From the NCBI GenBank assembly GCA_029582265.1, contig CM055835.1, positions 12,579,498 through 12,643,497 of the forward strand: DNA of 64,000 bases, given 5' to 3'. The notes under the pieces are model-generated. The model searched no databases, was not told the origin of the DNA, and saw nothing but the letters and a program-made list of their open reading frames with translations. The position numbers and the translations under genes were made by a program. Positions within the stretch are counted from its first letter, which is position 1, and every line of letters begins with the position of its first letter. This document shows, piece by piece, positions 1 through 64,000 of this stretch. The stretch comes from Zoroaster sp. YZ-2022. Lineage: Eukaryota; Echinodermata; Asteroidea; Forcipulatida; Zoroasteridae.

Positions 1-535
1 TACCGAGACAATGGTAAAATGAAAAATGGTCAAATGTAACCTCTGTCCGCACTTGGACTTTCGACACGGGAAAATTTTACCGAGACCGTGGTAGAAGTAA
101 CCGAGCTGTCAGTATAATGACTCATGAGGGCGCTTTGCGTGACCTTTCTACGTTGACCCGATTGACCCAACAACGCACAGAAAACTTGCTGCACATGCAC
201 GCATTAAATGCGCCCGGCCCGCCCCCACCGCGCGGTGAAACAATGCAAAGCGCATGCGTGGTGTCCCTGTGTAGCACGAGATTCGCGCTCGGGCCGGATG
301 TACGCTTTCCTGAGCCGCTTTTACCGACTCACACTGTCCGCACTCGACTTATCGTCTCGGGAAAAGTTATCTGGTTAGTTTTCCTGGGCAGGAGTTGGCC
401 AGTAGAAGTAACCGCTGGACTCAGGAAAAGTAACTGAGAGGAAAATGTCCCAGGCTGTCCGCACTGGACTTAAAATGGGAAAAGTACCCATCGTCTCGGT
501 AAGTTTTACCAAAAAAAGTCCAGTGCGAACACGGC
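1..535. repeat. Diverged repeat with TGTCCGCACT motifs
   Basis: No gene is visible. A motif resembling TGTCCGCACTNGACTT followed by CGNNNCGGGAAAA recurs near 45, 326 and 455, interspersed with TTTTACCGAGAC-like stretches near 1, 75 and 500. This looks like a decayed tandem or subterminal repeat. Short open frames here have no recognisable domain and are not called as genes. Confidence 0.4.
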
Positions 536-668
536 TTAAGTTGCGCCGCAAGATACTAAGTTGCGGCCGCAAGATAATAAGTTGCGGTCGCAAGATAATA
601 AGTTGCGGCCGCAAGATAATAAGTTGAGGCCGCAAGATAATTAAGTTGCGGCCGCAAGATATAAGTGG
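536..668. repeat. 22 bp tandem repeat with NotI palindrome
   Basis: About six units of AAGTTGCGGCCGCAAGATAA run head to tail. Each unit is centred on the 12 bp palindrome TTGCGGCCGCAA, which contains a NotI site (GCGGCCGC). One unit carries a G-to-T change in the core and another an A change; spacing is 21-23 bp. The open frames read across it on both strands are products of the repeat. Confidence 0.85.
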
Positions 669-2417
669 CGGTGCTGTGAAATACATCACATAAAGTGAAA
701 CATATATGCACGTAGTCAAGTGGCACCAATGGGGCTTCATAAATATAAGGCTCAAGAAGAAGAGTTCATAATAATACCCTAAGGCCAAAAAGGTCTCTGG
801 TTTCTAGTCTTCACGCGCGTCGCCTCAGACCCGCGCGTGGGCAATTTTATTTATTTATTTATTTATTTTTTTGGTATGAAACGATGTCCAATTGCTGCAA
901 TTCAAGTCGCCGTAATTTCTCATAACAAACGACCCGGCCCCTCAGAAAGATGGAAACTTATTACATGAGGTTTAGAGGTGAACTTCATCTCTAACTTAAA
1001 ATGATGAGTTTAACTAGGAGGGGAAAACCTAAGCTATTTATTGATACCAAGCTTGTATTAAACTGTATCTAAAAAAAAACCTAGCAAACCTACCACGCGG
1101 CGATTTTCATGCTACATTTTTGCTGTTCAAATGCTGCCTAGCCATGTACATGTACATGTATGTACGGGACTATACAAACCAATTATGTGACCGTCCACCA
1201 CGAACAGGCTGTAAAGTCGCACGCGTTGATTTAGCAGTACGGCTTGAAATGCATGAAAAATCAGTCGGTTGGCCATTTTGGTATTTTTTTAGAAATGAAA
1301 ATTTTCTAAAATCATGAAAACCACGTTTTCTTTTGGGCAATGAGTTCATAAATCTGTACAAAATGTAAGTTTATATGAAGTTTATATGGAAGTGTAAGTA
1401 ATTAGTGTAATGACTTTGATACACCATAACTTCGCGTAGGAATGTAGGAATGACTTGTGTTTGGTATCATTTTAAACCTTATGATATACTCTTTCCAAAA
1501 ATATATGAACCTCCAAAATAAATGTGACATTTTCGAATTTGTGGTGGATGGTCACATATACTTTCTCTCACAGTGCTGCTAAGATAGTGGGGTGGGTGCA
1601 TTTGAGTGGCCCGTTTTGGAGGGGAAAAATTCACAAATCTTTATCTTTTCAGAAAAATTTAAGGGCATATAAATTATGATAAACAATTCGGCACATGAAT
1701 TTGTCACTTTTGTGGGATGCACCCTCAAGTGGAAAATCCTATACCTACGTTACCGTTAAATTTACATAGCGCCCTCAAACGACAAAATAAGTTGTGAGAG
1801 TTTAATATCGATCAAACTTTGCATAAATGATTATTCAGAAAACGTATTAAAGCTATCTGTTGACAGCAAGCTTGTAACTGTATCTCAAAAACAGTATCTC
1901 ACACAGTGAATCGAGCTGCGAGTATATTGGTAGTTTTTGACTGCAATTTAAATGTGTTTATAGGTTTATAGGTTTTCCAGGTCAATTTTGGCAAATAAGC
2001 AGCCAATTTAAACACTGCGTCATTCTGTTTCTCGCGAAATTGAATGCTGCTCAAAATCATCATTCAATTTCGTTTTATGAGTAGGTAATAGAACTCTTGC
2101 GTCATTCGATTTAAACAAAAAAAAACATCCAATTTAACAAGCCACTCGAACATCATTCATTTTCACAGGAGCATATTCGCGTCGCGTATTTGATCATTCA
2201 AATTCATTATTGGGCAGGCAATTGTGAAATTTGTGCAACTTAACTGACATGTTTTAAAACTTCGTTTAACTTTAGTTTCCTATAGATTTTTAAAGGTATA
2301 AAAATGGTTCACTAATGAATGAATGAACAAAGAAACCAGGATAAAAACATGATAAAGACACACAATAAAAACAGGTTATAATGAAACAGTCCAATATAAC
2401 ATAAATGTTTCAAAAAC
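669..2417. other. Gene-free stretch, AT-rich
   Basis: Apart from the inverted-repeat element at 1184-1558 I see no coding signal, only AT-rich sequence and short homopolymer runs (T-rich at 845-875). Confidence 0.5.
1184..1558. mobile_element. MITE with TATGTGACC ends
   Basis: The left end reads TATGTGACCGTCCACCAC and the right end is its near-perfect inverse (GTGGTGGATGGTCACATA). The intervening ~340 bp have no coding potential. This is a non-autonomous TIR element. A related ending (GTAGTGGATGGTCGC) appears near 3527. The superfamily cannot be assigned from the ends alone. Confidence 0.65.
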
Positions 2418-4714
2418 GCCCCAGCTAACATGCATACGTTGAGCTGACGTTGGTGAACGTCGGATAAGTCGGCGTCAAAATACGGATGTTGTACAGACGT
2501 TGGCTGAACGTCGTGAAGGTCGGGGTAAATGTATAAACCTCGCACTGACGTTGGAAAATGTTGTGCAGTATAATAGGTCTATTTTCAATGTTGGCACAAC
2601 CATGGCACAACCATGGCACAACGTAGTTATAATTTGGACAACCTAGCGTCGGTGCATCATGGTTGTTCCGACGTTGGTTATGCAGTATACAAGGTCAATT
2701 TCCAATGTTGGCACCACATAATTATAATATGGGCAACATAACGTCAGCGCATCATGGTTGTGCCAACGTTGGCAAATCTTGTCTGTATACAAAGTCGATT
2801 TTCAACGTTGGCACAACGTAAGTTTAATATGGGTAACCTAACATCGGTGCATTATGGTTGTGCCAACGTTGGCAAATCTTGTCCTGTATACAAAGTCGAT
2901 TTCCAACGTTAGCACAACGTAAGTGCAATATGGGCAACCTAACGTCAGCGCATTGCATATGAATTCCTCGAGGCCAGTTTTGACACTCAAGAATCTGAAA
3001 CAATGCTGTGCATCTGCCCATAGGGTTCTGTGCACGCAGTTATCTAACGCAGTTGAAGCATGTCGATAACCACCCGGTGGTCACACACGTTCCAATACAG
3101 TTTCAGACAACAATTGTGATTGGCACAACTTTGGGCTTAAAAGGACGGCCCTTAATATTGCCCAATCAGCTTCATTTTAACAACAGCTTTGGACAAACGT
3201 GTACAGTTTGTTTATCAGCAAGAACGAAAACAATCGGTAGAGGGCGTCCAAAGTTGTAAGTACAACTGCGCCGCATTGTTACAAGAATTCTGTCTGAAAA
3301 TCGTATTCGCACTGTCAAAATGGCGAAACCCACAATCTTTGGTTGAAAATTGATGGGTTTTTAAAGTAGTTAAACAATTATTTTAAATCATCATTAAAAA
3401 GAGGAATAATGTACTTTCAGTTTGCCGAAAGAACTAAATTGATATCACCCGCGGTTCAAAAGTTACGCTCTCAAAAAGCAAAACAATAGCGTGTTTTGAG
3501 AAGTTTTCCCGTGGATTTCCGAGTGTAGTGGATGGTCGCTGCTTAGGTTGCACTAAGAAATTCATATGTTGTGCCAACGTTAGCAAATCTTGTCCAGTAT
3601 AAAAAGTCAATTTCTAACGTTGGCACAACGTAATTAAGTGTAATATGGGCAACCTAATGTTGGAGCATTATGGTTGTGCCAACTTTGGCAAATCTTGTCC
3701 TGTAGGCCTATACAAAGTCGATTTCCAACGTTGGCACAACGTAAGTTTAATATGGGTAACCTGATCATGGTTGTGCCGACGTTGGTTAATGTTGTGCATT
3801 AAAATAGGTCTATTTTCAACGTTGCCACAACGTAGTTACAATGTGTACAACGTAACTACGGCGCATCATATGGCGACGTTGGTAAAATTGTGCATTATAC
3901 CATGGAGGTAAAAATAACCTCCATGATTATACAAAGTCGATTTCCAGATTTGGGCGACGTAACGTCCCGTCGGTGCATATCTCCATTAAACATTAAATGT
4001 TTTTGAAAGATGTTCTATTTTGGTTTTTGTTTTGTAGCTAATCAAAATTTCCGTTTCAGAGTTAGGTCTATTACCCGTGTAACGGGAATTTTGATTCGCT
4101 ACAAAACAAAAACCCATAGAACATGTGGGATGATATTGCCTTTGGCACCCCCCCCCCCCCCCGTCATGATTATGAGATCCTGGTAATATTATAATGTGGT
4201 CAAGGTGATTTGGGACAAATTTGATCATCAAAAAATGGATGAAAGTGTAGAAAATGTTATCATTTACGTGTTAGTGTTTTTGTCTTTGCTGTTATCTTGC
4301 CTGAATACAAGTGTTATTGCATTGATTACAATTGTTAATTTGAAATGTGTTTTTTATTCTTTGTTACAATTAAATTGTCAATAATCTAAAACTGTTGAAA
4401 CTGAAGCTGTTTGTCTTGAAACTTTGTCCATGACCCATGAGGGATGTTTTGTGCTAACATTGAACCAAATTATGTCAATGAAAATTTGTTGTTGACCTCA
4501 AGAAAAATATGCAACATCAAAGCAACATGAACTATACCCACGTTGGGCCAACGATAAAATGTTACGTTGGCCCAACGTATATGAACAATACGTTGTACAA
4601 ACGTTGGGCATGCTGACGTTGGCCCAACATGTCCCGACGTTGTGGGGACATTCCCCCAACCATACATTTTTATGTTGGCCAACGTTGGGCCGACGTATGC
4701 ATGTTAGCTGGGGC
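2418..4714. mobile_element. AACGTTGG-rich element with ~22 bp inverted ends
   Basis: The outer ends GCCCCAGCTAACATGCATAC (2418) and its inverse (ending 4714) bracket 2.3 kb. Most of it consists of degenerate repeats built on the palindromes CCAACGTTGG and ACGTTGTGCC, at 2430-2920, 3560-3960 and 4530-4700. The middle portions (about 2950-3530 and 3970-4530) are unrelated sequence and are probably nested insertions. No transposase is visible, so this is a non-autonomous or satellite-bearing element. Confidence 0.6.
4012..4122. repeat. Long hairpin (~40 bp arms)
   Basis: The arms at about 4012-4053 and 4083-4122 are inverted copies (a TTTTTGTTTTGTAGC core against GCTACAAAACAAAAA) with a few mismatches and a ~30 bp loop. 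It is followed by a run of 14-15 C at 4148-4162. Likely a small inverted-repeat insertion inside the AACGTTGG element. Confidence 0.65.
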
Positions 4715-4760
4715 ATTACAAAATTAGGCTCAGGTCAGAAAACTAATACAGATTCTGTTG

Positions 4761-5940
4761 TCTTTTTAGGTGTTCGAGCTGCAGCGCGAGCACCTATTGT
4801 TTTTGTTCGTTTTTTTTTAGGTGTTCGGGTATGCACCCGAAACACCTATTGTTTTTGTTCGGGTTTTTATTTTTATTTTTTTTTTTCTTCCTCTTTTCTG
4901 GATAGATTGTCTACAAAAAATACATACTTGCAAACTTCACATGAACTTCAAACTTGGCATGTACTTAGAACTTAACACGTAGATGAAACACGAGTTGTGA
5001 CGTCATGATTAGGTCATCAGATATCGAATTACGATAAACCAAAATTTAATATTTAAAAAAATCATATCTCAACAACCACAAGAGGTAAATTCACAATTTT
5101 TGTACCATTGTACAGATCGTTAATTGTCAAAATATATTTACAAAAAGGTGACCGATTTGACCTTACTTCCTGTCCAAACCGGAAGTCAAAGTTTAATATT
5201 GAAAAAATCATATCTCAACAACCACAAGAGGAAATTCACAATTTTATACCATTGTACAGATCGTTAATTGTCAAAAATATTTACAAAAAGGTGACCCCAA
5301 TTTGACATTACTTCCTGTCCAAACCGGAAGTCAAAGTTTAATATTAAAAATCATATCTCAACAACCACTAGAGGTAAATTCACAATTTTTGTACCATTGT
5401 ACAGATCGTTAATTGTCAAAATATATTTACAAAAGGTGACCTAATTTGACCTTACTTCCTGTCCAAACCGGAAGTCAAAGTTTAATATTTAAAAAAATCA
5501 TATCTCAACAACCGCAAGAGGTAAATTGAAATTTTTGCACCATTGTATAGATTGTTAATTGTCGAAAATATTTACACAAAGGTAACCCCAATTTGACCTT
5601 ACTTCCTGTCCAAACCGGAAGTCAAAGTTTAATATTTAAAAAAATCATATCTCAACAACCACAAAAGGTAAATTGATATTTTTTGCACCATTGTATAGAT
5701 TGTTAATTGTCGAACAAATATTTACACAAAGGTGACCCCAATATGACCTTACTTCCTGTCCAAACCGGAAGTCAATGTTTAATATTTAAAAAAAATCATC
5801 CACAAGAGGTAAATTCACAATCTTTGCACCATTGTACAGATCGTTAATTGTCAAAAAATATTTAAATAAAGTTGACCCCAATTTGACCTTTACTTCCTCC
5901 CGAACACCTAGTGTTTGTTCAAACAAACACTTAGCTCTAG
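4761..5940 (+). mobile_element. Helitron2-like non-autonomous element, copy 1
   Basis: The 5' end TCTTTTTAGGTGTTCG (4761) is repeated once more at 4818. The 3' end has CGAACACCTA (5901-5910, inverse of the 5' TAGGTGTTCG), then a hairpin GTGTTTG/CAAACAC (5911-5917/5924-5930), six bases and terminal CTAG (5937-5940) followed by T. Asymmetric inverted repeats plus a subterminal hairpin and a CTRR end are hallmarks of Helitron2/Helentron elements. The body has a T-rich tract, a ~150 bp unique segment and about six copies of a ~145 bp minisatellite (5050-5880) containing ACTTCCTGTCCAAACCGGAA. No Rep-helicase is encoded. Confidence 0.75.
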
Positions 5941-7255
5941 TTTTTTTTTTTTTCTTCTCCTTCTTCTTCTTCTTCTTTTCCGGATCGATTGTCTACAAAA
6001 AAACACATACTTGCAAACTTCATATGAACTTGAAACTTGGCACATACTTAGAACATAACACGTAGATGAAACATAATTTGTGACGTCATTATTAGGTCAT
6101 CAGATATCGAATTTCGATCAATCATTCTTTATTAGTTAAAACGTTTTGATTACGTTGCAAATGAAAGATCTACACGGCTTTTTCAACGCTAAAAAAGTGC
6201 GCCCTCTGTTGGTGAATGTAAATCAGCTCTGGTCGTGCTCATTATGTATGCATGTAAAAATCATATCTCAACAACCACAACAGGTAAATTGACAGTTTTT
6301 GCACCATTGTACAGATTGTTAATTGTCAAAAATATGTACACAAAGGTGACTAATTTGACCTTACTTCCTGCCCAAACCGGAAGTCAAAATTTAATATTAA
6401 AAACAAATCATATCTCCACAACCACAAGAGGTAAATTGACATTTTTTGTATCATTGTATAGATTGTTAATTGTCGAAAAATATTTACACAAAGGTGATCC
6501 CAATTCGACCTTACTTCCTGTCCAAACCGGAAGTCAAAGTTTAATATTTAAAAAATCATATCTCCACAACCACAAGAGGTAAATTGACATTTTTGTATCA
6601 TTGTATAGATTGTTAATTGTCGAAAAATATTTACACAAAGGTGATCCCACTTGACCTTACTTCCTGTCCAAACCGGAAGTCAAAGTTTAATATTTAAAAA
6701 ATCATATCTCAACAACTACAAGAGGTAAATTCACAATTTTTGTACCATTGCACAGATCGTTAATTGTCCAAAAATATTTACAAAAAGGTGACCCCAATTT
6801 GACCTTACTTCCTGTCCAAACCGGAAGTCAAAGTTTAATATTAAAAAATCATATCTCAACAACCACAAGAGGTAAATTGACATTTGTTGTACCATTGTAT
6901 AGACTGTTAATTGTCGAAAAATATCTACACAAAGGTGACCCCAATTTGACCTTACTTCCTGTCCAAACCGGAAGTCAAAGTTTAATATTTTAAAAATTCA
7001 TATCTCAACAACCACAAGGGGTAAATTCACAATCTTTCCACTATTGTACAGATTGTTAATTGTCAAAAATGTTTACAAAAACATGACCCAATTTGACCTT
7101 TACTTACTGTCTAAACCGGAAGTCAAAGTTTAATATTAAAACAAATAATGATGCAAAGTTTCTTTTAAAAACATTCTGACGTCGTCATCACTGCCCTGAC
7201 AAAACTCGAACACCTACATGTATGTGTTTGTATTATCACAAACACTGCCGTCTAG
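5941..7255 (+). mobile_element. Helitron2-like non-autonomous element, copy 2
   Basis: It begins immediately after the CTAG of copy 1 with the T-tract and the same unique segment as copy 1 (GATTGTCTACAAAAAA, 5989), and lacks its own TAGGTGTTCG end. Then come about six ~145 bp minisatellite units (6255-7135). The 3' end repeats the signature: CGAACACCTA (7207-7216), hairpin GTGTTTGT/ACAAACAC (7224-7231/7238-7245), six bases, CTAG (7252-7255), T. A ~110 bp insert with a CATGTATG stretch separates satellite and end. Confidence 0.72.
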
Positions 7256-9830
7256 TTTGCATTTGTTTCTCGTATTTTTTTTTTAAATTCTCATTTTGCG
7301 AAATTGATTGCCCTTACACGAAAATGAAAGTAACAGTTTAGTGAAAATCTCCAGTCGAACTAAATTGGATGAAGAATGTGTATTACTGAAAAGAACGACG
7401 TATATGCTAAAATATAATGCCACATGAATTCGCATAGCCTGAAAATGAAATTTAATGTTTGAATTGTTAATTCGAAACACAGTAACAACTGGAGAGGCAA
7501 AACTCGCTTTAATGTGAACGTATAAAAGTGAAATTGGCCGCTCATTTACAGAAATTGACCGGGAAACCTACAGTACGTATTAAAGGATATCAACTGGGTA
7601 CATTCCTGTCGGGAGTGGGATTTGAACCTCGGGACCCTCAGTTGCTGAGCTATCAGTGACTTCGACGATTAAGTGCAAGGTTCTAAACACAATCAATTTA
7701 TTGAAGATGGTTAACATTGTTAACAACTTCCTGTCAGTGGAGGGCGCTATACAGTTATGGAAGGATATACTTAGTGGATGTCCTTTACTAAACTCTTTAA
7801 TTATTTGAAACTTTTTGTAGTAAAAATTTGTGTGTTCTCTAAAATTGTTCAGATAATAAATCGTTAATTTGATAAGGTGGTACCTAAGTACTTCTAAAAT
7901 AAAGTTGATGGGTACTAGGTAGCATAATAGTTACACGCTCGCATATTCATTGACGTGGACCAAGTCAAGCTATACCCAATAGTGTTTTTTATTGCGCAAA
8001 GCTATTTTGTATACAAATCTGTCAAATACCAACATGATGCAGTGACGTCATGGGCGGCGATCCTGGGGTAGGCGGGTCATGTCTCCCAATATTTATGTTG
8101 AAGGGGATGCTAATAGCAATGTCCCCACCCCAACCTCTCAATAAATAAATAAATAAATAAAATGTATGATAAATATGCATCAGAATGCGTTTGAGGGTAC
8201 CCATAATTTAAAAATAATAATAGTAATTATTCTCAAAATAAATATTTCGTACATCAATGTGTTTATTGCATTTTTAGCTTCTTTACTTGATAGCAGATCT
8301 CCGAGGGCAACATTTCCCCGCCCTGATTGTAGGTACGTTTTTCCTTCTGTTTTGAGAAAAAATGATATTTTTATTAACCCGTAATTGGCAACCCTATAAT
8401 AAGCATGGGCGTCGGTCCGGGGGAGGGAGGCCAGTAACATTTTCCCACTGATATCTTTGACGGTTTGGCAATGTCCCTCCACTCGATAATTAACACCCCC
8501 TAACAAAGAGTTATTCCGAACGCACTTATAAATCAATTTTTTACAGACACCTCAAGTGGCCCTTTGGGTGTATATACGTGTTGTTGTTAGTGCGTCTTCA
8601 AAAGAGGTCATTACAAATTGAAAAATTCCAGAATTTGTTTATTATCAGTCAGCTTCCCCGCTGACGACCCCCTCCCTCCTATCATCACAAGAAATCACCG
8701 CCGCTGACTACAGTCTTGGTTTACGTTTCGTAATTTTCTTTTTTTAAATAAAAGATATAAGGTATGTAATAAGGTGAACAAACATCACAAACAAGTTAAG
8801 GACTTTTATTGTTTTTAAGTTCTCCAAAAAATCACGGTAAAACCGAAAACCGCGATTTTCCCGGCTGTATACCAGCTAGCCAAAAATTGACAACTGCCCA
8901 AAAGCCTAATCGGTAGTCTAGTGGTTAGAACGCTCACCTTCTATGTCTGGGGTACTGGGATCGAGACAAGGTTTTGTCAAAATTTGTATTATTTATTTGT
9001 TTGTATTATCGGATTATTTTTTAATTACAACATTAATTCAGAAGCAAAGCCTTTCTGTACCACTTTCACGTGTCACCTGTCACCTCCGTATCCACATGGT
9101 TTTAGTGGAACCACAGTTTTAAATGAAAGAAGCGAGTAATTTATGGCTGAGGAGGATTTTAAGGAAACTATTTAAGTCCAAAATTCATTTTGAGAATACA
9201 AATGCATATAGGTTAGTGTACAGTGGCAATTCTTTACTACAGACAAAATCGCCGCAAAACTGTTCAAAACAAACAAATCATGATTTTGTTTTATTTATTT
9301 ATTTAGTTATTTTATTAAACCTACTTAAATTTATAATCATGTCTTCACAAAGACACAAATTTCACACTGGAGTGGAATGCATACAAACGGTCTGAAAGCC
9401 TTTTTATAAGCTAATTTAAGTGCATATATAGATTGGTTTTGATGTTCATAAAGTATGGATGCATTTGACAGACCGCTTACCAAAAGTGAAAACTGAATGG
9501 CTACAAATCTGTTTCTGTGTAAGTTCATGACTATTGAGATGGCTGTTTACTGTTACCATGGAGAGTTGTCCTCAACAATTAGTTGGCGAAATGTGAGAAG
9601 TTTTCCAGGCGTATTTATTACACAGAGAGGAAGATAATGATTTCACATTATCCGAAACGTGGCACTCGAACGCGTCACTATAGACTGGTGCTTTTTCATT
9701 AAGGGCCTAAAAGCGACCACCCAGCTATTTGACATTCTGGGTACCGTTCTCCTGTTGTAAACCACATGCCGCTGCCGGCTGCTTCGCGTCATATAATAAT
9801 AAACACAACATAATACATAATCATTGTCTG
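7256..9830. other. Gene-free stretch with tRNA-like SINE remnants
   Basis: No coding exon is recognised. A tRNA-like B-box in inverse orientation lies at about 7610-7660 (GGGATTTGAACC). A + strand tRNA-like A/B box pair lies at 8907-8970 (TAGTCTAGTGGTTAGAACGC and GGGATCGAGAC). An (AAAT)n stretch lies at 8140-8165. These look like decayed SINE heads, not functional tRNAs. Confidence 0.45.
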
Positions 9831-9852
9831 ACTTCCGCGTTCTAGGAAGTGT
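9829..9852. promoter_or_regulatory. Paired ETS/PU.1-like sites upstream of p67phox-like gene
   Basis: ACTTCCGCG (inverse CGCGGAAGT, near-consensus ETS) and AGGAAGTG (PU.1-like) lie 4 bp apart in opposite orientation, about 130-150 bp upstream of the ATG at 9981. Mammalian NCF2 is known to be PU.1-driven. The sites here are seen; their function is inferred. No clear TATA box is visible near them. Confidence 0.35.
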
Positions 9853-9980
9853 TAATCTGCTGATTAATCTAGGTCATCTAATGATCGTGGAAGAATGACA
9901 GTCACATCATCTTCCTAGTAAAATACACCGTGGTTCTGGGTCTAAAAACAAACTGGTTTGCGGGTTATTTGGTCGACGAG

Positions 9981-10166
9981 ATGGCCGACAAGCAGAGTCA
10001 TAAAGACACGATAGTGATTTGGCACGAAGCCGTGCAACTTCTGGACCGTGGAGAGCGACAGAAAGCTCTTGAGAACCTGCAGGCGATCAGGGAGCCATCA
10101 GCAAAAATTCTGTACAACATCGGGAACATTCAACAGGTCTTGGCTAACAATCGTAACGCGGTGCAG
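9981..10166 (+). CDS. NCF2: Exon 1: module 1 TPR start (aa 1-62)
   Basis: Begins ATGGCCGAC and ends at CAG before gttagt, phase 0. It encodes the first TPR helices (IVIWHEAVQLLDRGERQKAL, then AKILYNIGNIQQVL), matching the start of p67phox. The residue equivalent to human Ser37, a Rac contact, is Ala here. A longer in-frame reading upstream lacks an ATG. Confidence 0.88.
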
Positions 10167-13100
10167 GTTAGTAAATCATATGTATTATGAATGTGCTGCT
10201 TTATTTATTTATTTTGATATCTTTGATGAGTAAACCCATGGGAACTGAACAAAAAGTAATAAGTAACAAAAATCAACTAGATAAACGTTTGCATTGAGTC
10301 ACAAATGCAAGGTGTTCAGGCGTTGTCATCTCTGGTCATGTTTGTGCAAAACATGTGAAAAAAGTAAGAATCTCTGTTGTAATTTGAAATTCTTGTTTCG
10401 ACCGGATGGAAGGCACTGAAATGCATGTAGAAACTCGTACCAAGTTATTGTGAATTTCTTTTTAAAATTAAACTTACTGTTTGAAGCAGAAAGTTGAAGT
10501 CATTATGACTTGGCTTAAGTCATAATTCACTGTTAATTTAAGAAATTATTAAGTTGATCCATTTTGTAAAGCGCTGTGATACCTTTCAGTCGTGTAAGAG
10601 CACTATATATAAATGCTATTATTATTATTATTATAACTAAAGAAGCCTTGGCTTACATGAGCAGCCTCCATAGTCCGTGCTTTCAAGCTTTCACCATGTA
10701 TTTTTATTTTATTTATTTACTTTTTTAATGAAAGGTTGCCAAAACACAAGGCTCTTAAACACAAGGCTCTATTGATTTAGCCTGACTGCCTCTTCCCTTC
10801 ACAAGGTCAGACTATAGATCCGCACCCACATACTAAATATCATGTTTAGCAAATTCCTAAATCTATGATTTCTCCTTTCCAGAAAATCCCACTGCTTTGA
10901 CCTTCATACAAGTCACCTTCAATTATTGGCCATTATTATAATTTTTCACTTACTAAATATCTTTATCAGGTACTACCGTATTTGCTCACCAAATGACAGC
11001 ATCTTCGACATGTTTTCATATACGTCTTTCTGCAACAATGCCATTTTTAAGAACTCATCGTCAGATTTTAAAAATCATATTAATTAATCAAGTTATTATC
11101 TAAAAAATACAGAAATTATTTCCTTGCTTTCCTCTTAGCGAAAACAAGAATTATATCAAATGCTTTTTGTAAAACATAGTTTTCTCAAAAAACTTTAGCA
11201 CCTTTTGTAATTAAACTTTCATAGATTAGTTTTATATACTTTGTACACGTATATTTCTTGTACCAAATTTATCACCAAATTGCAAATATCAATGTTTCGA
11301 ATGAAGAATGATGCTAGTAAAAGCAATTCTACTCTCTTTGAATCAAGATATACTGTGTGCATTAACAACAAACCTGTGAAAGTATCAGCTCAGTATGGAC
11401 AAGTCATGAGAGTCAAGTGTGTAAAAGCATTCATAGTTTTTTTTACAAAAAGCACTTGGAGCAAAAGTCTGGCAACTTTGTGATACATGTACATGTTGGT
11501 GTCCCTGTTACGTACACGTAGGTAAATGTACCATTTACAATGCATTATTATTTATTATGACTCCTACATATGTAATTAACATTATTGTAATATTATTTCA
11601 TTCTAATTCGAAGAACAACTGAGAATGTTCACTCATAATAAGTATAATGAATAGTACATCTGTCTTCGTAACACCATGTCACAAACAAAGCTTGCCCCGA
11701 CCTGGTGGAATGACCTAAATAATGCATATTTGTTGACGTATATTGTTGAGAGTTTTTCAGGCAAAACTATTTTTTTTTAAATGATTACTGCATGTACATG
11801 TACCATGACCGACTTCACATCAAGTTTGCTTTCTGATAATACATCAGGATTTTGTAATCAGGTAATTGCCAATGTTACACCTTCTCTTTGAGTTTTGTGG
11901 ACGTTTCTTTCTTTTCAGACGTTTATGAAATGCGTAGAGAAAGATCCACACATGGGAATAGGTCACTTCCAGCTGGCCCACACCTACTATCAGCAACAGA
12001 ACTATGACGAAGCTTTCAAGAGCCTGGAGAAAGCACGCACCTGCCTACGAGGAAACAATTTCATTGACTACAAGCAGCTTGGGCTGGCATACAAGTTATA
12101 CGAGTGTGAGGTACTGTGGCGTTAACTGTTGTCAAAGTTGGGGGGGGGGGGAGAATGATTCAACATTTCCATTTACAAACACTGTCCTTGAACATAATCT
12201 TGTTCTAAGAAATGTCTCACCCGTGGATTTTACTATTTTAATGCTAATTTGTGACCCGCTCCATCGAAATGACGAATTTCCCCTGACACATGTTTCCGTG
12301 TAATGGACTTCCAAAGTTCACAAATCGTGCATGACTGCATTATTACATTATCAATTTATCACATCCTAACAAAGGAATGAAATGAACCAAAAATGAATGT
12401 TTGGCATCATCAGAAAGCCCATTAAATTCTCTTTAAGTTGATACATGTATATCCATATCTCAAAATGGGAAATTTGGGGGACATTCTTCATTTCGATGAA
12501 GCGGGTCACATTTTGTATTTCATCATCGAACAATGTTACTTTATTTAAAAAAGGGAAAAATGAAAATTCTTTAAAAAGATATGCATAGACTGCAGTGACA
12601 CCGTGTGAAATTCTCAATTGAGTAGCAATTACACGTAGTTCTGAAAAAAACCGGTGACCTACAACTCAGAACTAATTACTACTCAATTGAGAATTTCATA
12701 TGGTGTCACCTCAAACAGTCTTTACTTATCGTTTTCACCATGCAAAGCTACAGATATTATTTAACAAAATATTCATGGGAAGCATATCGCAAGTAAATAT
12801 AACACAAAATAATTAATAATGGGTCCCGCCTTCAATTCATTTTGTGCTCTTAATTACTGTTGAACCAAGCTTCTAACAATTGTTGGAGAAGTTCAACCAC
12901 TAAAGTCTTTCCTAATTTTCTCCGTCAACCTGTGTCTTGTGTTGATAGATTCTCCATAACCTAGCGCTGACCTTTGCTGCTCTGAATGATCCCCAAGGTG
13001 CCTTGGAGTTAATGAAAGAGGCAGTCAAGTATAAATCAGAGAGCAGACATAATATAATTGACTCAGCGCTACAAGCTCTGCAGGTAGGTAAAGTTGAAGT

Positions 13101-16100
13101 TAGTCATTCACTCATTAACCCTAACCTTCCCAAATCCTCTTTGCCAAAGTGAAGGATTTTGAAGGATTGAGGGCAGATGTGATTATTTGCTTGGTGGATT
13201 ATGGAGGATTGAGGTTATCAGGCTATATATGAAAATGGAGGATTGAGGTTACATGTTGGTCTGTCCAAAAATGATTTTGGAGGATTGAGGTTATTCCATG
13301 GTACATGTACAACCATGTTTGTTATAGTGATTGCAAGGTCGGTGCTTGGGTCAGTGGACACTGTTTATTGCCCCATGCATGCAGGGAGGGTCCCTGGGCC
13401 ATGTACATGTATCCTATAAGCAACACGTGTGTACATGTCATCTGCATTACAATGGTAGTGGTCATTATGCTTGCTTTACTACTGAAGGAGTTTGGAGGAT
13501 TCAGGTTATGTGTATGCAAATGGCTTAGGGAGTTACGGTTAATATACGTTTATTTCTCTTCATGGCCAAATAACAGTCATAACAAAATCATGAATTGCCA
13601 GTTAAAGGAAGGCTAATACCAAAACAGTAATGCGTGTGAGAGATACATGTGTTACATCATTTATTGAGGATTGTATAATTCGTTGCATTTTTCTCATAGT
13701 GACAAATCGGAAAAAAGTGTATTACGAGTAAATTATGCTTTTAGTCGGACACATTTTCGCTGTTAGTTTTTACTTTATTTTTCAAAAAAACACATTTCGT
13801 TTTGTCATCCAAGTGTTAATAAGTACCTGGTTGGTAATTTACTGTGTTTACTTTGTTTAAAATGTTGATTTTCTATATGCAACGATGGCTTGAACTTATT
13901 CGTCACTATGAAAAAAAAATGTGGTCGCCTATTCGTCAGCGCACGCATAGGCCTATACTTATACGCCACCCATGTGTTTGTACATGTTTGTATGTATACA
14001 TACTCTATAAGGCCAATATTACCATTAAGTATCGACAAACGAATACACTGCCTAACAATGTAAATACCTTAGATCCATGGTTTTTCTTTGTCTTACATTG
14101 CAAAACAAGCTAAAAACTTGATGTTTTCTACAGATTACGTTGCTCAGTCTGTCCATGGTTATAGCTGGTACCAGCCGTCCGCGCACTGTAATATTGTATG
14201 TGTACAAAATACAGTGGTTACCAACCGGTTAAATGGATTCGTCACTATGAAAAAAAACCGTATTTGACTTTTTTGCTTATTCGCCGTGAAGGGGATCTCT
14301 GTAACCCTAAAACCAGGCAGAATTATGGTTTAAAACCTTCACAGATGAAATTAGATACTCAAAGAACCCCAGAACTGCAAAAACCTGGATTTCAAAAAAA
14401 AAAAGCCGATTCGTCACTACGAGAAAAATGCGACGAATTGTACTTTTTATCTACACTATTCGTAGTCTGTATCGCTGTGCCATGAGTGTTTTGATTTTTT
14501 TTTATGGATACCCGCACATTATAAATATTTATTATTATTATTATAAAACAAAGCACTAACACGACAGCAAAAAAAGAAGACAAAGAACAGTTCCCATAGA
14601 ATCACAATACAAACAAAAATAGGAGGCAAGATTTATGTACTGATTACATCTATTAACCCTCCTATTATTAGTGTTGTTCTTTACAAAGTGGACCCATACT
14701 TCAAAATGACACAACCATGACATTTTGCGGAACACACTTTCTTATCTTCAGAGAGATGAGGTAAACTGAAGCAGCCACCTGCTTTGTTTCATTGCAAGGC
14801 TAACTTGAAATAAACCAGTGCAGTAACTTGGGGTATACACATACTGTGTGAAGGTCAGAACACTTTGGTTTTGTCCCAGACCCGAGGGGCATTTTGGGGT
14901 ATCCATGTACCATTCTTGTGTACAGTATGCAATATTTTAAGGCATGCATAGAAAAAGCATTGTGTATTTAGCATTTTGGAGACTGCATGTATACAAGGGT
15001 TAACATATTTGATTTGAAACATTTATTTGGTGTTCACAATTGCAAATTATTAAAAGATAAGAATTACATTATTATAGAAAATACAGGTTGGCAATAGTAG
15101 CTATACACCTAGGAATTTGAACGAAGCAAAGAGTGGCTTTTGTGTTCATCCTATTGAACGAGACTATCTAAACCAGAAACATAATAATAGATGACAATTA
15201 TGCTTGATGTTTGAAGTCGGCAAAAGAAAGACAATTCTAACAGAGATAGAGTGGTCAACTATTCCAAATTTTGGGTCCAGATTATGCATGTGTATAATAT
15301 TATGCAATTCGGGCAGTAGATGTTCTGTAGTATGGTAAGTGGACTTTCATATGGTGTAAAACATAGAAAATGAAAGTTGCATTGTCTGTTTTTATCTGCA
15401 ACTTCCTGAGATGTTTGTTTTCATCGGAACATTAATAATTTCCTGATAAGAAAGGAAAACAAATACTTTGAAATGAATATACAGTATTTGAGGAAATACA
15501 TGTAACTGTCAGAAGCTTGTCAGAGCAATCAAAAGTGTCCAAACGAATTTATAACGGGACCTACAATAAGTCAATGTTAAGACACAATTTACGTGTACAT
15601 GTACATGTACATGTATTCAATATTAAAAATATTTCAAGGCCACACAAATAGATTGTTGAGTCTGTTGAATGAGGCAGGTTCATAAATTGTTTTGGAATTT
15701 TAATTTTATAATTCTTTAGTTCAGCTTCAGTTGTAAGCCTATGACATGCACTGCACACATGTACACATTTTAGCAAATATCTCTGCTTTTGGACTGTAGA
15801 ATGTCAGATAATGTACCTGGGTGGTTGCTTTTTGACCTTTTATGAAAAATTGCACCAATCTACAGATATTATGTCCCATTGATATTACTTTGACCCTCTA
15901 ACTAATTGTGGAGGACGCATCTCCATGGTAACACTAGTTAGTCATCTCGATATTCTTGTACACCAAAAGATTTGAAGCAAATCTGCATTTGGTTATAATT
16001 ACCTTATTACAAAATTAGACCAATTTGAAAGCTTAGGTATTGAATAGGGTTGATATTTAAAACAAAAACCAAATAGACAAATTGTAATGTAAAACTTACT

Positions 16101-19100
16101 TATATTTTCAAGCTGATGATGGTATGAAACTACCTTAGATGTAATTTATCCAATGTACTCTATATAAAAGTTGGATTTAAAGCTTTGCATGGGGGGAGGT
16201 TTGCGGTAGCACTATACAATCTCTTAGCCCTCCTATGGTTTGACGTTTCAAAACCTTTCAAAATCTGCTTACGGGCCAAAATGGCTATCAATTATTATGA
16301 ACCCTTTAAAACCCTCCAGAATTTGTTGCTACTGAACAACCACACCTTTCAATACCCTTTGAAAGGTATTGAAACATTTCAACACCAGTTTGTTCAGAGA
16401 GTAGTTACACCTTTCGAAACCTTTCATAGGTCCCTTTTGTCAGACAGTTTTCTCACCTTTCAAAACCCTTCAGTACAGCAAACTTGAAAGGTTTTGAAAG
16501 GTCTGACAATTCTATGGCAACTGCACTGTATATAGGAGGGTTAGGAGTTGTAATAGTTGTTGAAGATAATAAGAGTACACAGATCAAAACGTCAGGTCAC
16601 CACTGGTTCTTCTCAGAACCATCAATTATTACAACTCCTCAGATAGTGTTACATGGTGCTACCACAAACCTTACTTTTATTAAATGATTGTTTGAATTTA
16701 GTACACAATAAAACTTCCTCATGATCATGAAAAAATAACGTTAGTACCTGCTTTGGTTCAATATCTGAGATTGGAAAACAATCCCTTTTTAAAAATGGCA
16801 CTAGGGGGCGCTTTGAACTTTGATGACATCAAATTATTTGAAAGCTTAGGTACCGGTATTCAATAGGGTTGATATTTAAAACAAAAACGAAATAGACAAA
16901 TTGTAATGTAAACTGTACTTGTTAGTAAATTCCATGTTAAGAATTAATAAACAAAATTAAAAAAAAAACTGTATAGTTTTTTCATTTTTTCTTGTGATCA
17001 AATAAACCACAACTAGGTATATACATGTAAATAATATGTGTTGGAATGAACAAAGAAAGATTTACTAGAGAAGGATTTGAACCTGTGACCTCTGGATGTA
17101 ATATGTTCTACCAACAGATCCATTTTTTGTGTTAATGACACAGCGTTGTAAGCTGAAACTTCCACAGGATGGAAAGAGAGTAATAGTGGAGCGGCTTAGC
17201 TCCAAAAAACAGGTCGATTGTGCACTTTCCCTTAAAAGCATGAAACTTGGCACATGGTTAGAGTAACACAATACAAAGAATTTTAGTCCAGGGGCCACCG
17301 GAAATTGCACCCCGTATGGCGGCCATCTTGGATTTCAAAATGGCCGCCATTGTGGATCTGTTTTGTTGAATATCTCCTTAACTGGTAGAGATATCGAGAC
17401 AGTTGAAACGCCTATACCCACATTTTAGGGGTCTAGGAATCCAATGGTGACACAAAATGTTTAAAAATTGTGGCCGCCATCTTGAATTCCAAGATGGCCA
17501 CCATCCACAAGCTATTTTGCTCAATATCTCATGAAGTAGTAAAGATATCAATACATTTTTAACACCTATACCCACGTTTTAGGGGTCTGGGAATCCAATA
17601 GTGACATTGAATATGTGGCAGCTATCTTATAATCAAAGATAGTCACCATCCAAGGCTATTAACATAGCATATCATCAGTCAACAGAATGACACACAACAT
17701 GTGAAGGAATGACCGGGTCATTCCTTCACATGTTGTGTGTCCACCCATCAAGAAAACATCACGAGCAGTTGGCGAAAAAGCACAGTTACTGTCTCTTGAC
17801 TTTTCTAGTCTCTGTTGCATTCCCCATCACAAGAACAAAGTGATGTGCATGGAAGTGCAGACTTCTTACACCTGCACCGACCAGTGCATCCTTTTGTGCA
17901 TCCACACCGGATAAGTTCATTGCAGATCTTTGCAGCTTCCGGTAGTGTTGTCCAAATCGGTTTGAACTGACCTTCAGATGTCTTTTCCCAACCCCACTCA
18001 CTTGGACATGGGAGCTGAGGTTGCGCATGTAATGCCTGACCCCAGCATAAGGATCCTTGGTACACTGCACGTCCGAACATGCTGCACCAGAGCGTGGTGT
18101 GTAGGCGGAATTGATTCTAGAGGTCTGCCTTTCTTTGCAAACAGTTTCTTTCGTGCTGTATTAATGTCACTACAGGTACTTCAGCGATCATACATCAAAA
18201 TGACTAATCTTGCAATGATGCTCATACAGGACTCGCTATATCTGTCTGTTCATGGTTGACTTCAGATAGCGCATCTCAGAGCTCTGGGAACGACTCCATA
18301 CAGCCCATGCAGTTCGCTTACCACGCCCAGCAAACGCTGACACAGTGTCGCATCCTGTCAGTGCATGAAACATGGGGAGGGCGTTACACTTCTCAGGGCC
18401 GAGAGCAGTGGCTATGTCATGTGCAGAGATGAATCGTAAGCTCTTCCCTGTTCCGAAGGCTAACCATATCTTCACAGAAAGTCTCTGAGTTGCTGTAATG
18501 GCGAGCACGACAACATCTGTATCAACGGTTCTAATGAGGATCCTGTCATTCCCTCTGTGCCGCATCAGCTGCATGGAGGAACATGCGCCATCTGCCTCTT
18601 CTGGCTGCATGGAGCAGGTGGTTCTAGGTGCATGCGTGGTGGAGCAAGCAAACCTCAGTTTCCAGTGTGACTACTAACTCCTTTGCTCTGGTCTTCAACT
18701 GATTTGATTATTTCTTTGGAGAGGAAACTGAAAAGTTCTGTCTTGTTTTCGGCCGACGAAGAAAATTCTGCCATTGTCCAGGAACTGCAACTGAGGTACC
18801 ACACGCTCATTTAACTCCCTTGCCACGCCTTTCTCGGGTCATGCTCTTCAGACTTCCAGGCAGGTAGCGGTCCCACACCAGGTCAAGTCGGTTGCAGATT
18901 TGTACTGTGAGAGAACAAATGGGATGAATACCTCTTTGGCATATTCTCCGAAAGTCTTCACTGTTCCAGGATTTAGCATTTGAACAATCGCTGCCCCATC
19001 AAGTATTACGCGTAACCTCTGGAGCCTGTGTACTTGGCGGTGTCATTTCAAGCATTGCAAAGATCACTCTTTGTTCCAGTTCAAGCTTCCTGCCTGGGAC

Positions 19101-22100
19101 AAGGATGGAGGTAAGAGCTGATTTTCATGTCGGAAAAAATCATCAAGGTTTCCCTCCCGCCTGACAAGCAATGTAAAGGCGGAAAACAATTGCACATCAT
19201 TCTTTAACCAGGCTACTTTCTGTTTGTCTTTTGGTTGGACTTTTGCTGATGAGCTGCTGAATAATGGCAACTTGTTGCGGGAGAGGACATCATTGAGAGG
19301 CTTTTACGCTCGATGAGCCTTTCTTGCACAAATGATTCCAAAGCCTCCTTTCCCACCTTCTGGACATTTTGCACTGTGAGCAACTGATGAGCTTGTAATC
19401 TCCTTTGTGTCGAGGACCAAAATATCAGTGGTTTCTTCAAGAAACGGATTACCAAGCTCCTCGAAAACAGACACAAGTGACCTGACATCTTTGTCGAAGG
19501 ACTTCTGTATGCTTTCAGTTTGGTCATGATGCAGCTTTGAGCTTTGCTGTCGTGGTGCGCCTGGGCCATCTCAAACTCACCAATCACTCTCTTGCAACCT
19601 CTGGGCCAGCAACCATCCATCTTTGCAGAGCACTGGGATTGTCCAGGAGACCAACAGCTCCTCCGTCTCCCTTGATGCATGCATTATTCTGCTCATGTGC
19701 CTGGTCCGTGGCAATGGAGGAAAATATGCGCTGCGTCTTCTGCACTGTGAACATGCCCGCTGAATCCTTCCAACACATCAGGGTGTGTCCTATGAAGGCT
19801 TAGCATGTCTCGAGTGGACTGGGATCCACCTCGCATAGTGTGTGTGGTCAAGAGCAAAGAACCACGGAGAAGCTCCCAGAGAGCATCTAAGTACACATAT
19901 CAAAGTCAGCTTCTCAAGGAGCGCACAAAGGTCAGGATGTAAACCTCCAATGCCAATGCAAGACTCAGTACTGGAATTGTGGACATTCTTTGGTTCTTCT
20001 TGACACCATTCCGAATGACAACTGTTGATCCTTGTCAGCCGCTCTTGCATAGTCATCGTGATTATGCGTGATGCTGCAGGTTGCTCAATGTTGCAGCTGT
20101 AACCTGATGTGCGTGACGTGTACGGCGCAACATGCAGCTCGCAGGAAAGCTTTTCTTGATGGTGGACACACAACATGTGAAGGAATGACCCGGTCATTCC
20201 TTCACATATGTTGACTGATGATATGCTATGTTAATAGCCTTGGATGGTGACTATCTTTGATTATAAGATAGCTGCCACATATTCAATGTCACTATTGGAT
20301 TCCCAGACCCCTAAAACGTGGGTATAGGTGTTAAAAATGTATTGATATCTTTACTACTTCATGAGATATTGAGCAAAATAGCTTGTGGATGGTGGCCATC
20401 TTGGATTTCAAGATGGCGGCCACAATTTCACACATTTTATGTCACTATTGGATTCCTAGACCCCTAAAATGTGGGTATAGGCATTTCAACTGTCTCGATA
20501 TCTCTACCAGTTAAGGAGATATTCAACAAAACAGATCCACAATGGCGGCCATTTTGAAATCCAAGATGGCCGCCATACGGGGTGCAATTTCCGGTGGCCC
20601 CTGGACTAAAAATCTTTGTTTTGTGTTACTCTAACCATGTGCCAAGTTTCATGCTTTTAAGGGAAAGTGCACAATTGATCAGCTAAGCTGCCCCACTATA
20701 AGCAAACAGTTCAGTGCTGAACTGTTGAACCAAAACTTCCATGGTCGGTTTTAACAGCCACACAAACTAATGTATATAGTCAGCAAATGGAAGAATATGT
20801 ATGACATAAAACACAATAAAGGGGCCACTTTCCTACCGTCACGTTAGCAGTTTTTCTTATGGTTGTAATTTTTTTTTAATATCTGAAACCACCCAAAAAG
20901 AATTTCAACATTTGAATAGACATGCATGCTTATCCTAAAGATAATTTGAGTTGATTATTACTATTATTTTTTTAATTACCCTAAAATTTCCATCAACAAA
21001 TGGACGGAAAAGTGAGGTAACTTTTTCCGTCCAATTTTTATGGAAATTTGAGGGTAAAAAAATAAATAAAACTAGATATAAGTTTTTGTCACAACAAAAA
21101 CAAGGTGTTCGGTTGAAGTTAAAATGGTTACGTCATCAATTCGAAGTGTTGGAGAAGTCAAATGTTAACGTCTGTTGAAGTTCTCGCGAGAAGTTTATGT
21201 GAATACAATACAATACTGAATTTAGAAATTATTTTAATATTAAACTTTGACTTCCGGTTTGGACAGGAAGTAAGGTCAAATTGGGGTCACCTTTGTGTAG
21301 ATATTTTTCGACAATTAACAGTCTATACAATGGTACAACAAATGTCAATTTACCTCTTGTGGTTGTTGAGATATGATTTTTTTATATTAAACTTTGACTT
21401 CCAGTTTGGACAGGAAGTAAGGTCAAATTGGGGTCACCTTTTCGTAAATATTTTTTGACAACGATCTGTGCAATGGTACAAAAATTGTGAATTTACCTCT
21501 TGTAGTTGTTGAGATATGATTGTTTTTAAATATTAAACTTTGACTTCCGGTTTGCACAGGAAGTAAGGTAAAATTGGGGTCATCTTTTTGTAAAATTGTT
21601 TTGACAAATAACGATCTGTACAATAGTGCAAAGATTGTGAATTTACCTCTTGTGGTTGTTGAGATATGATTGTTTTTAAATATTAAACTTTGACTTCCGG
21701 TTTGGACAGGAAGTAAGGTCAAATTGGGGTCACCTTTTTGTAAATATTTTTCAACAATTAACAATCTATACAATGGTGCAACAAATGTCAATTTACCTCC
21801 TGTGGTTGTTGAGATATGATTTTTTTAAATATTAAACTTTGACTTCCGGTTTGGACAGGAAGTAAGGTCAAATTGGGGTCACCGTTTTGTAAATATTTTT
21901 TGACAATTAACGATCTGTACAATGGTACAAAAATTGTGAATTTACCTCTTGTGGTTGTTGAGATATGATTTTTTTAAATATTAAACTTTGACTTCCGGTT
22001 TGGACAGGAAGTAAGGTCAAATTGGGGTCACTCACAACTCGTGTTTCGTCTACTTGTTAAGTTCTAAGTACATGCCAAGTTTCAAGTTCATGTGAAGTTT

Positions 22101-25100
22101 GCAAGTATGTGTTTGTTACCGGACAGTTATTGGGGAGAAGAAGAAGAAGTAAAAAAAAAAAAAAAAAACGAACAAAAACAATAGGTGTTTCGGGCACATA
22201 CCCGAACACCTAAAAATTACCTCAAATTAGTTCTAGTATAAGCCTGCATGTCCATTCACATGTTGAAACACTTTTTGGTCGGTTTCGGGTACTTAAAAAT
22301 AAATAACAACCATTGGAAAAACTGCTAACGTGACGGATGCAAAGTGGCCCCCTTTATTGTGTTTTATGTCGTATACATTTTCAATAAAAAAGCATCAATT
22401 AACTTCCTGCAATGATTGTTTTCTAACCAATACAGCAAAAAGAAAGTCTAGAAAAGCAAAATGAGTGCCAAATTCTTGCAAAATTATAGTTTTTTTTAAC
22501 ATTTAGTGCAGTTTCAGTCGGTTAAGTGGTTAACCATCCCAACAGTAATACAGTTTGAAGCATTTTTTTTGCCAACATTACCAATGTTGAACTTTACCTT
22601 TACAGGGAAGGTACAACATATACATGGTAATCACCTGATTACAAAATTGCCTAATATTTATTATCCGAAAGCTAACTTGAAAATAACATGAATTATCGCT
22701 CAGGGGCAAAATAAAGCACTGTGAACAAATTAACCCACATAAATTTGACAGTTTTACAAGAAATGTGTTGATGTTATTACCAATGATATACGTACAGTGT
22801 ATGTATTAATTGCTTCTGGAACTTCCACAGGATCAGAGTCATTGTTTGCCAGGAAATTGGAATAGCCAAGCAACCCAGATTACAAACAAAAGGTCAACAA
22901 ATTTGATAAAGGATGAAATAATTGACTTAATAAATAAATTAATTTTTACAATATTTTGCCGTGACATAATCTAAAACTTGGGAAAGGTTAATTATTCATA
23001 TTTCATTAGAGCCCCTCTTTAACCTTCCTACTGATAGACCATTTGAAACCATTCAAAATTTCCACTTTCAAAAATGCCCATTGGTTTTGTACACACATGG
23101 TGATACCATTTGAACAGTGTTGGTAGCAAGCTTTACATTGTGTACTACCATTCAAATCCATTCAAATCCATTGATTCACCACTTAGAAGTATCCAAACAA
23201 GGTTTTGTATTAGCTGTACTACCATTTGGAAAGATCCAAACAAGGTTTTGTATTAGCTGATCTACCATTCAAAACCATTTGGGGGAATCAATACTGTACA
23301 CAGTTATTTCACCATTCAAAACCACAAAAGCGAATGGTTTCAAATGGTGCATCAACTTGTATGAAAAAGGTACCAAAAGTAGGAGGGTTAAAGGATTCAT
23401 CCGTCAAAAACAGTGTATAGATCTGTAAATATTTATTTGAAGGGTCAGTATACATGTACTTTACAAACTTCCACAACAGTACACATAGCAATCTGTGGTA
23501 ATTTTGTGGTTAATGGTTGACTCATGATCCTGATCTTACTTGATGTGAAGTTGGTAAATGTACCAATTGTCCTGAAAAAAAAATCCGATCTGAAGTGCTT
23601 TCATATCAAAGAAACATTAACAAATATGCACAGAATTTGACAGACGGTAGATAAATGCTCCAAATGTTTTCTGTAATAAACTATGAATTTTCACATTTTC
23701 ATGAGATTAAACTTCACAGGCTGGCATTGTTGCTTCAATTCTTTAATTAGCCCAAACTACCCCTAATCTTCAAAATTCCACCTGCTGATTTTGATGGATT
23801 CAGTGTTCTGTAGTATAGCCCGGCGAATGTACATGTAGCCATACCCATCAAACTCCACCGTGCTGCTTTTGTTGGATTCAGGACTGTGTGTAGCCAATCC
23901 AGGGATGCTTTGCATTTGCCAATGTACCAATTCCATCAAAGTCCACCAATTGGTGTACCTTTTTACTGCATGTTGATGGATTTGGGAAGTTTTCTAGCCA
24001 AAAAATGCCTCACGAGGGGGTTAGGGTTAGTCCACAAAAATTAAAAAAATTATGACTCAAATAAAGCTCACACTCTTTATTAAAACAAAGTATGCATTAC
24101 TCATAGAAGTAGTTTTGCCAACATACATACAACATACATGTACATGTACTACACGTACATGGCGTACGTGACATAGCCGTATAAACATGTGTTATTATAC
24201 ATGTAATTGTCTGCAGACTAGCCATTTTTGTATCAAGGTATGAAAAAAAAAACTACAGACAGAAAGATTTGTACTTTTGTACGAAGCCTTCGTTAAATAA
24301 TAATAATAATACTAATAATGTGTGGACTTATATAGCGCACGTATCCACCAACTGAGTGGTTTACAATCATGTGCACACAATGTTTAATATAATTATGTAC
24401 ATATGTGTACTGCACACAGCTTGTAAACATTTGTACATTGGACAGCATACAATGTACATGTTTTTGAGAACTGAAAGTGAAATGACATACATACGTACGT
24501 ACATAATGGGTTTTTGCTAACTTTATTGGCTGTAGTTTCCTCATTTCATCTTCATGTTGTGTATATATATATATTTACATGATATATGTACTGGCAGTAC
24601 CGTACTGCAGTGTTCATTGTATACCATGTACACATGTAGCATTGTATAAATAATAATAATAATAATGTGTGGACTTATATAGCGCGCGTATCCACCAACT
24701 GAGTAGTGCTCAAGGCGCATTATATTATTACCCCTGCTCATAAGGCTCATAAATCATTCCTGAAACCATCTCAGCTCCCTGGGGAGTATACAGCTCAATT
24801 GCTGCCATTACAGCGCATGTAGGGCTAATCAACCAATTCTGCCCTCACAGGTACCCATTTAACCCCTGGGTGGAGAGAAGCAATTATGGTTAAGTGTCTT
24901 GCTCAAGGACACAAGTCTGAAGTGTCACGGCCGGGATGATGATTCCATCACCAAAATGGGCAAACAGTTTTTAACTCATGATTATGAATGAAATATCGCT
25001 TAAAATCCAGTGTACAATGTTTGGTAAAATGCCATAAAGTCAATCTTACTGAATGTGTTTCCACATCAGTGACCAAAACATGTTTAAGCTCTGATGGAAT

Positions 25101-28100
25101 GATAGAGGGAGATGACTCCATGTTTTAAAACAATCTCTATTGAGTATACATGTAGTGTTGGTTTTGGGAAGAACTTGGGTTTACATGACGTTCTCAACCT
25201 GAACAACAATCTCATAATTGCTCTGACCAAGCTTGAACCAAGTTTTGAGATCATTTTACACAATGTAGATTTGTTGAAATTATAACAGTGGTTTAGCTGA
25301 TTTTTCATTTAAAAATTATTAAATGGTCCTGAAAAGCTGCATATGTACACTGTACATACAAGTTTATTACTCATGGGCGAGTTCAGTTTTGCCCAAACTA
25401 ATGATATGTTCTATAACACCCTATATTTTGAGAAATGTTGTCATTGATGATCATTGCTCTCATCAACACTATAAACATGTTTCTGGTAACTGTACACATT
25501 TTTTTGCAACTTGTTTCTGGGCATAAGTCTGAAAAAGATATTGATAATTGTAAATTTTTATCATTTGTTAATTTTGTATAAATATAGCCACTCTTGAAAA
25601 ACAACGTTTCACTGAAAAACACAGCCAATAGGGCTATCAAATAACCGAATATTTGAATATTCGATTGATGGTGCTTCCATCATTATCTCCCCCCCCCCCC
25701 CCAAATCATCCTCTCGTCTCCATTTGGTCGTCACCTAGCAAGTCCATCCTAGTCCGGGCGACATGATGCTTAATACATATTTTGGCCCCTCCATATTGTG
25801 CGTGCTCGTTTTATCACATGGTGCAATTTACAATCGGCGGCCTTCGAATATTGAATATTAATTCGGAATCAAAATCCGAATATCCGGTTACCAAATTATT
25901 CGAAAACGCACAGCCGTAACGGCCAAGACACATTAACTAGCTTGATTCGCCAATGATGTCATAAACATTGCTTTTGACATACATGTAACAATGTACAGGT
26001 ACATGTACACAATTTGTCCAAAGTCAGTTTATTTTAAGAAATACATGTAAGATGCCTCGGCAAACATCACTAGTGATTATGTATCAATATTGTATTTCCC
26101 AACCTGAATTTCCAGCAAGGAAGACAGCCCGAATCCTTTGTGGTACCCGGGGAGCACATCTTCCGCCCACCCGCTGCCAAGGTCCAGAACATCAAGGTAG
26201 TGGACTACTTGGGTAAGGCCAAGGTGGTGTCTGAGCTAGTCCCTCCTGATGCTGAAAGCAAGACAAGAAGACGGGTAAGAAAAGAATGGATAACGTTGAG
26301 TTATCTCACCACCGGTTCTTGTCACTCAGAACCAACATTAATTACATGTATAACTTTACAATGTACTGTACATGTTGATTCCGCAGACCTTCCACCACAC
26401 AAATCTTCAAATCCTATTCTTATGTGTACAATCAAAATACAAAATACAAGGGATTGTGTCACCCAGGTACTCCCCAGTGGTAACCAGGCAATCATAAAAG
26501 TACTCAAACCTACAAACATGTACATGTAGGATTAAAATTGTGGAGTACCCTAGGTGACAACGACCCTTTCTGCAATAATAATAAACTGTATGCAATAATC
26601 TTGAGTGTAGTAAATTGAAAGAAGTTTAACAAGTTAGAAAATTTTTATATGTGGCAAGCTGAAGCGCACATGTCAGACAGACCAGATGAGGGCTGGGGGT
26701 GGACTTAGTGGGCGTTATGGAGACTAAAGAAAGTCACTCAAGGGTCTGATGAAATAAGTGTGTTTACCTCGGATTCATTATTTAAAATAAGTGAGTTGAC
26801 ATCGACAACCATGTCATGATTATGCCCGTATTTCACATTGTTCTCTCTCTTGTAAACTGTTTATTTTATTATTATTATTTCTTTTTTACAGAGCCCAAGT
26901 CCCCTCCCACCGAATCGCCCACCTCCTGTAGCCCCGCCCGCAAATGCTTTCATACCCATAGACACCCCATCCTTAAGAAGTCAATCCCCCAATTATAAAT
27001 CACCACCCTTTCGCCCACCCCCCCGTGGGCCACCACCATCTGAACCACCACCCAGTGGAAACAGAAGCAGCCCCTCCATACCATTACGCCCTCCCCCTAC
27101 ACCACCAAAAGGAACCTCCCCATCTCCCAGTCCGACCTTTCCTAAAGCCACCCACAAGGACACGATCCATATGTGGAACGAAGGGGTGTTGATGTTTGAG
27201 AAAGGGCAGGTGGGGCCAGCACTGGACCAGATGTTTAGGATCGTCGAACCAACGGCCAAGATCTTATTCAACATTGGGATGCTGCAACTGAAACTGGGGA
27301 ATGTCTCAGAGGCAGATGAGGTAGGGAGGTCATTGGGGTTGGACTTAGCTAGGAGTCCCCTTAATGGCCAGCAAGTTGACTGGTCATCATTTCTGGAACT
27401 TTTCATTGGGAGTAAATGTATGTAGTCCTGAGCTGCACTAAGCATTTTGGCAGCTTGTGAAACACGTCTCAAAATTCCACTGCTTAGAACATACCATCGA
27501 GATGACAAAACATCGGGAATACACACTTTCCTCTCTTGGAATACACAGCATTCCATTTGGGAATGGTTGTGTTCTCAAACTTAGTATCCCATTTGGAACA
27601 TTTCTTTAAGGAGTACCCTCATTGAGAATACCTAGGTTTTCCCGTTTTAAGAACAGCTGCAATTCCCACTAGGAATACTGAATGTCAGAGCTGCCAACCA
27701 GTACGATTTTGTCGTATTTTGTATGATAAAACGATTAAAATACGACACTACGATATACATGTAAAAAAAATACAATTTCTTAAAAAAATACCAACTAAAA
27801 ATTTATATTGCCTGGTTACTACTTCTTTCCGTCCGCGCGCACAAACCTTATGGTATTTTTTACTGGACGTTAGGGTTAAGAATATGATTTTTGTGTTCAA
27901 AATAGTATTTTTTGGATTGTGAATATGATTTTTTGTCTGCTGAGGTTGGCAGCTCTGGAATGTTCATTTCGGGGATGTACTGTTTTCCTGAAAGGAATGT
28001 TCCTATGTTTAAAGTGATGTACACTTATAAATGATGTATCAAGTTTTCAGAATTTACAGACATGAGAGCAAACATGTGGCCAAAGGGGTGAGGGGGCAGT

Positions 28101-31100
28101 TGTCCCCCACCTCTCTTTTGGGTCATTTTTTAATATATTTGAAAGACAAGTTGCCCAACAGCAATTTTTACTCCATTTTGACCCTTAAAAGAATGGGTAG
28201 GAGTTGTGCTGTGTTACTGTTATTTTTCTGGGTAAATCATGTACACTAAACGCATAACCAGTGTTTCCATATTTATCACTTTGAAGGTGTTCCATTCAGT
28301 TATCATGAAGGACCCACATCTGGCCATCGGCCACTACCAGAATGGTAACGTCCAGTGCCAACTCAACAGACCTGACCAAGCAAGAAGGCAATATGAGAAG
28401 TGTATGGACAGCTTCCGAGGTCACAAGTACATCGACTACAAACAGCTTGGGTTGCCATACAAACTCTACGAGTTTGAGGTGGGTAAAATGCCAGACTCGG
28501 ACTCGCCATGTACATGTACAATGACTCGGACTCAACCCCTTGGGACCTGGAGTCAAGCGCTTCTGTGACATGGACTCTGAAGCAAAATGGCCATTTCAAA
28601 TATAAAAAAACATTCTTAAACCCAGCGAAGATTACTCTGTAAATAGATACCATGTACATTATGAAATCCTAATGGAGGAAGAATTGCTGTGGTAAAAAGC
28701 ACTTACATGTATTAATTACTCAGACTGAAACTCAGCCTTCATGAATTAAGACTCGAACTAGGACTTTGATTACTCAAATATAAGTATGAATATGTATGAT
28801 GGATGTTTTTCCTCGGGCAAACCGGGTTTAATAAGGACCGAGCCCGTGACCATGCACAAAACAGGTCATTAACCTGTGGTAAACACCAGACGACAAACTG
28901 TTATTCACCATTCATAAATGCACGTATCAATTTTTTTTTTTTTAATTTAAAAAATGTAAAATTTTTGTTGAATAAAGCCAAATAGAAATGGGCAAATTCA
29001 CATTTTGGGGACACATGAAACACTTTTAAAGTACATGTACACGAGTCAGACGTGTGATGCAAAACAATCTTTCGTCACTCTGATTGGTTCAAATCCACGT
29101 CACACGAAACAGCTGGCATATACGCGCTGCCCTGATTTTGATAAGCCATATCTTTACCATCCGTTAATACACCCTCACGTGATTACGTTTTGTCCAATCA
29201 GATTGTCTCAACCGCTTACTCATTTATGAATGGTGGGTGTCCCAATTCCAGCTGAGTCTAACAGTTGGGTGGTAGTGTTACTGCATGGTGTTGGACTTTG
29301 GTGGATTCAGGAAGGTTATTAGCCGAAATAGCCAGGGGTTAGGGTTAAAAGTATCACATTGTATTGTCACAAAACCACACAGTGTTCCCAAAAGGAATGT
29401 TCCAAATGACACAAGAACATTCAGAATGTGGAGGTGCTACTTTACTGTGATGCTTGTCTGACTTATTGGTATCTAGGTGCTTCACAACCAGGCATGGGCT
29501 TACTACAAGCTTGGCCAGCGAGACACATGCCTTCAACTACTGAGGAGTGCACAGGGGACGAGACCGGAAACCAGACATGATGCTATCGATAACGCTCTCA
29601 AGAACGCAGAGGTACAGTATTGTGAATGAGAAACAAAATTAAACATAGAAATCAATACAATCTGTGCACAGGTTGTTGAGGGCGCTTTTCAGTAAATAGT
29701 GAAAATACATTTAGAAATTTTGATCGGCAAATATGAAATTTGTATTAATTCTAATTTTAATACACGATGGTTGCCAAAATTGTAACGTATATGTACATAA
29801 TTAGGGAATAATATTTGCGTATTCAACATTTAAATTTTGTGTTAAAGTGTGATTATTTATACTTTTTGAGTAAAGCAAATTTAAACTGCGTACAGTGTGA
29901 CTAGTGAACATAATTAATGCCACAAAAATTGCGACAAAAAATGTAACCAACATGTATATGTTGACATTTATTATTTGAATTTCATATAAATTATACTCGG
30001 TTTGTAAAGAAAATAGTTTTTGCATTTAGATGTTTTTCCCTTAGGATAACAAAAGGAATTTTATCAGCACAATCTCTAGCATGAAATCTTATTTTATGAT
30101 TTGGTTCATCCGTAGGCTGGAGCCCCTTTTGACATCATGAAGCTACCCAAAGGAGCACTATTCCGTCCCCCGAGGACCAAAATTGATAACCTGAACAAGA
30201 TCGATTACCTCGGCCAGGCAAAAGTTGTGTCAGAGCTACCCACAAACAGAAGCCCTTCTCCTAACACCACAGTAAGTAAATCTCCAACCTGTTCAAATCC
30301 TTAGTCCTCTAGTCCTTTAGACTTTAGTTGCACCACCAATAAAGGTATACAGGCAGCCAGCCAGCCAGTAAGGAAAGCAAGCAATCCAATTGGCAACCTG
30401 GCAAGCACGCAAGCGCAAGCAAGGTGCAAGCAAGCGTACAAGCAAGACTCTGGAAGAAGGCAAGGATAGCAAGTTGGAAACTTGAAGCAACTAGGTAGAA
30501 ACTCGGACATAAGCTAATAATAATAATGTATAGATTTATATAGCGCACGTATCCACCAACTAAGTGGCGCTCAAGGCGCATTATATTATTATCCCTGCTC
30601 ATAAGGCTCATAAGGCTCATAAATCATTCCTGAAACCATCTCAGCTCCCTGGGGAGTATACAGCTCAATTGCTGCCATTTCTAGCGCATAGAGAGCAAAC
30701 CATCTCTGCCTTCACAGGTACCCATTTAACCCCTGGGTGGAGAGAAGCAATTATGGTTAAGTGTCTTGCTCAAGGACACAGGTGTCACGGCTGGGGCTCG
30801 AACCCACACTCTGCTGCTGGCAACACCAGAACTTGAGTTCAGTGCGCTAGACCGCTCGTCCACGACAATCCACTTTACGTGCATTATACAACACACGGGA
30901 CCTACGGCTTTACGTCCCATCCGAAGGACGAAGCAATTATGGTTAAGTACCTTGCTCAAGGATACAAGTGTCACGACCGGGGCTCGAACCCACACCCTGC
31001 TGCTGGCAACACCAGAACTTGAGTTCGGTGCGCTAGACCGCTCGGCCACGACACTCGGCCGCTCGGCCACGACAAGCTAGCAAGCAAAAACACATGAAAC

Positions 31101-34100
31101 AAATTAAGTAGACAAACACAAAATGTGAGAAAGTAGACAGTCATGCTAGATGTCCATGTAGTGTACAAATTAATTTGGATTAAAGATTTATCACCAGTGT
31201 TTTTAACAACAATTAGTTTTTTTAATGGAACATTGTTAATTTCCGTTTTAGAAAGGAAAAATGAACCCTAACCCCCCCCTACAGGCTGCTCAATGCAACA
31301 AGATCCACTAGCTAGAACAATGGTTCTTTTGTTCTCTGCTGAGGACAACAAGATACAAGGACTTTTTACATTTTTTGCATCTTGTTGCATTGAGCATGGT
31401 TAGGGTTAATAGTAATTAATTCCCCCAAATTAAATTATGATGGAACCCAGCTTATATTCCTTTTAGCATTTAAACCATGCTACCAGTTAAACCATGCTGC
31501 CAGTTAAACCATACTATTAAATGTATCATCTTAATGTATTTCTTTTCACCATACTATTAAATGTATCATCTTAATGTATTTCTTTTCATTCTCTCAATTA
31601 AAATACTCAAGTTCAAAAGAAAAAATATCAGAAATTGTCGTACAAATAAAAACTTGAGTGATACATCTTGAAGTTAACACTGATTGTTATTTGCACGTTT
31701 TACCCAAATTGTCAAGATATTTAAAAAACTTTCAATCAACAGGTTCAGCAAGCTAACACGGAATCTTTCTACCTCCCGATGTCCCCTCTGTCCCCTCCTC
31801 CACAGGCTGTCAAACCCCAACAACAAAAGCCACGCCCAAACAAATCCGTTCCAACTCTTCAGGGCAAAGCACTGCCTGTGCCTCCTAGAAAGTCGCTGCC
31901 GGGTGTCCCAGTTGGGCGCCTAACACCGGTGTCGCCCCTCAGCATACCATCAGCTGATCTGCCGGCACCCATACCTCCTAGATCAACTAGTCTGGGCCTT
32001 GCTATTGACCCTCCACCAAGCCCTGGTCCACCAGAGAGACCCCTCCCTGCGATTCCGATTCACATAACATCCGATGTGAGCACGCTCCCGCGGAGAACAC
32101 CGCCTCCTCCTCCAACCCAAAACGGAACAGAGAAGCCGACAAACGGGGACCACAGGAGAAAGACAAGCCCCGCCTTCAACGCAAATAAACCGCTCCCCAT
32201 CAAACCAAGAACTGAGACTGATTCCTCAAGTAACACCCCTACAAACACCCCACCCATGTCAAAGCGGCGTGCAAGTCCTGTCCCTCCAGATAAGCCATTA
32301 CCCCCATCACCCCCATCACCAAATCGCCTAAACAGTCCTACCCCTGAGAAAAGAACTCCTGGACCTCCTGACAAACCCCTCCCACCATCCCCAAATCGAT
32401 TAAGTCCAGGTTCACCGAGGCGGGATCCGCCCGAACTCCCAAGTTCTGGAGCCAGTGATATTCAGGAAAGAAAGAAGCGACCGGTCAGTCCTCTCCCACC
32501 AAAAATTCCTGTGCCCTCTCCTCCCCCGAAGTCGAAAGATAACCAAGACAGAAGGACAAGACCTGTCAGTCCACTACCACCCAATGTTCCTCTGCCCCGA
32601 CCTCCCGTCAGGGGAGGCGGGGCGATACAGACGAAGATAGGTAGCCGGGATGCAAATTGGCAGAGCCCTGGAGCAGCCAGGAAGATTTCCAATGAGGTGC
32701 AGGGAAAACGAAGAGTACCAACAATTGCAAATAATAATACACATGTGAGTGGCCATCTCATTTAAATAATACAAGAATCTGGTGTTTTTTGGTATGTTTT
32801 GGTCTGTCTTTCATCTACTGCTGGCATTAACTTTTTTTTCTAGAATGATCTAAAATCTTCGAGCTTGAATTATTTTTGTCTGCAAATTTTCAAAACCATT
32901 TGCTTTTTTGTTGCTATCTATAGGCATGCAATTATTTGCTTGTGAAAAATAATCCCAAAGGCAGCCGTGTAGGCATGGAGAGGGGCGAGGTGAGCAATTG
33001 CCCCATCCCCTTGGACCTGTTTAAAAAAAAGATAATAGTAGTTTTTCTATGACCTCAATCTAAATTTTAATTTGGCATTTGTCATACTGGAATTAACCAT
33101 TACAAATCTAATTATTTGAATGGTGATTTAACACGTACAATATGTACAATGTACGTATATATTTCATTTTGTATATTTTGCATTAATGGGAAGGTACATG
33201 TACAACATTGGTTATCAACAGCAAATTATTATCTAAAAAGGCTTACTTGGTGTTACACGTATAAATCAATCCTGAGAAATGATTCCGTCTGAAAAAAACA
33301 GGAATTGTTACATGTATGTTGAATATGAGAAAAATTGCTGAAAAACATAATAACATAAAAACCAACAGCAACAGTTTTGTCAAAAACCTGAGCACCTATT
33401 TTAATGCAATTTTCACAGGTTAGTTTTATGATGTATTTCTTAAAAGCTAGAGGGTTAAAATGAACATACTTTTCCAAATGCCAAAGTTGTACTGTGTACT
33501 TTCACTTTAAAGCCCCTATATTATTGGTATTTTCAAAAAACATAAGGCATTTTTTTCTATAGAATATTATGACCAGGAAGGCTCTGAAAATAGCCATTTG
33601 TGATGCCACTGGAGGTAGTTCCGTATATAGGGTTGTTGTCACAATCTCAATCCTACGCAGGTTTGTGTACTTTAACCCTAACTCCCTAGGCCCACTTGCT
33701 TACACATAACATGTATGCACACATGTGTTTCTAATCTGTAATACATGTACATGTACATGGCCAGGGACCCTCCCTGCATGCATGGAGCAATAAACAGTGT
33801 CCACTAACCCAACCACTGACCCAAGCACTGACAACAAACATGGATGTACATGAACCATGGAAAGGCAAGTATGCCTAATAACCTCAATCCTCCAAAATCC
33901 TTCACTTTAGCAAAGAGCATGCAGCATGTAACCTCAATCCTTCAAAATCCTTCACTTTGGCAAAGAGGATTTTGGAGGATTTGGGAAGGTTAGGGTTAAT
34001 GATTGCCTTGGTACCATTGGGGAGTACCCTGGGTGACAGTGACCCCTTCAGCGATATTAACTGATAGACACCATCTTTACTGGCAAAATGAATTTGGCTT

Positions 34101-37100
34101 TTATAGTTTTAGCTGCTTTAAGCATTCTAAGTTTACTTTGTTTACTTTGTGCTTAACCAACGAATGAAGCATACAGTTACTTTTAAATGGCCACATGCAA
34201 AACGCATGACAATTACTCCACATTCACCCAATTTTTTGGCACTATTTTTAAAGTAAGCCTCACAATTTCGTATTGAGCTTCAAATCCAACTCTGCATGTC
34301 GTGCCATCATGCCCATGAATAACCTCTGCATAAACCCTCCTCATTAATAACATTAACCCCTCCTTATGGTGTTCAGCTGTGCATGGTGACTATCAAGAGC
34401 TACGTGGCCAATGACAAGGGTGACCTGAGCTTCAGCATAGGAGAGATCATAAAAGACTGCAGAGAAGGTTGCCATGCATATTTAGTTTTTATTTTATTTC
34501 TGTGGCCAATTTCACTGCTTACCAGTATATAGCAAATTTCTTTTGACATAGTGCCAAAACTGCTAAAAGTAAAAGCAAAAACAGTAAGTGACACCAAACC
34601 GAGCAAGGTGTAGACCAGTTTTTGTTTGTTTTTCTGAGGGTCTGAATCCAATATTTGGTATTCTTGCCGAAATTTCATTTTTAATAGAATTTTGACTTGA
34701 TGACTGGGATCCCCGGGGTCAAAACTGCTACAAGCCAACTAGCGTGAGAGGCCAGTGGATTAACAGAAAAACTACTTCTGCTAAGTTTGATAGTCCGGAG
34801 GGCTAGTGTAACACAAAATAAGAGACACATCATCACAAAGACTGACAAATGCAAAACTGTTCCTTGAGAAAAACATGGTATAAACTAATTTGAACTAATT
34901 TTAAATTTCTGTTTTGAGACATTAAAATGCACATGAACAATAACTGTTTTATTTTAATTTATTCACGCTCTTTGCATGATTGTTTAATGATCTTTCAAAG
35001 GGCTACTAAAACCTAAGGAGGACTAGTATAATTCAGTTGTTACTGATCCTGCTGGCTACCATAAAATACAAGTTAATTTTGACCCCTGAACCTTGAGGTT
35101 AGAGGAACCAAAGGTCTGGATGCATTATATCCAGAATTGAGCTGCATACAGTCATTAAAAGTTGTATACCACCTCCAAAACCCTCCCCCTCCCCCTCAAC
35201 ACATTAGGCGCTGATTGTAAACAAAAAAACATGACGTGAAAATTTGTGAATTTACATAGACTTCAATTTGCAGATTACAGATGATTTTTCCAAAGTAAAA
35301 TACATGTACATGTAGGTTAATTGGCCAAGAGACAAATATCTGTGTTGGTTTGCAGTATCATGAGATTGACCTCTGACCTTCTGCATGGAAACAAAATGCT
35401 CTGCATTGAATTTGGGAACATTATTTTGTTTTGCTTTTTCAAAATTAAAATCATTGTACACTGTTGGTAATTGGCGTTATTTGTAAAAGAGATTTGCTGT
35501 AAAAAAGTGGTGATTATAACACATACCATCCTTCAAAATATCAAGCAGAATTCCTTCTTTTTAAGACAAAATATAATAAGGACCAAAAGATCACATGGTA
35601 ATCTTTTTGTCTTGATGAATACTTATCCATTTACCAATATTTGTGGTCAGTCATGGAGGCCACTGCCTTCATTGGCCTTGGTGCCCCTTAAACATTTTCA
35701 TATAGACATTATAAAAAACAAAACACAAAAACCAACTTCCTTCCTTCGGACATGATTTTCAAGTTTTTACAGAACATTCATCAATGTATTTATTTTAGAT
35801 GGCCTGACATGCCAAATGTATTTCCTGATTCTCACACTGTACATGTGTACCTATAATGTCTATAGGCCTACTACTACTAGTAAACGGATTTGTCAAAGTC
35901 ATCAGTGGTGTACAAATGCATTTCAGGAAATGATAAAATACATGTTGATAGCTGATCATATTTCAATACTGTCTCACTGTTTGTTTCCATTTCAAAAGCA
36001 AGCACGCGGAAACAGTTAAAAAAAAAATTTTTTTTTTGGACAATAATTTTTTCCATATGCATGTTGTGCATGTGAAGATCATATAGAGCATTATCTTAAA
36101 AATGCCCGTCTTTTTCTCAATTATCTATACCAGATGTCTATTACCTACACAAAGTGTGCCGTTCATGTATTTTAGTCCACAGCATTGTAGGAACAATGGA
36201 TTTGGGCTGTGCATTCATGAAGTTATATTCCATAGACTAACGTGCAAGCTCTGAAAAGAAGATGCGTAATAACTGCGTTTAATATTGTAAAAGTGCCAAT
36301 TAAGTGTGTGTTTTGCGACTCCATACTGGGCTCAGTTGCATCTAATTCGCATCCCGTTTACATGTAGTTCTGGAATGAGCAAGCAGCATAAAGCGCTTCT
36401 TCCATGTTCCTCTCTAGCAGTGTAGCTAGGCTCCTTATAATGCAGGAGTATATCCCTTCCATGGGGTTGGTCAACCTTGACAAATTTGTTTGATGATTAA
36501 TTCAATAATGTCATTTCTCACATCATTAACTTGTAATGCTATTTGTTATTAGCAAGAGGAAGTTTGCGATCATAGCACCATGTACATGTAATAATATATC
36601 TAATGAGTTGTAATAGTGTGTTGGTTCTGAGAAGAGCATACTGATGAAAACATTGAGTTGTCAAACCACTGGTTCTTCTCAAATCAGACAGACCTGGAAT
36701 TTCACGGAGGTCATGGCGTAGTTGTCTTGGCCTTGGTCTCCCTTCAAAATGGTCACAATGACATTCTGATATTCTAATTGAAATGCCCGTTACTCAGGAA
36801 ATTTTGTCTTGACTCTACAGGAATGAAATTCCAGGCCAGGACCAACCTACTATACAACTCAGAGATATTACATGGTACTACCACAAACTTCCTCTTAGTG
36901 TTCTTCCAACATGCAAAAAAGCTTCATATTCTGCTGATTGCCTAGTGATGTTATATTTTCATTTGTTTATAACTCTTTATCATTTAGCATTAAACATAAT
37001 CTTATGCATAATCTTATACTAATCGAAACGTCGAGTTGTACCACCAGTTCTTTTCAGAACTAATTACTACTCAATTGAGATTCCACATGGTGTCATCGCA

Positions 37101-37693
37101 ATTAGTCTTACTTATGCACAATTAACAAAAATATGAGAATAGTTTGAAAGCTTTGAGAATTGTTTGTGGCAAACACAAATCTAATTTGAAATTTTTGCTG
37201 CCCGCTTTTCATTTTAATTAAGCCATGCAAATCATCTCGGTGAGAGATTACCGATTGGGGTACATTGTATCCTCATTGTTTTTGTCATTAGGGTTCCAAT
37301 AGAGAAGTATCTCCCAATCAGGATGGTATCATAGAAGGCATCATCGGTTCCCGATTGGGGTACATTGTATCCTCATTGGGACTTTAGGGTTCCAATAGGG
37401 AAGTATATCCTAATTGGGATGGTATCATAGAAGGCATCATCGGTTCCCAATTGGGGCCAATTTGTATCCTCATAGGGAGATTAGGGTTTCACTCAGGGTA
37501 ACAGTATATCCCAATTGGGATAGGTGACATCAGCCCCGTCTGCTAAAGTAAATAATTATTATGCACCCATGTTTTTGTATTTTTTTGCCTCCCTTCAGTT
37601 GGAAGGGGAATTCTGGAAGGAGAATTCGGGGGAAAGACGGGGAAGTTCCCCAAATCAGCAGTACGAGATCTTTCCCACCAATCCTACTTGTGA
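9981..37693 (+). CDS. NCF2: Two-headed p67phox (NCF2)-like NADPH oxidase activator
   Basis: Eleven exons: 9981-10166, 11919-12110, 12949-13083, 26116-26274, 26892-27320, 28287-28478, 29477-29611, 30116-30271, 31743-32744, 34377-34467, 37599-37693. They join into 924 codons (923 aa) with no stop. p67phox activates NOX2-type oxidases by binding Rac-GTP through its TPR domain and contacting the flavocytochrome through an activation segment. Here TPR module 1 spans residues 1-171 and its activation segment 199-210 (VVDYLGKAKVVS). A proline-rich linker covers 225-315, TPR module 2 about 315-476, activation segment 2 504-515 (KIDYLGQAKVVS), a proline-rich region 529-862 and an SH3 866-918. Human p67phox has one TPR module, two SH3s and a PB1; no PB1 or first SH3 is seen here. 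Start: first in-frame ATG, with G at -3 and +4. Family assignment is confident; the fused two-module structure is predicted from splicing and reading frame. Confidence 0.85.
10167..11918 (+). other. Intron 1 of NCF2-like gene
   Basis: AT-rich, without other exons. A SINE-type 3' end (AAAGCGCTGTGATACC through CTATATATAAATGC, then ATT repeats) lies at 10563-10634. Confidence 0.55.
10560..10634 (+). repeat. SINE 3' tail fragment
   Basis: AAAGCGCTGTGATACCTTTC, a short gap, GAGCACTATATATAAATG and an (ATT)n tail form the typical 3' end of an invertebrate tRNA-derived SINE. The tRNA head is not seen upstream. Confidence 0.55.
11919..12110 (+). CDS. NCF2: Exon 2: module 1 Rac-binding TPR (aa 63-126)
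   Basis: Acceptor ttttcag, donor gtactg, phase 0/0, 64 codons. It carries KDPHMGIGHF (D71, H73) and the inserted hairpin CLRGNNFIDYKQLGL (R106, N108, D112). These align with human Rac contacts Asp67, His69, Arg102, Asn104 and Asp108, all retained. Confidence 0.9.
12251..12509. mobile_element. MITE with GTGACCCGC ends
   Basis: GTGACCCGCTCCATCGAAAT at the left and its inverse ATTTCGATGAAGCGGGTCAC at the right, flanked by ATTT on both sides (possible 4 bp target duplication). About 259 bp with no coding capacity, in intron 2. Confidence 0.7.
12595..12709. mobile_element. Short inverted-repeat element (GTGACACC ends)
   Basis: GTGACACCGTGTGAAATTCT...CAATTGAGTAG (12595-12625) and its inverse (about 12679-12709) flank ~55 bp. 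A partial related copy (ACTACTCAATTGAGATTCCA, then CATGGTGTCA) is at about 37070-37097 in intron 10. Confidence 0.65.
12949..13083 (+). CDS. NCF2: Exon 3: module 1 last TPR (aa 127-171)
   Basis: Acceptor gttgatag, donor gtaggt, phase 0/0, 45 codons. It encodes the final TPR helices (ILHNLALTFAALNDPQGALE) and the ESRHNIIDSALQAL stretch that precedes the activation segment in p67phox. Confidence 0.88.
13119..13538 (-). mobile_element. TTAA-flanked MITE (CCCTAACC family), copy a
   Basis: TTAA on both sides (13115-13118, 13539-13542). The left end CCCTAACCTTCCCAAATCC and right end AGGGAGTTACGG are the outer ends of the family seen in full at 33676-33995, inverted here. TTAA targets and CCCT ends fit piggyBac-type non-autonomous elements. 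Confidence 0.65.
13543..16227. other. Intron 3, left part: no exon recognised
   Basis: AT-rich. The phrase ATTCGTCACTATGAAAAAAA recurs at about 13898 and 14238, with a weaker copy near 14410, which creates similar short peptides in a shadow frame. A run of ACATGT repeats lies at 15592-15615. No coding exon is supported. Confidence 0.5.
16228..16540. mobile_element. MITE with CCCTCCTAT ends and TTAG duplication
   Basis: Left end CCCTCCTATGG, right end ATATAGGAGGG, with TTAG on both sides. The interior carries four or more repeats of AACCTTTCAAA / TTTGAAAGGTT, so it is self-complementary. It has the same ends as the TTAA group but a different interior. Confidence 0.65.
16960..17160 (-). repeat. 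tRNA-like SINE fragment
   Basis: Inverse-strand B-box-like GGATTTGAACC (17073) and TCTACCAAC at the A-box position (17106) match the tRNA-like unit at 52740-52905. Decayed. Confidence 0.4.
17689..17741. repeat. 53 bp perfect palindrome at inner TIR border
   Basis: Arm GACACACAACATGTGAAGGA...ATGACC (17689-17714), one central G and a perfect 26 bp inverse arm (17716-17741). The partner at 20163-20210 keeps about 20 bp arms and has a 2 bp interruption in the outer part. Confidence 0.9.
17786..20197 (-). pseudogene. Transposon protein with TGCDT and C-terminal CxC motifs, frameshifted
   Basis: In order on the minus strand: FFALDHTHYARWIPVH (about 19845-19800), SSIATDQAHEQNNACIKGDG and NPSALQRWMVAGPEVAR (about 19710-19585), DVLSRNKLPLF and REGNLDDFFRHENQ (about 19290-19110), ERVVPQL (about 18800), then ILIRTVDTDVVVLAIT, FISAHDIATALG and FHALTGCDTVSAFAGRGKRT (18560-18300). 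Last is a Cys-rich CGCTKGCTGRCRC...CTSLCSC tail (17905-17830). These motifs belong to a large, poorly characterised family found in invertebrate and fish transposons. The TGCDTxSAF block recalls the PIN/XPG-like nuclease fold, by inference. The frame shifts several times and has stops, so this copy is dead. Confidence 0.7.
21072..22216 (-). mobile_element. Helitron2-like non-autonomous element, copy 3
   Basis: Minus-strand copy of the family at 4761-7255. The 5' end TTTTTAGGTGTTCGGG is at 22216-22201, then a T-tract, the unique segment, about five minisatellite units (22030-21230), and an end of CGAACACCTT, hairpin GTTTTTGT/ACAAAAAC (21101-21094/21089-21082), six bases and CTAG (21075-21072) followed by T. 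The hairpin stem differs from copies 1 and 2 on both strands together. Confidence 0.72.
23023..23387. mobile_element. TTAA-flanked MITE (CCTTCCTA ends)
   Basis: TTAA at 23019-23022 and 23388-23391. The left end CCTTCCTACTG and right end AGTAGGAGGG are inverted. The interior is built of ACCATTCAAAACCATT-like repeats in both orientations. Confidence 0.65.
23751..24026. mobile_element. MITE with TTAG duplication
   Basis: TTAG on each side (23747-23750, 24027-24030). Left CCCAAACTACCCC, right GAGGGGGTTAGGG. The interior has three diverged repeats of a GTTGATGGATTNNG-type phrase, shared with 29240-29345, 46130-46450 and 59730-60000. Confidence 0.5.
24290..24945 (-). repeat. tRNA-derived SINE fragments (two, nested)
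   Basis: Two starts of the SINE 3' end (inverse of GCGCTATATAAGTCCACAC plus ATT repeats) at 24297-24335 and 24649-24690. Then comes the SINE body in minus orientation (CTCAGCTCCCTGGGGAGTAT at 24770; GGACACAAGT at 24905). The tRNA head is lost. Confidence 0.65.
24946..26115. other. Intron 3, right part: no exon recognised
   Basis: AT-rich sequence with a run of 14-15 C at 25689. A pair of ATTCGAATATT-type inverted stretches at about 25640-25665 and 25850-25910 may be the ends of a decayed inverted-repeat element. Confidence 0.4.
26116..26274 (+). CDS. NCF2: Exon 4: activation segment 1 (aa 172-224)
   Basis: Acceptor aatttccag, donor gtaaga, phase 0/0, 53 codons. It has VVPGEHIFRPP, then NIKVVDYLGKAKVVSEL. 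V208 aligns with human Val204, which is required for oxidase activation. The 13 kb intron before it is the longest in the gene. Confidence 0.88.
26275..26891 (+). other. Intron 4 of NCF2-like gene
   Basis: Contains the phrase CCACCGGTTCTTGTCACTCA (26309) of the AGAACC-repeat family and a small inverted pair GTCACCCAGGTACTCC (26459) / GGAGTACCCTAGGTGAC (26542). Nothing coding. Confidence 0.5.
26892..27320 (+). CDS. NCF2: Exon 5: proline-rich linker fused to module 2 TPR start (aa 225-367)
   Basis: Acceptor tttttacag, donor gtaggg, phase 0/0, 143 codons. The first ~90 residues are Pro/Ser-rich with PxxP motifs (SPSPLPPNRPPPVAPP; PLRPPPTPPKG). Without a break the same exon continues into HKDTIHMWNEGVLMFEKG and AKILFNIGMLQLKLGN, the first TPR helices of a second p67phox module. 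The first Met in the exon falls inside that TPR helix, so module 2 has no start codon of its own. This is the main evidence that both modules form one protein. Confidence 0.85.
27321..28286 (+). other. Intron 5 of NCF2-like gene
   Basis: Low-complexity degenerate repeats of GGAATGTTC / TTCCCATTTGGAA type (27510-28000), similar to those at 29384 and 51915-52170. A 250 bp segment around 27690-27960 is bracketed by CAGAGCTGCCAACC and its inverse GGTTGGCAGCTCTG, a TIR pair. Confidence 0.5.
27687..27957. mobile_element. Short TIR element (CAGAGCTGCCAACC ends)
   Basis: CAGAGCTGCCAACC at 27687 and its inverse GGTTGGCAGCTCTG ending at 27957. Both ends continue with diverged inverted copies of TACGATTTTGTCGTATTTT. 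CAGAGCTGCCAAC-type ends are common in hAT-like MITEs. No coding capacity. Confidence 0.55.
28287..28478 (+). CDS. NCF2: Exon 6: module 2 Rac-binding TPR (aa 368-431)
   Basis: Acceptor ctttgaag, donor gtgggt, phase 0/0, 64 codons, the same length as exon 2. It carries KDPHLAIGHY (D376, H378) and SFRGHKYIDYKQLGL (R411, D417). The position of human Asn104 is His413 and that of Leu106 is Tyr415. The acceptor has a poor pyrimidine tract, but alignment with exon 2 fixes it. Confidence 0.86.
28479..29476 (+). other. Intron 6 of NCF2-like gene
   Basis: Holds an inverted-end pair CACCATTCATAAATG (28907) / CATTTATGAATGGTG (29219-29233), probably a ~330 bp MITE, and a GTTGGACTTTGGTGGATTCA repeat ending in GGTTAGGGTTAA (29345). 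No other exon. Confidence 0.5.
29477..29611 (+). CDS. NCF2: Exon 7: module 2 last TPR (aa 432-476)
   Basis: Acceptor ggtatctag, donor gtacag, phase 0/0, 45 codons, the same length as exon 3. Sequence VLHNQAWAYYKLGQRDTCLQ, then ETRHDAIDNALKNAE, aligned residue for residue with exon 3. Confidence 0.88.
29612..30115 (+). other. Intron 7 of NCF2-like gene
   Basis: AT-rich; I see nothing but the splice signals. Confidence 0.5.
30116..30271 (+). CDS. NCF2: Exon 8: activation segment 2 (aa 477-528)
   Basis: Acceptor catccgtag, donor gtaagt, phase 0/0, 52 codons. It has KLPKGALFRPPRTK, then NLNKIDYLGQAKVVSELP. V513 aligns with human Val204; the Lys before Ala in module 1 is Gln510 here. Confidence 0.88.
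30518..31076 (-). repeat. tRNA-derived SINE with doubled tRNA head
   Basis: Minus-strand SINE. Heads with A box TGGCCGAGCGGTCTAGCGC (31065-31030) and B box GGGTTCGAGCCCCGG (about 30992-30977), then a second head (B box about 30810-30795). The body contains ATACTCCCCAGGGAGCTGAG, and the 3' end is GCGCTATATAA plus ATT repeats (30543-30519). The head resembles the long-variable-arm class (Ser/Leu type). Confidence 0.75.
31264..31405. mobile_element. Small MITE (CAACAAGATGCAA repeats)
   Basis: Ends ACCCTAACC...GGCTGCTCAATGCAACAAGAT and its inverse (CATCTTGTTGCATTGAGCAT, then GGTTAGGGTTAA). A second copy is at about 39207-39333. Confidence 0.55.
31743..32744 (+). CDS. NCF2: Exon 9: long proline-rich region (aa 529-862)
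   Basis: Acceptor caatcaacag (an alternative AG 6 bp downstream also stays in frame), donor gtgagt, phase 0/0, 334 codons. Pro, Ser and Arg/Lys dominate. Near-repeats include SPVPPDKPLPPSPP / PGPPDKPLPPSPNRLSPGSP and RPVSPLPPKIPVPSPPP / RPVSPLPPNVPLPRPP, both with flanking basic residues typical of SH3 ligands. Predicted disordered, and it sits where vertebrate p67phox has its first SH3 and PB1. Confidence 0.82.
32745..33671 (+). other. Intron 9, left part
   Basis: AT-rich and unremarkable apart from ACATGT repeats near 33190 and 33310. No exon seen. Confidence 0.45.
33676..33995 (+). mobile_element. TTAA-flanked MITE (CCCTAACTCCC family), copy b
   Basis: TTAA at 33672-33675 and 33996-33999. 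Left CCCTAACTCCCTAGGCCCAC, right GGATTTGGGAAGGTTAGGG. The interior contains GGGACCCTCCCTGCATGCAT and a duplicated TAACCTCAATCC...AAAATCCTTCACTTT phrase. This is the most complete copy, and related copies lie at 13119 and 63027. Confidence 0.75.
34377..34467 (+). CDS. NCF2: Exon 10: SH3 first half (aa 863-892)
   Basis: Acceptor ggtgttcag, donor gttgcc (weak), leaving phase 1. It encodes MVTIKSYVANDKGDLSFSIG, then EIIKDCRE: the RT-loop half of an SH3 domain, with the conserved acidic/LSF pattern. Confidence 0.72.
34468..37598 (+). other. Intron 10 of NCF2-like gene
   Basis: Contains TACTAC/ACATGT low complexity, two stretches of the TTGGTTCTGAGAAGA / CCACTGGTTCTTCTCA family (36627, 36665, 37042) and the tandem array at 37244-37530. 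No additional exon, in particular no PB1 coding segment, was found by reading all frames. Confidence 0.5.
37244..37530 (+). repeat. ~98 bp tandem repeat, three units
   Basis: Units begin CCGATTGGGGTACATTGTAT (37250, 37349) and CCCAATTGGGGCCAATTTGT (37445). Each continues with CCTCATTGGGAC and CCCAATTGGGATGGTATCAT. The array ends 68 bp before the final exon. Confidence 0.75.
37599..37693 (+). CDS. NCF2: Exon 11: SH3 second half and stop (aa 893-923)
   Basis: Acceptor cccttcag. The split codon GTT gives V893, then GRGILEGEFGGKTGKFPKSA, VRDLSHQSYL and TGA at 37691-37693. ILEGEF-GGKTGKFP is the standard second half of an SH3, but the ligand-binding Trp position reads Ile897 and the usual Tyr after FPxN is Ala913. 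Other frames of this stretch do not match SH3. Confidence 0.72.
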
Positions 37694-37878
37694 CAGCCCT
37701 GACCACACCACTTATGAGGTCTTCTGAACGTGCTGAACAACTCTCACATGCATGTTAGGACATTTGGTCATGTTAACTGTACTAATTATTGTTTTAATTT
37801 GGAGTACTCTATGGCAAGTTAACAGTAGTTTTGAAAACTTACATGTATAGACCGCCATGTTGAAACCGTACTTGTCTG

Positions 37879-37884
37879 ATTAAA
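37879..37884 (+). terminator. Possible poly(A) signal of NCF2-like gene
   Basis: ATTAAA, the common variant hexamer, 186 bp after the stop codon. No AATAAA is seen closer. Tentative. Confidence 0.25.
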
Positions 37885-40500
37885 GTTTGTGAGATATGAT
37901 TTTGAATTTTTACTATCACAACCATTACACAAGTATATATTAATTTAGAAAACAACAAAATTTACCAGACTCGTGAAGAATATATAAATTTTTTAAATAG
38001 CAAAAATGTTTACATTCAATTATAATAATCTACAAATGTGCTATAGGAATTGTGCAAGTTACACCTCCATGGTGTTGGAATTTACACGAACTGGTAAAAA
38101 AAAGGAGTATATTTGTTTTTATTGCAAAACATAAAAAAAATCATGGTTATAACATATCTTTTCGGTTTGCGGTAAACACCATGTGTTTATCTCAATTATC
38201 GCGAAGCTGAGGTACAGGTTCTGAAAAGAACCTTATCGCACAACTTGTATCTCAACCTTCGTTAAGTGAGAAAGGTGCAAGGGAGAACTAATGTCGGGCA
38301 ACTGGTTTTTCCTCTACTGTCGCTAAGTGAGAAATATGGTTCAGGGAGAACCATGGGGACATCACGGGTTAATATGGTTCAGGGAGATATTCCACCATGC
38401 AAAGCCTCAAATCTTATGGTTTATATTCATTACTCGCCACACTTTTTCATAGCAATACACACTGAGGGCACTCTATCCTCTTTGTATGTAGTTGCATTAG
38501 TGTTGATGCACATGTATTGACACTATGAATAACTTTACCCTGAAAATGCCTTGAAAATCTGTTTTACCGTGACGACACAACACCGTGAAAACGCCATGAA
38601 ATACTCTTGGAATTTCTTCGCAGTGAAAACGCCGTGAAAACGACATGAACTTCTTGTGGCAGTTTTGGGGCAGCTCATTAATTCTCAAGATCACTGTGAA
38701 CATTATTGCCAATATTTGAGAGGAAGAAACACCATGAAATTGCTGTGAAATCATGGTGAACTATTATTTCACGGCAAAACGGATTTTCAGGGTAAAGTTA
38801 TTCATAGTGTGATGGCACTTGGTATCCTCATTGGGAGAAGGGTTTCAATCATGACCCAATAGCAATAGCGGACATCGACCTCCATTAGCATAACATGAAC
38901 TAGGATGTCATGTGACCCGATGTAGTGTCCCATCTAAAGGTTAAATGTAGAAAATGTAAATTCCAAAGTCTAAAGTACAACCAAGCAATGAAGCTATGCA
39001 ATAATGCCAATATATATATTTACTGGATGTTAATTATGCTCTTCCAACACATGTCAGCAGTACATGTACATGTATTTCATAATTACATGTTGTTTTTTTA
39101 AATGTGTGAATTTTTTATTTTTTTTTAGAAACTTATTCTTTGGCAGCTCATTTGTAACAAAATAAACATAACAATTAATCCTTATCCCCTATAGATATTT
39201 CACAGACACCCTGCTGAATGCAACAAAATGCAATAAGACCCACCAGGTAGAACAATGGTTCTTTTGTTCTCTGCTGAGGGCAACAAGATGCAACAACTTT
39301 TTACATCTTGTTGCATTGAACATGGTTAGGGTTACATGTACACATGTAATATATAGGATTGGTAAATCAAAAATAACAAAATGGTTTAATTGCAATCGTT
39401 TATTCTACATGTAAATGGCTACAGGCCACTTATTATCATACTGTATGTAGATTAATTTATTGTCAAGGTTGTAGGAATTATTAAACTGAAGGATTCGATT
39501 TTTGGTTTATATCTGTAAACTTATCAATTGCACTTTATTTTGCAATTTTATAATGTCATCAGCATTTTCTTAACCACTATATAGAATTATTTCAACGAAA
39601 TAAAATATACAACTAATGTCTGTAGCTGCTTTTAGTTAGTTGTATTTATTTTCAAGGTTTTAGGAATTGTTAAATTGGTGGATTTTATTTATGGTCTGTA
39701 AATTATATTGCAATGGCATTTTCATCGGCATTTTCTGAAACACCAAAAATTAAAAAATGTAGGTTGAAGGTAATTTGCAACACCGGTAGTTACTAACATT
39801 ACTGCAAACCAAACATATTTACCAAAATGCTGTGATCCATTTTCCACAGTTTTTTTTACAGTGAATTCTAAGTGCACTAGATATACCATGGCAAGTATAT
39901 CAACATTTTGACTGATTTTGACCCTTGCAGTAGTAGGAGGGTTAAGTGCACTAGATATACCATGGCAAGTATATCAACATTTTGACCCTTGCAGTAGTAG
40001 GAGGGTTAAGTGCACTAGATATACCATGGCAAGTATATCAACATTTTGACTGATTTTGACCCTTGTAGTAGCAGGAGGGTTAAAACGCAAAGCTTGTGTC
40101 TTGAGCTGTTATCAGGTCAAATGACATCTCAAAAACAAACAAAAAAATTCAAATTAACGATACATTGAAATAAGCTGAAACTTTCACAGGTTGGTTTCTG
40201 TACATCACTATAGATTCTTATAAAGTATAGACATTTTATCAATGGTGTGCAATCCATTCAACCAAATACCAGTGTTGCATATTACCTTTTAGTGCTCACT
40301 TTAACTTAATAGTTTTAACAACCAAAGACTTCCTCTGTATACATTCCTTTCCCATATAAACTGTCTAATTCAGGTTATACATACATGTAGTTATTTACAG
40401 TATCTACCAAAGATTGTGGGATTCAAATAAAACTCACAAGATATCAAGGAAGTTTATTTGGTTTTCTGTCATTTTGGAAGTGTTCATTTTGATTTTATTC
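37885..40500. other. Intergenic, repeats only
   Basis: Holds the CACTA MITE (38521-38809), a second CAACAAGATGCAA element (about 39207-39333) and three tandem copies of a ~75 bp unit (GTGCACTAGATATACCATGG...GTAGTAGGAGGGTTAA, 39869-40083). A fourth copy of that unit is at 42669-42746. Confidence 0.5.
38521..38809. mobile_element. CACTA-type MITE with TGA duplication
   Basis: Left end CACTATGAATAACTTTACCC...TGAAAAT, right end exact inverse (ATTTTCAGGG...TTCATAGTG), flanked by TGA on both sides (38518-38520, 38810-38812). CACTA...TAGTG termini with a 3 bp target duplication define the CACTA/EnSpm group. The 289 bp interior has repeated CCGTGAAAACGCCATGAAA phrases. Confidence 0.8.
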
Positions 40501-40529
40501 CCCAAAAACATATAAACTATTATGAATGT

Positions 40530-40620
40530 ATCGTTGAGTGGTTTAGTGCATCAGATTTGTGTTCTGATGGCCGAGTCTTCAGAATGTGGGTTTCAAATCC
40601 TGACTTCCAATAAATCATAC
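40530..40620 (+). repeat. Decayed tRNA-derived SINE head
   Basis: GAGTGGTTTAGTGCATCAGA (A-box region), GTTCTGATGGCCGAGTC and GTGGGTTTCAAATCC (B-box region) match the head at 50458-50540. Confidence 0.5.
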
Positions 40621-40670
40621 AGTTTCCATATGATTAAGCAATGACCTAGACAAGTTTAATCAGTCATTAA

Positions 40671-41038
40671 CCCTCCTATGCCCAGGCTGAAATTTGGCCC
40701 AGTAAGCACCGCACCCACAGACAGTCACTTGAGTATTTTTGGTTGCATTGCCAATTGGTAGGTCAAACCACAGAGTCACACAGAGCTGTGTATGTACTGT
40801 CGAGTGGTTTTGGTTTGACCTATCCTAGCCACATGTCCTTGCATTTATTTGAGTGCACTGCACAAAGTCAATGGGTTGGGAGTTACATACAAATTTTGAG
40901 TGTCTTTGATTGGTTTTGGTTTGACCTCCTATCACAGCCACATGTGTTTGCATGTATTTGAGTGCACTGCACAAAGTCAATGGGTTAAGAGAGACATACA
41001 AATTTTGAGTGTCTTTGAGTGTTAAACCTATAGGAGGG
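40671..41038. mobile_element. TTAA-flanked MITE (CCCTCCTA ends), copy e
   Basis: TTAA at 40667-40670 and 41039-41042. Ends CCCTCCTATGC and CTATAGGAGGG. Inside is a ~115 bp tandem duplication (GGTTTTGGTTTGACCT...GCACTGCACAAAGTCAATGG). Confidence 0.75.
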
Positions 41039-41157
41039 TTAATATGCAATAGTTTTGTATTGGGAAATACAATGAAAACGTACCTGTGTCATCCTATGAG
41101 TATCTCAAATTAAGTAAATGGACAATACATATGCTTACAGTTCAACATTTATATTAA

Positions 41158-41467
41158 CCCTCCTACAATCAGTGCAATTTTTGAAACAATCCATTCAGGC
41201 CACTCCAAGCCATTAGCTGTTGCCAGTGGCCTCCTATGGTTACCCTTCTGTGCACTGTCACACCACTGAGATTGCAGGGTAAGGTGGTCTCCCATTGATA
41301 CATTGCAGGCCATACTAATATGTTCAAACATTTACAGTGGCCTTGGGTGGCAAACAGTTGATTTTGTAAGATTATTTGGAAAGGACAGCAGGCTTGTATG
41401 TACTAAAGGTTGGTGAAGAACATATTGAAAATTTAGTGGATCGGAGTGGCCTCCATGTGTAGTAGGG
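41158..41467 (+). mobile_element. TTAA-flanked MITE (CCCTCCTACAATC), copy f
   Basis: TTAA at 41154-41157 and 41468-41471. Ends CCCTCCTACAATCAGTGC and CATGTGTAGTAGGG. An inverted sister copy is at 44110-44422. Confidence 0.75.
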
Positions 41468-41629
41468 TTAAAGATAGAATCCATGGGCATTTTCCCGTCG
41501 TAGACTTGAAGAAACAATTCTCACATGCTTGACACAAAAAAACAACTAAAAACGTCTTTAGAATCAGGCAGAGTTTATAGTGTTTGTACAATATGGAAGA
41601 CCATTGCTTTCTTTCTGCACCTGAACAAA

Positions 41630-42642
41630 CTTGAGGTAACAAAAGCATGGACAAGTTTCTCAGTTGAAGATTTTTCCAACATTTTTCGAACCTTCCCAAT
41701 CTTCCATAAGGCAAATGATGCAGATTTACAAAGACTTGTTACATGGTGCTCCATGCTCGCAGCAGAGTCTAAAAAAAACTCCAAGATCTCGTACTTTGGA
41801 CGAAGGATGGACCTGAACATCACCCACCCGCACACCTACCGCGGCAGCACCGTCGGACACAGTCTTAAACTTTGACGAGAACAAAACTACCTCCGTTTCA
41901 CTGTCGTTGAGTGCGAGCCAATTGGATCGCATCCAACGTCTAATCTCATCAACGCATGCCTCAATGGAGGCAATGACTGATGTATCCGCCGGCGTATCAC
42001 AGGCGATGTACAGCTGGGTGTCATCAGCATACATGACACTACGCTTCATTCAAATCAACTGAAAAAATTACAACTCATTCAGAATTCCGCTGCTCGACTG
42101 ATAACTGGAACCAGAGTTCGGGAGAGTATTACTTCTGTGCTTCGGGATCTTCATTGGTTGCCAGTCGAACAGCGGATTCGTTTCAAAATCCTTGCTATTA
42201 CTTATAAAATAATTGAGAATGTCACAGCGCCGATCTACCTCACTGACCTGGTTGATCTCCGTGTTCCACAGAGATCAACAAGGCAGAGTAGTGAGATTCG
42301 TTTGGAGCCTCCACCTGTGAATTCTATAATGACTAAGTATTATGGTAATCGTACATTCTCTGTTGTTGCTCCCATGGTATGGAATGATCTTCTATCAAAC
42401 ATTCGTGCAGTCCGCAGCTATGAATCCTTTAAGTCATTGGTTAAAACTCATTTGTTCCGTTCTTATTATGGTAGTCGCTGTTTACTTTAATTACTTTAAT
42501 TTGTATCTTTTAACTTTTTAACTTCTACTGGAACTGTTTTAATGGAAAGGGCTCTTATACAGGTGTACAGTGTGCTGAGATAATTGTATGTGGTGCACTT
42601 AAAACAATAAATGATTAGATTAGATTAGATTAGATTACTACA
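41630..42642 (+). mobile_element. 5'-inverted CR1/L2-like LINE fragment
   Basis: The + strand part 42050-42493 encodes the end of a LINE reverse transcriptase ORF (KKLQLIQNSAARLITGT, VLRDLHWLPVEQRIRFKIL, TFSVVAPMVWNDL, FKSLVKTHLF, stop). A ~120 bp 3' UTR and an (ATTAG)n tail at 42616-42640 follow. The minus-strand part 42049-41630 encodes the preceding RT segment, starting at VMYADDTQLYI (YADD at 42031-42020), then VRDLGVFF, CKSASFALWKIGKVRK and LVHAFVTSS, with one frameshift near 41790. The two halves diverge from about 42050, and only ~14 residues of RT are missing between their far ends. Confidence 0.8.
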
Positions 42643-42660
42643 TGTAAGGTTTGACAGTGT

Positions 42661-43213
42661 TTGACTTCTAAGTGCACTAGATATACCTTGGCAAGTATAT
42701 CAACATTTTGACTGATTTTGACCCTTGTTAGCAGTAGGAGGGTTAAAGACAGGAAACCATGGCTTTCTTTGTGCACAGACTTGAAGAAGCAATTCTCACA
42801 CGATCAGGCAGTGATGTAAAATGCTCTTTTAGTTCAACAACATCTGTTCATTAATAAGTACAGGAGGCTGTAGCTTTCTTCCTACACAGGCTTGAAGAAG
42901 CATGCTTGACCCACAGAAAACCTAAAACATAATGTGTTATTACAATCAGGCAGATATGTAGGACTTGTACTTGAGTATATATTTATTAATGTTTATTAAA
43001 GATGGGACACCGTGGCTTTCTTCCTGCATAGACACAATTCTCACATATTTGGTGAGAAAAGGGGAAACCCTTGTGCTGTTGCAATCAGATGAAGTTTTTT
43101 TTTGGCAGTGCAGTGCTGTTGAGTTTTTGTGTGCTTCTGCTGTGCTTTCAACATAAAACATAATCATCCTTTGAAATACCTCAAATAATCTGACTCTGGT
43201 ATCATAGCAACCA
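42661..43213. repeat. Repeats between LINE and TRUB2
   Basis: A copy of the GTGCACTAGATATACCTTGG unit (42669-42746), then three loosely spaced copies of a phrase like GGCTTTCTTCCTGCACAGAC...TTGAAGAAGCAATTCTCACA (42762, 42871, 43013). A further copy is at 41497 beyond the LINE, so the LINE and MITE f probably split an older repeat. Confidence 0.5.
42982..42997 (-). terminator. Candidate TRUB2 poly(A) signals
   Basis: Two minus-strand AATAAA hexamers (42987-42982, 42997-42992), about 217-230 bp downstream of the TRUB2 stop. Confidence 0.4.
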
Positions 43214-43473
43214 TCACCTTGCTCTCTCTAGAATTTCCTCGATCTTTTTCTTCTCCCGGAACATTTTCTTCTTGAGCAGAGGTCGGCACGTTCGCAATGC
43301 CTCGGAGATGTACGGCAGGGACCAGTGCTTCCGGAGGAGCGCATGCTCAACAGAGAGGGCGCCGTCTCGCGTTCTTCGGACGTGCGTGGCGACGGCGCAC
43401 GTTTTCATGTCCTGGGCAAGATCGTGGAGAGTTTTACGTAGATACTGGGCAGTCTCCTGGATGCATTCAATTT
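43214..43473 (-). CDS. TRUB2: TRUB2 exon 6 and stop (aa 235-320)
   Basis: Acceptor acgtcacag. IECIQETAQYLRKTLHDLAQ, DMKTCAVATHVRRTRDGALS, then a basic helical tail (KKKMFREKKKIEEILERAR) and TGA at 43216-43214. The tail differs from human and is lysine-rich. Confidence 0.9.
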
Positions 43474-46400
43474 CTGTGACGTGAGGAAAAATTGATCGAT
43501 GGAGACTTGTGTTAAAACTGGAGAATTATGATCAAAATGATAATGCAACCTATCAAATACTCTTGAAGGTATTTAAAACAAAGTACCCTCTGAACTCCTG
43601 AAATTTTACTCTACTTGGGACGGTTCCTAACAAGTAATTAACAGCAATGCTTACCAAGCTCAAAGTCTGGTGGTTCAAAATGAATACACCTCATGTTGAG
43701 TATGAGGGGTGGCAGGTCTTGTCCTAGCGGTCTGAGCATACCACGGACAGCCAACTCATAAGCCTCATGGCTCTCCATGTCAACTCCAGAATTACTAGAG
43801 AGAAAATAACAACAAAAATAACTAAAGGTGACTTGGGCCAATTTCATCGGGCAGAAAAATTTGCTTAGCAGATTTCTTTGGTTACCAGCTAAACTCAGGC
43901 ATTTTGGCTGGTAGTCTGTTTTATATTGCTAAGCAAAAATATTTGCTCAGCGTTATTTGCTCAGCGAAATCGGCCCCTGGCTACAGGAGCCTTCATATAA
44001 ACATACAGAGTTTGGGGAAGTGAATTGGACTTGAAGGTACATATACTGGTAATGTTGGCAAAACTGCTTCTACGAGTATGCTAGAAATCAACATATACAT
44101 TAAAAATAACCCTACTACACATGGAGGCCACTCCGATCCACTAAATTTTCAATATGTTCTTCACCAACCTTCCCCTGCTGTCCTTTCTAAGTAATCTTAC
44201 AAAATCAACTGTGTGCCACCCAAGGCCACTGTACATGTACATGTTTGAACATATTAAGTATGGCCTGCAATGTATCAATGGGAGACCACTTTACCCTGCA
44301 ATCTCAGTGGTGTGACAGTGCACAGAAGGGTAACCATAGGAGGCCACTGGCAACATGCAACAGCTAATGGCTTGGAGTGGCCTGAATGGGTTGTTTCAAA
44401 AATTGCACTGATTGTAGGAGGGTTAAACACCCACCCTGTAAACGTTTCAGCTTAATACAATGTAGGGTTGGGATGTTTTCACATTTTCAAATTCATGAAA
44501 CGTGTAAACGAATCCTTCATTTAAAAAAATGGAACTTTCCATTTCCACAATATTTGGCTGGCCTTTTTTATTTCACGAAGTGCAACCAGTGAGTCGCTAT
44601 TATCACAATTCCCAGGAAGTTCAACTGATAATTTGTTTTTAATTTTAATGCAACCAGATATTTCAGAGGATGTTTTGTGCCAAGCTTGGAATTTTTAGGG
44701 AGGAGGGCCAAAGTCATGGTACAGCCAAGCCTTTGAGAAGCCCAGCCAGGCCCAGGCTTTGCCCAGGCCTATGGGCCTATATAATCCCCTAGCTGAGCAC
44801 AAAAGACCCTTTACTAATGAATAGATCTCAAATAGCTCTTATTGTTAACACAGACTTGACTGACACTTCAGCTGTCTTTTGTTCACAACTTCATCCAGGG
44901 CTGTGAGATCTTATCAGTTCGCCAAACCGCAGACTGCTCAGTGGGGAGTCTATAAACATATTGGGGGTAAATGTGTGCTTTGTATCAGGGAAAAATCTAT
45001 CTAGGAAAAGAATCCACCCGCAACGTTTCTGCAATGATATACCCTTTGCAGAAAAACTTTCCCACAACTTATCCCCGAATAGTTTTGAGAAGGTGCCTAA
45101 TGAGAGAGTCAACTGACCTGATCATGATCTTTTGGTGGCTCCGTTCCAAGTTGGAAATGACACGGTCAAATTTCTCTCTTGTGACATGATCTGTTGGATT
45201 CAATGCAAACAAAATTTTCTCTCTACTTCAGCCAACTGTAATTCACCAAAACGTCTGAGCTCGAGACTATGTCGTAGGTGCAGTCATGTTCATCTGCGTT
45301 ACCAGACTGGCGATGATGAAAGAACAAAGTGGCTTTCTCCAAACTCAATGTGGACACAAAGTGTCGGCTGAACAAGTACTGCAAGAGCAGCATTTTACCA
45401 TGTGGGAAGGGTTTCATGATTATAAACTCGCAGTATAATTTACGGGTAGTTCACCCCAAGTAATAATAAGTAATACTTATAGAATACATTACACATATGT
45501 TCCAATGTGCAATACATTATTTCCCCTGGTCACTGGGCCAGTATCATCCCTGTAATGTTTCTCAGCTCCCTGGGGCGTATACAACCCATTATGTGCAACT
45601 ATTTTTTGCCACTACAGGGCTAATCAAACACAATTACTACCTCTACCCTCACAGGTACATTGTACCCATTTACATATATACTCCTGGGTGAAGAGAAGCA
45701 ATTACAGTTAAGTGTCTAACTCAAGGACACAAGTACCATGGTTGCGACTGGGATACCATAGTGGATACTATAGAACCACATAACCCTGGAAAGCTTGACC
45801 CAAAAATTGGATGGCGGATAGCAACAGTTGTCAGGTTTAGTGTAACCTTATAGATCAATCAGAACTGTTTCAAGCATGATAGGTATATTAGGTAGAACTT
45901 GTAGTTTTGGTATATTAGTTACTCACGAAAGGTAGATTTTTGCCAGATTTTGCCCTCTGCATCGTGTGTGTCTGTAGCGATACCAAACCGTCCCTTGACC
46001 GTGTACTCCTTTGACATTCTTGTGGAGTGATAGGAATCTATTTTCTTGGTGCCATCTTTGACAGCTAAAACTGTGGAGGGAGAAAGGGAGAAATGACGAA
46101 ACAATATCCACATCCTGTGGTCTATAAAGTGTTAACCTTAACTCCCTAGATATTTTGGCTAAGGGCTTTTCCTGAATCCACCAAAATCCAACACCATGCA
46201 GTAACACTTCCACCCAACTGTTGGACTTAGATGGAAGCGGGACACCTGGCCCATTGTAAAGTATCCCTGTCTGGGCTACACAGTACTGAGTCCATCAAAA
46301 TACAACACCATGCAGTAACACTACCACCCAACTGTTGGACTTAGATGGAATTGGGACACCCGGCCCCATGTAAAGTATCCCTGTCTGGGCTACACAGTAC

Positions 46401-49355
46401 TGAGTCCATCAAAATACAACACAACCAGCCATTGGAGTTTAATGGGTTTGGGGTTGTTACTGTAAGGTTTAAGGTGCCCAGGGACCCTTCTACAATGGGT
46501 CACTTAAAGGTTTGTTGCCTTATCCACCATGGTCACAGCCTTATGAGAGCGCTACACACTTCAAGCAGCAGCTGCACAGGGCTGTTGCCAAGGTAGTTCT
46601 CTGGTTCATGCACAATTTTAGCTCCATTCTAGCTGTAAATTTTTTTTATCAAAAAAAAAATAAATAATAATAATAATGTGGACTTATATGGCGCACGTAT
46701 CCACCAAACTGGTGTTCAAGGTGCATTATATTATTACCCCTGCTCATCAGGCACATAAATCATTCCTGAAACCATCTCAGCTCCCTGGGGAGTATACAGC
46801 TCAATTGCTGCCATTACAGCGCATATAGGGCTAATCAAACACAACAACCAACTCTGCCCTCACAGGTACCCATTTACCCCTGGGTGGAGAGAAGCAATTA
46901 TGGTCACAATCAAGGACACAAGCACCATGGTCGCGGTTGGGATTCGAACCCACATTCTGATGACTCAGCCATCAGAACACGAACACAAACACAAACACAA
47001 ACACAAACACAAACACAAACACGAACACGAACACAAATCCGATGCACTAAACCGCTCGGTAGAAAACCACCTTATACTCAATGATGAGTCAGTGTTCCGA
47101 GACACAGACAAGGGTGTGATATTTGGAAGGTGGGCAAGAGAGAATGGAATGCAGCAGGAAGCATTTCCAGTTTGTATATAAAATGATTTTTTCTTAATCA
47201 TTCAAACAATGAAACTGCTCATTTACAGTTGCACATATACAAACTGTACAATGGCGCCACGAAATGTAGCAACCTCGGAGCTGAAATGCATTTCTCTGAT
47301 AGAGGGCTACGATACGCACAAAGTGCTCCATGCTATAAACCATAGATCTTTAAATACTGATGTGTACAAAGACGAAACCACTACACATCGATGGTAAGTA
47401 CGTTTTACCTATGCAAAGGTTAGATATTGAATAGATTCATACCCATAACACCAGACATCTTTGTGTCCAGCCCACGAGACACTTCAACGACCTTTAACCT
47501 CGAGTAAAGAGGACCTCTGACCAATGGGTGGTCAGCATAACTCGGCACCTGTACAGCCGTCAAAGCGTTAGGGTTGTCATCAATTCTTGCTATGTCGTGG
47601 ACGATTTTCACAAGGCTCTTCTGAGGGCGCTGTTCAAGTTTATTCAAATCTGAAATACAAAGGTGGTTTTTCAGATGTACTTATTTTATTGCTTTGATAT
47701 GATCACCTAGAAATGATTTCTTTTGCATTTCAGGCATTTTTGGGTTGTTTCTCACCCCTCCCTCTCCTGAGCTGCAGATCTCTTGATGGGGATTGTTGGA
47801 AAGAATGTCGAACCCAACCGCCACTTGTACACAATTGATAAGCATGTGTTTTTAGCCGACGACAAAATGGCCAACATCTCACTGGATGTACATTCATTGC
47901 TCAAAATCTCAAAATATTGTTTCCAATCCTCACTTTACTACTTTCCTCTCCTTAATTGTGTCCTCTATCATCTTTTAAAGGAAAATCAGTGATATTGGTC
48001 ATATTTGGATAGAAAAGTGGCAGTTGTATTCTACATTCTTTCCAGATTGTTAAATAGGAAAAAATATATTCATCCCCCCATATAAGTTACTTTTAGGGCA
48101 AAGTGGACATGACGCCCATATTGAGGATCCCCAATAGACCATGGCTCATCAATTCAACACATGATCATGATGACCTAAATTCTGACCCTTGGGCAACATA
48201 AATAGTACTAAACCCTTGGCCCATCAAATGCCTAACTATTAAACTAGGCCTAATTGCAAAAAGTTGATAGACTCAACATAGTTCACCATTAAAAACACAA
48301 AATTTGTCCAATCCAAAGTCAGGAAAGAATGTCATATCCGACCGCCACTTTTTAAGGGTTTTTTGGAAAATTTTTTGCAACCACTAACCAGTTAAAAAAT
48401 GATTTCATCGATTTTTGGGATACAGAAAGCGAAAACTATCTTTAAAATCCACTTTTTGGTCACTAACAGGGGAGTTGACAAGATCAAACTGACATGACTG
48501 AGGAAGTCATCATATACCAAAAATGCCTGATTTTTCATGAAATAAATATCCTTGAATAATTTGAAGTATGTGTCCATCATCATCCATATGTTCTCCACCT
48601 TAGTTACAAGGTAGTTAACATTAAATTATTGGTTATATTGAATGAGAAAAAGTGGTGGTTGGATACGACATTCTACCTGACACGGAAAGAACGTCATATT
48701 GACCGCCACTTTTTAAGGTTTTTGGGGGATTTTTTTGGCAACCACTAACCAGTTAAAAAATGATTCTATTGATTTTTTTTGGGGTACAGAAAGCGAAAAC
48801 TATCTTTAAAATCCACTTTTATGATAGTTTTCGGACTTTATTTCCCTTCTAAAATATCCTCCCCGGCAGAAAATAGAAGGATCCTATTATAGTTGCCACT
48901 GCGCATGTACAATGACCGTGTTGGTCACTAACGGGGGAGCTGACAAGATCAGACTGACATGACTGAGGAAGTCATCGTATACCAAAAATGCCCGATTTTT
49001 CATGAAATAAATATCCTGGAATAATTTGAAGTACAAAATGTATACGTCCATCATCATCTATATGTTCTCAACCTTACTAGGTAGGTAGGTAAGATTATAT
49101 TATTGGTTATATTTAATGAGAAAAAATGGCGGTCGGATACGACATTCTACCCCAAAGTCAATGTATTTTTCAAAATAATCCGTGTCAGCAAACAGCGCAA
49201 TTCAACAACACTGTACCTTCAATGAGGGCACTTTGTATCACTTGTTTGACAGTCTTCGGTGCCATTCCAGATGGTTTATACACAGCAAACAAGCCATTTA
49301 GATTTTGCCACGCCTTCGAGGCTAGCTGAGCTGTAGGTTTGACTAGTTTATTCAT
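43214..49355 (-). CDS. TRUB2: TRUB2-like mitochondrial tRNA/mRNA pseudouridine synthase
   Basis: Six exons, minus strand: 49355-49217, 47649-47443, 46070-45927, 45190-45118, 43794-43655, 43473-43214. They join to 963 nt, 320 aa, close to human TRUB2 (331 aa). TRUB2 is a TruB-family enzyme that converts uridine to pseudouridine in mitochondrial RNA. Residue landmarks: GLFAVYKPSG (KPxG motif, about 20-29), VPSYADHPLVRGPLYSRLKV (81-100), the catalytic loop RGLDTKMSGVMVLAV with Asp108, SKEYTVKGRFGIATDTHD (about 136-153), HHVTREKFDRV (164-174), EAYELAVRGMLRP, and THVRRTRDGALSVEHALL near the end. The start ATG at 49355 has A at -3. It converges on the NCF2-like gene. No frame break, so it looks functional. 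Confidence 0.92.
43655..43794 (-). CDS. TRUB2: TRUB2 exon 5 (aa 188-234)
   Basis: Acceptor tctctctag, donor gtaagc, phases 2/1. NSGVDMESHEAYELAVRGML, then LILNMRCIHFEPPDFEL. Confidence 0.9.
43795..45117 (-). other. TRUB2 intron 4
   Basis: Contains an inverted TTAA-type MITE (44110-44422), a GGCCC/GCCCAGGC low-complexity patch (44735-44775) and nothing coding. Confidence 0.5.
44110..44422 (-). mobile_element. TTAA-type MITE, copy g (inverse of copy f)
   Basis: Left CCCTACTACACATGGAGGCC, right GATTGTAGGAGGG, flanked by ATAA and TTAA. Nearly the full inverse of 41158-41467, so the two copies form an inverted pair 2.6 kb apart. Confidence 0.72.
45118..45190 (-). CDS. TRUB2: TRUB2 exon 4, 73 nt (aa 164-187)
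   Basis: A short exon (acceptor aatccaacag, donor gtcagt, phases 1/2) encoding HVTREKFDRVISNLERSHQK and IMI. Its position and phase are forced by the neighbouring exons and by the match to the HVTREKLDR stretch of TRUB2. Confidence 0.88.
45490..45790 (-). repeat. SINE body fragment
   Basis: CTCAGCTCCCTGGGGCGTAT (45570) and AGAGAAGCAATTACAGTTAA (45692) match the SINE body in minus orientation, diverged. In TRUB2 intron 3. Confidence 0.55.
45927..46070 (-). CDS. TRUB2: TRUB2 exon 3 (aa 117-163)
   Basis: Acceptor ccctccacag, donor gtgagt, phases 1/1. LAVKDGTKKIDSYHS, then MSKEYTVKGRFGIATDTHD: the KxYxVxGxxGxxTDT block typical of TruB enzymes. Confidence 0.9.
46131..46450. repeat. ~134 bp tandem duplication with MITE-like end
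   Basis: Starts TTAACCTTAACTCCCTAG. The segment CAACACCATGCAGTAACACT...AAAGTATCCCTGTCTGGGCT occurs twice in a row, about 134 bp apart. Same family as 59730-60000. Confidence 0.6.
46668..47068 (-). repeat. tRNA-derived SINE copy
   Basis: 3' end (inverse of GCGCCATATAAGTCCAC plus ATT repeats) at 46665-46697, body to 46920, B box inverse (GGGATTCGAACCC, 46939), and head ending ACCGCTCGG (47050). The variable arm has expanded into an (ACACAA)n microsatellite at 46977-47034. Confidence 0.72.
47443..47649 (-). CDS. TRUB2: TRUB2 exon 2 with catalytic Asp (aa 47-115)
   Basis: Acceptor tgtatttcag, donor gtatga, phases 1/1. It ends in VEVSRGLDTKMSGVM; Asp108 corresponds to the TruB nucleophile. Val116 is split with exon 3. 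Confidence 0.9.
47793..49153. mobile_element. Cluster of TIR elements with AATGTCGTATCC ends
   Basis: Three head-to-tail units with ends like GAATGTCATATCCGACCGCC and inverse GGCGGTCGGATACGACATTC: about 47793-48320, 48325-48681 and 48688-49153. They share the phrase ACTAACCAGTTAAAAAATGA...TTCGCTTTCTGTA-type interior. All lie in TRUB2 intron 1. A further copy is at 62851-63430. Confidence 0.6.
49217..49355 (-). CDS. TRUB2: TRUB2 exon 1 (aa 1-46)
   Basis: ATG at 49355-49353, donor gtacag after GAAG, phase 1. Contains NLNGLFAVYKPSGMAPKTVK. The basic, hydroxylated first ~17 residues (MNKLVKPTAQLASKAWQ) could be a mitochondrial presequence. Confidence 0.9.
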
Positions 49356-49370
49356 AGTGGTGGTGTACAA

Positions 49371-50440
49371 ATTAATTCGACAGGAGACTTAACGGTTGGC
49401 AAATACTGAAATAGGGCAAATCATGTTAATGCATGCAATGATGCCATGTGACTGCCATTAATTTAAATGACAATGTTTGCCACCCCTTTTTAGCAAACAC
49501 AGATAGTTTATCTATGCAACAAAATACGAGCTGATATTCAATACCAACTAGAAAGTAGTACAATGTTTATTTGGAAGTGAAACAAATGCATTTGATCAAT
49601 GAAAACAAACTTGGAGTTGCACATGCAAAATAGTTTTCTTTGCATATGGGGGCCGCCATGTTTACATCTATTTAACTGGCCAATGGAGAGAGGGCGCTAT
49701 TTCTTTAGATTATAATTACTCAACAACACATTTTATGTTTTAAACAGACTTACCCTTTCCTCAACTGACAATGAGGGCGCTGTTTATTTAGTTTGTATAG
49801 GTTTCGCTACACGGCCATCAGAGGGCGCTAAACAAATTGAATGATGATTGACTTGAGAATTAACATTTAAAACAAATTTTGTTTTCCAGTGAGCTATCTC
49901 ATTACCACACCAACCCAGGATTAGTGGGGGGGGGGGGGGTAGTTTTCAACCCTGCCCCCTACTCTAGTGGCCCCACCCTCTAGTTTCCCCCACTCTTAAT
50001 CATCCACATCATCACCATAATTATCATCACCATAATTGTCATCATTGTGACCACAATCACCCTCACCATCACAACCAACTACATCATCGGCACCCTGGCC
50101 CACACCAATTAACTGTCCAGCAAACTTTAAAGGAAGGTGCAACATTGGTAATTATTATCAACAAAATTAGTTGGTGTAAAGTTGGTACACTTAGCAATTA
50201 TCCTTAAAAATTATTTCATCTGAAGTGCATTTATTGGAGAAAACAGGAATTGTTATGTCAAATTTCGAAAAAACATTTAAAAAAAAAATGTAACAGCTTC
50301 TTGTTGTTTTTTAAAAAACGTGAGCACTTATTGCAATAAAATGTTAACAGGTTAAATATGTTTCTTGAAACTCAATGAATTGAAATGAATTGACATTATA
50401 CAAATACCAATGTTGTACATTCTGTTTATTACATGTATAC
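49371..50440. other. Region upstream of TRUB2
   Basis: Putative promoter area. A GGGGCCGCCATG motif near 49650 resembles the inverse of a YY1-type ATGGCGGC initiator element. There is a G run at 49927 and a CACCATNATCATCACC microsatellite at 50000-50080. No coding exon. Confidence 0.4.
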
Positions 50441-50457
50441 ATTAAATTCAAGATTGT

Positions 50458-50782
50458 GGGGTGCCATGGTCGAGCGGTTTAGTGCATCGGATTTGTGTTC
50501 TGATGGCTGAGTCGTCAGAGTGTGTGGGTTCGAAGCCTTGCCGCGACCATAGTGCTTGTGTCCTTGAGCAAGACACTTTACCATAATTGCTGCGAGGGCC
50601 GAATTGAACCCAGCCACTGGGGATGTACAAGCCAGTGTATGCTTAGTGCCGGTCCCAAGCCCGGATAAATGGGAGGGTTGCGTCAGGAAGGGCATCCGGC
50701 GTAAAACCTATGCCAAATCAAATATGCGGATCATGATCCACTGTGGCGACCCCTAACGGGAGCAGCCGAAAGAGGACAACAC
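50458..50782 (+). repeat. tRNA-derived SINE head joined to LINE-like 3' tail
   Basis: Head with TGGTCGAGCGGTTTAGTGCA (A box) and GTGGGTTCGAAGCC (B box), then the shared CCTTGAGCAAGACACTTTAC. It continues into CAAGCCCGGATAAATGGGAG, GTCAGGAAGGGCATCCGGCG and CTGTGGCGACCCCTAACGGG...AGCAGCCGAAAG. That tail is the kind shared by LINEs and their parasitic SINEs in aquatic animals. Full-length and relatively intact. Confidence 0.75.
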
Positions 50783-52483
50783 TAAATTCAAGATTCATTC
50801 ACATGTTTTTCTTAATTTTTGGTTAGTTTATATATTTATTGCAATTATACATGATAATTACTCTTTAACAGTATATAATATTTAAGAAATATTTAACCAT
50901 TTAGGGGAAGTACTTCATATAATAAACAGAAAATAATGAAATGAAATAAAATTTATTCCAGTGAGTTGAGATTACAATAATCTATCAATTATGACGACTG
51001 ATAAAAACTTAAAATTTATATCCAGCTTGATAAAAATTACAAATAATGGCCTATCACATTATAATAAGCAGCGTGGCATATCAAAATTATAATTATTAAG
51101 GGCTGAATTTATTTTGTTCGTAAATGGACTATGGACTTGGTCTTATCAACAGTGGTGCTGATACAACAACTCTTGGCTAAGAATGTTCATGCACTTTCAA
51201 TAACGAGTTTCATTCAAAATGGGGATTGTTGAAGATGTGAATCATAATTTCACCATCTTAAATGTCCTTGGTTTCAAAATTAAAGCAATATATTATTCTA
51301 CCATAACCAAATTAATGATGTAATGCCCAATTTAGGACAACCGTCGAACTGCAGTAGGGACTTTTATTCTAGTTGGGGTGTAATATGGTACACACGACAT
51401 TCTATCACAATACGTAACAAATGAAGAATAAAAAATAATACATTTTTTTCACTTGTGGTTACCAAACATCCGTCAGTGAATGACAGCAAAATATTGCTGG
51501 ATCCAAGAAGGGTTGGGCAATGTGACGTTCTCCCTTTTGGTGACCCCACCCCTTGCTACACCTCGATTGACTAAAACACTTTTTAGTGGCTGCTGTGTTT
51601 GCTCAAGAGAAATAGGGAATGGAATGTCAAAACATCAAGGGAAGCATTTTAAGGGGAGGGGAGGGGAGGAAAAGAGGGGCTAAACTACCAATTACAAATT
51701 CTTCAACATCCCATAAAAACTACAAGTATCAACAGTTACTGATAAGTTACAACTGACAATATCTAACATGTCAGTATGGGTTACATATCGATGGGTCAAA
51801 GAGGCCCAGGGGTGCAGATAGGCCAGGGGAGGTAAGTGGTACCCGATTTTCCTATACAATTTTCACCTGCCACCCCTTTACCATGTTGCTTGCATTTGAA
51901 GTGAAATTCATTTATGGAATATTCCTTTTGGGGACACCAAGCATTCCAATTGGAAGGCTGCCTGTTCCCAAAGTGAATGTGAGATGCACCCCTAGTGAAA
52001 ACTACATTAGTACCATTGGCTAATCAAAGTCAATGCTATTTATGTGTAACTACTCTTCCCATCAGGAATACAAGCTGTTCTCACTGGGAACATGGTGGCG
52101 TTCCACTTGGATCATCAGCATTTACACGTAGGAAAGCACTTTGTTCCTGACTGGAATGTTCTAAATGGAACGGGAAGGATCTGAATTTTGAGACACCTCC
52201 CTTTGTTTTCTGGTGGTTTCTAGTTTGAGGCCCAATTCATAGTGCAGCTTCTAATCAGAACAACTTGCTAAGCAGAAATCTGTGCTATGCATTTTATAGG
52301 TGGTTGCCAGCCAAGTCTCACACACTTTATATTGACCGGTTGTCAATTTGGTTTTGCTTACAACTTTTATTAGCTAAGCAAGATTGTCTGTAATCTGAAA
52401 TCAACTCCTTAAATATATGGATGACGGACTCAGACAATTTCATCTAGAACCATTACTTCCACAGAACAAACACATGTAATATA
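50783..52483. other. Intergenic, no gene seen
   Basis: AT-rich to 51480. GGAATGTTCC / TTCCAATTGGAA degenerate palindromes lie at 51915-52170. No exon. Confidence 0.5.
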
Positions 52484-52745
52484 CTACTCAAAACAATTTA
52501 GGGAACACCGGATTTTTAACATCAAATAGGTTTGAAATGTTCCATGAACCGGGATTTTCATTTGCAACCCCCTCTCTCTTTCAGTGGTCATGTCGTGAAA
52601 TGTGTAATCACTACATGCATCCTTTATCATCTGTTTCATTGTGCAGTTGTTTCTCATCAATTCTGTGAAACATTGTGTTTATCTGAAATAAATGATCTTG
52701 CTTTAACTGAGATTATTCCGGTGTTCCCTAAATTGTTTTGAGTAG
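52484..52745. mobile_element. TA-flanked MITE (CTACTCAAAACAATT ends)
   Basis: CTACTCAAAACAATTTAGGG...AACACCGG and its perfect inverse at the right end, flanked by TA on both sides: a Tc1/mariner-type non-autonomous element of 262 bp. Confidence 0.78.
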
Positions 52746-52839
52746 TATATATTAATAATTGAACCAAATAAACCACACTGGGAAATGGACTAGGTCCATA
52801 AATACATTGTATGGAGTGAACAAATACAAATTGACTAGA

Positions 52840-53415
52840 GTAGGGATTTGAATCTGCGACCTCTGAGTTAGCGTGCCGGCGCTCTACCAACTGAGTCATC
52901 CTAGCCATAGGAAGACCGCTAACATTGGTAGTTGGTAAAGCGTTGGCACGTTAACCTGCAGATTCAGATTCAAATCTCACGCTAGTCATCTCTACCAACT
53001 GAGCCATCTAGTCTGATAGAGACACCGCTAACATTGGTAGTTAGTAAAGCGTTGGCATGTTCAACCTGCAGGTTCAGATTCAAATCTCACGCTAGTCATC
53101 TCTACCAACTGAGCCATCTAGTCTGATAGAGACACCGCTAACATTGGTAGTTGGTAAAGCGTTGGCACGTTAACCTGCAGATTCAAATCTCACTCTAGTC
53201 ATCTCTACCAACTGAGCCATCTAGTCTGATAGAGACACCGCTAACATTGGTAGTTAGTAAAGCGTTGGCATGTTCAACCTGCAGGCTCAGATTCAAATCT
53301 CACGCTAATCATCTCTACCAACTGAGCCATATAGCCTAATAGAGAGACCGCCAACATTGGTAGTTGGTAAAGCGTCAGCACATTAACCTGCAGGTTCAAA
53401 TCCCACTCTAGTAAA
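52840..53415. repeat. tRNA-like inverted units in ~110 bp tandem array
   Basis: The first unit is a minus-strand tRNA-like sequence (inverse GACTCAGTTGGTAGAGCGCC; B box GATTCAAATCCC). About five units of ~110 bp follow. Each holds a + strand tRNA-like part (TTGGTAGTTGGTAAAGCGTT...GCAGGTTCAAATC) and an inverted A-box part (CTCTACCAACTGAGCCAT). None pairs into a proper acceptor stem, so I treat it as a SINE-derived array, not tRNA genes. Confidence 0.7.
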
Positions 53416-53515
53416 TTTTTCTTTGTGATATATTAATATTATATTCTTAAACCCTTTTAGTATTCAAATATCTGCAGTTGATATTGATAAGCCTAGTGCC
53501 TCACCGGCCGTTTTT

Positions 53516-53683
53516 CTATAATCGTACATTCTGGTGCAACTCCGGCTTGATGTCAAATATAAGATCAAACAGTCCCAACAAGACTTCCTCTTTGCTCTTG
53601 GAGACACGGATGTCCATCTCACTGATCTTCCGTCTTGTCTGCTCCTCAACTTCCTTGGCCTGGTCACCCTTGGAACCTAGATA
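53516..53683 (-). CDS. ATP6V1G1: ATP6V1G exon 3 and stop
   Basis: Acceptor ctgccacag, phase 0, 55 codons and TAG at 53518-53516. YLGSKGDQAKEVEEQTRRKI, then FDIKPELHQNVRL, matching the conserved DIRPEIHxNYR end of subunit G. Confidence 0.9.
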   Translation of the reverse strand, partial: YLGSKGDQAKEVEEQTRRKISEMDIRVSKSKEEVLLGLFDLIFDIKPELHQNVRL

Positions 53684-56600
53684 CTGTGGCAGCGGGAGAA
53701 AAAGACAGTGAATGGGAGATGAGGAAATGTAAGGAGGACCATAGCAGGGGCCGAGAGGTGGGGGGGAAGAAGTGGCATAACCAGGTAAGACAGAAAACGG
53801 GCCATGGTGTATTTGGGTATTTCCATTTATTAGGGGGCCAAATTGTGACATGGGACCCAAATTTTCAAACTGGCTAAATCTTAAGAAAGATATTATATTT
53901 AATTGTCAAAACATTCAATCTTGTAGAAAAAAGTGGTTATTTCTTCCCTAAATCCCATGATTTGATGCAATAGCAACCGAAATAGGATCTCATAAGGCTT
54001 GTTTCGCGTGTAAAGGGGGACACCAAAGTCAAAATGTCATGTTACAATTAGGTCACTTGTCATTAGGTTCAGGAAGTCTTTTACCAGGTTAATACTTTGT
54101 TTTAGTGCTGAATTCATAAAACAAAAGTCAACTTCAGTTTACTTGATCCAAAAAAATTACGCCAATCCGCATTTTGGGCATTTCAAACAAAATAGGCACA
54201 TTTTTGCTATGTTTAACAAATATATGATGGAAAAGCAGAGAAACCTTTTATTTATGAGAAAGAAGCTATTCAAATTGAAGTTTGGGACCTGTTATAACAC
54301 CTCATTAAGGTTAATCTTCAAGTTCACATGCAAATTCCCACACATGAACCTTAAATATCATGTTTCACGTGTAAAGGGGACACCAAAAATGTTGGTGTCC
54401 CCTTTACACACGAAACAAAATCTTTGTACAGCAATTTGTAATCGATAAAAGTATTTCTGTGAATGAGAACTTTATATTTGGATTGAATTTAACTCCACTA
54501 ACAAATAAAATTAAAATTAAGGTGTAGAAATAGCTTCATAATAGTTTGTACTTGAAGCTAGTTTGAGCTGTGCGTGGCAGTCCACGCAAGTGCATACAGC
54601 ATTTGAATTTTAAGTTGGCCGACTCCATATTATTGAGTTTAATCATACAACCACACATTTTCCTGCTTCTATTCACATCTCATCAACTGTCTGAATACAT
54701 TTAATCATTTCACAATCATCACATTAATTGCATATTTTCAAATTATCACAACTCGAGACATGTTTCGCGTGTAAAAGGGACACCAAATAGCAACCATGTG
54801 CTCATTTTCAAATAATTATTATGCATTTTGTTTTAGTTTTTTACCTAATTACATGTTACATTTTAAAATAACAATGTCAGTCTTTCTACTGTGTCACCTT
54901 AAGTTGAGGTTGTATCTTTTGTTTTGTATTTACACATTTCAGTCTTTTCACCAACCCTATACAAAGAGTTTAACACCCTTCATTTACGATTTTCAAAACA
55001 AACAAAAATCTCAAAAGAGTGAAAAATGTTGGGAATTCCATTGTTTTACAGCCTAAAACCGTACGCCAGCACAAATTTTGGCCATCAATTTAGTTTTTCA
55101 CCAGTGAATTTACTGCATGTGATGTTACAATGGGATTGTTATGCTGATGTTATCTCTCAACCTAGGATGCCACAGACATTCATTCAATACTTTGATATTT
55201 GCAGTAAGACTATAAAACACAGTTCTATTAGTGTTCATTTATTTTAATGACATATGTTCTCCATCTTCATGTTTAATTAACATTATGTTAGTGTTTACTG
55301 ATGATCATTGAATGGAGGGGGACATCAACCAACTTTGCAACAACGATCATAAAAATACCACCTTTTGTATTGATAATTTACCGTTCATACTAATAATTGA
55401 TTAAGTTGATCATAATTCTCGTTCTTGTTTAGACAGATATTTGTATCTCGCAGCTGATGAAAGCATTTGCTTTTCTGTGATATCAGCATATCACAGAAGG
55501 TCCCGGATACAAATAGTCTCATAACCAATCATACAATGCAGGAATCAATAAGAATCTTGAAATAACAACTTGTTTACAAGGTGAAAAGCCAATGTAATTA
55601 CTTTATCAAACCTAAAAAGAACTTCAGTAAGTTGAAGGTAAATTTCTACTTCAAAGGTTATTTCAAGTTCCTACTGATTTCTGTATAAGTGATTAAAACT
55701 AGCACAGGGGTGTTTTTTTTGTGAAAAATAATAGCAGAACTTTAAATGTTCAAAAAAGAGTAGCCGCCCTCGCAAGGCCCAAAAATTGACAATTAACATT
55801 ACTAGGTCACTTCATTCATAAATTGAAACAAGCTCATATTTTACCCTAGTTTTTATTCAATTGGTTACCCTGTGCTAGTACTGTGGATTTTTTGCTTAAG
55901 GGATTCTCAAAGGATGTTGTTATCTTTTTACTTCAGTATAAAGTTCAATGACAAAGAGTTTAGTTCATCGTTGATGAACTGGTAACGGAGAGCTCTGCCG
56001 TCATATACTGCAACAGGGTCACTCATTATTTTCACAACATCTGATAGTGGATGTGTTGCCTCTGGCTCGGATGAAAACTCATAAAGACCCCTTTGTCTTT
56101 GTCGCATGAATCGTACTTGCACCAAGTCTTGCTCGTCATACATGTATTTGTGAGATACCTACAAAATAGGAAATATACGATGAAAAACAATTAGGACAAT
56201 TGAAAAAATCTCCTCAAAAACTACTTGTATACAGACATCGTCACTAATATCATGAACCTGCTGTACTCTATTCCAATACAATGCAATTTCAAATCATTCC
56301 ACTTCTTGCATCTGACTGTGAACTTGATTTAAAAGCAATGTTGAAAGTATTCATGCAATTGATTACAAAAATTGCTAATTATAATCACATGTGTGCGATG
56401 CGCAACATGTGGCATTCATACTTCAGGAGTGGAATAGAATGGTGTATAAGATCGTCGGTGATCAAGAATTGCTTGTTTCGTGGATTTGGATTAATCATTT
56501 CAAATTAATTATAACCAATCGCAATGATAAAAATGAAAAATTGCCTTACCATTGCCATATACAGAAAAGGTTTGGTAGTCTTGCTGCTTCTTGCTTGATT

Positions 56601-59600
56601 TGACGCTTCTAACCTCACTCCAACATAAGCGTTGACTTTGATCCTGTAGGATTGAAAAGCAATGCATTGAATCATTAATAGTATGAACGGAAATTTGGTA
56701 AGCATAGCAACCTCAACAGGCAATATTTGAAAATTGCATAGACTGTGAATATGAATTATGGTTTATGTCTGAAAATGATCAAGCAGTAAAAAAAAAAAAT
56801 CCATTCAAATATATGTTGAACTATTTCAATGAACCTTGTTGAACTAAAAAAGCAAGAAAGTCACAAGCGTAGGGAGCAGAGACTCGCGTGTAAAAATTAC
56901 CTACCCCCCCCCCTTAAGCTCATACCTAAAATTACATGACCCCTACTACCCAGTATTTTTTTACATAACCCACCCACCCACCCCCCCCTTCCCCCGGTAA
57001 TAATTCATGTCACTCCGAAATACCCTCTGAAATCACCCTAATCATCGCCATCTCATTTCAATTGAACCATTGATCAATGGTTCAATTGAAATATAAAAGT
57101 TACTAATAAGCCCCCCCATTTCAACACTTGAAAGTTACATGACTACCCCTATATTTCCTCCCCCGCCCCCACCATAAATAAAGAACGGTCCCTTATGGAG
57201 CCTTTCTCCTCCCTAACCATCTGAACCTGGAGGGGTATGTGAACCCCATTGACAGCCAATCAACTCTTGAATACCATGTGCTGAGGCTAACGGAACTTTG
57301 CCTTCTAGACAACAACACAGGCCAAAGGTTGATTACTTCCAGGCAGAGGCGGGTGTGCAAGCACAGGAGATGTTAGACTCTCAATCAAATTGAAAAAATA
57401 ATTTATTTATTTATTTATTTACAATCACAATATTAAGGAACAAGTTTTACTCATTTACTGGGCCCTAAGCCCCTATAAGATATCAAGCATGATCAGTATG
57501 AGCCCATTCGCCACATTTTACTTTACATTTCGTGAAGGCAGAGAACATTTAGGGCCTACAACATAATTATTATTTTCAAGAAATTTTATTAAAGCTGCTT
57601 TCATTCAAAATCAAATGGGATTGTATCACAGGGGTTATAAGAAAAATAAAATAAAAATCAATTCAAACAACAGCTCACTAAATAATGTATTATGATCTCT
57701 ATAGAATAAACAAATAAATAAGCAAAGAATAATATTCAGTCTCCAATTTCAACTAATGAACATTACAATAATAAGTTTATAATATTTGACACGTAAAAAA
57801 CACCCCTATTTGTACCAATAGACTAATCCCAAAAAAATGATCAGAACTAAATCATTAACGTGTCGCATTTACGATGTGATTTTGATTGTCTTAAAATTCA
57901 CATTCAACGAGCATGAGGCAATCCAAAATTATTACCTTTTAGAATAAGAACGAAATCTAAGTATACTTTTAAGCAAATATTTTTAAAATGTAAAAAATAT
58001 GTGTCAAAACACTGCAAAGCCTCTCAGAGTAACAACGTAAAATAGACACAAAAAAGATGGCGTCCTTTGTCGACTTGTTTACGTAGTGATGAGATGATTC
58101 TTCCAAACGGAAATTTAAAATACTTTATGAGTCAAAAGGTTTATAATGTGTACCAAAAACATAATTAAAAATGTTTGTTAGCGAAAGCGTCTAAAACTAG
58201 TAATTTTCTTGTTAAAATAATTAATTCCTCACAACGTAAAATAGACACAAAAAGATGGCGTCCTTTGTCGACCTGTTTACGTAGTGATGGGATGGCCTTC
58301 TTGACAACGGATATTTTAAATATTGTTGAGTCAATCAGTTTCTAATGACTACCAAAATCATAATGAAAATGTTTCTTATTACCGAAAGCGTCTTAAACAA
58401 GTAATTTTCTTGTTAAAATAATGAATTGCTCACATCGTAAAAGGAGACACGAAGAATTCTGCTGGCGTTCACCAGCCCAAGTCGTGTTTTCGAGTCCTTG
58501 CGTTGAATTTACGACGTGAGGTTTTCAACACAATTCGTCACAACTCGCCGTTTTTTGTAACAAATATAGAGTCTTTTCCGTTAAAAAACGTATTTTGAAC
58601 TAAAATGTCTCTGTTTGTAATTCCTAAACTTCCACAATGACTGACATAGACATCTAAAACACATCGTAAATTGGCGACGCCATAATTTTCCGAGTCCTAT
58701 TCCAATCAATCGTGCTATTATTTTAATTTTCAAGAGAACGGCGAAGTGGTATCAATTATTTTGATATTTGAGACATTTATTACATCAAATTTCATTAAAA
58801 AAAAGTACAGATAGTAGAAAAATGTTGTAGCTTACCTTTGAATTCCGATTAGAAAGTCTCTCACCTCGTAAACTTTGTCACGTCGTAAAAACGGGCGACA
58901 CGAAAACAATTCCGTCTAAATATCGTTGAGGTAAAATGGCGGCAAGGGACGCGTTGTTGATACGCGTCGTGTCTTCATCCGGGATCTTTATCAGCTGATT
59001 CGATTGTTCATTCAAAGCCAGACAGTGTCGGTTAGAACGATCACAAATTTCACGTCGTAAATATTCACAAGCGACACCAAATTGCGAACTAGGAGAGTAG
59101 CAGTTAAATTTTGACTATTTTGATTGCGATATCCATGTGATTCATATTTATTTCTAAGGCTTTACTTGGCCCGATATTAAAGGTATTATTTATTTTGGTT
59201 TAATGACATTTTATTCGAAAATATTTAAGCTTAAACAGTTCCGTTTCATACGTAAAACTAGCGACACGAACATTTACGACGTGAAAATTTTTTTGCTTGC
59301 ACTGAAAATACATGTTGTCATTAATACCATACAGCAGGAAACCGCACGATGTTTTCTTCACTATTGAAGTAAGATTTAATCACTCAGTTGATTTTCTCAA
59401 ATGTTTCAAAAGATTTTTGTAGGATTTTATAGTAAAACACTTTTTCATGTACCAAAAATATCACAAAAAAGTTGGGGACACGTCACATATTTTCAATCAG
59501 CTTAACTTTATTTATCCATCTTTTTTTTCTTTTTTTGTGTTATGATATACTTTGATCATTACTTTAAAATATTATCATGAAGAAAAACATCCACACGACT

Positions 59601-60353
59601 TTAAATAACCACACAGATGAAATTAAAACAGTACCACCCGACGACACGCCTGGCCCCCATATAAATGGAATGACCCATTTCACAGAGGCCATGGGAGTTA
59701 GACCTCCATTGCCCTGTGCTTGGCACTCCTTAACCCTAACTCCCTCTAGAGGCATTCTTGCTAGGAACATCCCAAATCCTCCAAAATCCATCAACATGTA
59801 GTAAAAAGGCACCCAAATTGTTGGACTCTGATGGAATTGGTACAGTGGCAAATGCAAAGTATCTATGGCTTGGCTATTGACACAGTCCTGAATCCAACAA
59901 AAGCAGCCGGTGGATATTGATGGATTTGGTACACATGGCTACATGCTCTATTTGCTGGGCTATACATGTACAGTATTGAAACCACCAAATTTGGGCTGGT
60001 TTATAGCCTAATTGGTAGCTAACTGGGAGGAGTGGAATGAGGCAATAGCATCAATTTGTTAAAGGAGGGAGGGGAGCGGATGATTCAAAATTTCATTGAC
60101 CGCCCCCAACCCTGATTATTCTTAAGGCTGGACCAGGAGCAAATATGAATGCGAAGCTTTTGATGTCACAATTTGGCTTTCCGTTTGCACAAAGTATGAA
60201 CCAGCTTTTACACAGTGGATAAAGGAACTACAGTTACGACATCTTCACTCACGTTTGCCTGGATTTCTTGGAATTTCTGTTCTCTGTGTCGTCGATATTT
60301 CTCTATCTCTTCTTGTGCTTCTTCCTTAGCTTGCTTTAACCTCTTATTCTTCT
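53516..60353 (-). CDS. ATP6V1G1: V-type proton ATPase subunit G, 5' end outside window
   Basis: Two exons, minus strand: 60353-60253 and 53683-53516, in phase, giving the last ~89 residues of a protein expected to be ~118 aa. Subunit G is a peripheral-stalk component of the V1 sector, a long helix paired with subunit E, that links V1 to the membrane sector in proton pumping. Seen: KNKRLKQAKEEAQEEIEKYR (the invariant RLKQAKEEA block), RHREQKFQEIQAN, YLGSKGDQAKEVEEQTRRKI and VLLGLFDLIFDIKPELHQNV, then TAG. The first exon (about 27 residues, expected to contain a GIQQLLxAEKxA-like helix) was not found in 60354-64000 and probably lies beyond the edge. The 6.6 kb intron between the exons holds another coding fragment. 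Confidence 0.9.
54002..54787. repeat. Dispersed motif TTTCRCGTGTAAA-GGGACACCAAA, four copies
   Basis: Copies at 54002-54027, 54363-54387, 54392-54415 (inverse) and 54763-54787. The middle two face each other with a 4 bp gap and form a 53 bp hairpin. No known element name is recognised. Confidence 0.75.
55928..56643 (-). CDS. Two-exon coding fragment of unknown function (3' end of a gene)
   Basis: Two minus-strand exons with good splice signals: 56643-56550 (acceptor aatcctacag, donor gtaagg; enters with two bases of a split codon) and 56158-55928 (acceptor ttttgtag; ends TAA). Together they encode about 107 residues: IKVNAYVGVRLEASNQARSS, KTTKPFLYMAM, VSHKYMYDEQDLVQVRFMRQ, RQRGLYEFSSEPEATHPLSD, VVKIMSDPVAVYDGRALRYQ and FINDELNSLSLNFILK. 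The protein is soluble and mixed-charge, with no signal peptide or repeat. I do not recognise the family. The phase does not match the surrounding ATP6V1G exons, so it is likely the end of a separate gene nested in that intron; upstream exons were not identified. Confidence 0.5.
57855..59290. repeat. Second cluster of the CGTAAA...GACAC motif and a 197 bp duplication
   Basis: Related motifs (TCACGTCGTAAA, then 4-14 bases, then GCGACACGAAA) occur at 57858 (inverse), 58032, 58229, 58430, 58506 (inverse, partial), 58878, 59048, 59243 and 59270 (inverse). The segment from 58032 to 58228 is repeated at 58229-58428 with ~75 percent identity (AAGATGGCGTCCTTTGTCGA in both). Confidence 0.65.
59291..60252. 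other. ATP6V1G intron 2 near exon 2
   Basis: Contains a MITE-like repeat 59733-60000 (CCCTAACTCCCTCTAGAGGC; TGTTGGACTCTGATGGAATT), related to 46131-46450. No exon. Confidence 0.45.
60253..60353 (-). CDS. ATP6V1G1: ATP6V1G exon 2
   Basis: Acceptor ggttttag, donor gtgagt; enters with two bases of a split codon and leaves phase 0. 33 full codons from KNKRLKQAKEEA to EIQAN. Just upstream (60382) begins an inverted-repeat element, so the branch-point area lies close to a mobile insertion. Confidence 0.9.
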
Positions 60354-60381
60354 CTAAAACCAAAAAGCAGATACATAAACT

Positions 60382-60868
60382 AAGCCTGGGCGATAATATG
60401 ATAATATTGAATATCGCAATACTTTTTTTTATTCGGTTATGATATCGAGAAACTTTTCAAGTTATCGGCAAATCACGATTAAAAAATTTATCAAGATTAA
60501 AAACAAATCGCGATTGTGAGTAGACTCAGAAATTCCATGGAAACAACATTAGGCCAGTTTTTTCAGCTTTCAGAAGTGAGAAACAAAAGTGAACTATTTC
60601 AGTGGTAAGCTGACTGTTGGATCACGAAGTAGCCGCCATACAGGGTCCAGACCCTGAACTGTTTCTCTTAATCCCTGCCACTCAAAGAAATCTATTCAGA
60701 CGGATTAAGTGTTCAGAATTGAATGCATAAATATAGTTAATGGCTCTAAAGCAATCATGCATGAATGAAACAAAATAAATGCAATACTATCAAAAATTGC
60801 AATATTATGTGACGATATATCAGGGATTAAAAAAATAAAAAAATAAAAAAATGATATCGCCCAAGCTT
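60382..60868. mobile_element. TIR element with AAGCCTGGGCGATA ends
   Basis: AAGCCTGGGCGATAATATGA at the left and inverse (ATGATATCGCCCAAGCTT) at the right, with several internal TATCGCGAT-like stretches. The CTGGGCGATATATCGAT style of end is common in hAT-like MITEs of aquatic animals. Lies in ATP6V1G intron 1, 29 bp from exon 2. Confidence 0.6.
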
Positions 60869-60882
60869 AATATAAACATTAA

Positions 60883-62850
60883 CCCTTCCTAACTCCCTAG
60901 GCCCACTTGCTTACATATAACCTGAATCCTTCCTTACTCCCTAGGCCCACTTGCTTACATATAACCTGAATCCTTCCTAACTCCCTAGGCCCACTTGCTT
61001 ACATATAACCTGAATCCTTCCTAACTCCCTAGGCCCACTTGCTTACATATAACCTGAATCCTTCCTTACTCCCTAGGCCCACTTGCTTACATATAACCTG
61101 AATCCTACCTAACTCCCTAGGCCCACTTGCTTACATATAACCTGAATCCTACCTAACTCCCTAGGCCCACTTGCTTACATATAACCTGAATCCTTCCTAA
61201 CTCCCTAGGCCCACTTGCTTACATATAACCTGAATCCTTCCTAACTCCCTAGGCCCACTTGCTTACATATAACCTGAATCCTACCTAACTCCCTAGGCCC
61301 ACTTGCTTACATATAACCTGAATCCTTCCTAACTCCCTAGGCCCACTTGCAACATATAACCTGAATCCTTCCTAACTCCCTAGGCCCACTTGCTTACATA
61401 TAACCTGAATCCTTCCTAACTCCCTAGGCCCACTTGCTTACATATAACCTGAATCCTTCCTAACTCCCTAGGCCCACTTGCTTACATATAACCTGAATCC
61501 TTCCTAACTCCCTAGGCCCACTTGCTTACATATAACCTGAATCCTTCCTAACTCCTAGGCCCACTTGCTTACATATAACCTGAATCCTTCCTAACTCCCT
61601 AGGCCCACTTGCTTACACATAACCTGAATCCTTCCTAACTCCCTAGGCCCACTTGCTTACACATAACCTGAATCCTTCCTAACTCCCTAGGCCCACTTGC
61701 TTACACATAACCTGAATCCTTCCTAACTCCCTAGGCCCACTTGCTTACACATAACCTGAATCCTTCCTAACTCCCTAGGCCCACTTGCTTACATATAACC
61801 TGAATCCTTCCTAACTCCCTAGGCCCACTTGCTTACATATAACCTGAATCCTTCCTAACTCCCTAGGCCCATTTGCTTACATATAACCTGAATCCTTCCT
61901 AACTCCCTAGGCCCACTTGCTTACATATAACCTGAATCCTTCCTAACTCCCTAGGCCCACTTGCTTACATATAACCTGAATCCTTCCTAACTCCCTAGGC
62001 CCACTTGCTTACATATAACCTGAATCCTTCCTAACTCCCTAGGCCCACTTGCTTACATATAACCTGAATCCTTCCTAACTCCCTAGGCCCACTTGCCACA
62101 CATAACCTGAATCCTTCCTAACTCCCTAGGCCCACTTGCTTACACATAACCTGAATCCTTCCTAACTCCCTAGGCCCACTTGCTTACATATAACCTGAAT
62201 CCTTCCTAACTCCCTAGGCCCACTTGCTTACATATAACCTGAATCCTTCCTAACTCCCTAGGCCCACTTGCTTACATATAACCTGAATCCTTCCTAACTC
62301 CCTAGGCCCACTTGCTTACATATAACCTGAATCCTTCCTAACTCCCTAGGCCCACTTGCTTACATATAACCTGAATCCTTCCTAACTCCCTAGGCCCATT
62401 TGCTTACACATAACCTGAATCCTTCCTAACTCCCTAGGCCCACTTGCTTACATATAACCTGAATCCTTCCTAACTCCCTAGGCCCACTTGCTTACATATA
62501 ACCTGAATCCTTCCTAACTCCCTAGGCCCACTTGCTTACATATAACCTGAATCCTTCCTAACTCCCTAGGCCCACTTGCTTACATATAACCTGAATCCTT
62601 CCTAACTCCCTAGGCCCACTTGCTTACATATAACCTGAATCCTTCCTAACTCCCTAGGCCCACTTGCTTACATATAACCTGAATCCTCAAAAATCCTTCA
62701 GTAGTAAAGCAAGCATAATGATCACTAACTACTACTGTATGCAGATGACATGTACAGTATGCACACATGAGTTTCTAATCTGTGATACATGTAAATGGCC
62801 CAGGGCTAGGGACCCTCCCTGCATGCATGGAGCAATAAACAGTGTCCACT
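60883..62850 (+). repeat. 44 bp minisatellite, about 41 units, grown from a MITE end
   Basis: After TTAA (60879-60882) the sequence starts like MITE b, then repeats a 44 bp unit (CTAGGCCCACTTGCTTACAT...ATAACCTGAATCCTTCCTAA) about 41 times to 62695. It then continues as the rest of the same MITE (AAATCCTTCAGTAGTAAAGC...GGGACCCTCCCTGCATGCAT) to 62850, where it is cut by another repeat. Variant units (CACATAAC; CCCATTTGC) occur in runs, for example five in a row at about 61605-61790. Confidence 0.9.
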
Positions 62851-63440
62851 GGGGTAGAATGTCGTATCTTACCTACCCAGTAAGGTGGAGAACATATGGA
62901 TGATGATGGACATACATGTATACTTCAAATTATTCCAGGATATTTATTTCATGAAAAATCAGGCATTTTTGATATACGATGACTTCCTCAGTCATGTCAG
63001 TCTGATCTTATCAACTCCCCCATTAACCCTAACTCTCTAGGCCCATTTGCTTACACATAACCTGAATCCTCCAAAATCCTTCAGTAGTAAAGCAAGCACA
63101 TGACATGTATACACACATGTGTTTCTAATCTGTGATACATGCACATGGCCAGGGACCCTCCCTGCATGCATGGAGCAATAAACAGTGTCCACTGACCCAA
63201 GCACTGACCCAAGCACTGACCTTGCAATCGCTACAACAAACATGGATGTACATGTACCATGGAAAGGCAAGTATGCCTAATAACCTCAATCCTCCAAAAT
63301 CCTTCACTTTAGCAAAGAGCATGTAGCATGTAACCTCAATCCTTCACTTTGGCAAAGAGGATTTTGGACGATTTGGGAAGGTTAGGGTTAATGACCAACA
63401 CCATCATTGTACATGCGCAGTGGCAACTAAACACCTCAAA
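62851..63440 (-). mobile_element. AATGTCGTATC-type element interrupted by a MITE
   Basis: GGGGTAGAATGTCGTATC, GAGAACATATGGATGATGAT and GACTTCCTCAGTCATGTCAG are the inverse of the element at 48688-49153. The copy is interrupted at 63027-63387 by MITE c and resumes with TGACCAACACCATCATTGTA, CATGCGCAGTGGCAACT. Confidence 0.75.
63027..63387 (+). mobile_element. TTAA-flanked MITE (CCCTAACTC family), copy c
   Basis: TTAA at 63023-63026 and 63388-63391. Ends CCCTAACTCTCTAGGCCC and TTTGGGAAGGTTAGGG. Same interior as copy b, with GACCCAAGCACT doubled. Inserted in the element at 62851-63440. Confidence 0.8.
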
Positions 63441-63612
63441 AAAAGAAAGTCCCCACCTGTATGTTTTAAAAATATTGTTAAATTTTAGAGACTTATGAGC
63501 ATAAACATGATATGACTATTTAGCCTGATCATCGACACACATGTTGCAAGCAAAATTTGTGCGGATAACGTTGCGCATCAGTGCACACAACTCGGTTGAT
63601 TGTGTGGGGGTA

Positions 63613-64000
63613 CCTGTTCATTTCTCACAACTTTGCATTGTGGCTCAAAATAACGCCCCTGAACTCAAGCAAAATGGGTTATCCCTTTGTCATCAGCTTT
63701 ATTGACCAATACTTAAGACATAAGCAGCATGTTGGGTTTGTTCAGTAAGGGTATAACCGCCACGACTGTCGATTGCTGCCCGACACCTTCGGTGCATACT
63801 GTTTATGAGGCGACGGATGCGGACCTGGGCAATACCTTCCCATGCAAAGGAACATTCCAATAATGAGGTCTTCAGTTTAAAAGTGTTCCAAACATTATGT
63901 AACAGACAAATAAAGCTGATGACAAAAGGGATAACCCATTTTGCTTGAGTTCAGGGGCGTTATTTTGAGCCACAATGCAAAGTTGTGAGAAATGAACAGG
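63613..64000. mobile_element. Near-perfect ~91 bp inverted repeat at window edge
   Basis: CCTGTTCATTTCTCACAACT...CATCAGCTTTATT (63613-63703) and its inverse (63909-64000) differ by a single T in a T run. The spacer is ~205 bp. The right arm reaches the last base, so the true ends are unknown. A young inverted-repeat element or a recent foldback. Confidence 0.75.

Follow-up and report, generated by a model that had tools for sequence, protein, structure and literature searches.

Does this starfish locus encode one p67phox-like protein with two complete Rac-binding and activation modules, and what would a second module do? p67phox and NOXA1 are Nox activators, the organizers being p47phox and NOXO1, and what is known of the working oxidase comes from species whose activator has one head. 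The gene lies in a 64,000-nucleotide stretch of DNA from Zoroaster sp. YZ-2022 (the window), for which a first-pass annotation had proposed a duplicated organizer that could bind two Rac molecules or bridge two oxidase complexes. The class named there was wrong, since p67phox is an activator, but binding of two Rac molecules or bridging of two oxidases would be compatible with the residues conserved in both modules. Our preferred reading, to which we give a probability of roughly 0.55, is that a single gene specifies a two-headed p67phox that acts as a bivalent activator of Nox2-type oxidases.

Gene model and domain plan

Rebuilt from genomic DNA, the gene consists of 11 exons, all on the forward strand between 9981 and 37693, which join into 923 codons and a stop without interruption, as previously annotated; all introns have GT...AG borders. 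Head 1 is encoded by exon 1 (9981..10166; start codon and first TPR stretch, aa 1-62), exon 2 (11919..12110; aa 63-126, a TPR and the Rac-binding loop LRGNNFIDYK, with equivalents of D67, H69, R102 and D108), exon 3 (12949..13083; last TPR, aa 127-171) and exon 4 (26116..26274; aa 172-224), which carries the activation domain DYLGKAKVVSEL with a V204 equivalent. Exon 5 (26892..27320; aa 225-367) fuses a proline-rich linker, with an NAFIPI motif at 26943-26960, to the first TPR stretch of head 2. Its translation contains no in-frame Met ahead of module 2, which confirms that this module has no start codon of its own. Head 2 continues through exon 6 (28287..28478; TPR and Rac-binding loop FRGHKYIDYK, aa 368-431), exon 7 (29477..29611; last TPR, aa 432-476) and exon 8 (30116..30271; activation domain DYLGQAKVVSEL, again with a V204 equivalent, aa 477-528). 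A long proline-rich tail follows in exon 9 (31743..32744; aa 529-862). The C-terminal SH3 domain is split between the 91-nt, phase-changing exon 10 (34377..34467) and exon 11 (37599..37693), which supplies the second SH3 half, lacking the ligand-binding Trp, and then the stop.

Exons 1-4 and the stretch from the end of exon 5 to exon 8 are collinear paralogues, in agreement with the initial description. Specifically, the internal exon pairs 2/6 (192/192 nt) and 3/7 (135/135 nt) are indeed identical in length, exons 4 and 8 measure 159 and 156 nt, and 56 codons were counted from the HKDTI motif to the splice site both in exon 1 and at the end of exon 5. BLASTP aligned the two modules over 209 residues without a gap, 90 of which are identical (43%), and the local score of 450 lies beyond chance (31.7 ± 5.0 in 500 shuffles, maximum 56). 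The claim that all exons are in phase 0 held for exons 1-9, but not for the exon 10/11 junction, which is in phase 1.

Both heads match human p67phox (1hh8), head 1 with an E-value of 5e-43 and head 2 with 8e-36, and the gene product can thus be called a p67phox-like protein with two complete TPR and activation-domain modules in one frame. A Pfam scan of the joined protein, as the first-pass annotation had suggested, recovered TPRs in two blocks and one C-terminal SH3 (SH3_2, PF07653, E 8e-6); it did not detect a central SH3 as in vertebrate p67phox, nor a PB1 domain at E ≤ 1. The protein shares with vertebrate p67phox (NCF2) the TPR fold, the Rac-binding insertion with its residues and the activation domain, while NCF2 differs in having one head, a central SH3 and a PB1. 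The same activator module is present in NOXA1 and in the p67phox-like proteins of hemichordates and amphioxus. As far as the available text of PMC2121648 goes, PB1 is also absent from the urchin and Ciona members of the family, and an SH3 is found in vertebrates and S. purpuratus while Ciona has a different C terminus. Neither PB1 nor a Trp-bearing C-terminal SH3 is therefore family-defining.

Spread, age and conservation of the two heads

The first-pass annotation knew of no described two-headed p67phox. A case was, however, already in print: according to the accessible part of Kawahara & Lambeth 2007 (PMC2121648), a p67phox-like protein of S. purpuratus has two sets of TPR and activation domain, the second named Sp-p67phox-C. 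As in the starfish protein, these are followed by a proline-rich region and an SH3, with no PB1 reported in that part. The S. purpuratus protein retrieved here (P0007) has the same domain order, and both of its heads were found by the module profile. Head 1 of the urchin models is preceded by about 75-95 more residues than that of starfish. The available portion of PMC9421330 makes no mention of a doubled p67phox, and no further description of a two-headed p67phox was found in the open-access literature, as judged by titles and abstract openings. To our knowledge, four points described below go beyond the 2007 report: the occurrence of two heads across the phylum, a sound second head in the classes other than urchins, the changed SH3 of starfish and an exon that may be read in two frames.

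Relatives were collected by three protein searches and a module profile, and a head was counted at E < 1e-20 over at least 140 positions. By this criterion 12 of the 179 fetched proteins have two heads, 150 have one and 17 have none. The TPR-AD-TPR-AD order, which the initial annotation had proposed to look for in related genomes, was found in 11 other sources and in all five echinoderm classes. These are the starfish Asterias, Acanthaster and Patiria, the brittle star Amphiura, the urchins Lytechinus, Diadema and Strongylocentrotus, the sea cucumber Apostichopus and the crinoids Anneissia (two isoforms, head 2 being shortened in the second) and Antedon, a feather star, making 10 named species, plus the holothurian-like contig P0082. 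The latter is 2,736 bases long and has an unbroken 819-aa frame that is 54% identical to Apostichopus. Its source label 'lgn' presumably denotes an assembly of public reads and, with 819 codons in 2.7 kb, P0082 would then be a spliced transcript or a retrocopy. The closest matches to the joined protein are proteins of three sea stars, with 58-61% identity across 63-99% of its length, and in three other starfish the counterparts of module 1 are 72-77% and those of module 2 81-84% identical. The orthologues P0001, P0002 and P0005 carry misleading database names (KMT2D-like, PRR12-like and BRD4-like), which we flag here since the two-headed p67phox gene is probably an innate-immunity gene.

Every fetched hemichordate and amphioxus protein has one head. 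No one-headed echinoderm protein was found by name among the matches listed, the best 120 of 438 in one search, which omit known Amphiura, Lytechinus and crinoid proteins and include some without a species name; the absence of such a protein is thus only moderately tested. A head-1 query against the own genome (~1.0 Gb, 616 contigs) recovered seven of the gene's eight head exons, exon 1 among them, and one other match with an E-value of 0.23. No one-headed paralogue was seen with this single query; because it missed exon 7, a short or very divergent copy could escape.

In a 34-row tree, all 22 echinoderm modules grouped together (support 92/86), beside the hemichordates (95/95), which are the nearest one-headed relatives. 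The echinoderm grouping had reached 85/77 in an earlier 28-row tree that included Lingula, later dropped as a long branch; P0082 was in neither tree. A duplication confined to starfish was rejected on the 34-row tree (AU p 0.007). Clades of all first heads (p 0.285) or all second heads (p 0.363) were not rejected, yet both are absent from the best tree, where the four crinoid modules come together at a node of negligible support (38/7) and the sea cucumber rows are long branches. The simplest reading of these sequences would be one duplication before the crinoid split. The splice form X3 of Anneissia (P0022) runs from head 1 straight into head 2, without the linker or the first head-2 TPR, and its join falls at the border corresponding to exons 5 and 6 of the window, which agrees with an exon plan that is old and shared.

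The residue table comprises 22 modules from 11 species, and for this comparison we take H69, N104, L106, D108, Y198, L199 and G200 to be positions with roles in p67phox. D67, H69 and R102 are kept in all 22 modules and D108 in 21, and L199 and G200 are likewise invariant. At position 104, head 1 has N or S, whereas head 2 has H, N, K or no residue. At the V204 position 19 modules have Val and three have Ile, the latter being the second heads of the three urchins, so that head 2 has the valine in 8/8 table species outside urchins, starfish included. In P0082, added later and outside the table, D67 and R102 are present in both heads, while head 2 deviates by H69Y and G200D. The available text of PMC2121648 names Asp67 and Arg102 as Rac-binding residues of p67phox, and the roles of V204 and of Trp494, the residue of the C-terminal SH3 to which the organizer tail binds, are also taken from it. 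It further remarks that the second activation domain of the urchin protein is not well conserved. In view of the residues tabulated here, this remark fits the urchins better than the other echinoderm classes.

Of the 16 species pairs compared, 12 showed higher identity in head 2, including its activation domain, than in head 1, and four showed lower identity (one of them equal after rounding); these pairs are our choice among 66 possible ones and are not independent. A degenerating second head was considered as well and is unsupported in starfish, brittle star and crinoids, while it is arguable in urchins and P0082. The predicted model of the Patiria protein places the strands of the Rac-binding beta-hairpin insertion at 110-112/121-123 and at 410-412/421-423; with a pTM of 0.34 it is uninformative on the relative placement of the heads.

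Linker, SH3 domain and exon 11

With bounds set by hand, the linker between the heads ranges from 53 to 190 residues in the 11 echinoderm proteins examined, and in all of them it contains an [NSH]xFxPI motif. P0082 has FRPI, in which, by eye, the first motif residue is absent. No FxPI was noticed by eye after head 2 of the 11 proteins, in the first 90 residues or fewer. Several one-headed relatives have GFxP(L/V) following their activation domain, which suggests that the two motifs may be homologous.

The C-terminal SH3 of starfish is altered at the position of the binding Trp, which is occupied by I, V and L in the window, Acanthaster and Patiria, respectively, that is in 3/3 starfish proteins having the domain. 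The Trp is kept in two urchins, S. purpuratus among them, as well as in the sea cucumber and three hemichordates. This alignment represents nine of 14 proteins, the search pattern having missed Diadema, Ambystoma, Branchiostoma, Salvelinus and Halichondria; in the SH3 of Diadema and Ambystoma the Trp was read by eye. In isoform X2 of Asterias (P0001) the SH3 is absent and the C terminus is a tail of 42 residues. When exon 10 is skipped and exon 11 of the window is read from the same acceptor (37599..37727, forward strand), it yields a putative 42-residue tail of which 22/42 residues are identical to that of P0001 without a gap. This tail ends in a stop where the P0001 tail ends, beyond the stop of the SH3 frame. 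The alignment score is 110, the best of 1000 shuffles being 45. Since the shuffle ignores the constraint that the SH3 frame places on the same bases, two-frame use is supported rather than proved: exon 11 would give the end of the SH3 in one frame and the 42-aa tail in the other.

Oxidase partners and possible modes of action

Five Nox-type loci, recognized by their FAD-binding exons and named by eye, are present in the own genome. They comprise one Duox-like locus (L009), two Nox5-like loci on C12 (L012 and L013) and two Nox2-like loci, C22:1778599 (L011) and C22:1833364 (L010), which lie about 55 kb apart on opposite strands. The same set of two Nox2, two Nox5 and Duox is given for S. purpuratus or echinoderms in the accessible part of PMC1940245, where the two Nox2 of S. 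purpuratus are named Nox2A and Nox2B.

An ancestor shared by living echinoderms would have acquired a tandem second copy of a cassette of TPR and activation-domain exons, probably by a single duplication. Fusion of the proline-rich linker with the first exon of that copy has placed both heads on one chain. The Rac-binding residues and the core of the activation domain are retained in both heads. Each could thereby bind Rac-GTP at the membrane and press its activation domain on a Nox2-type oxidase, and one flexible molecule engaging two oxidase-Rac units would raise local avidity and help to cluster the oxidases. Since the key Trp is gone from the starfish SH3, and one splice form seems to drop this domain altogether, a p47phox-like organizer might be contacted through the long proline-rich tail and not through a canonical SH3.

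That two genes or transcripts with one head each were joined on paper, or that the assembly is in error, might be suspected from the 13-kb length of intron 3 and from a gene model that is known here from DNA alone. Such an explanation is very improbable: exon 5 carries both linker and head 2 with no start codon ahead of the latter, which led us to reject a separate start for head 2, and the same order recurs in the 11 other sources, including the single frame of P0082. A join of haplotypes is unlikely since the modules are 43% alike, as compared to 72-77% for module 1 and 81-84% for module 2 with their starfish counterparts.

Given one chain, the heads might divide the labour, head 1 being the true activator and head 2 a Rac-dependent membrane tether or regulator that does not switch the oxidase. 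Several observations speak for this and count against bivalence, namely the FxPI motif after head 1 only, the variable position 104 in the Rac loop of head 2, the urchin Ile at V204, and the departures at H69 and G200 in P0082. The valine in head 2 of all eight non-urchin species, L199 and G200 in 11/11 second heads and the better conservation of head 2 in most species pairs, however, argue against it, and we regard it as a tentative alternative. A pairing of the heads with the two Nox2-type genes, one head serving or being specialised for each, is unlikely; the paired Nox2-like loci on C22 and the Nox2A/Nox2B pair of S. purpuratus (PMC1940245, available part) would suit this idea, but the comparison rests on two species. 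The bivalent activator remains our preferred reading. A bolder extension of it, which we consider doubtful, is that echinoderms swapped the one-headed activator of the other animals sampled here for an obligate bivalent p67phox that bridges two Rac-bound Nox2 complexes, possibly Nox2A and Nox2B, so that oxidases are activated in pairs, and that starfish tune this by a two-frame splice switch in exon 11 that keeps or drops the SH3. With two conserved heads on the only p67phox found in it, this phylum could show by natural experiment whether oxidases work singly or in pairs, and the altered docking SH3 of starfish could show how fixed the tail-to-tail docking of p47phox and p67phox is.

Some further features of the window and the genome were observed. 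When 10 other open frames were scanned with Pfam, the one match was weak and fell below the Pfam cut-off: possibly the last part of a V-ATPase G subunit (PF03179, E 1.7e-4) at 53519-53905 on the reverse strand. There was no Rfam match at gathering thresholds. Intron 3 contains a probable DNA transposon (17317-20575), with antisense open frames between tandem units of ~154 bp that are apparently mutually inverted. A 147-bp tandem array lies upstream of the gene (5040-7146), and a similar unit, apparently inverted, recurs in intron 3 at 21228-22031. A 44-bp minisatellite of 41.5 copies (98% match) occupies 60865-62687. Elsewhere in the genome, C1:23.5-31.3 Mb gave many TPR_1 matches, several with equal scores, as if a gene or element family had expanded there.
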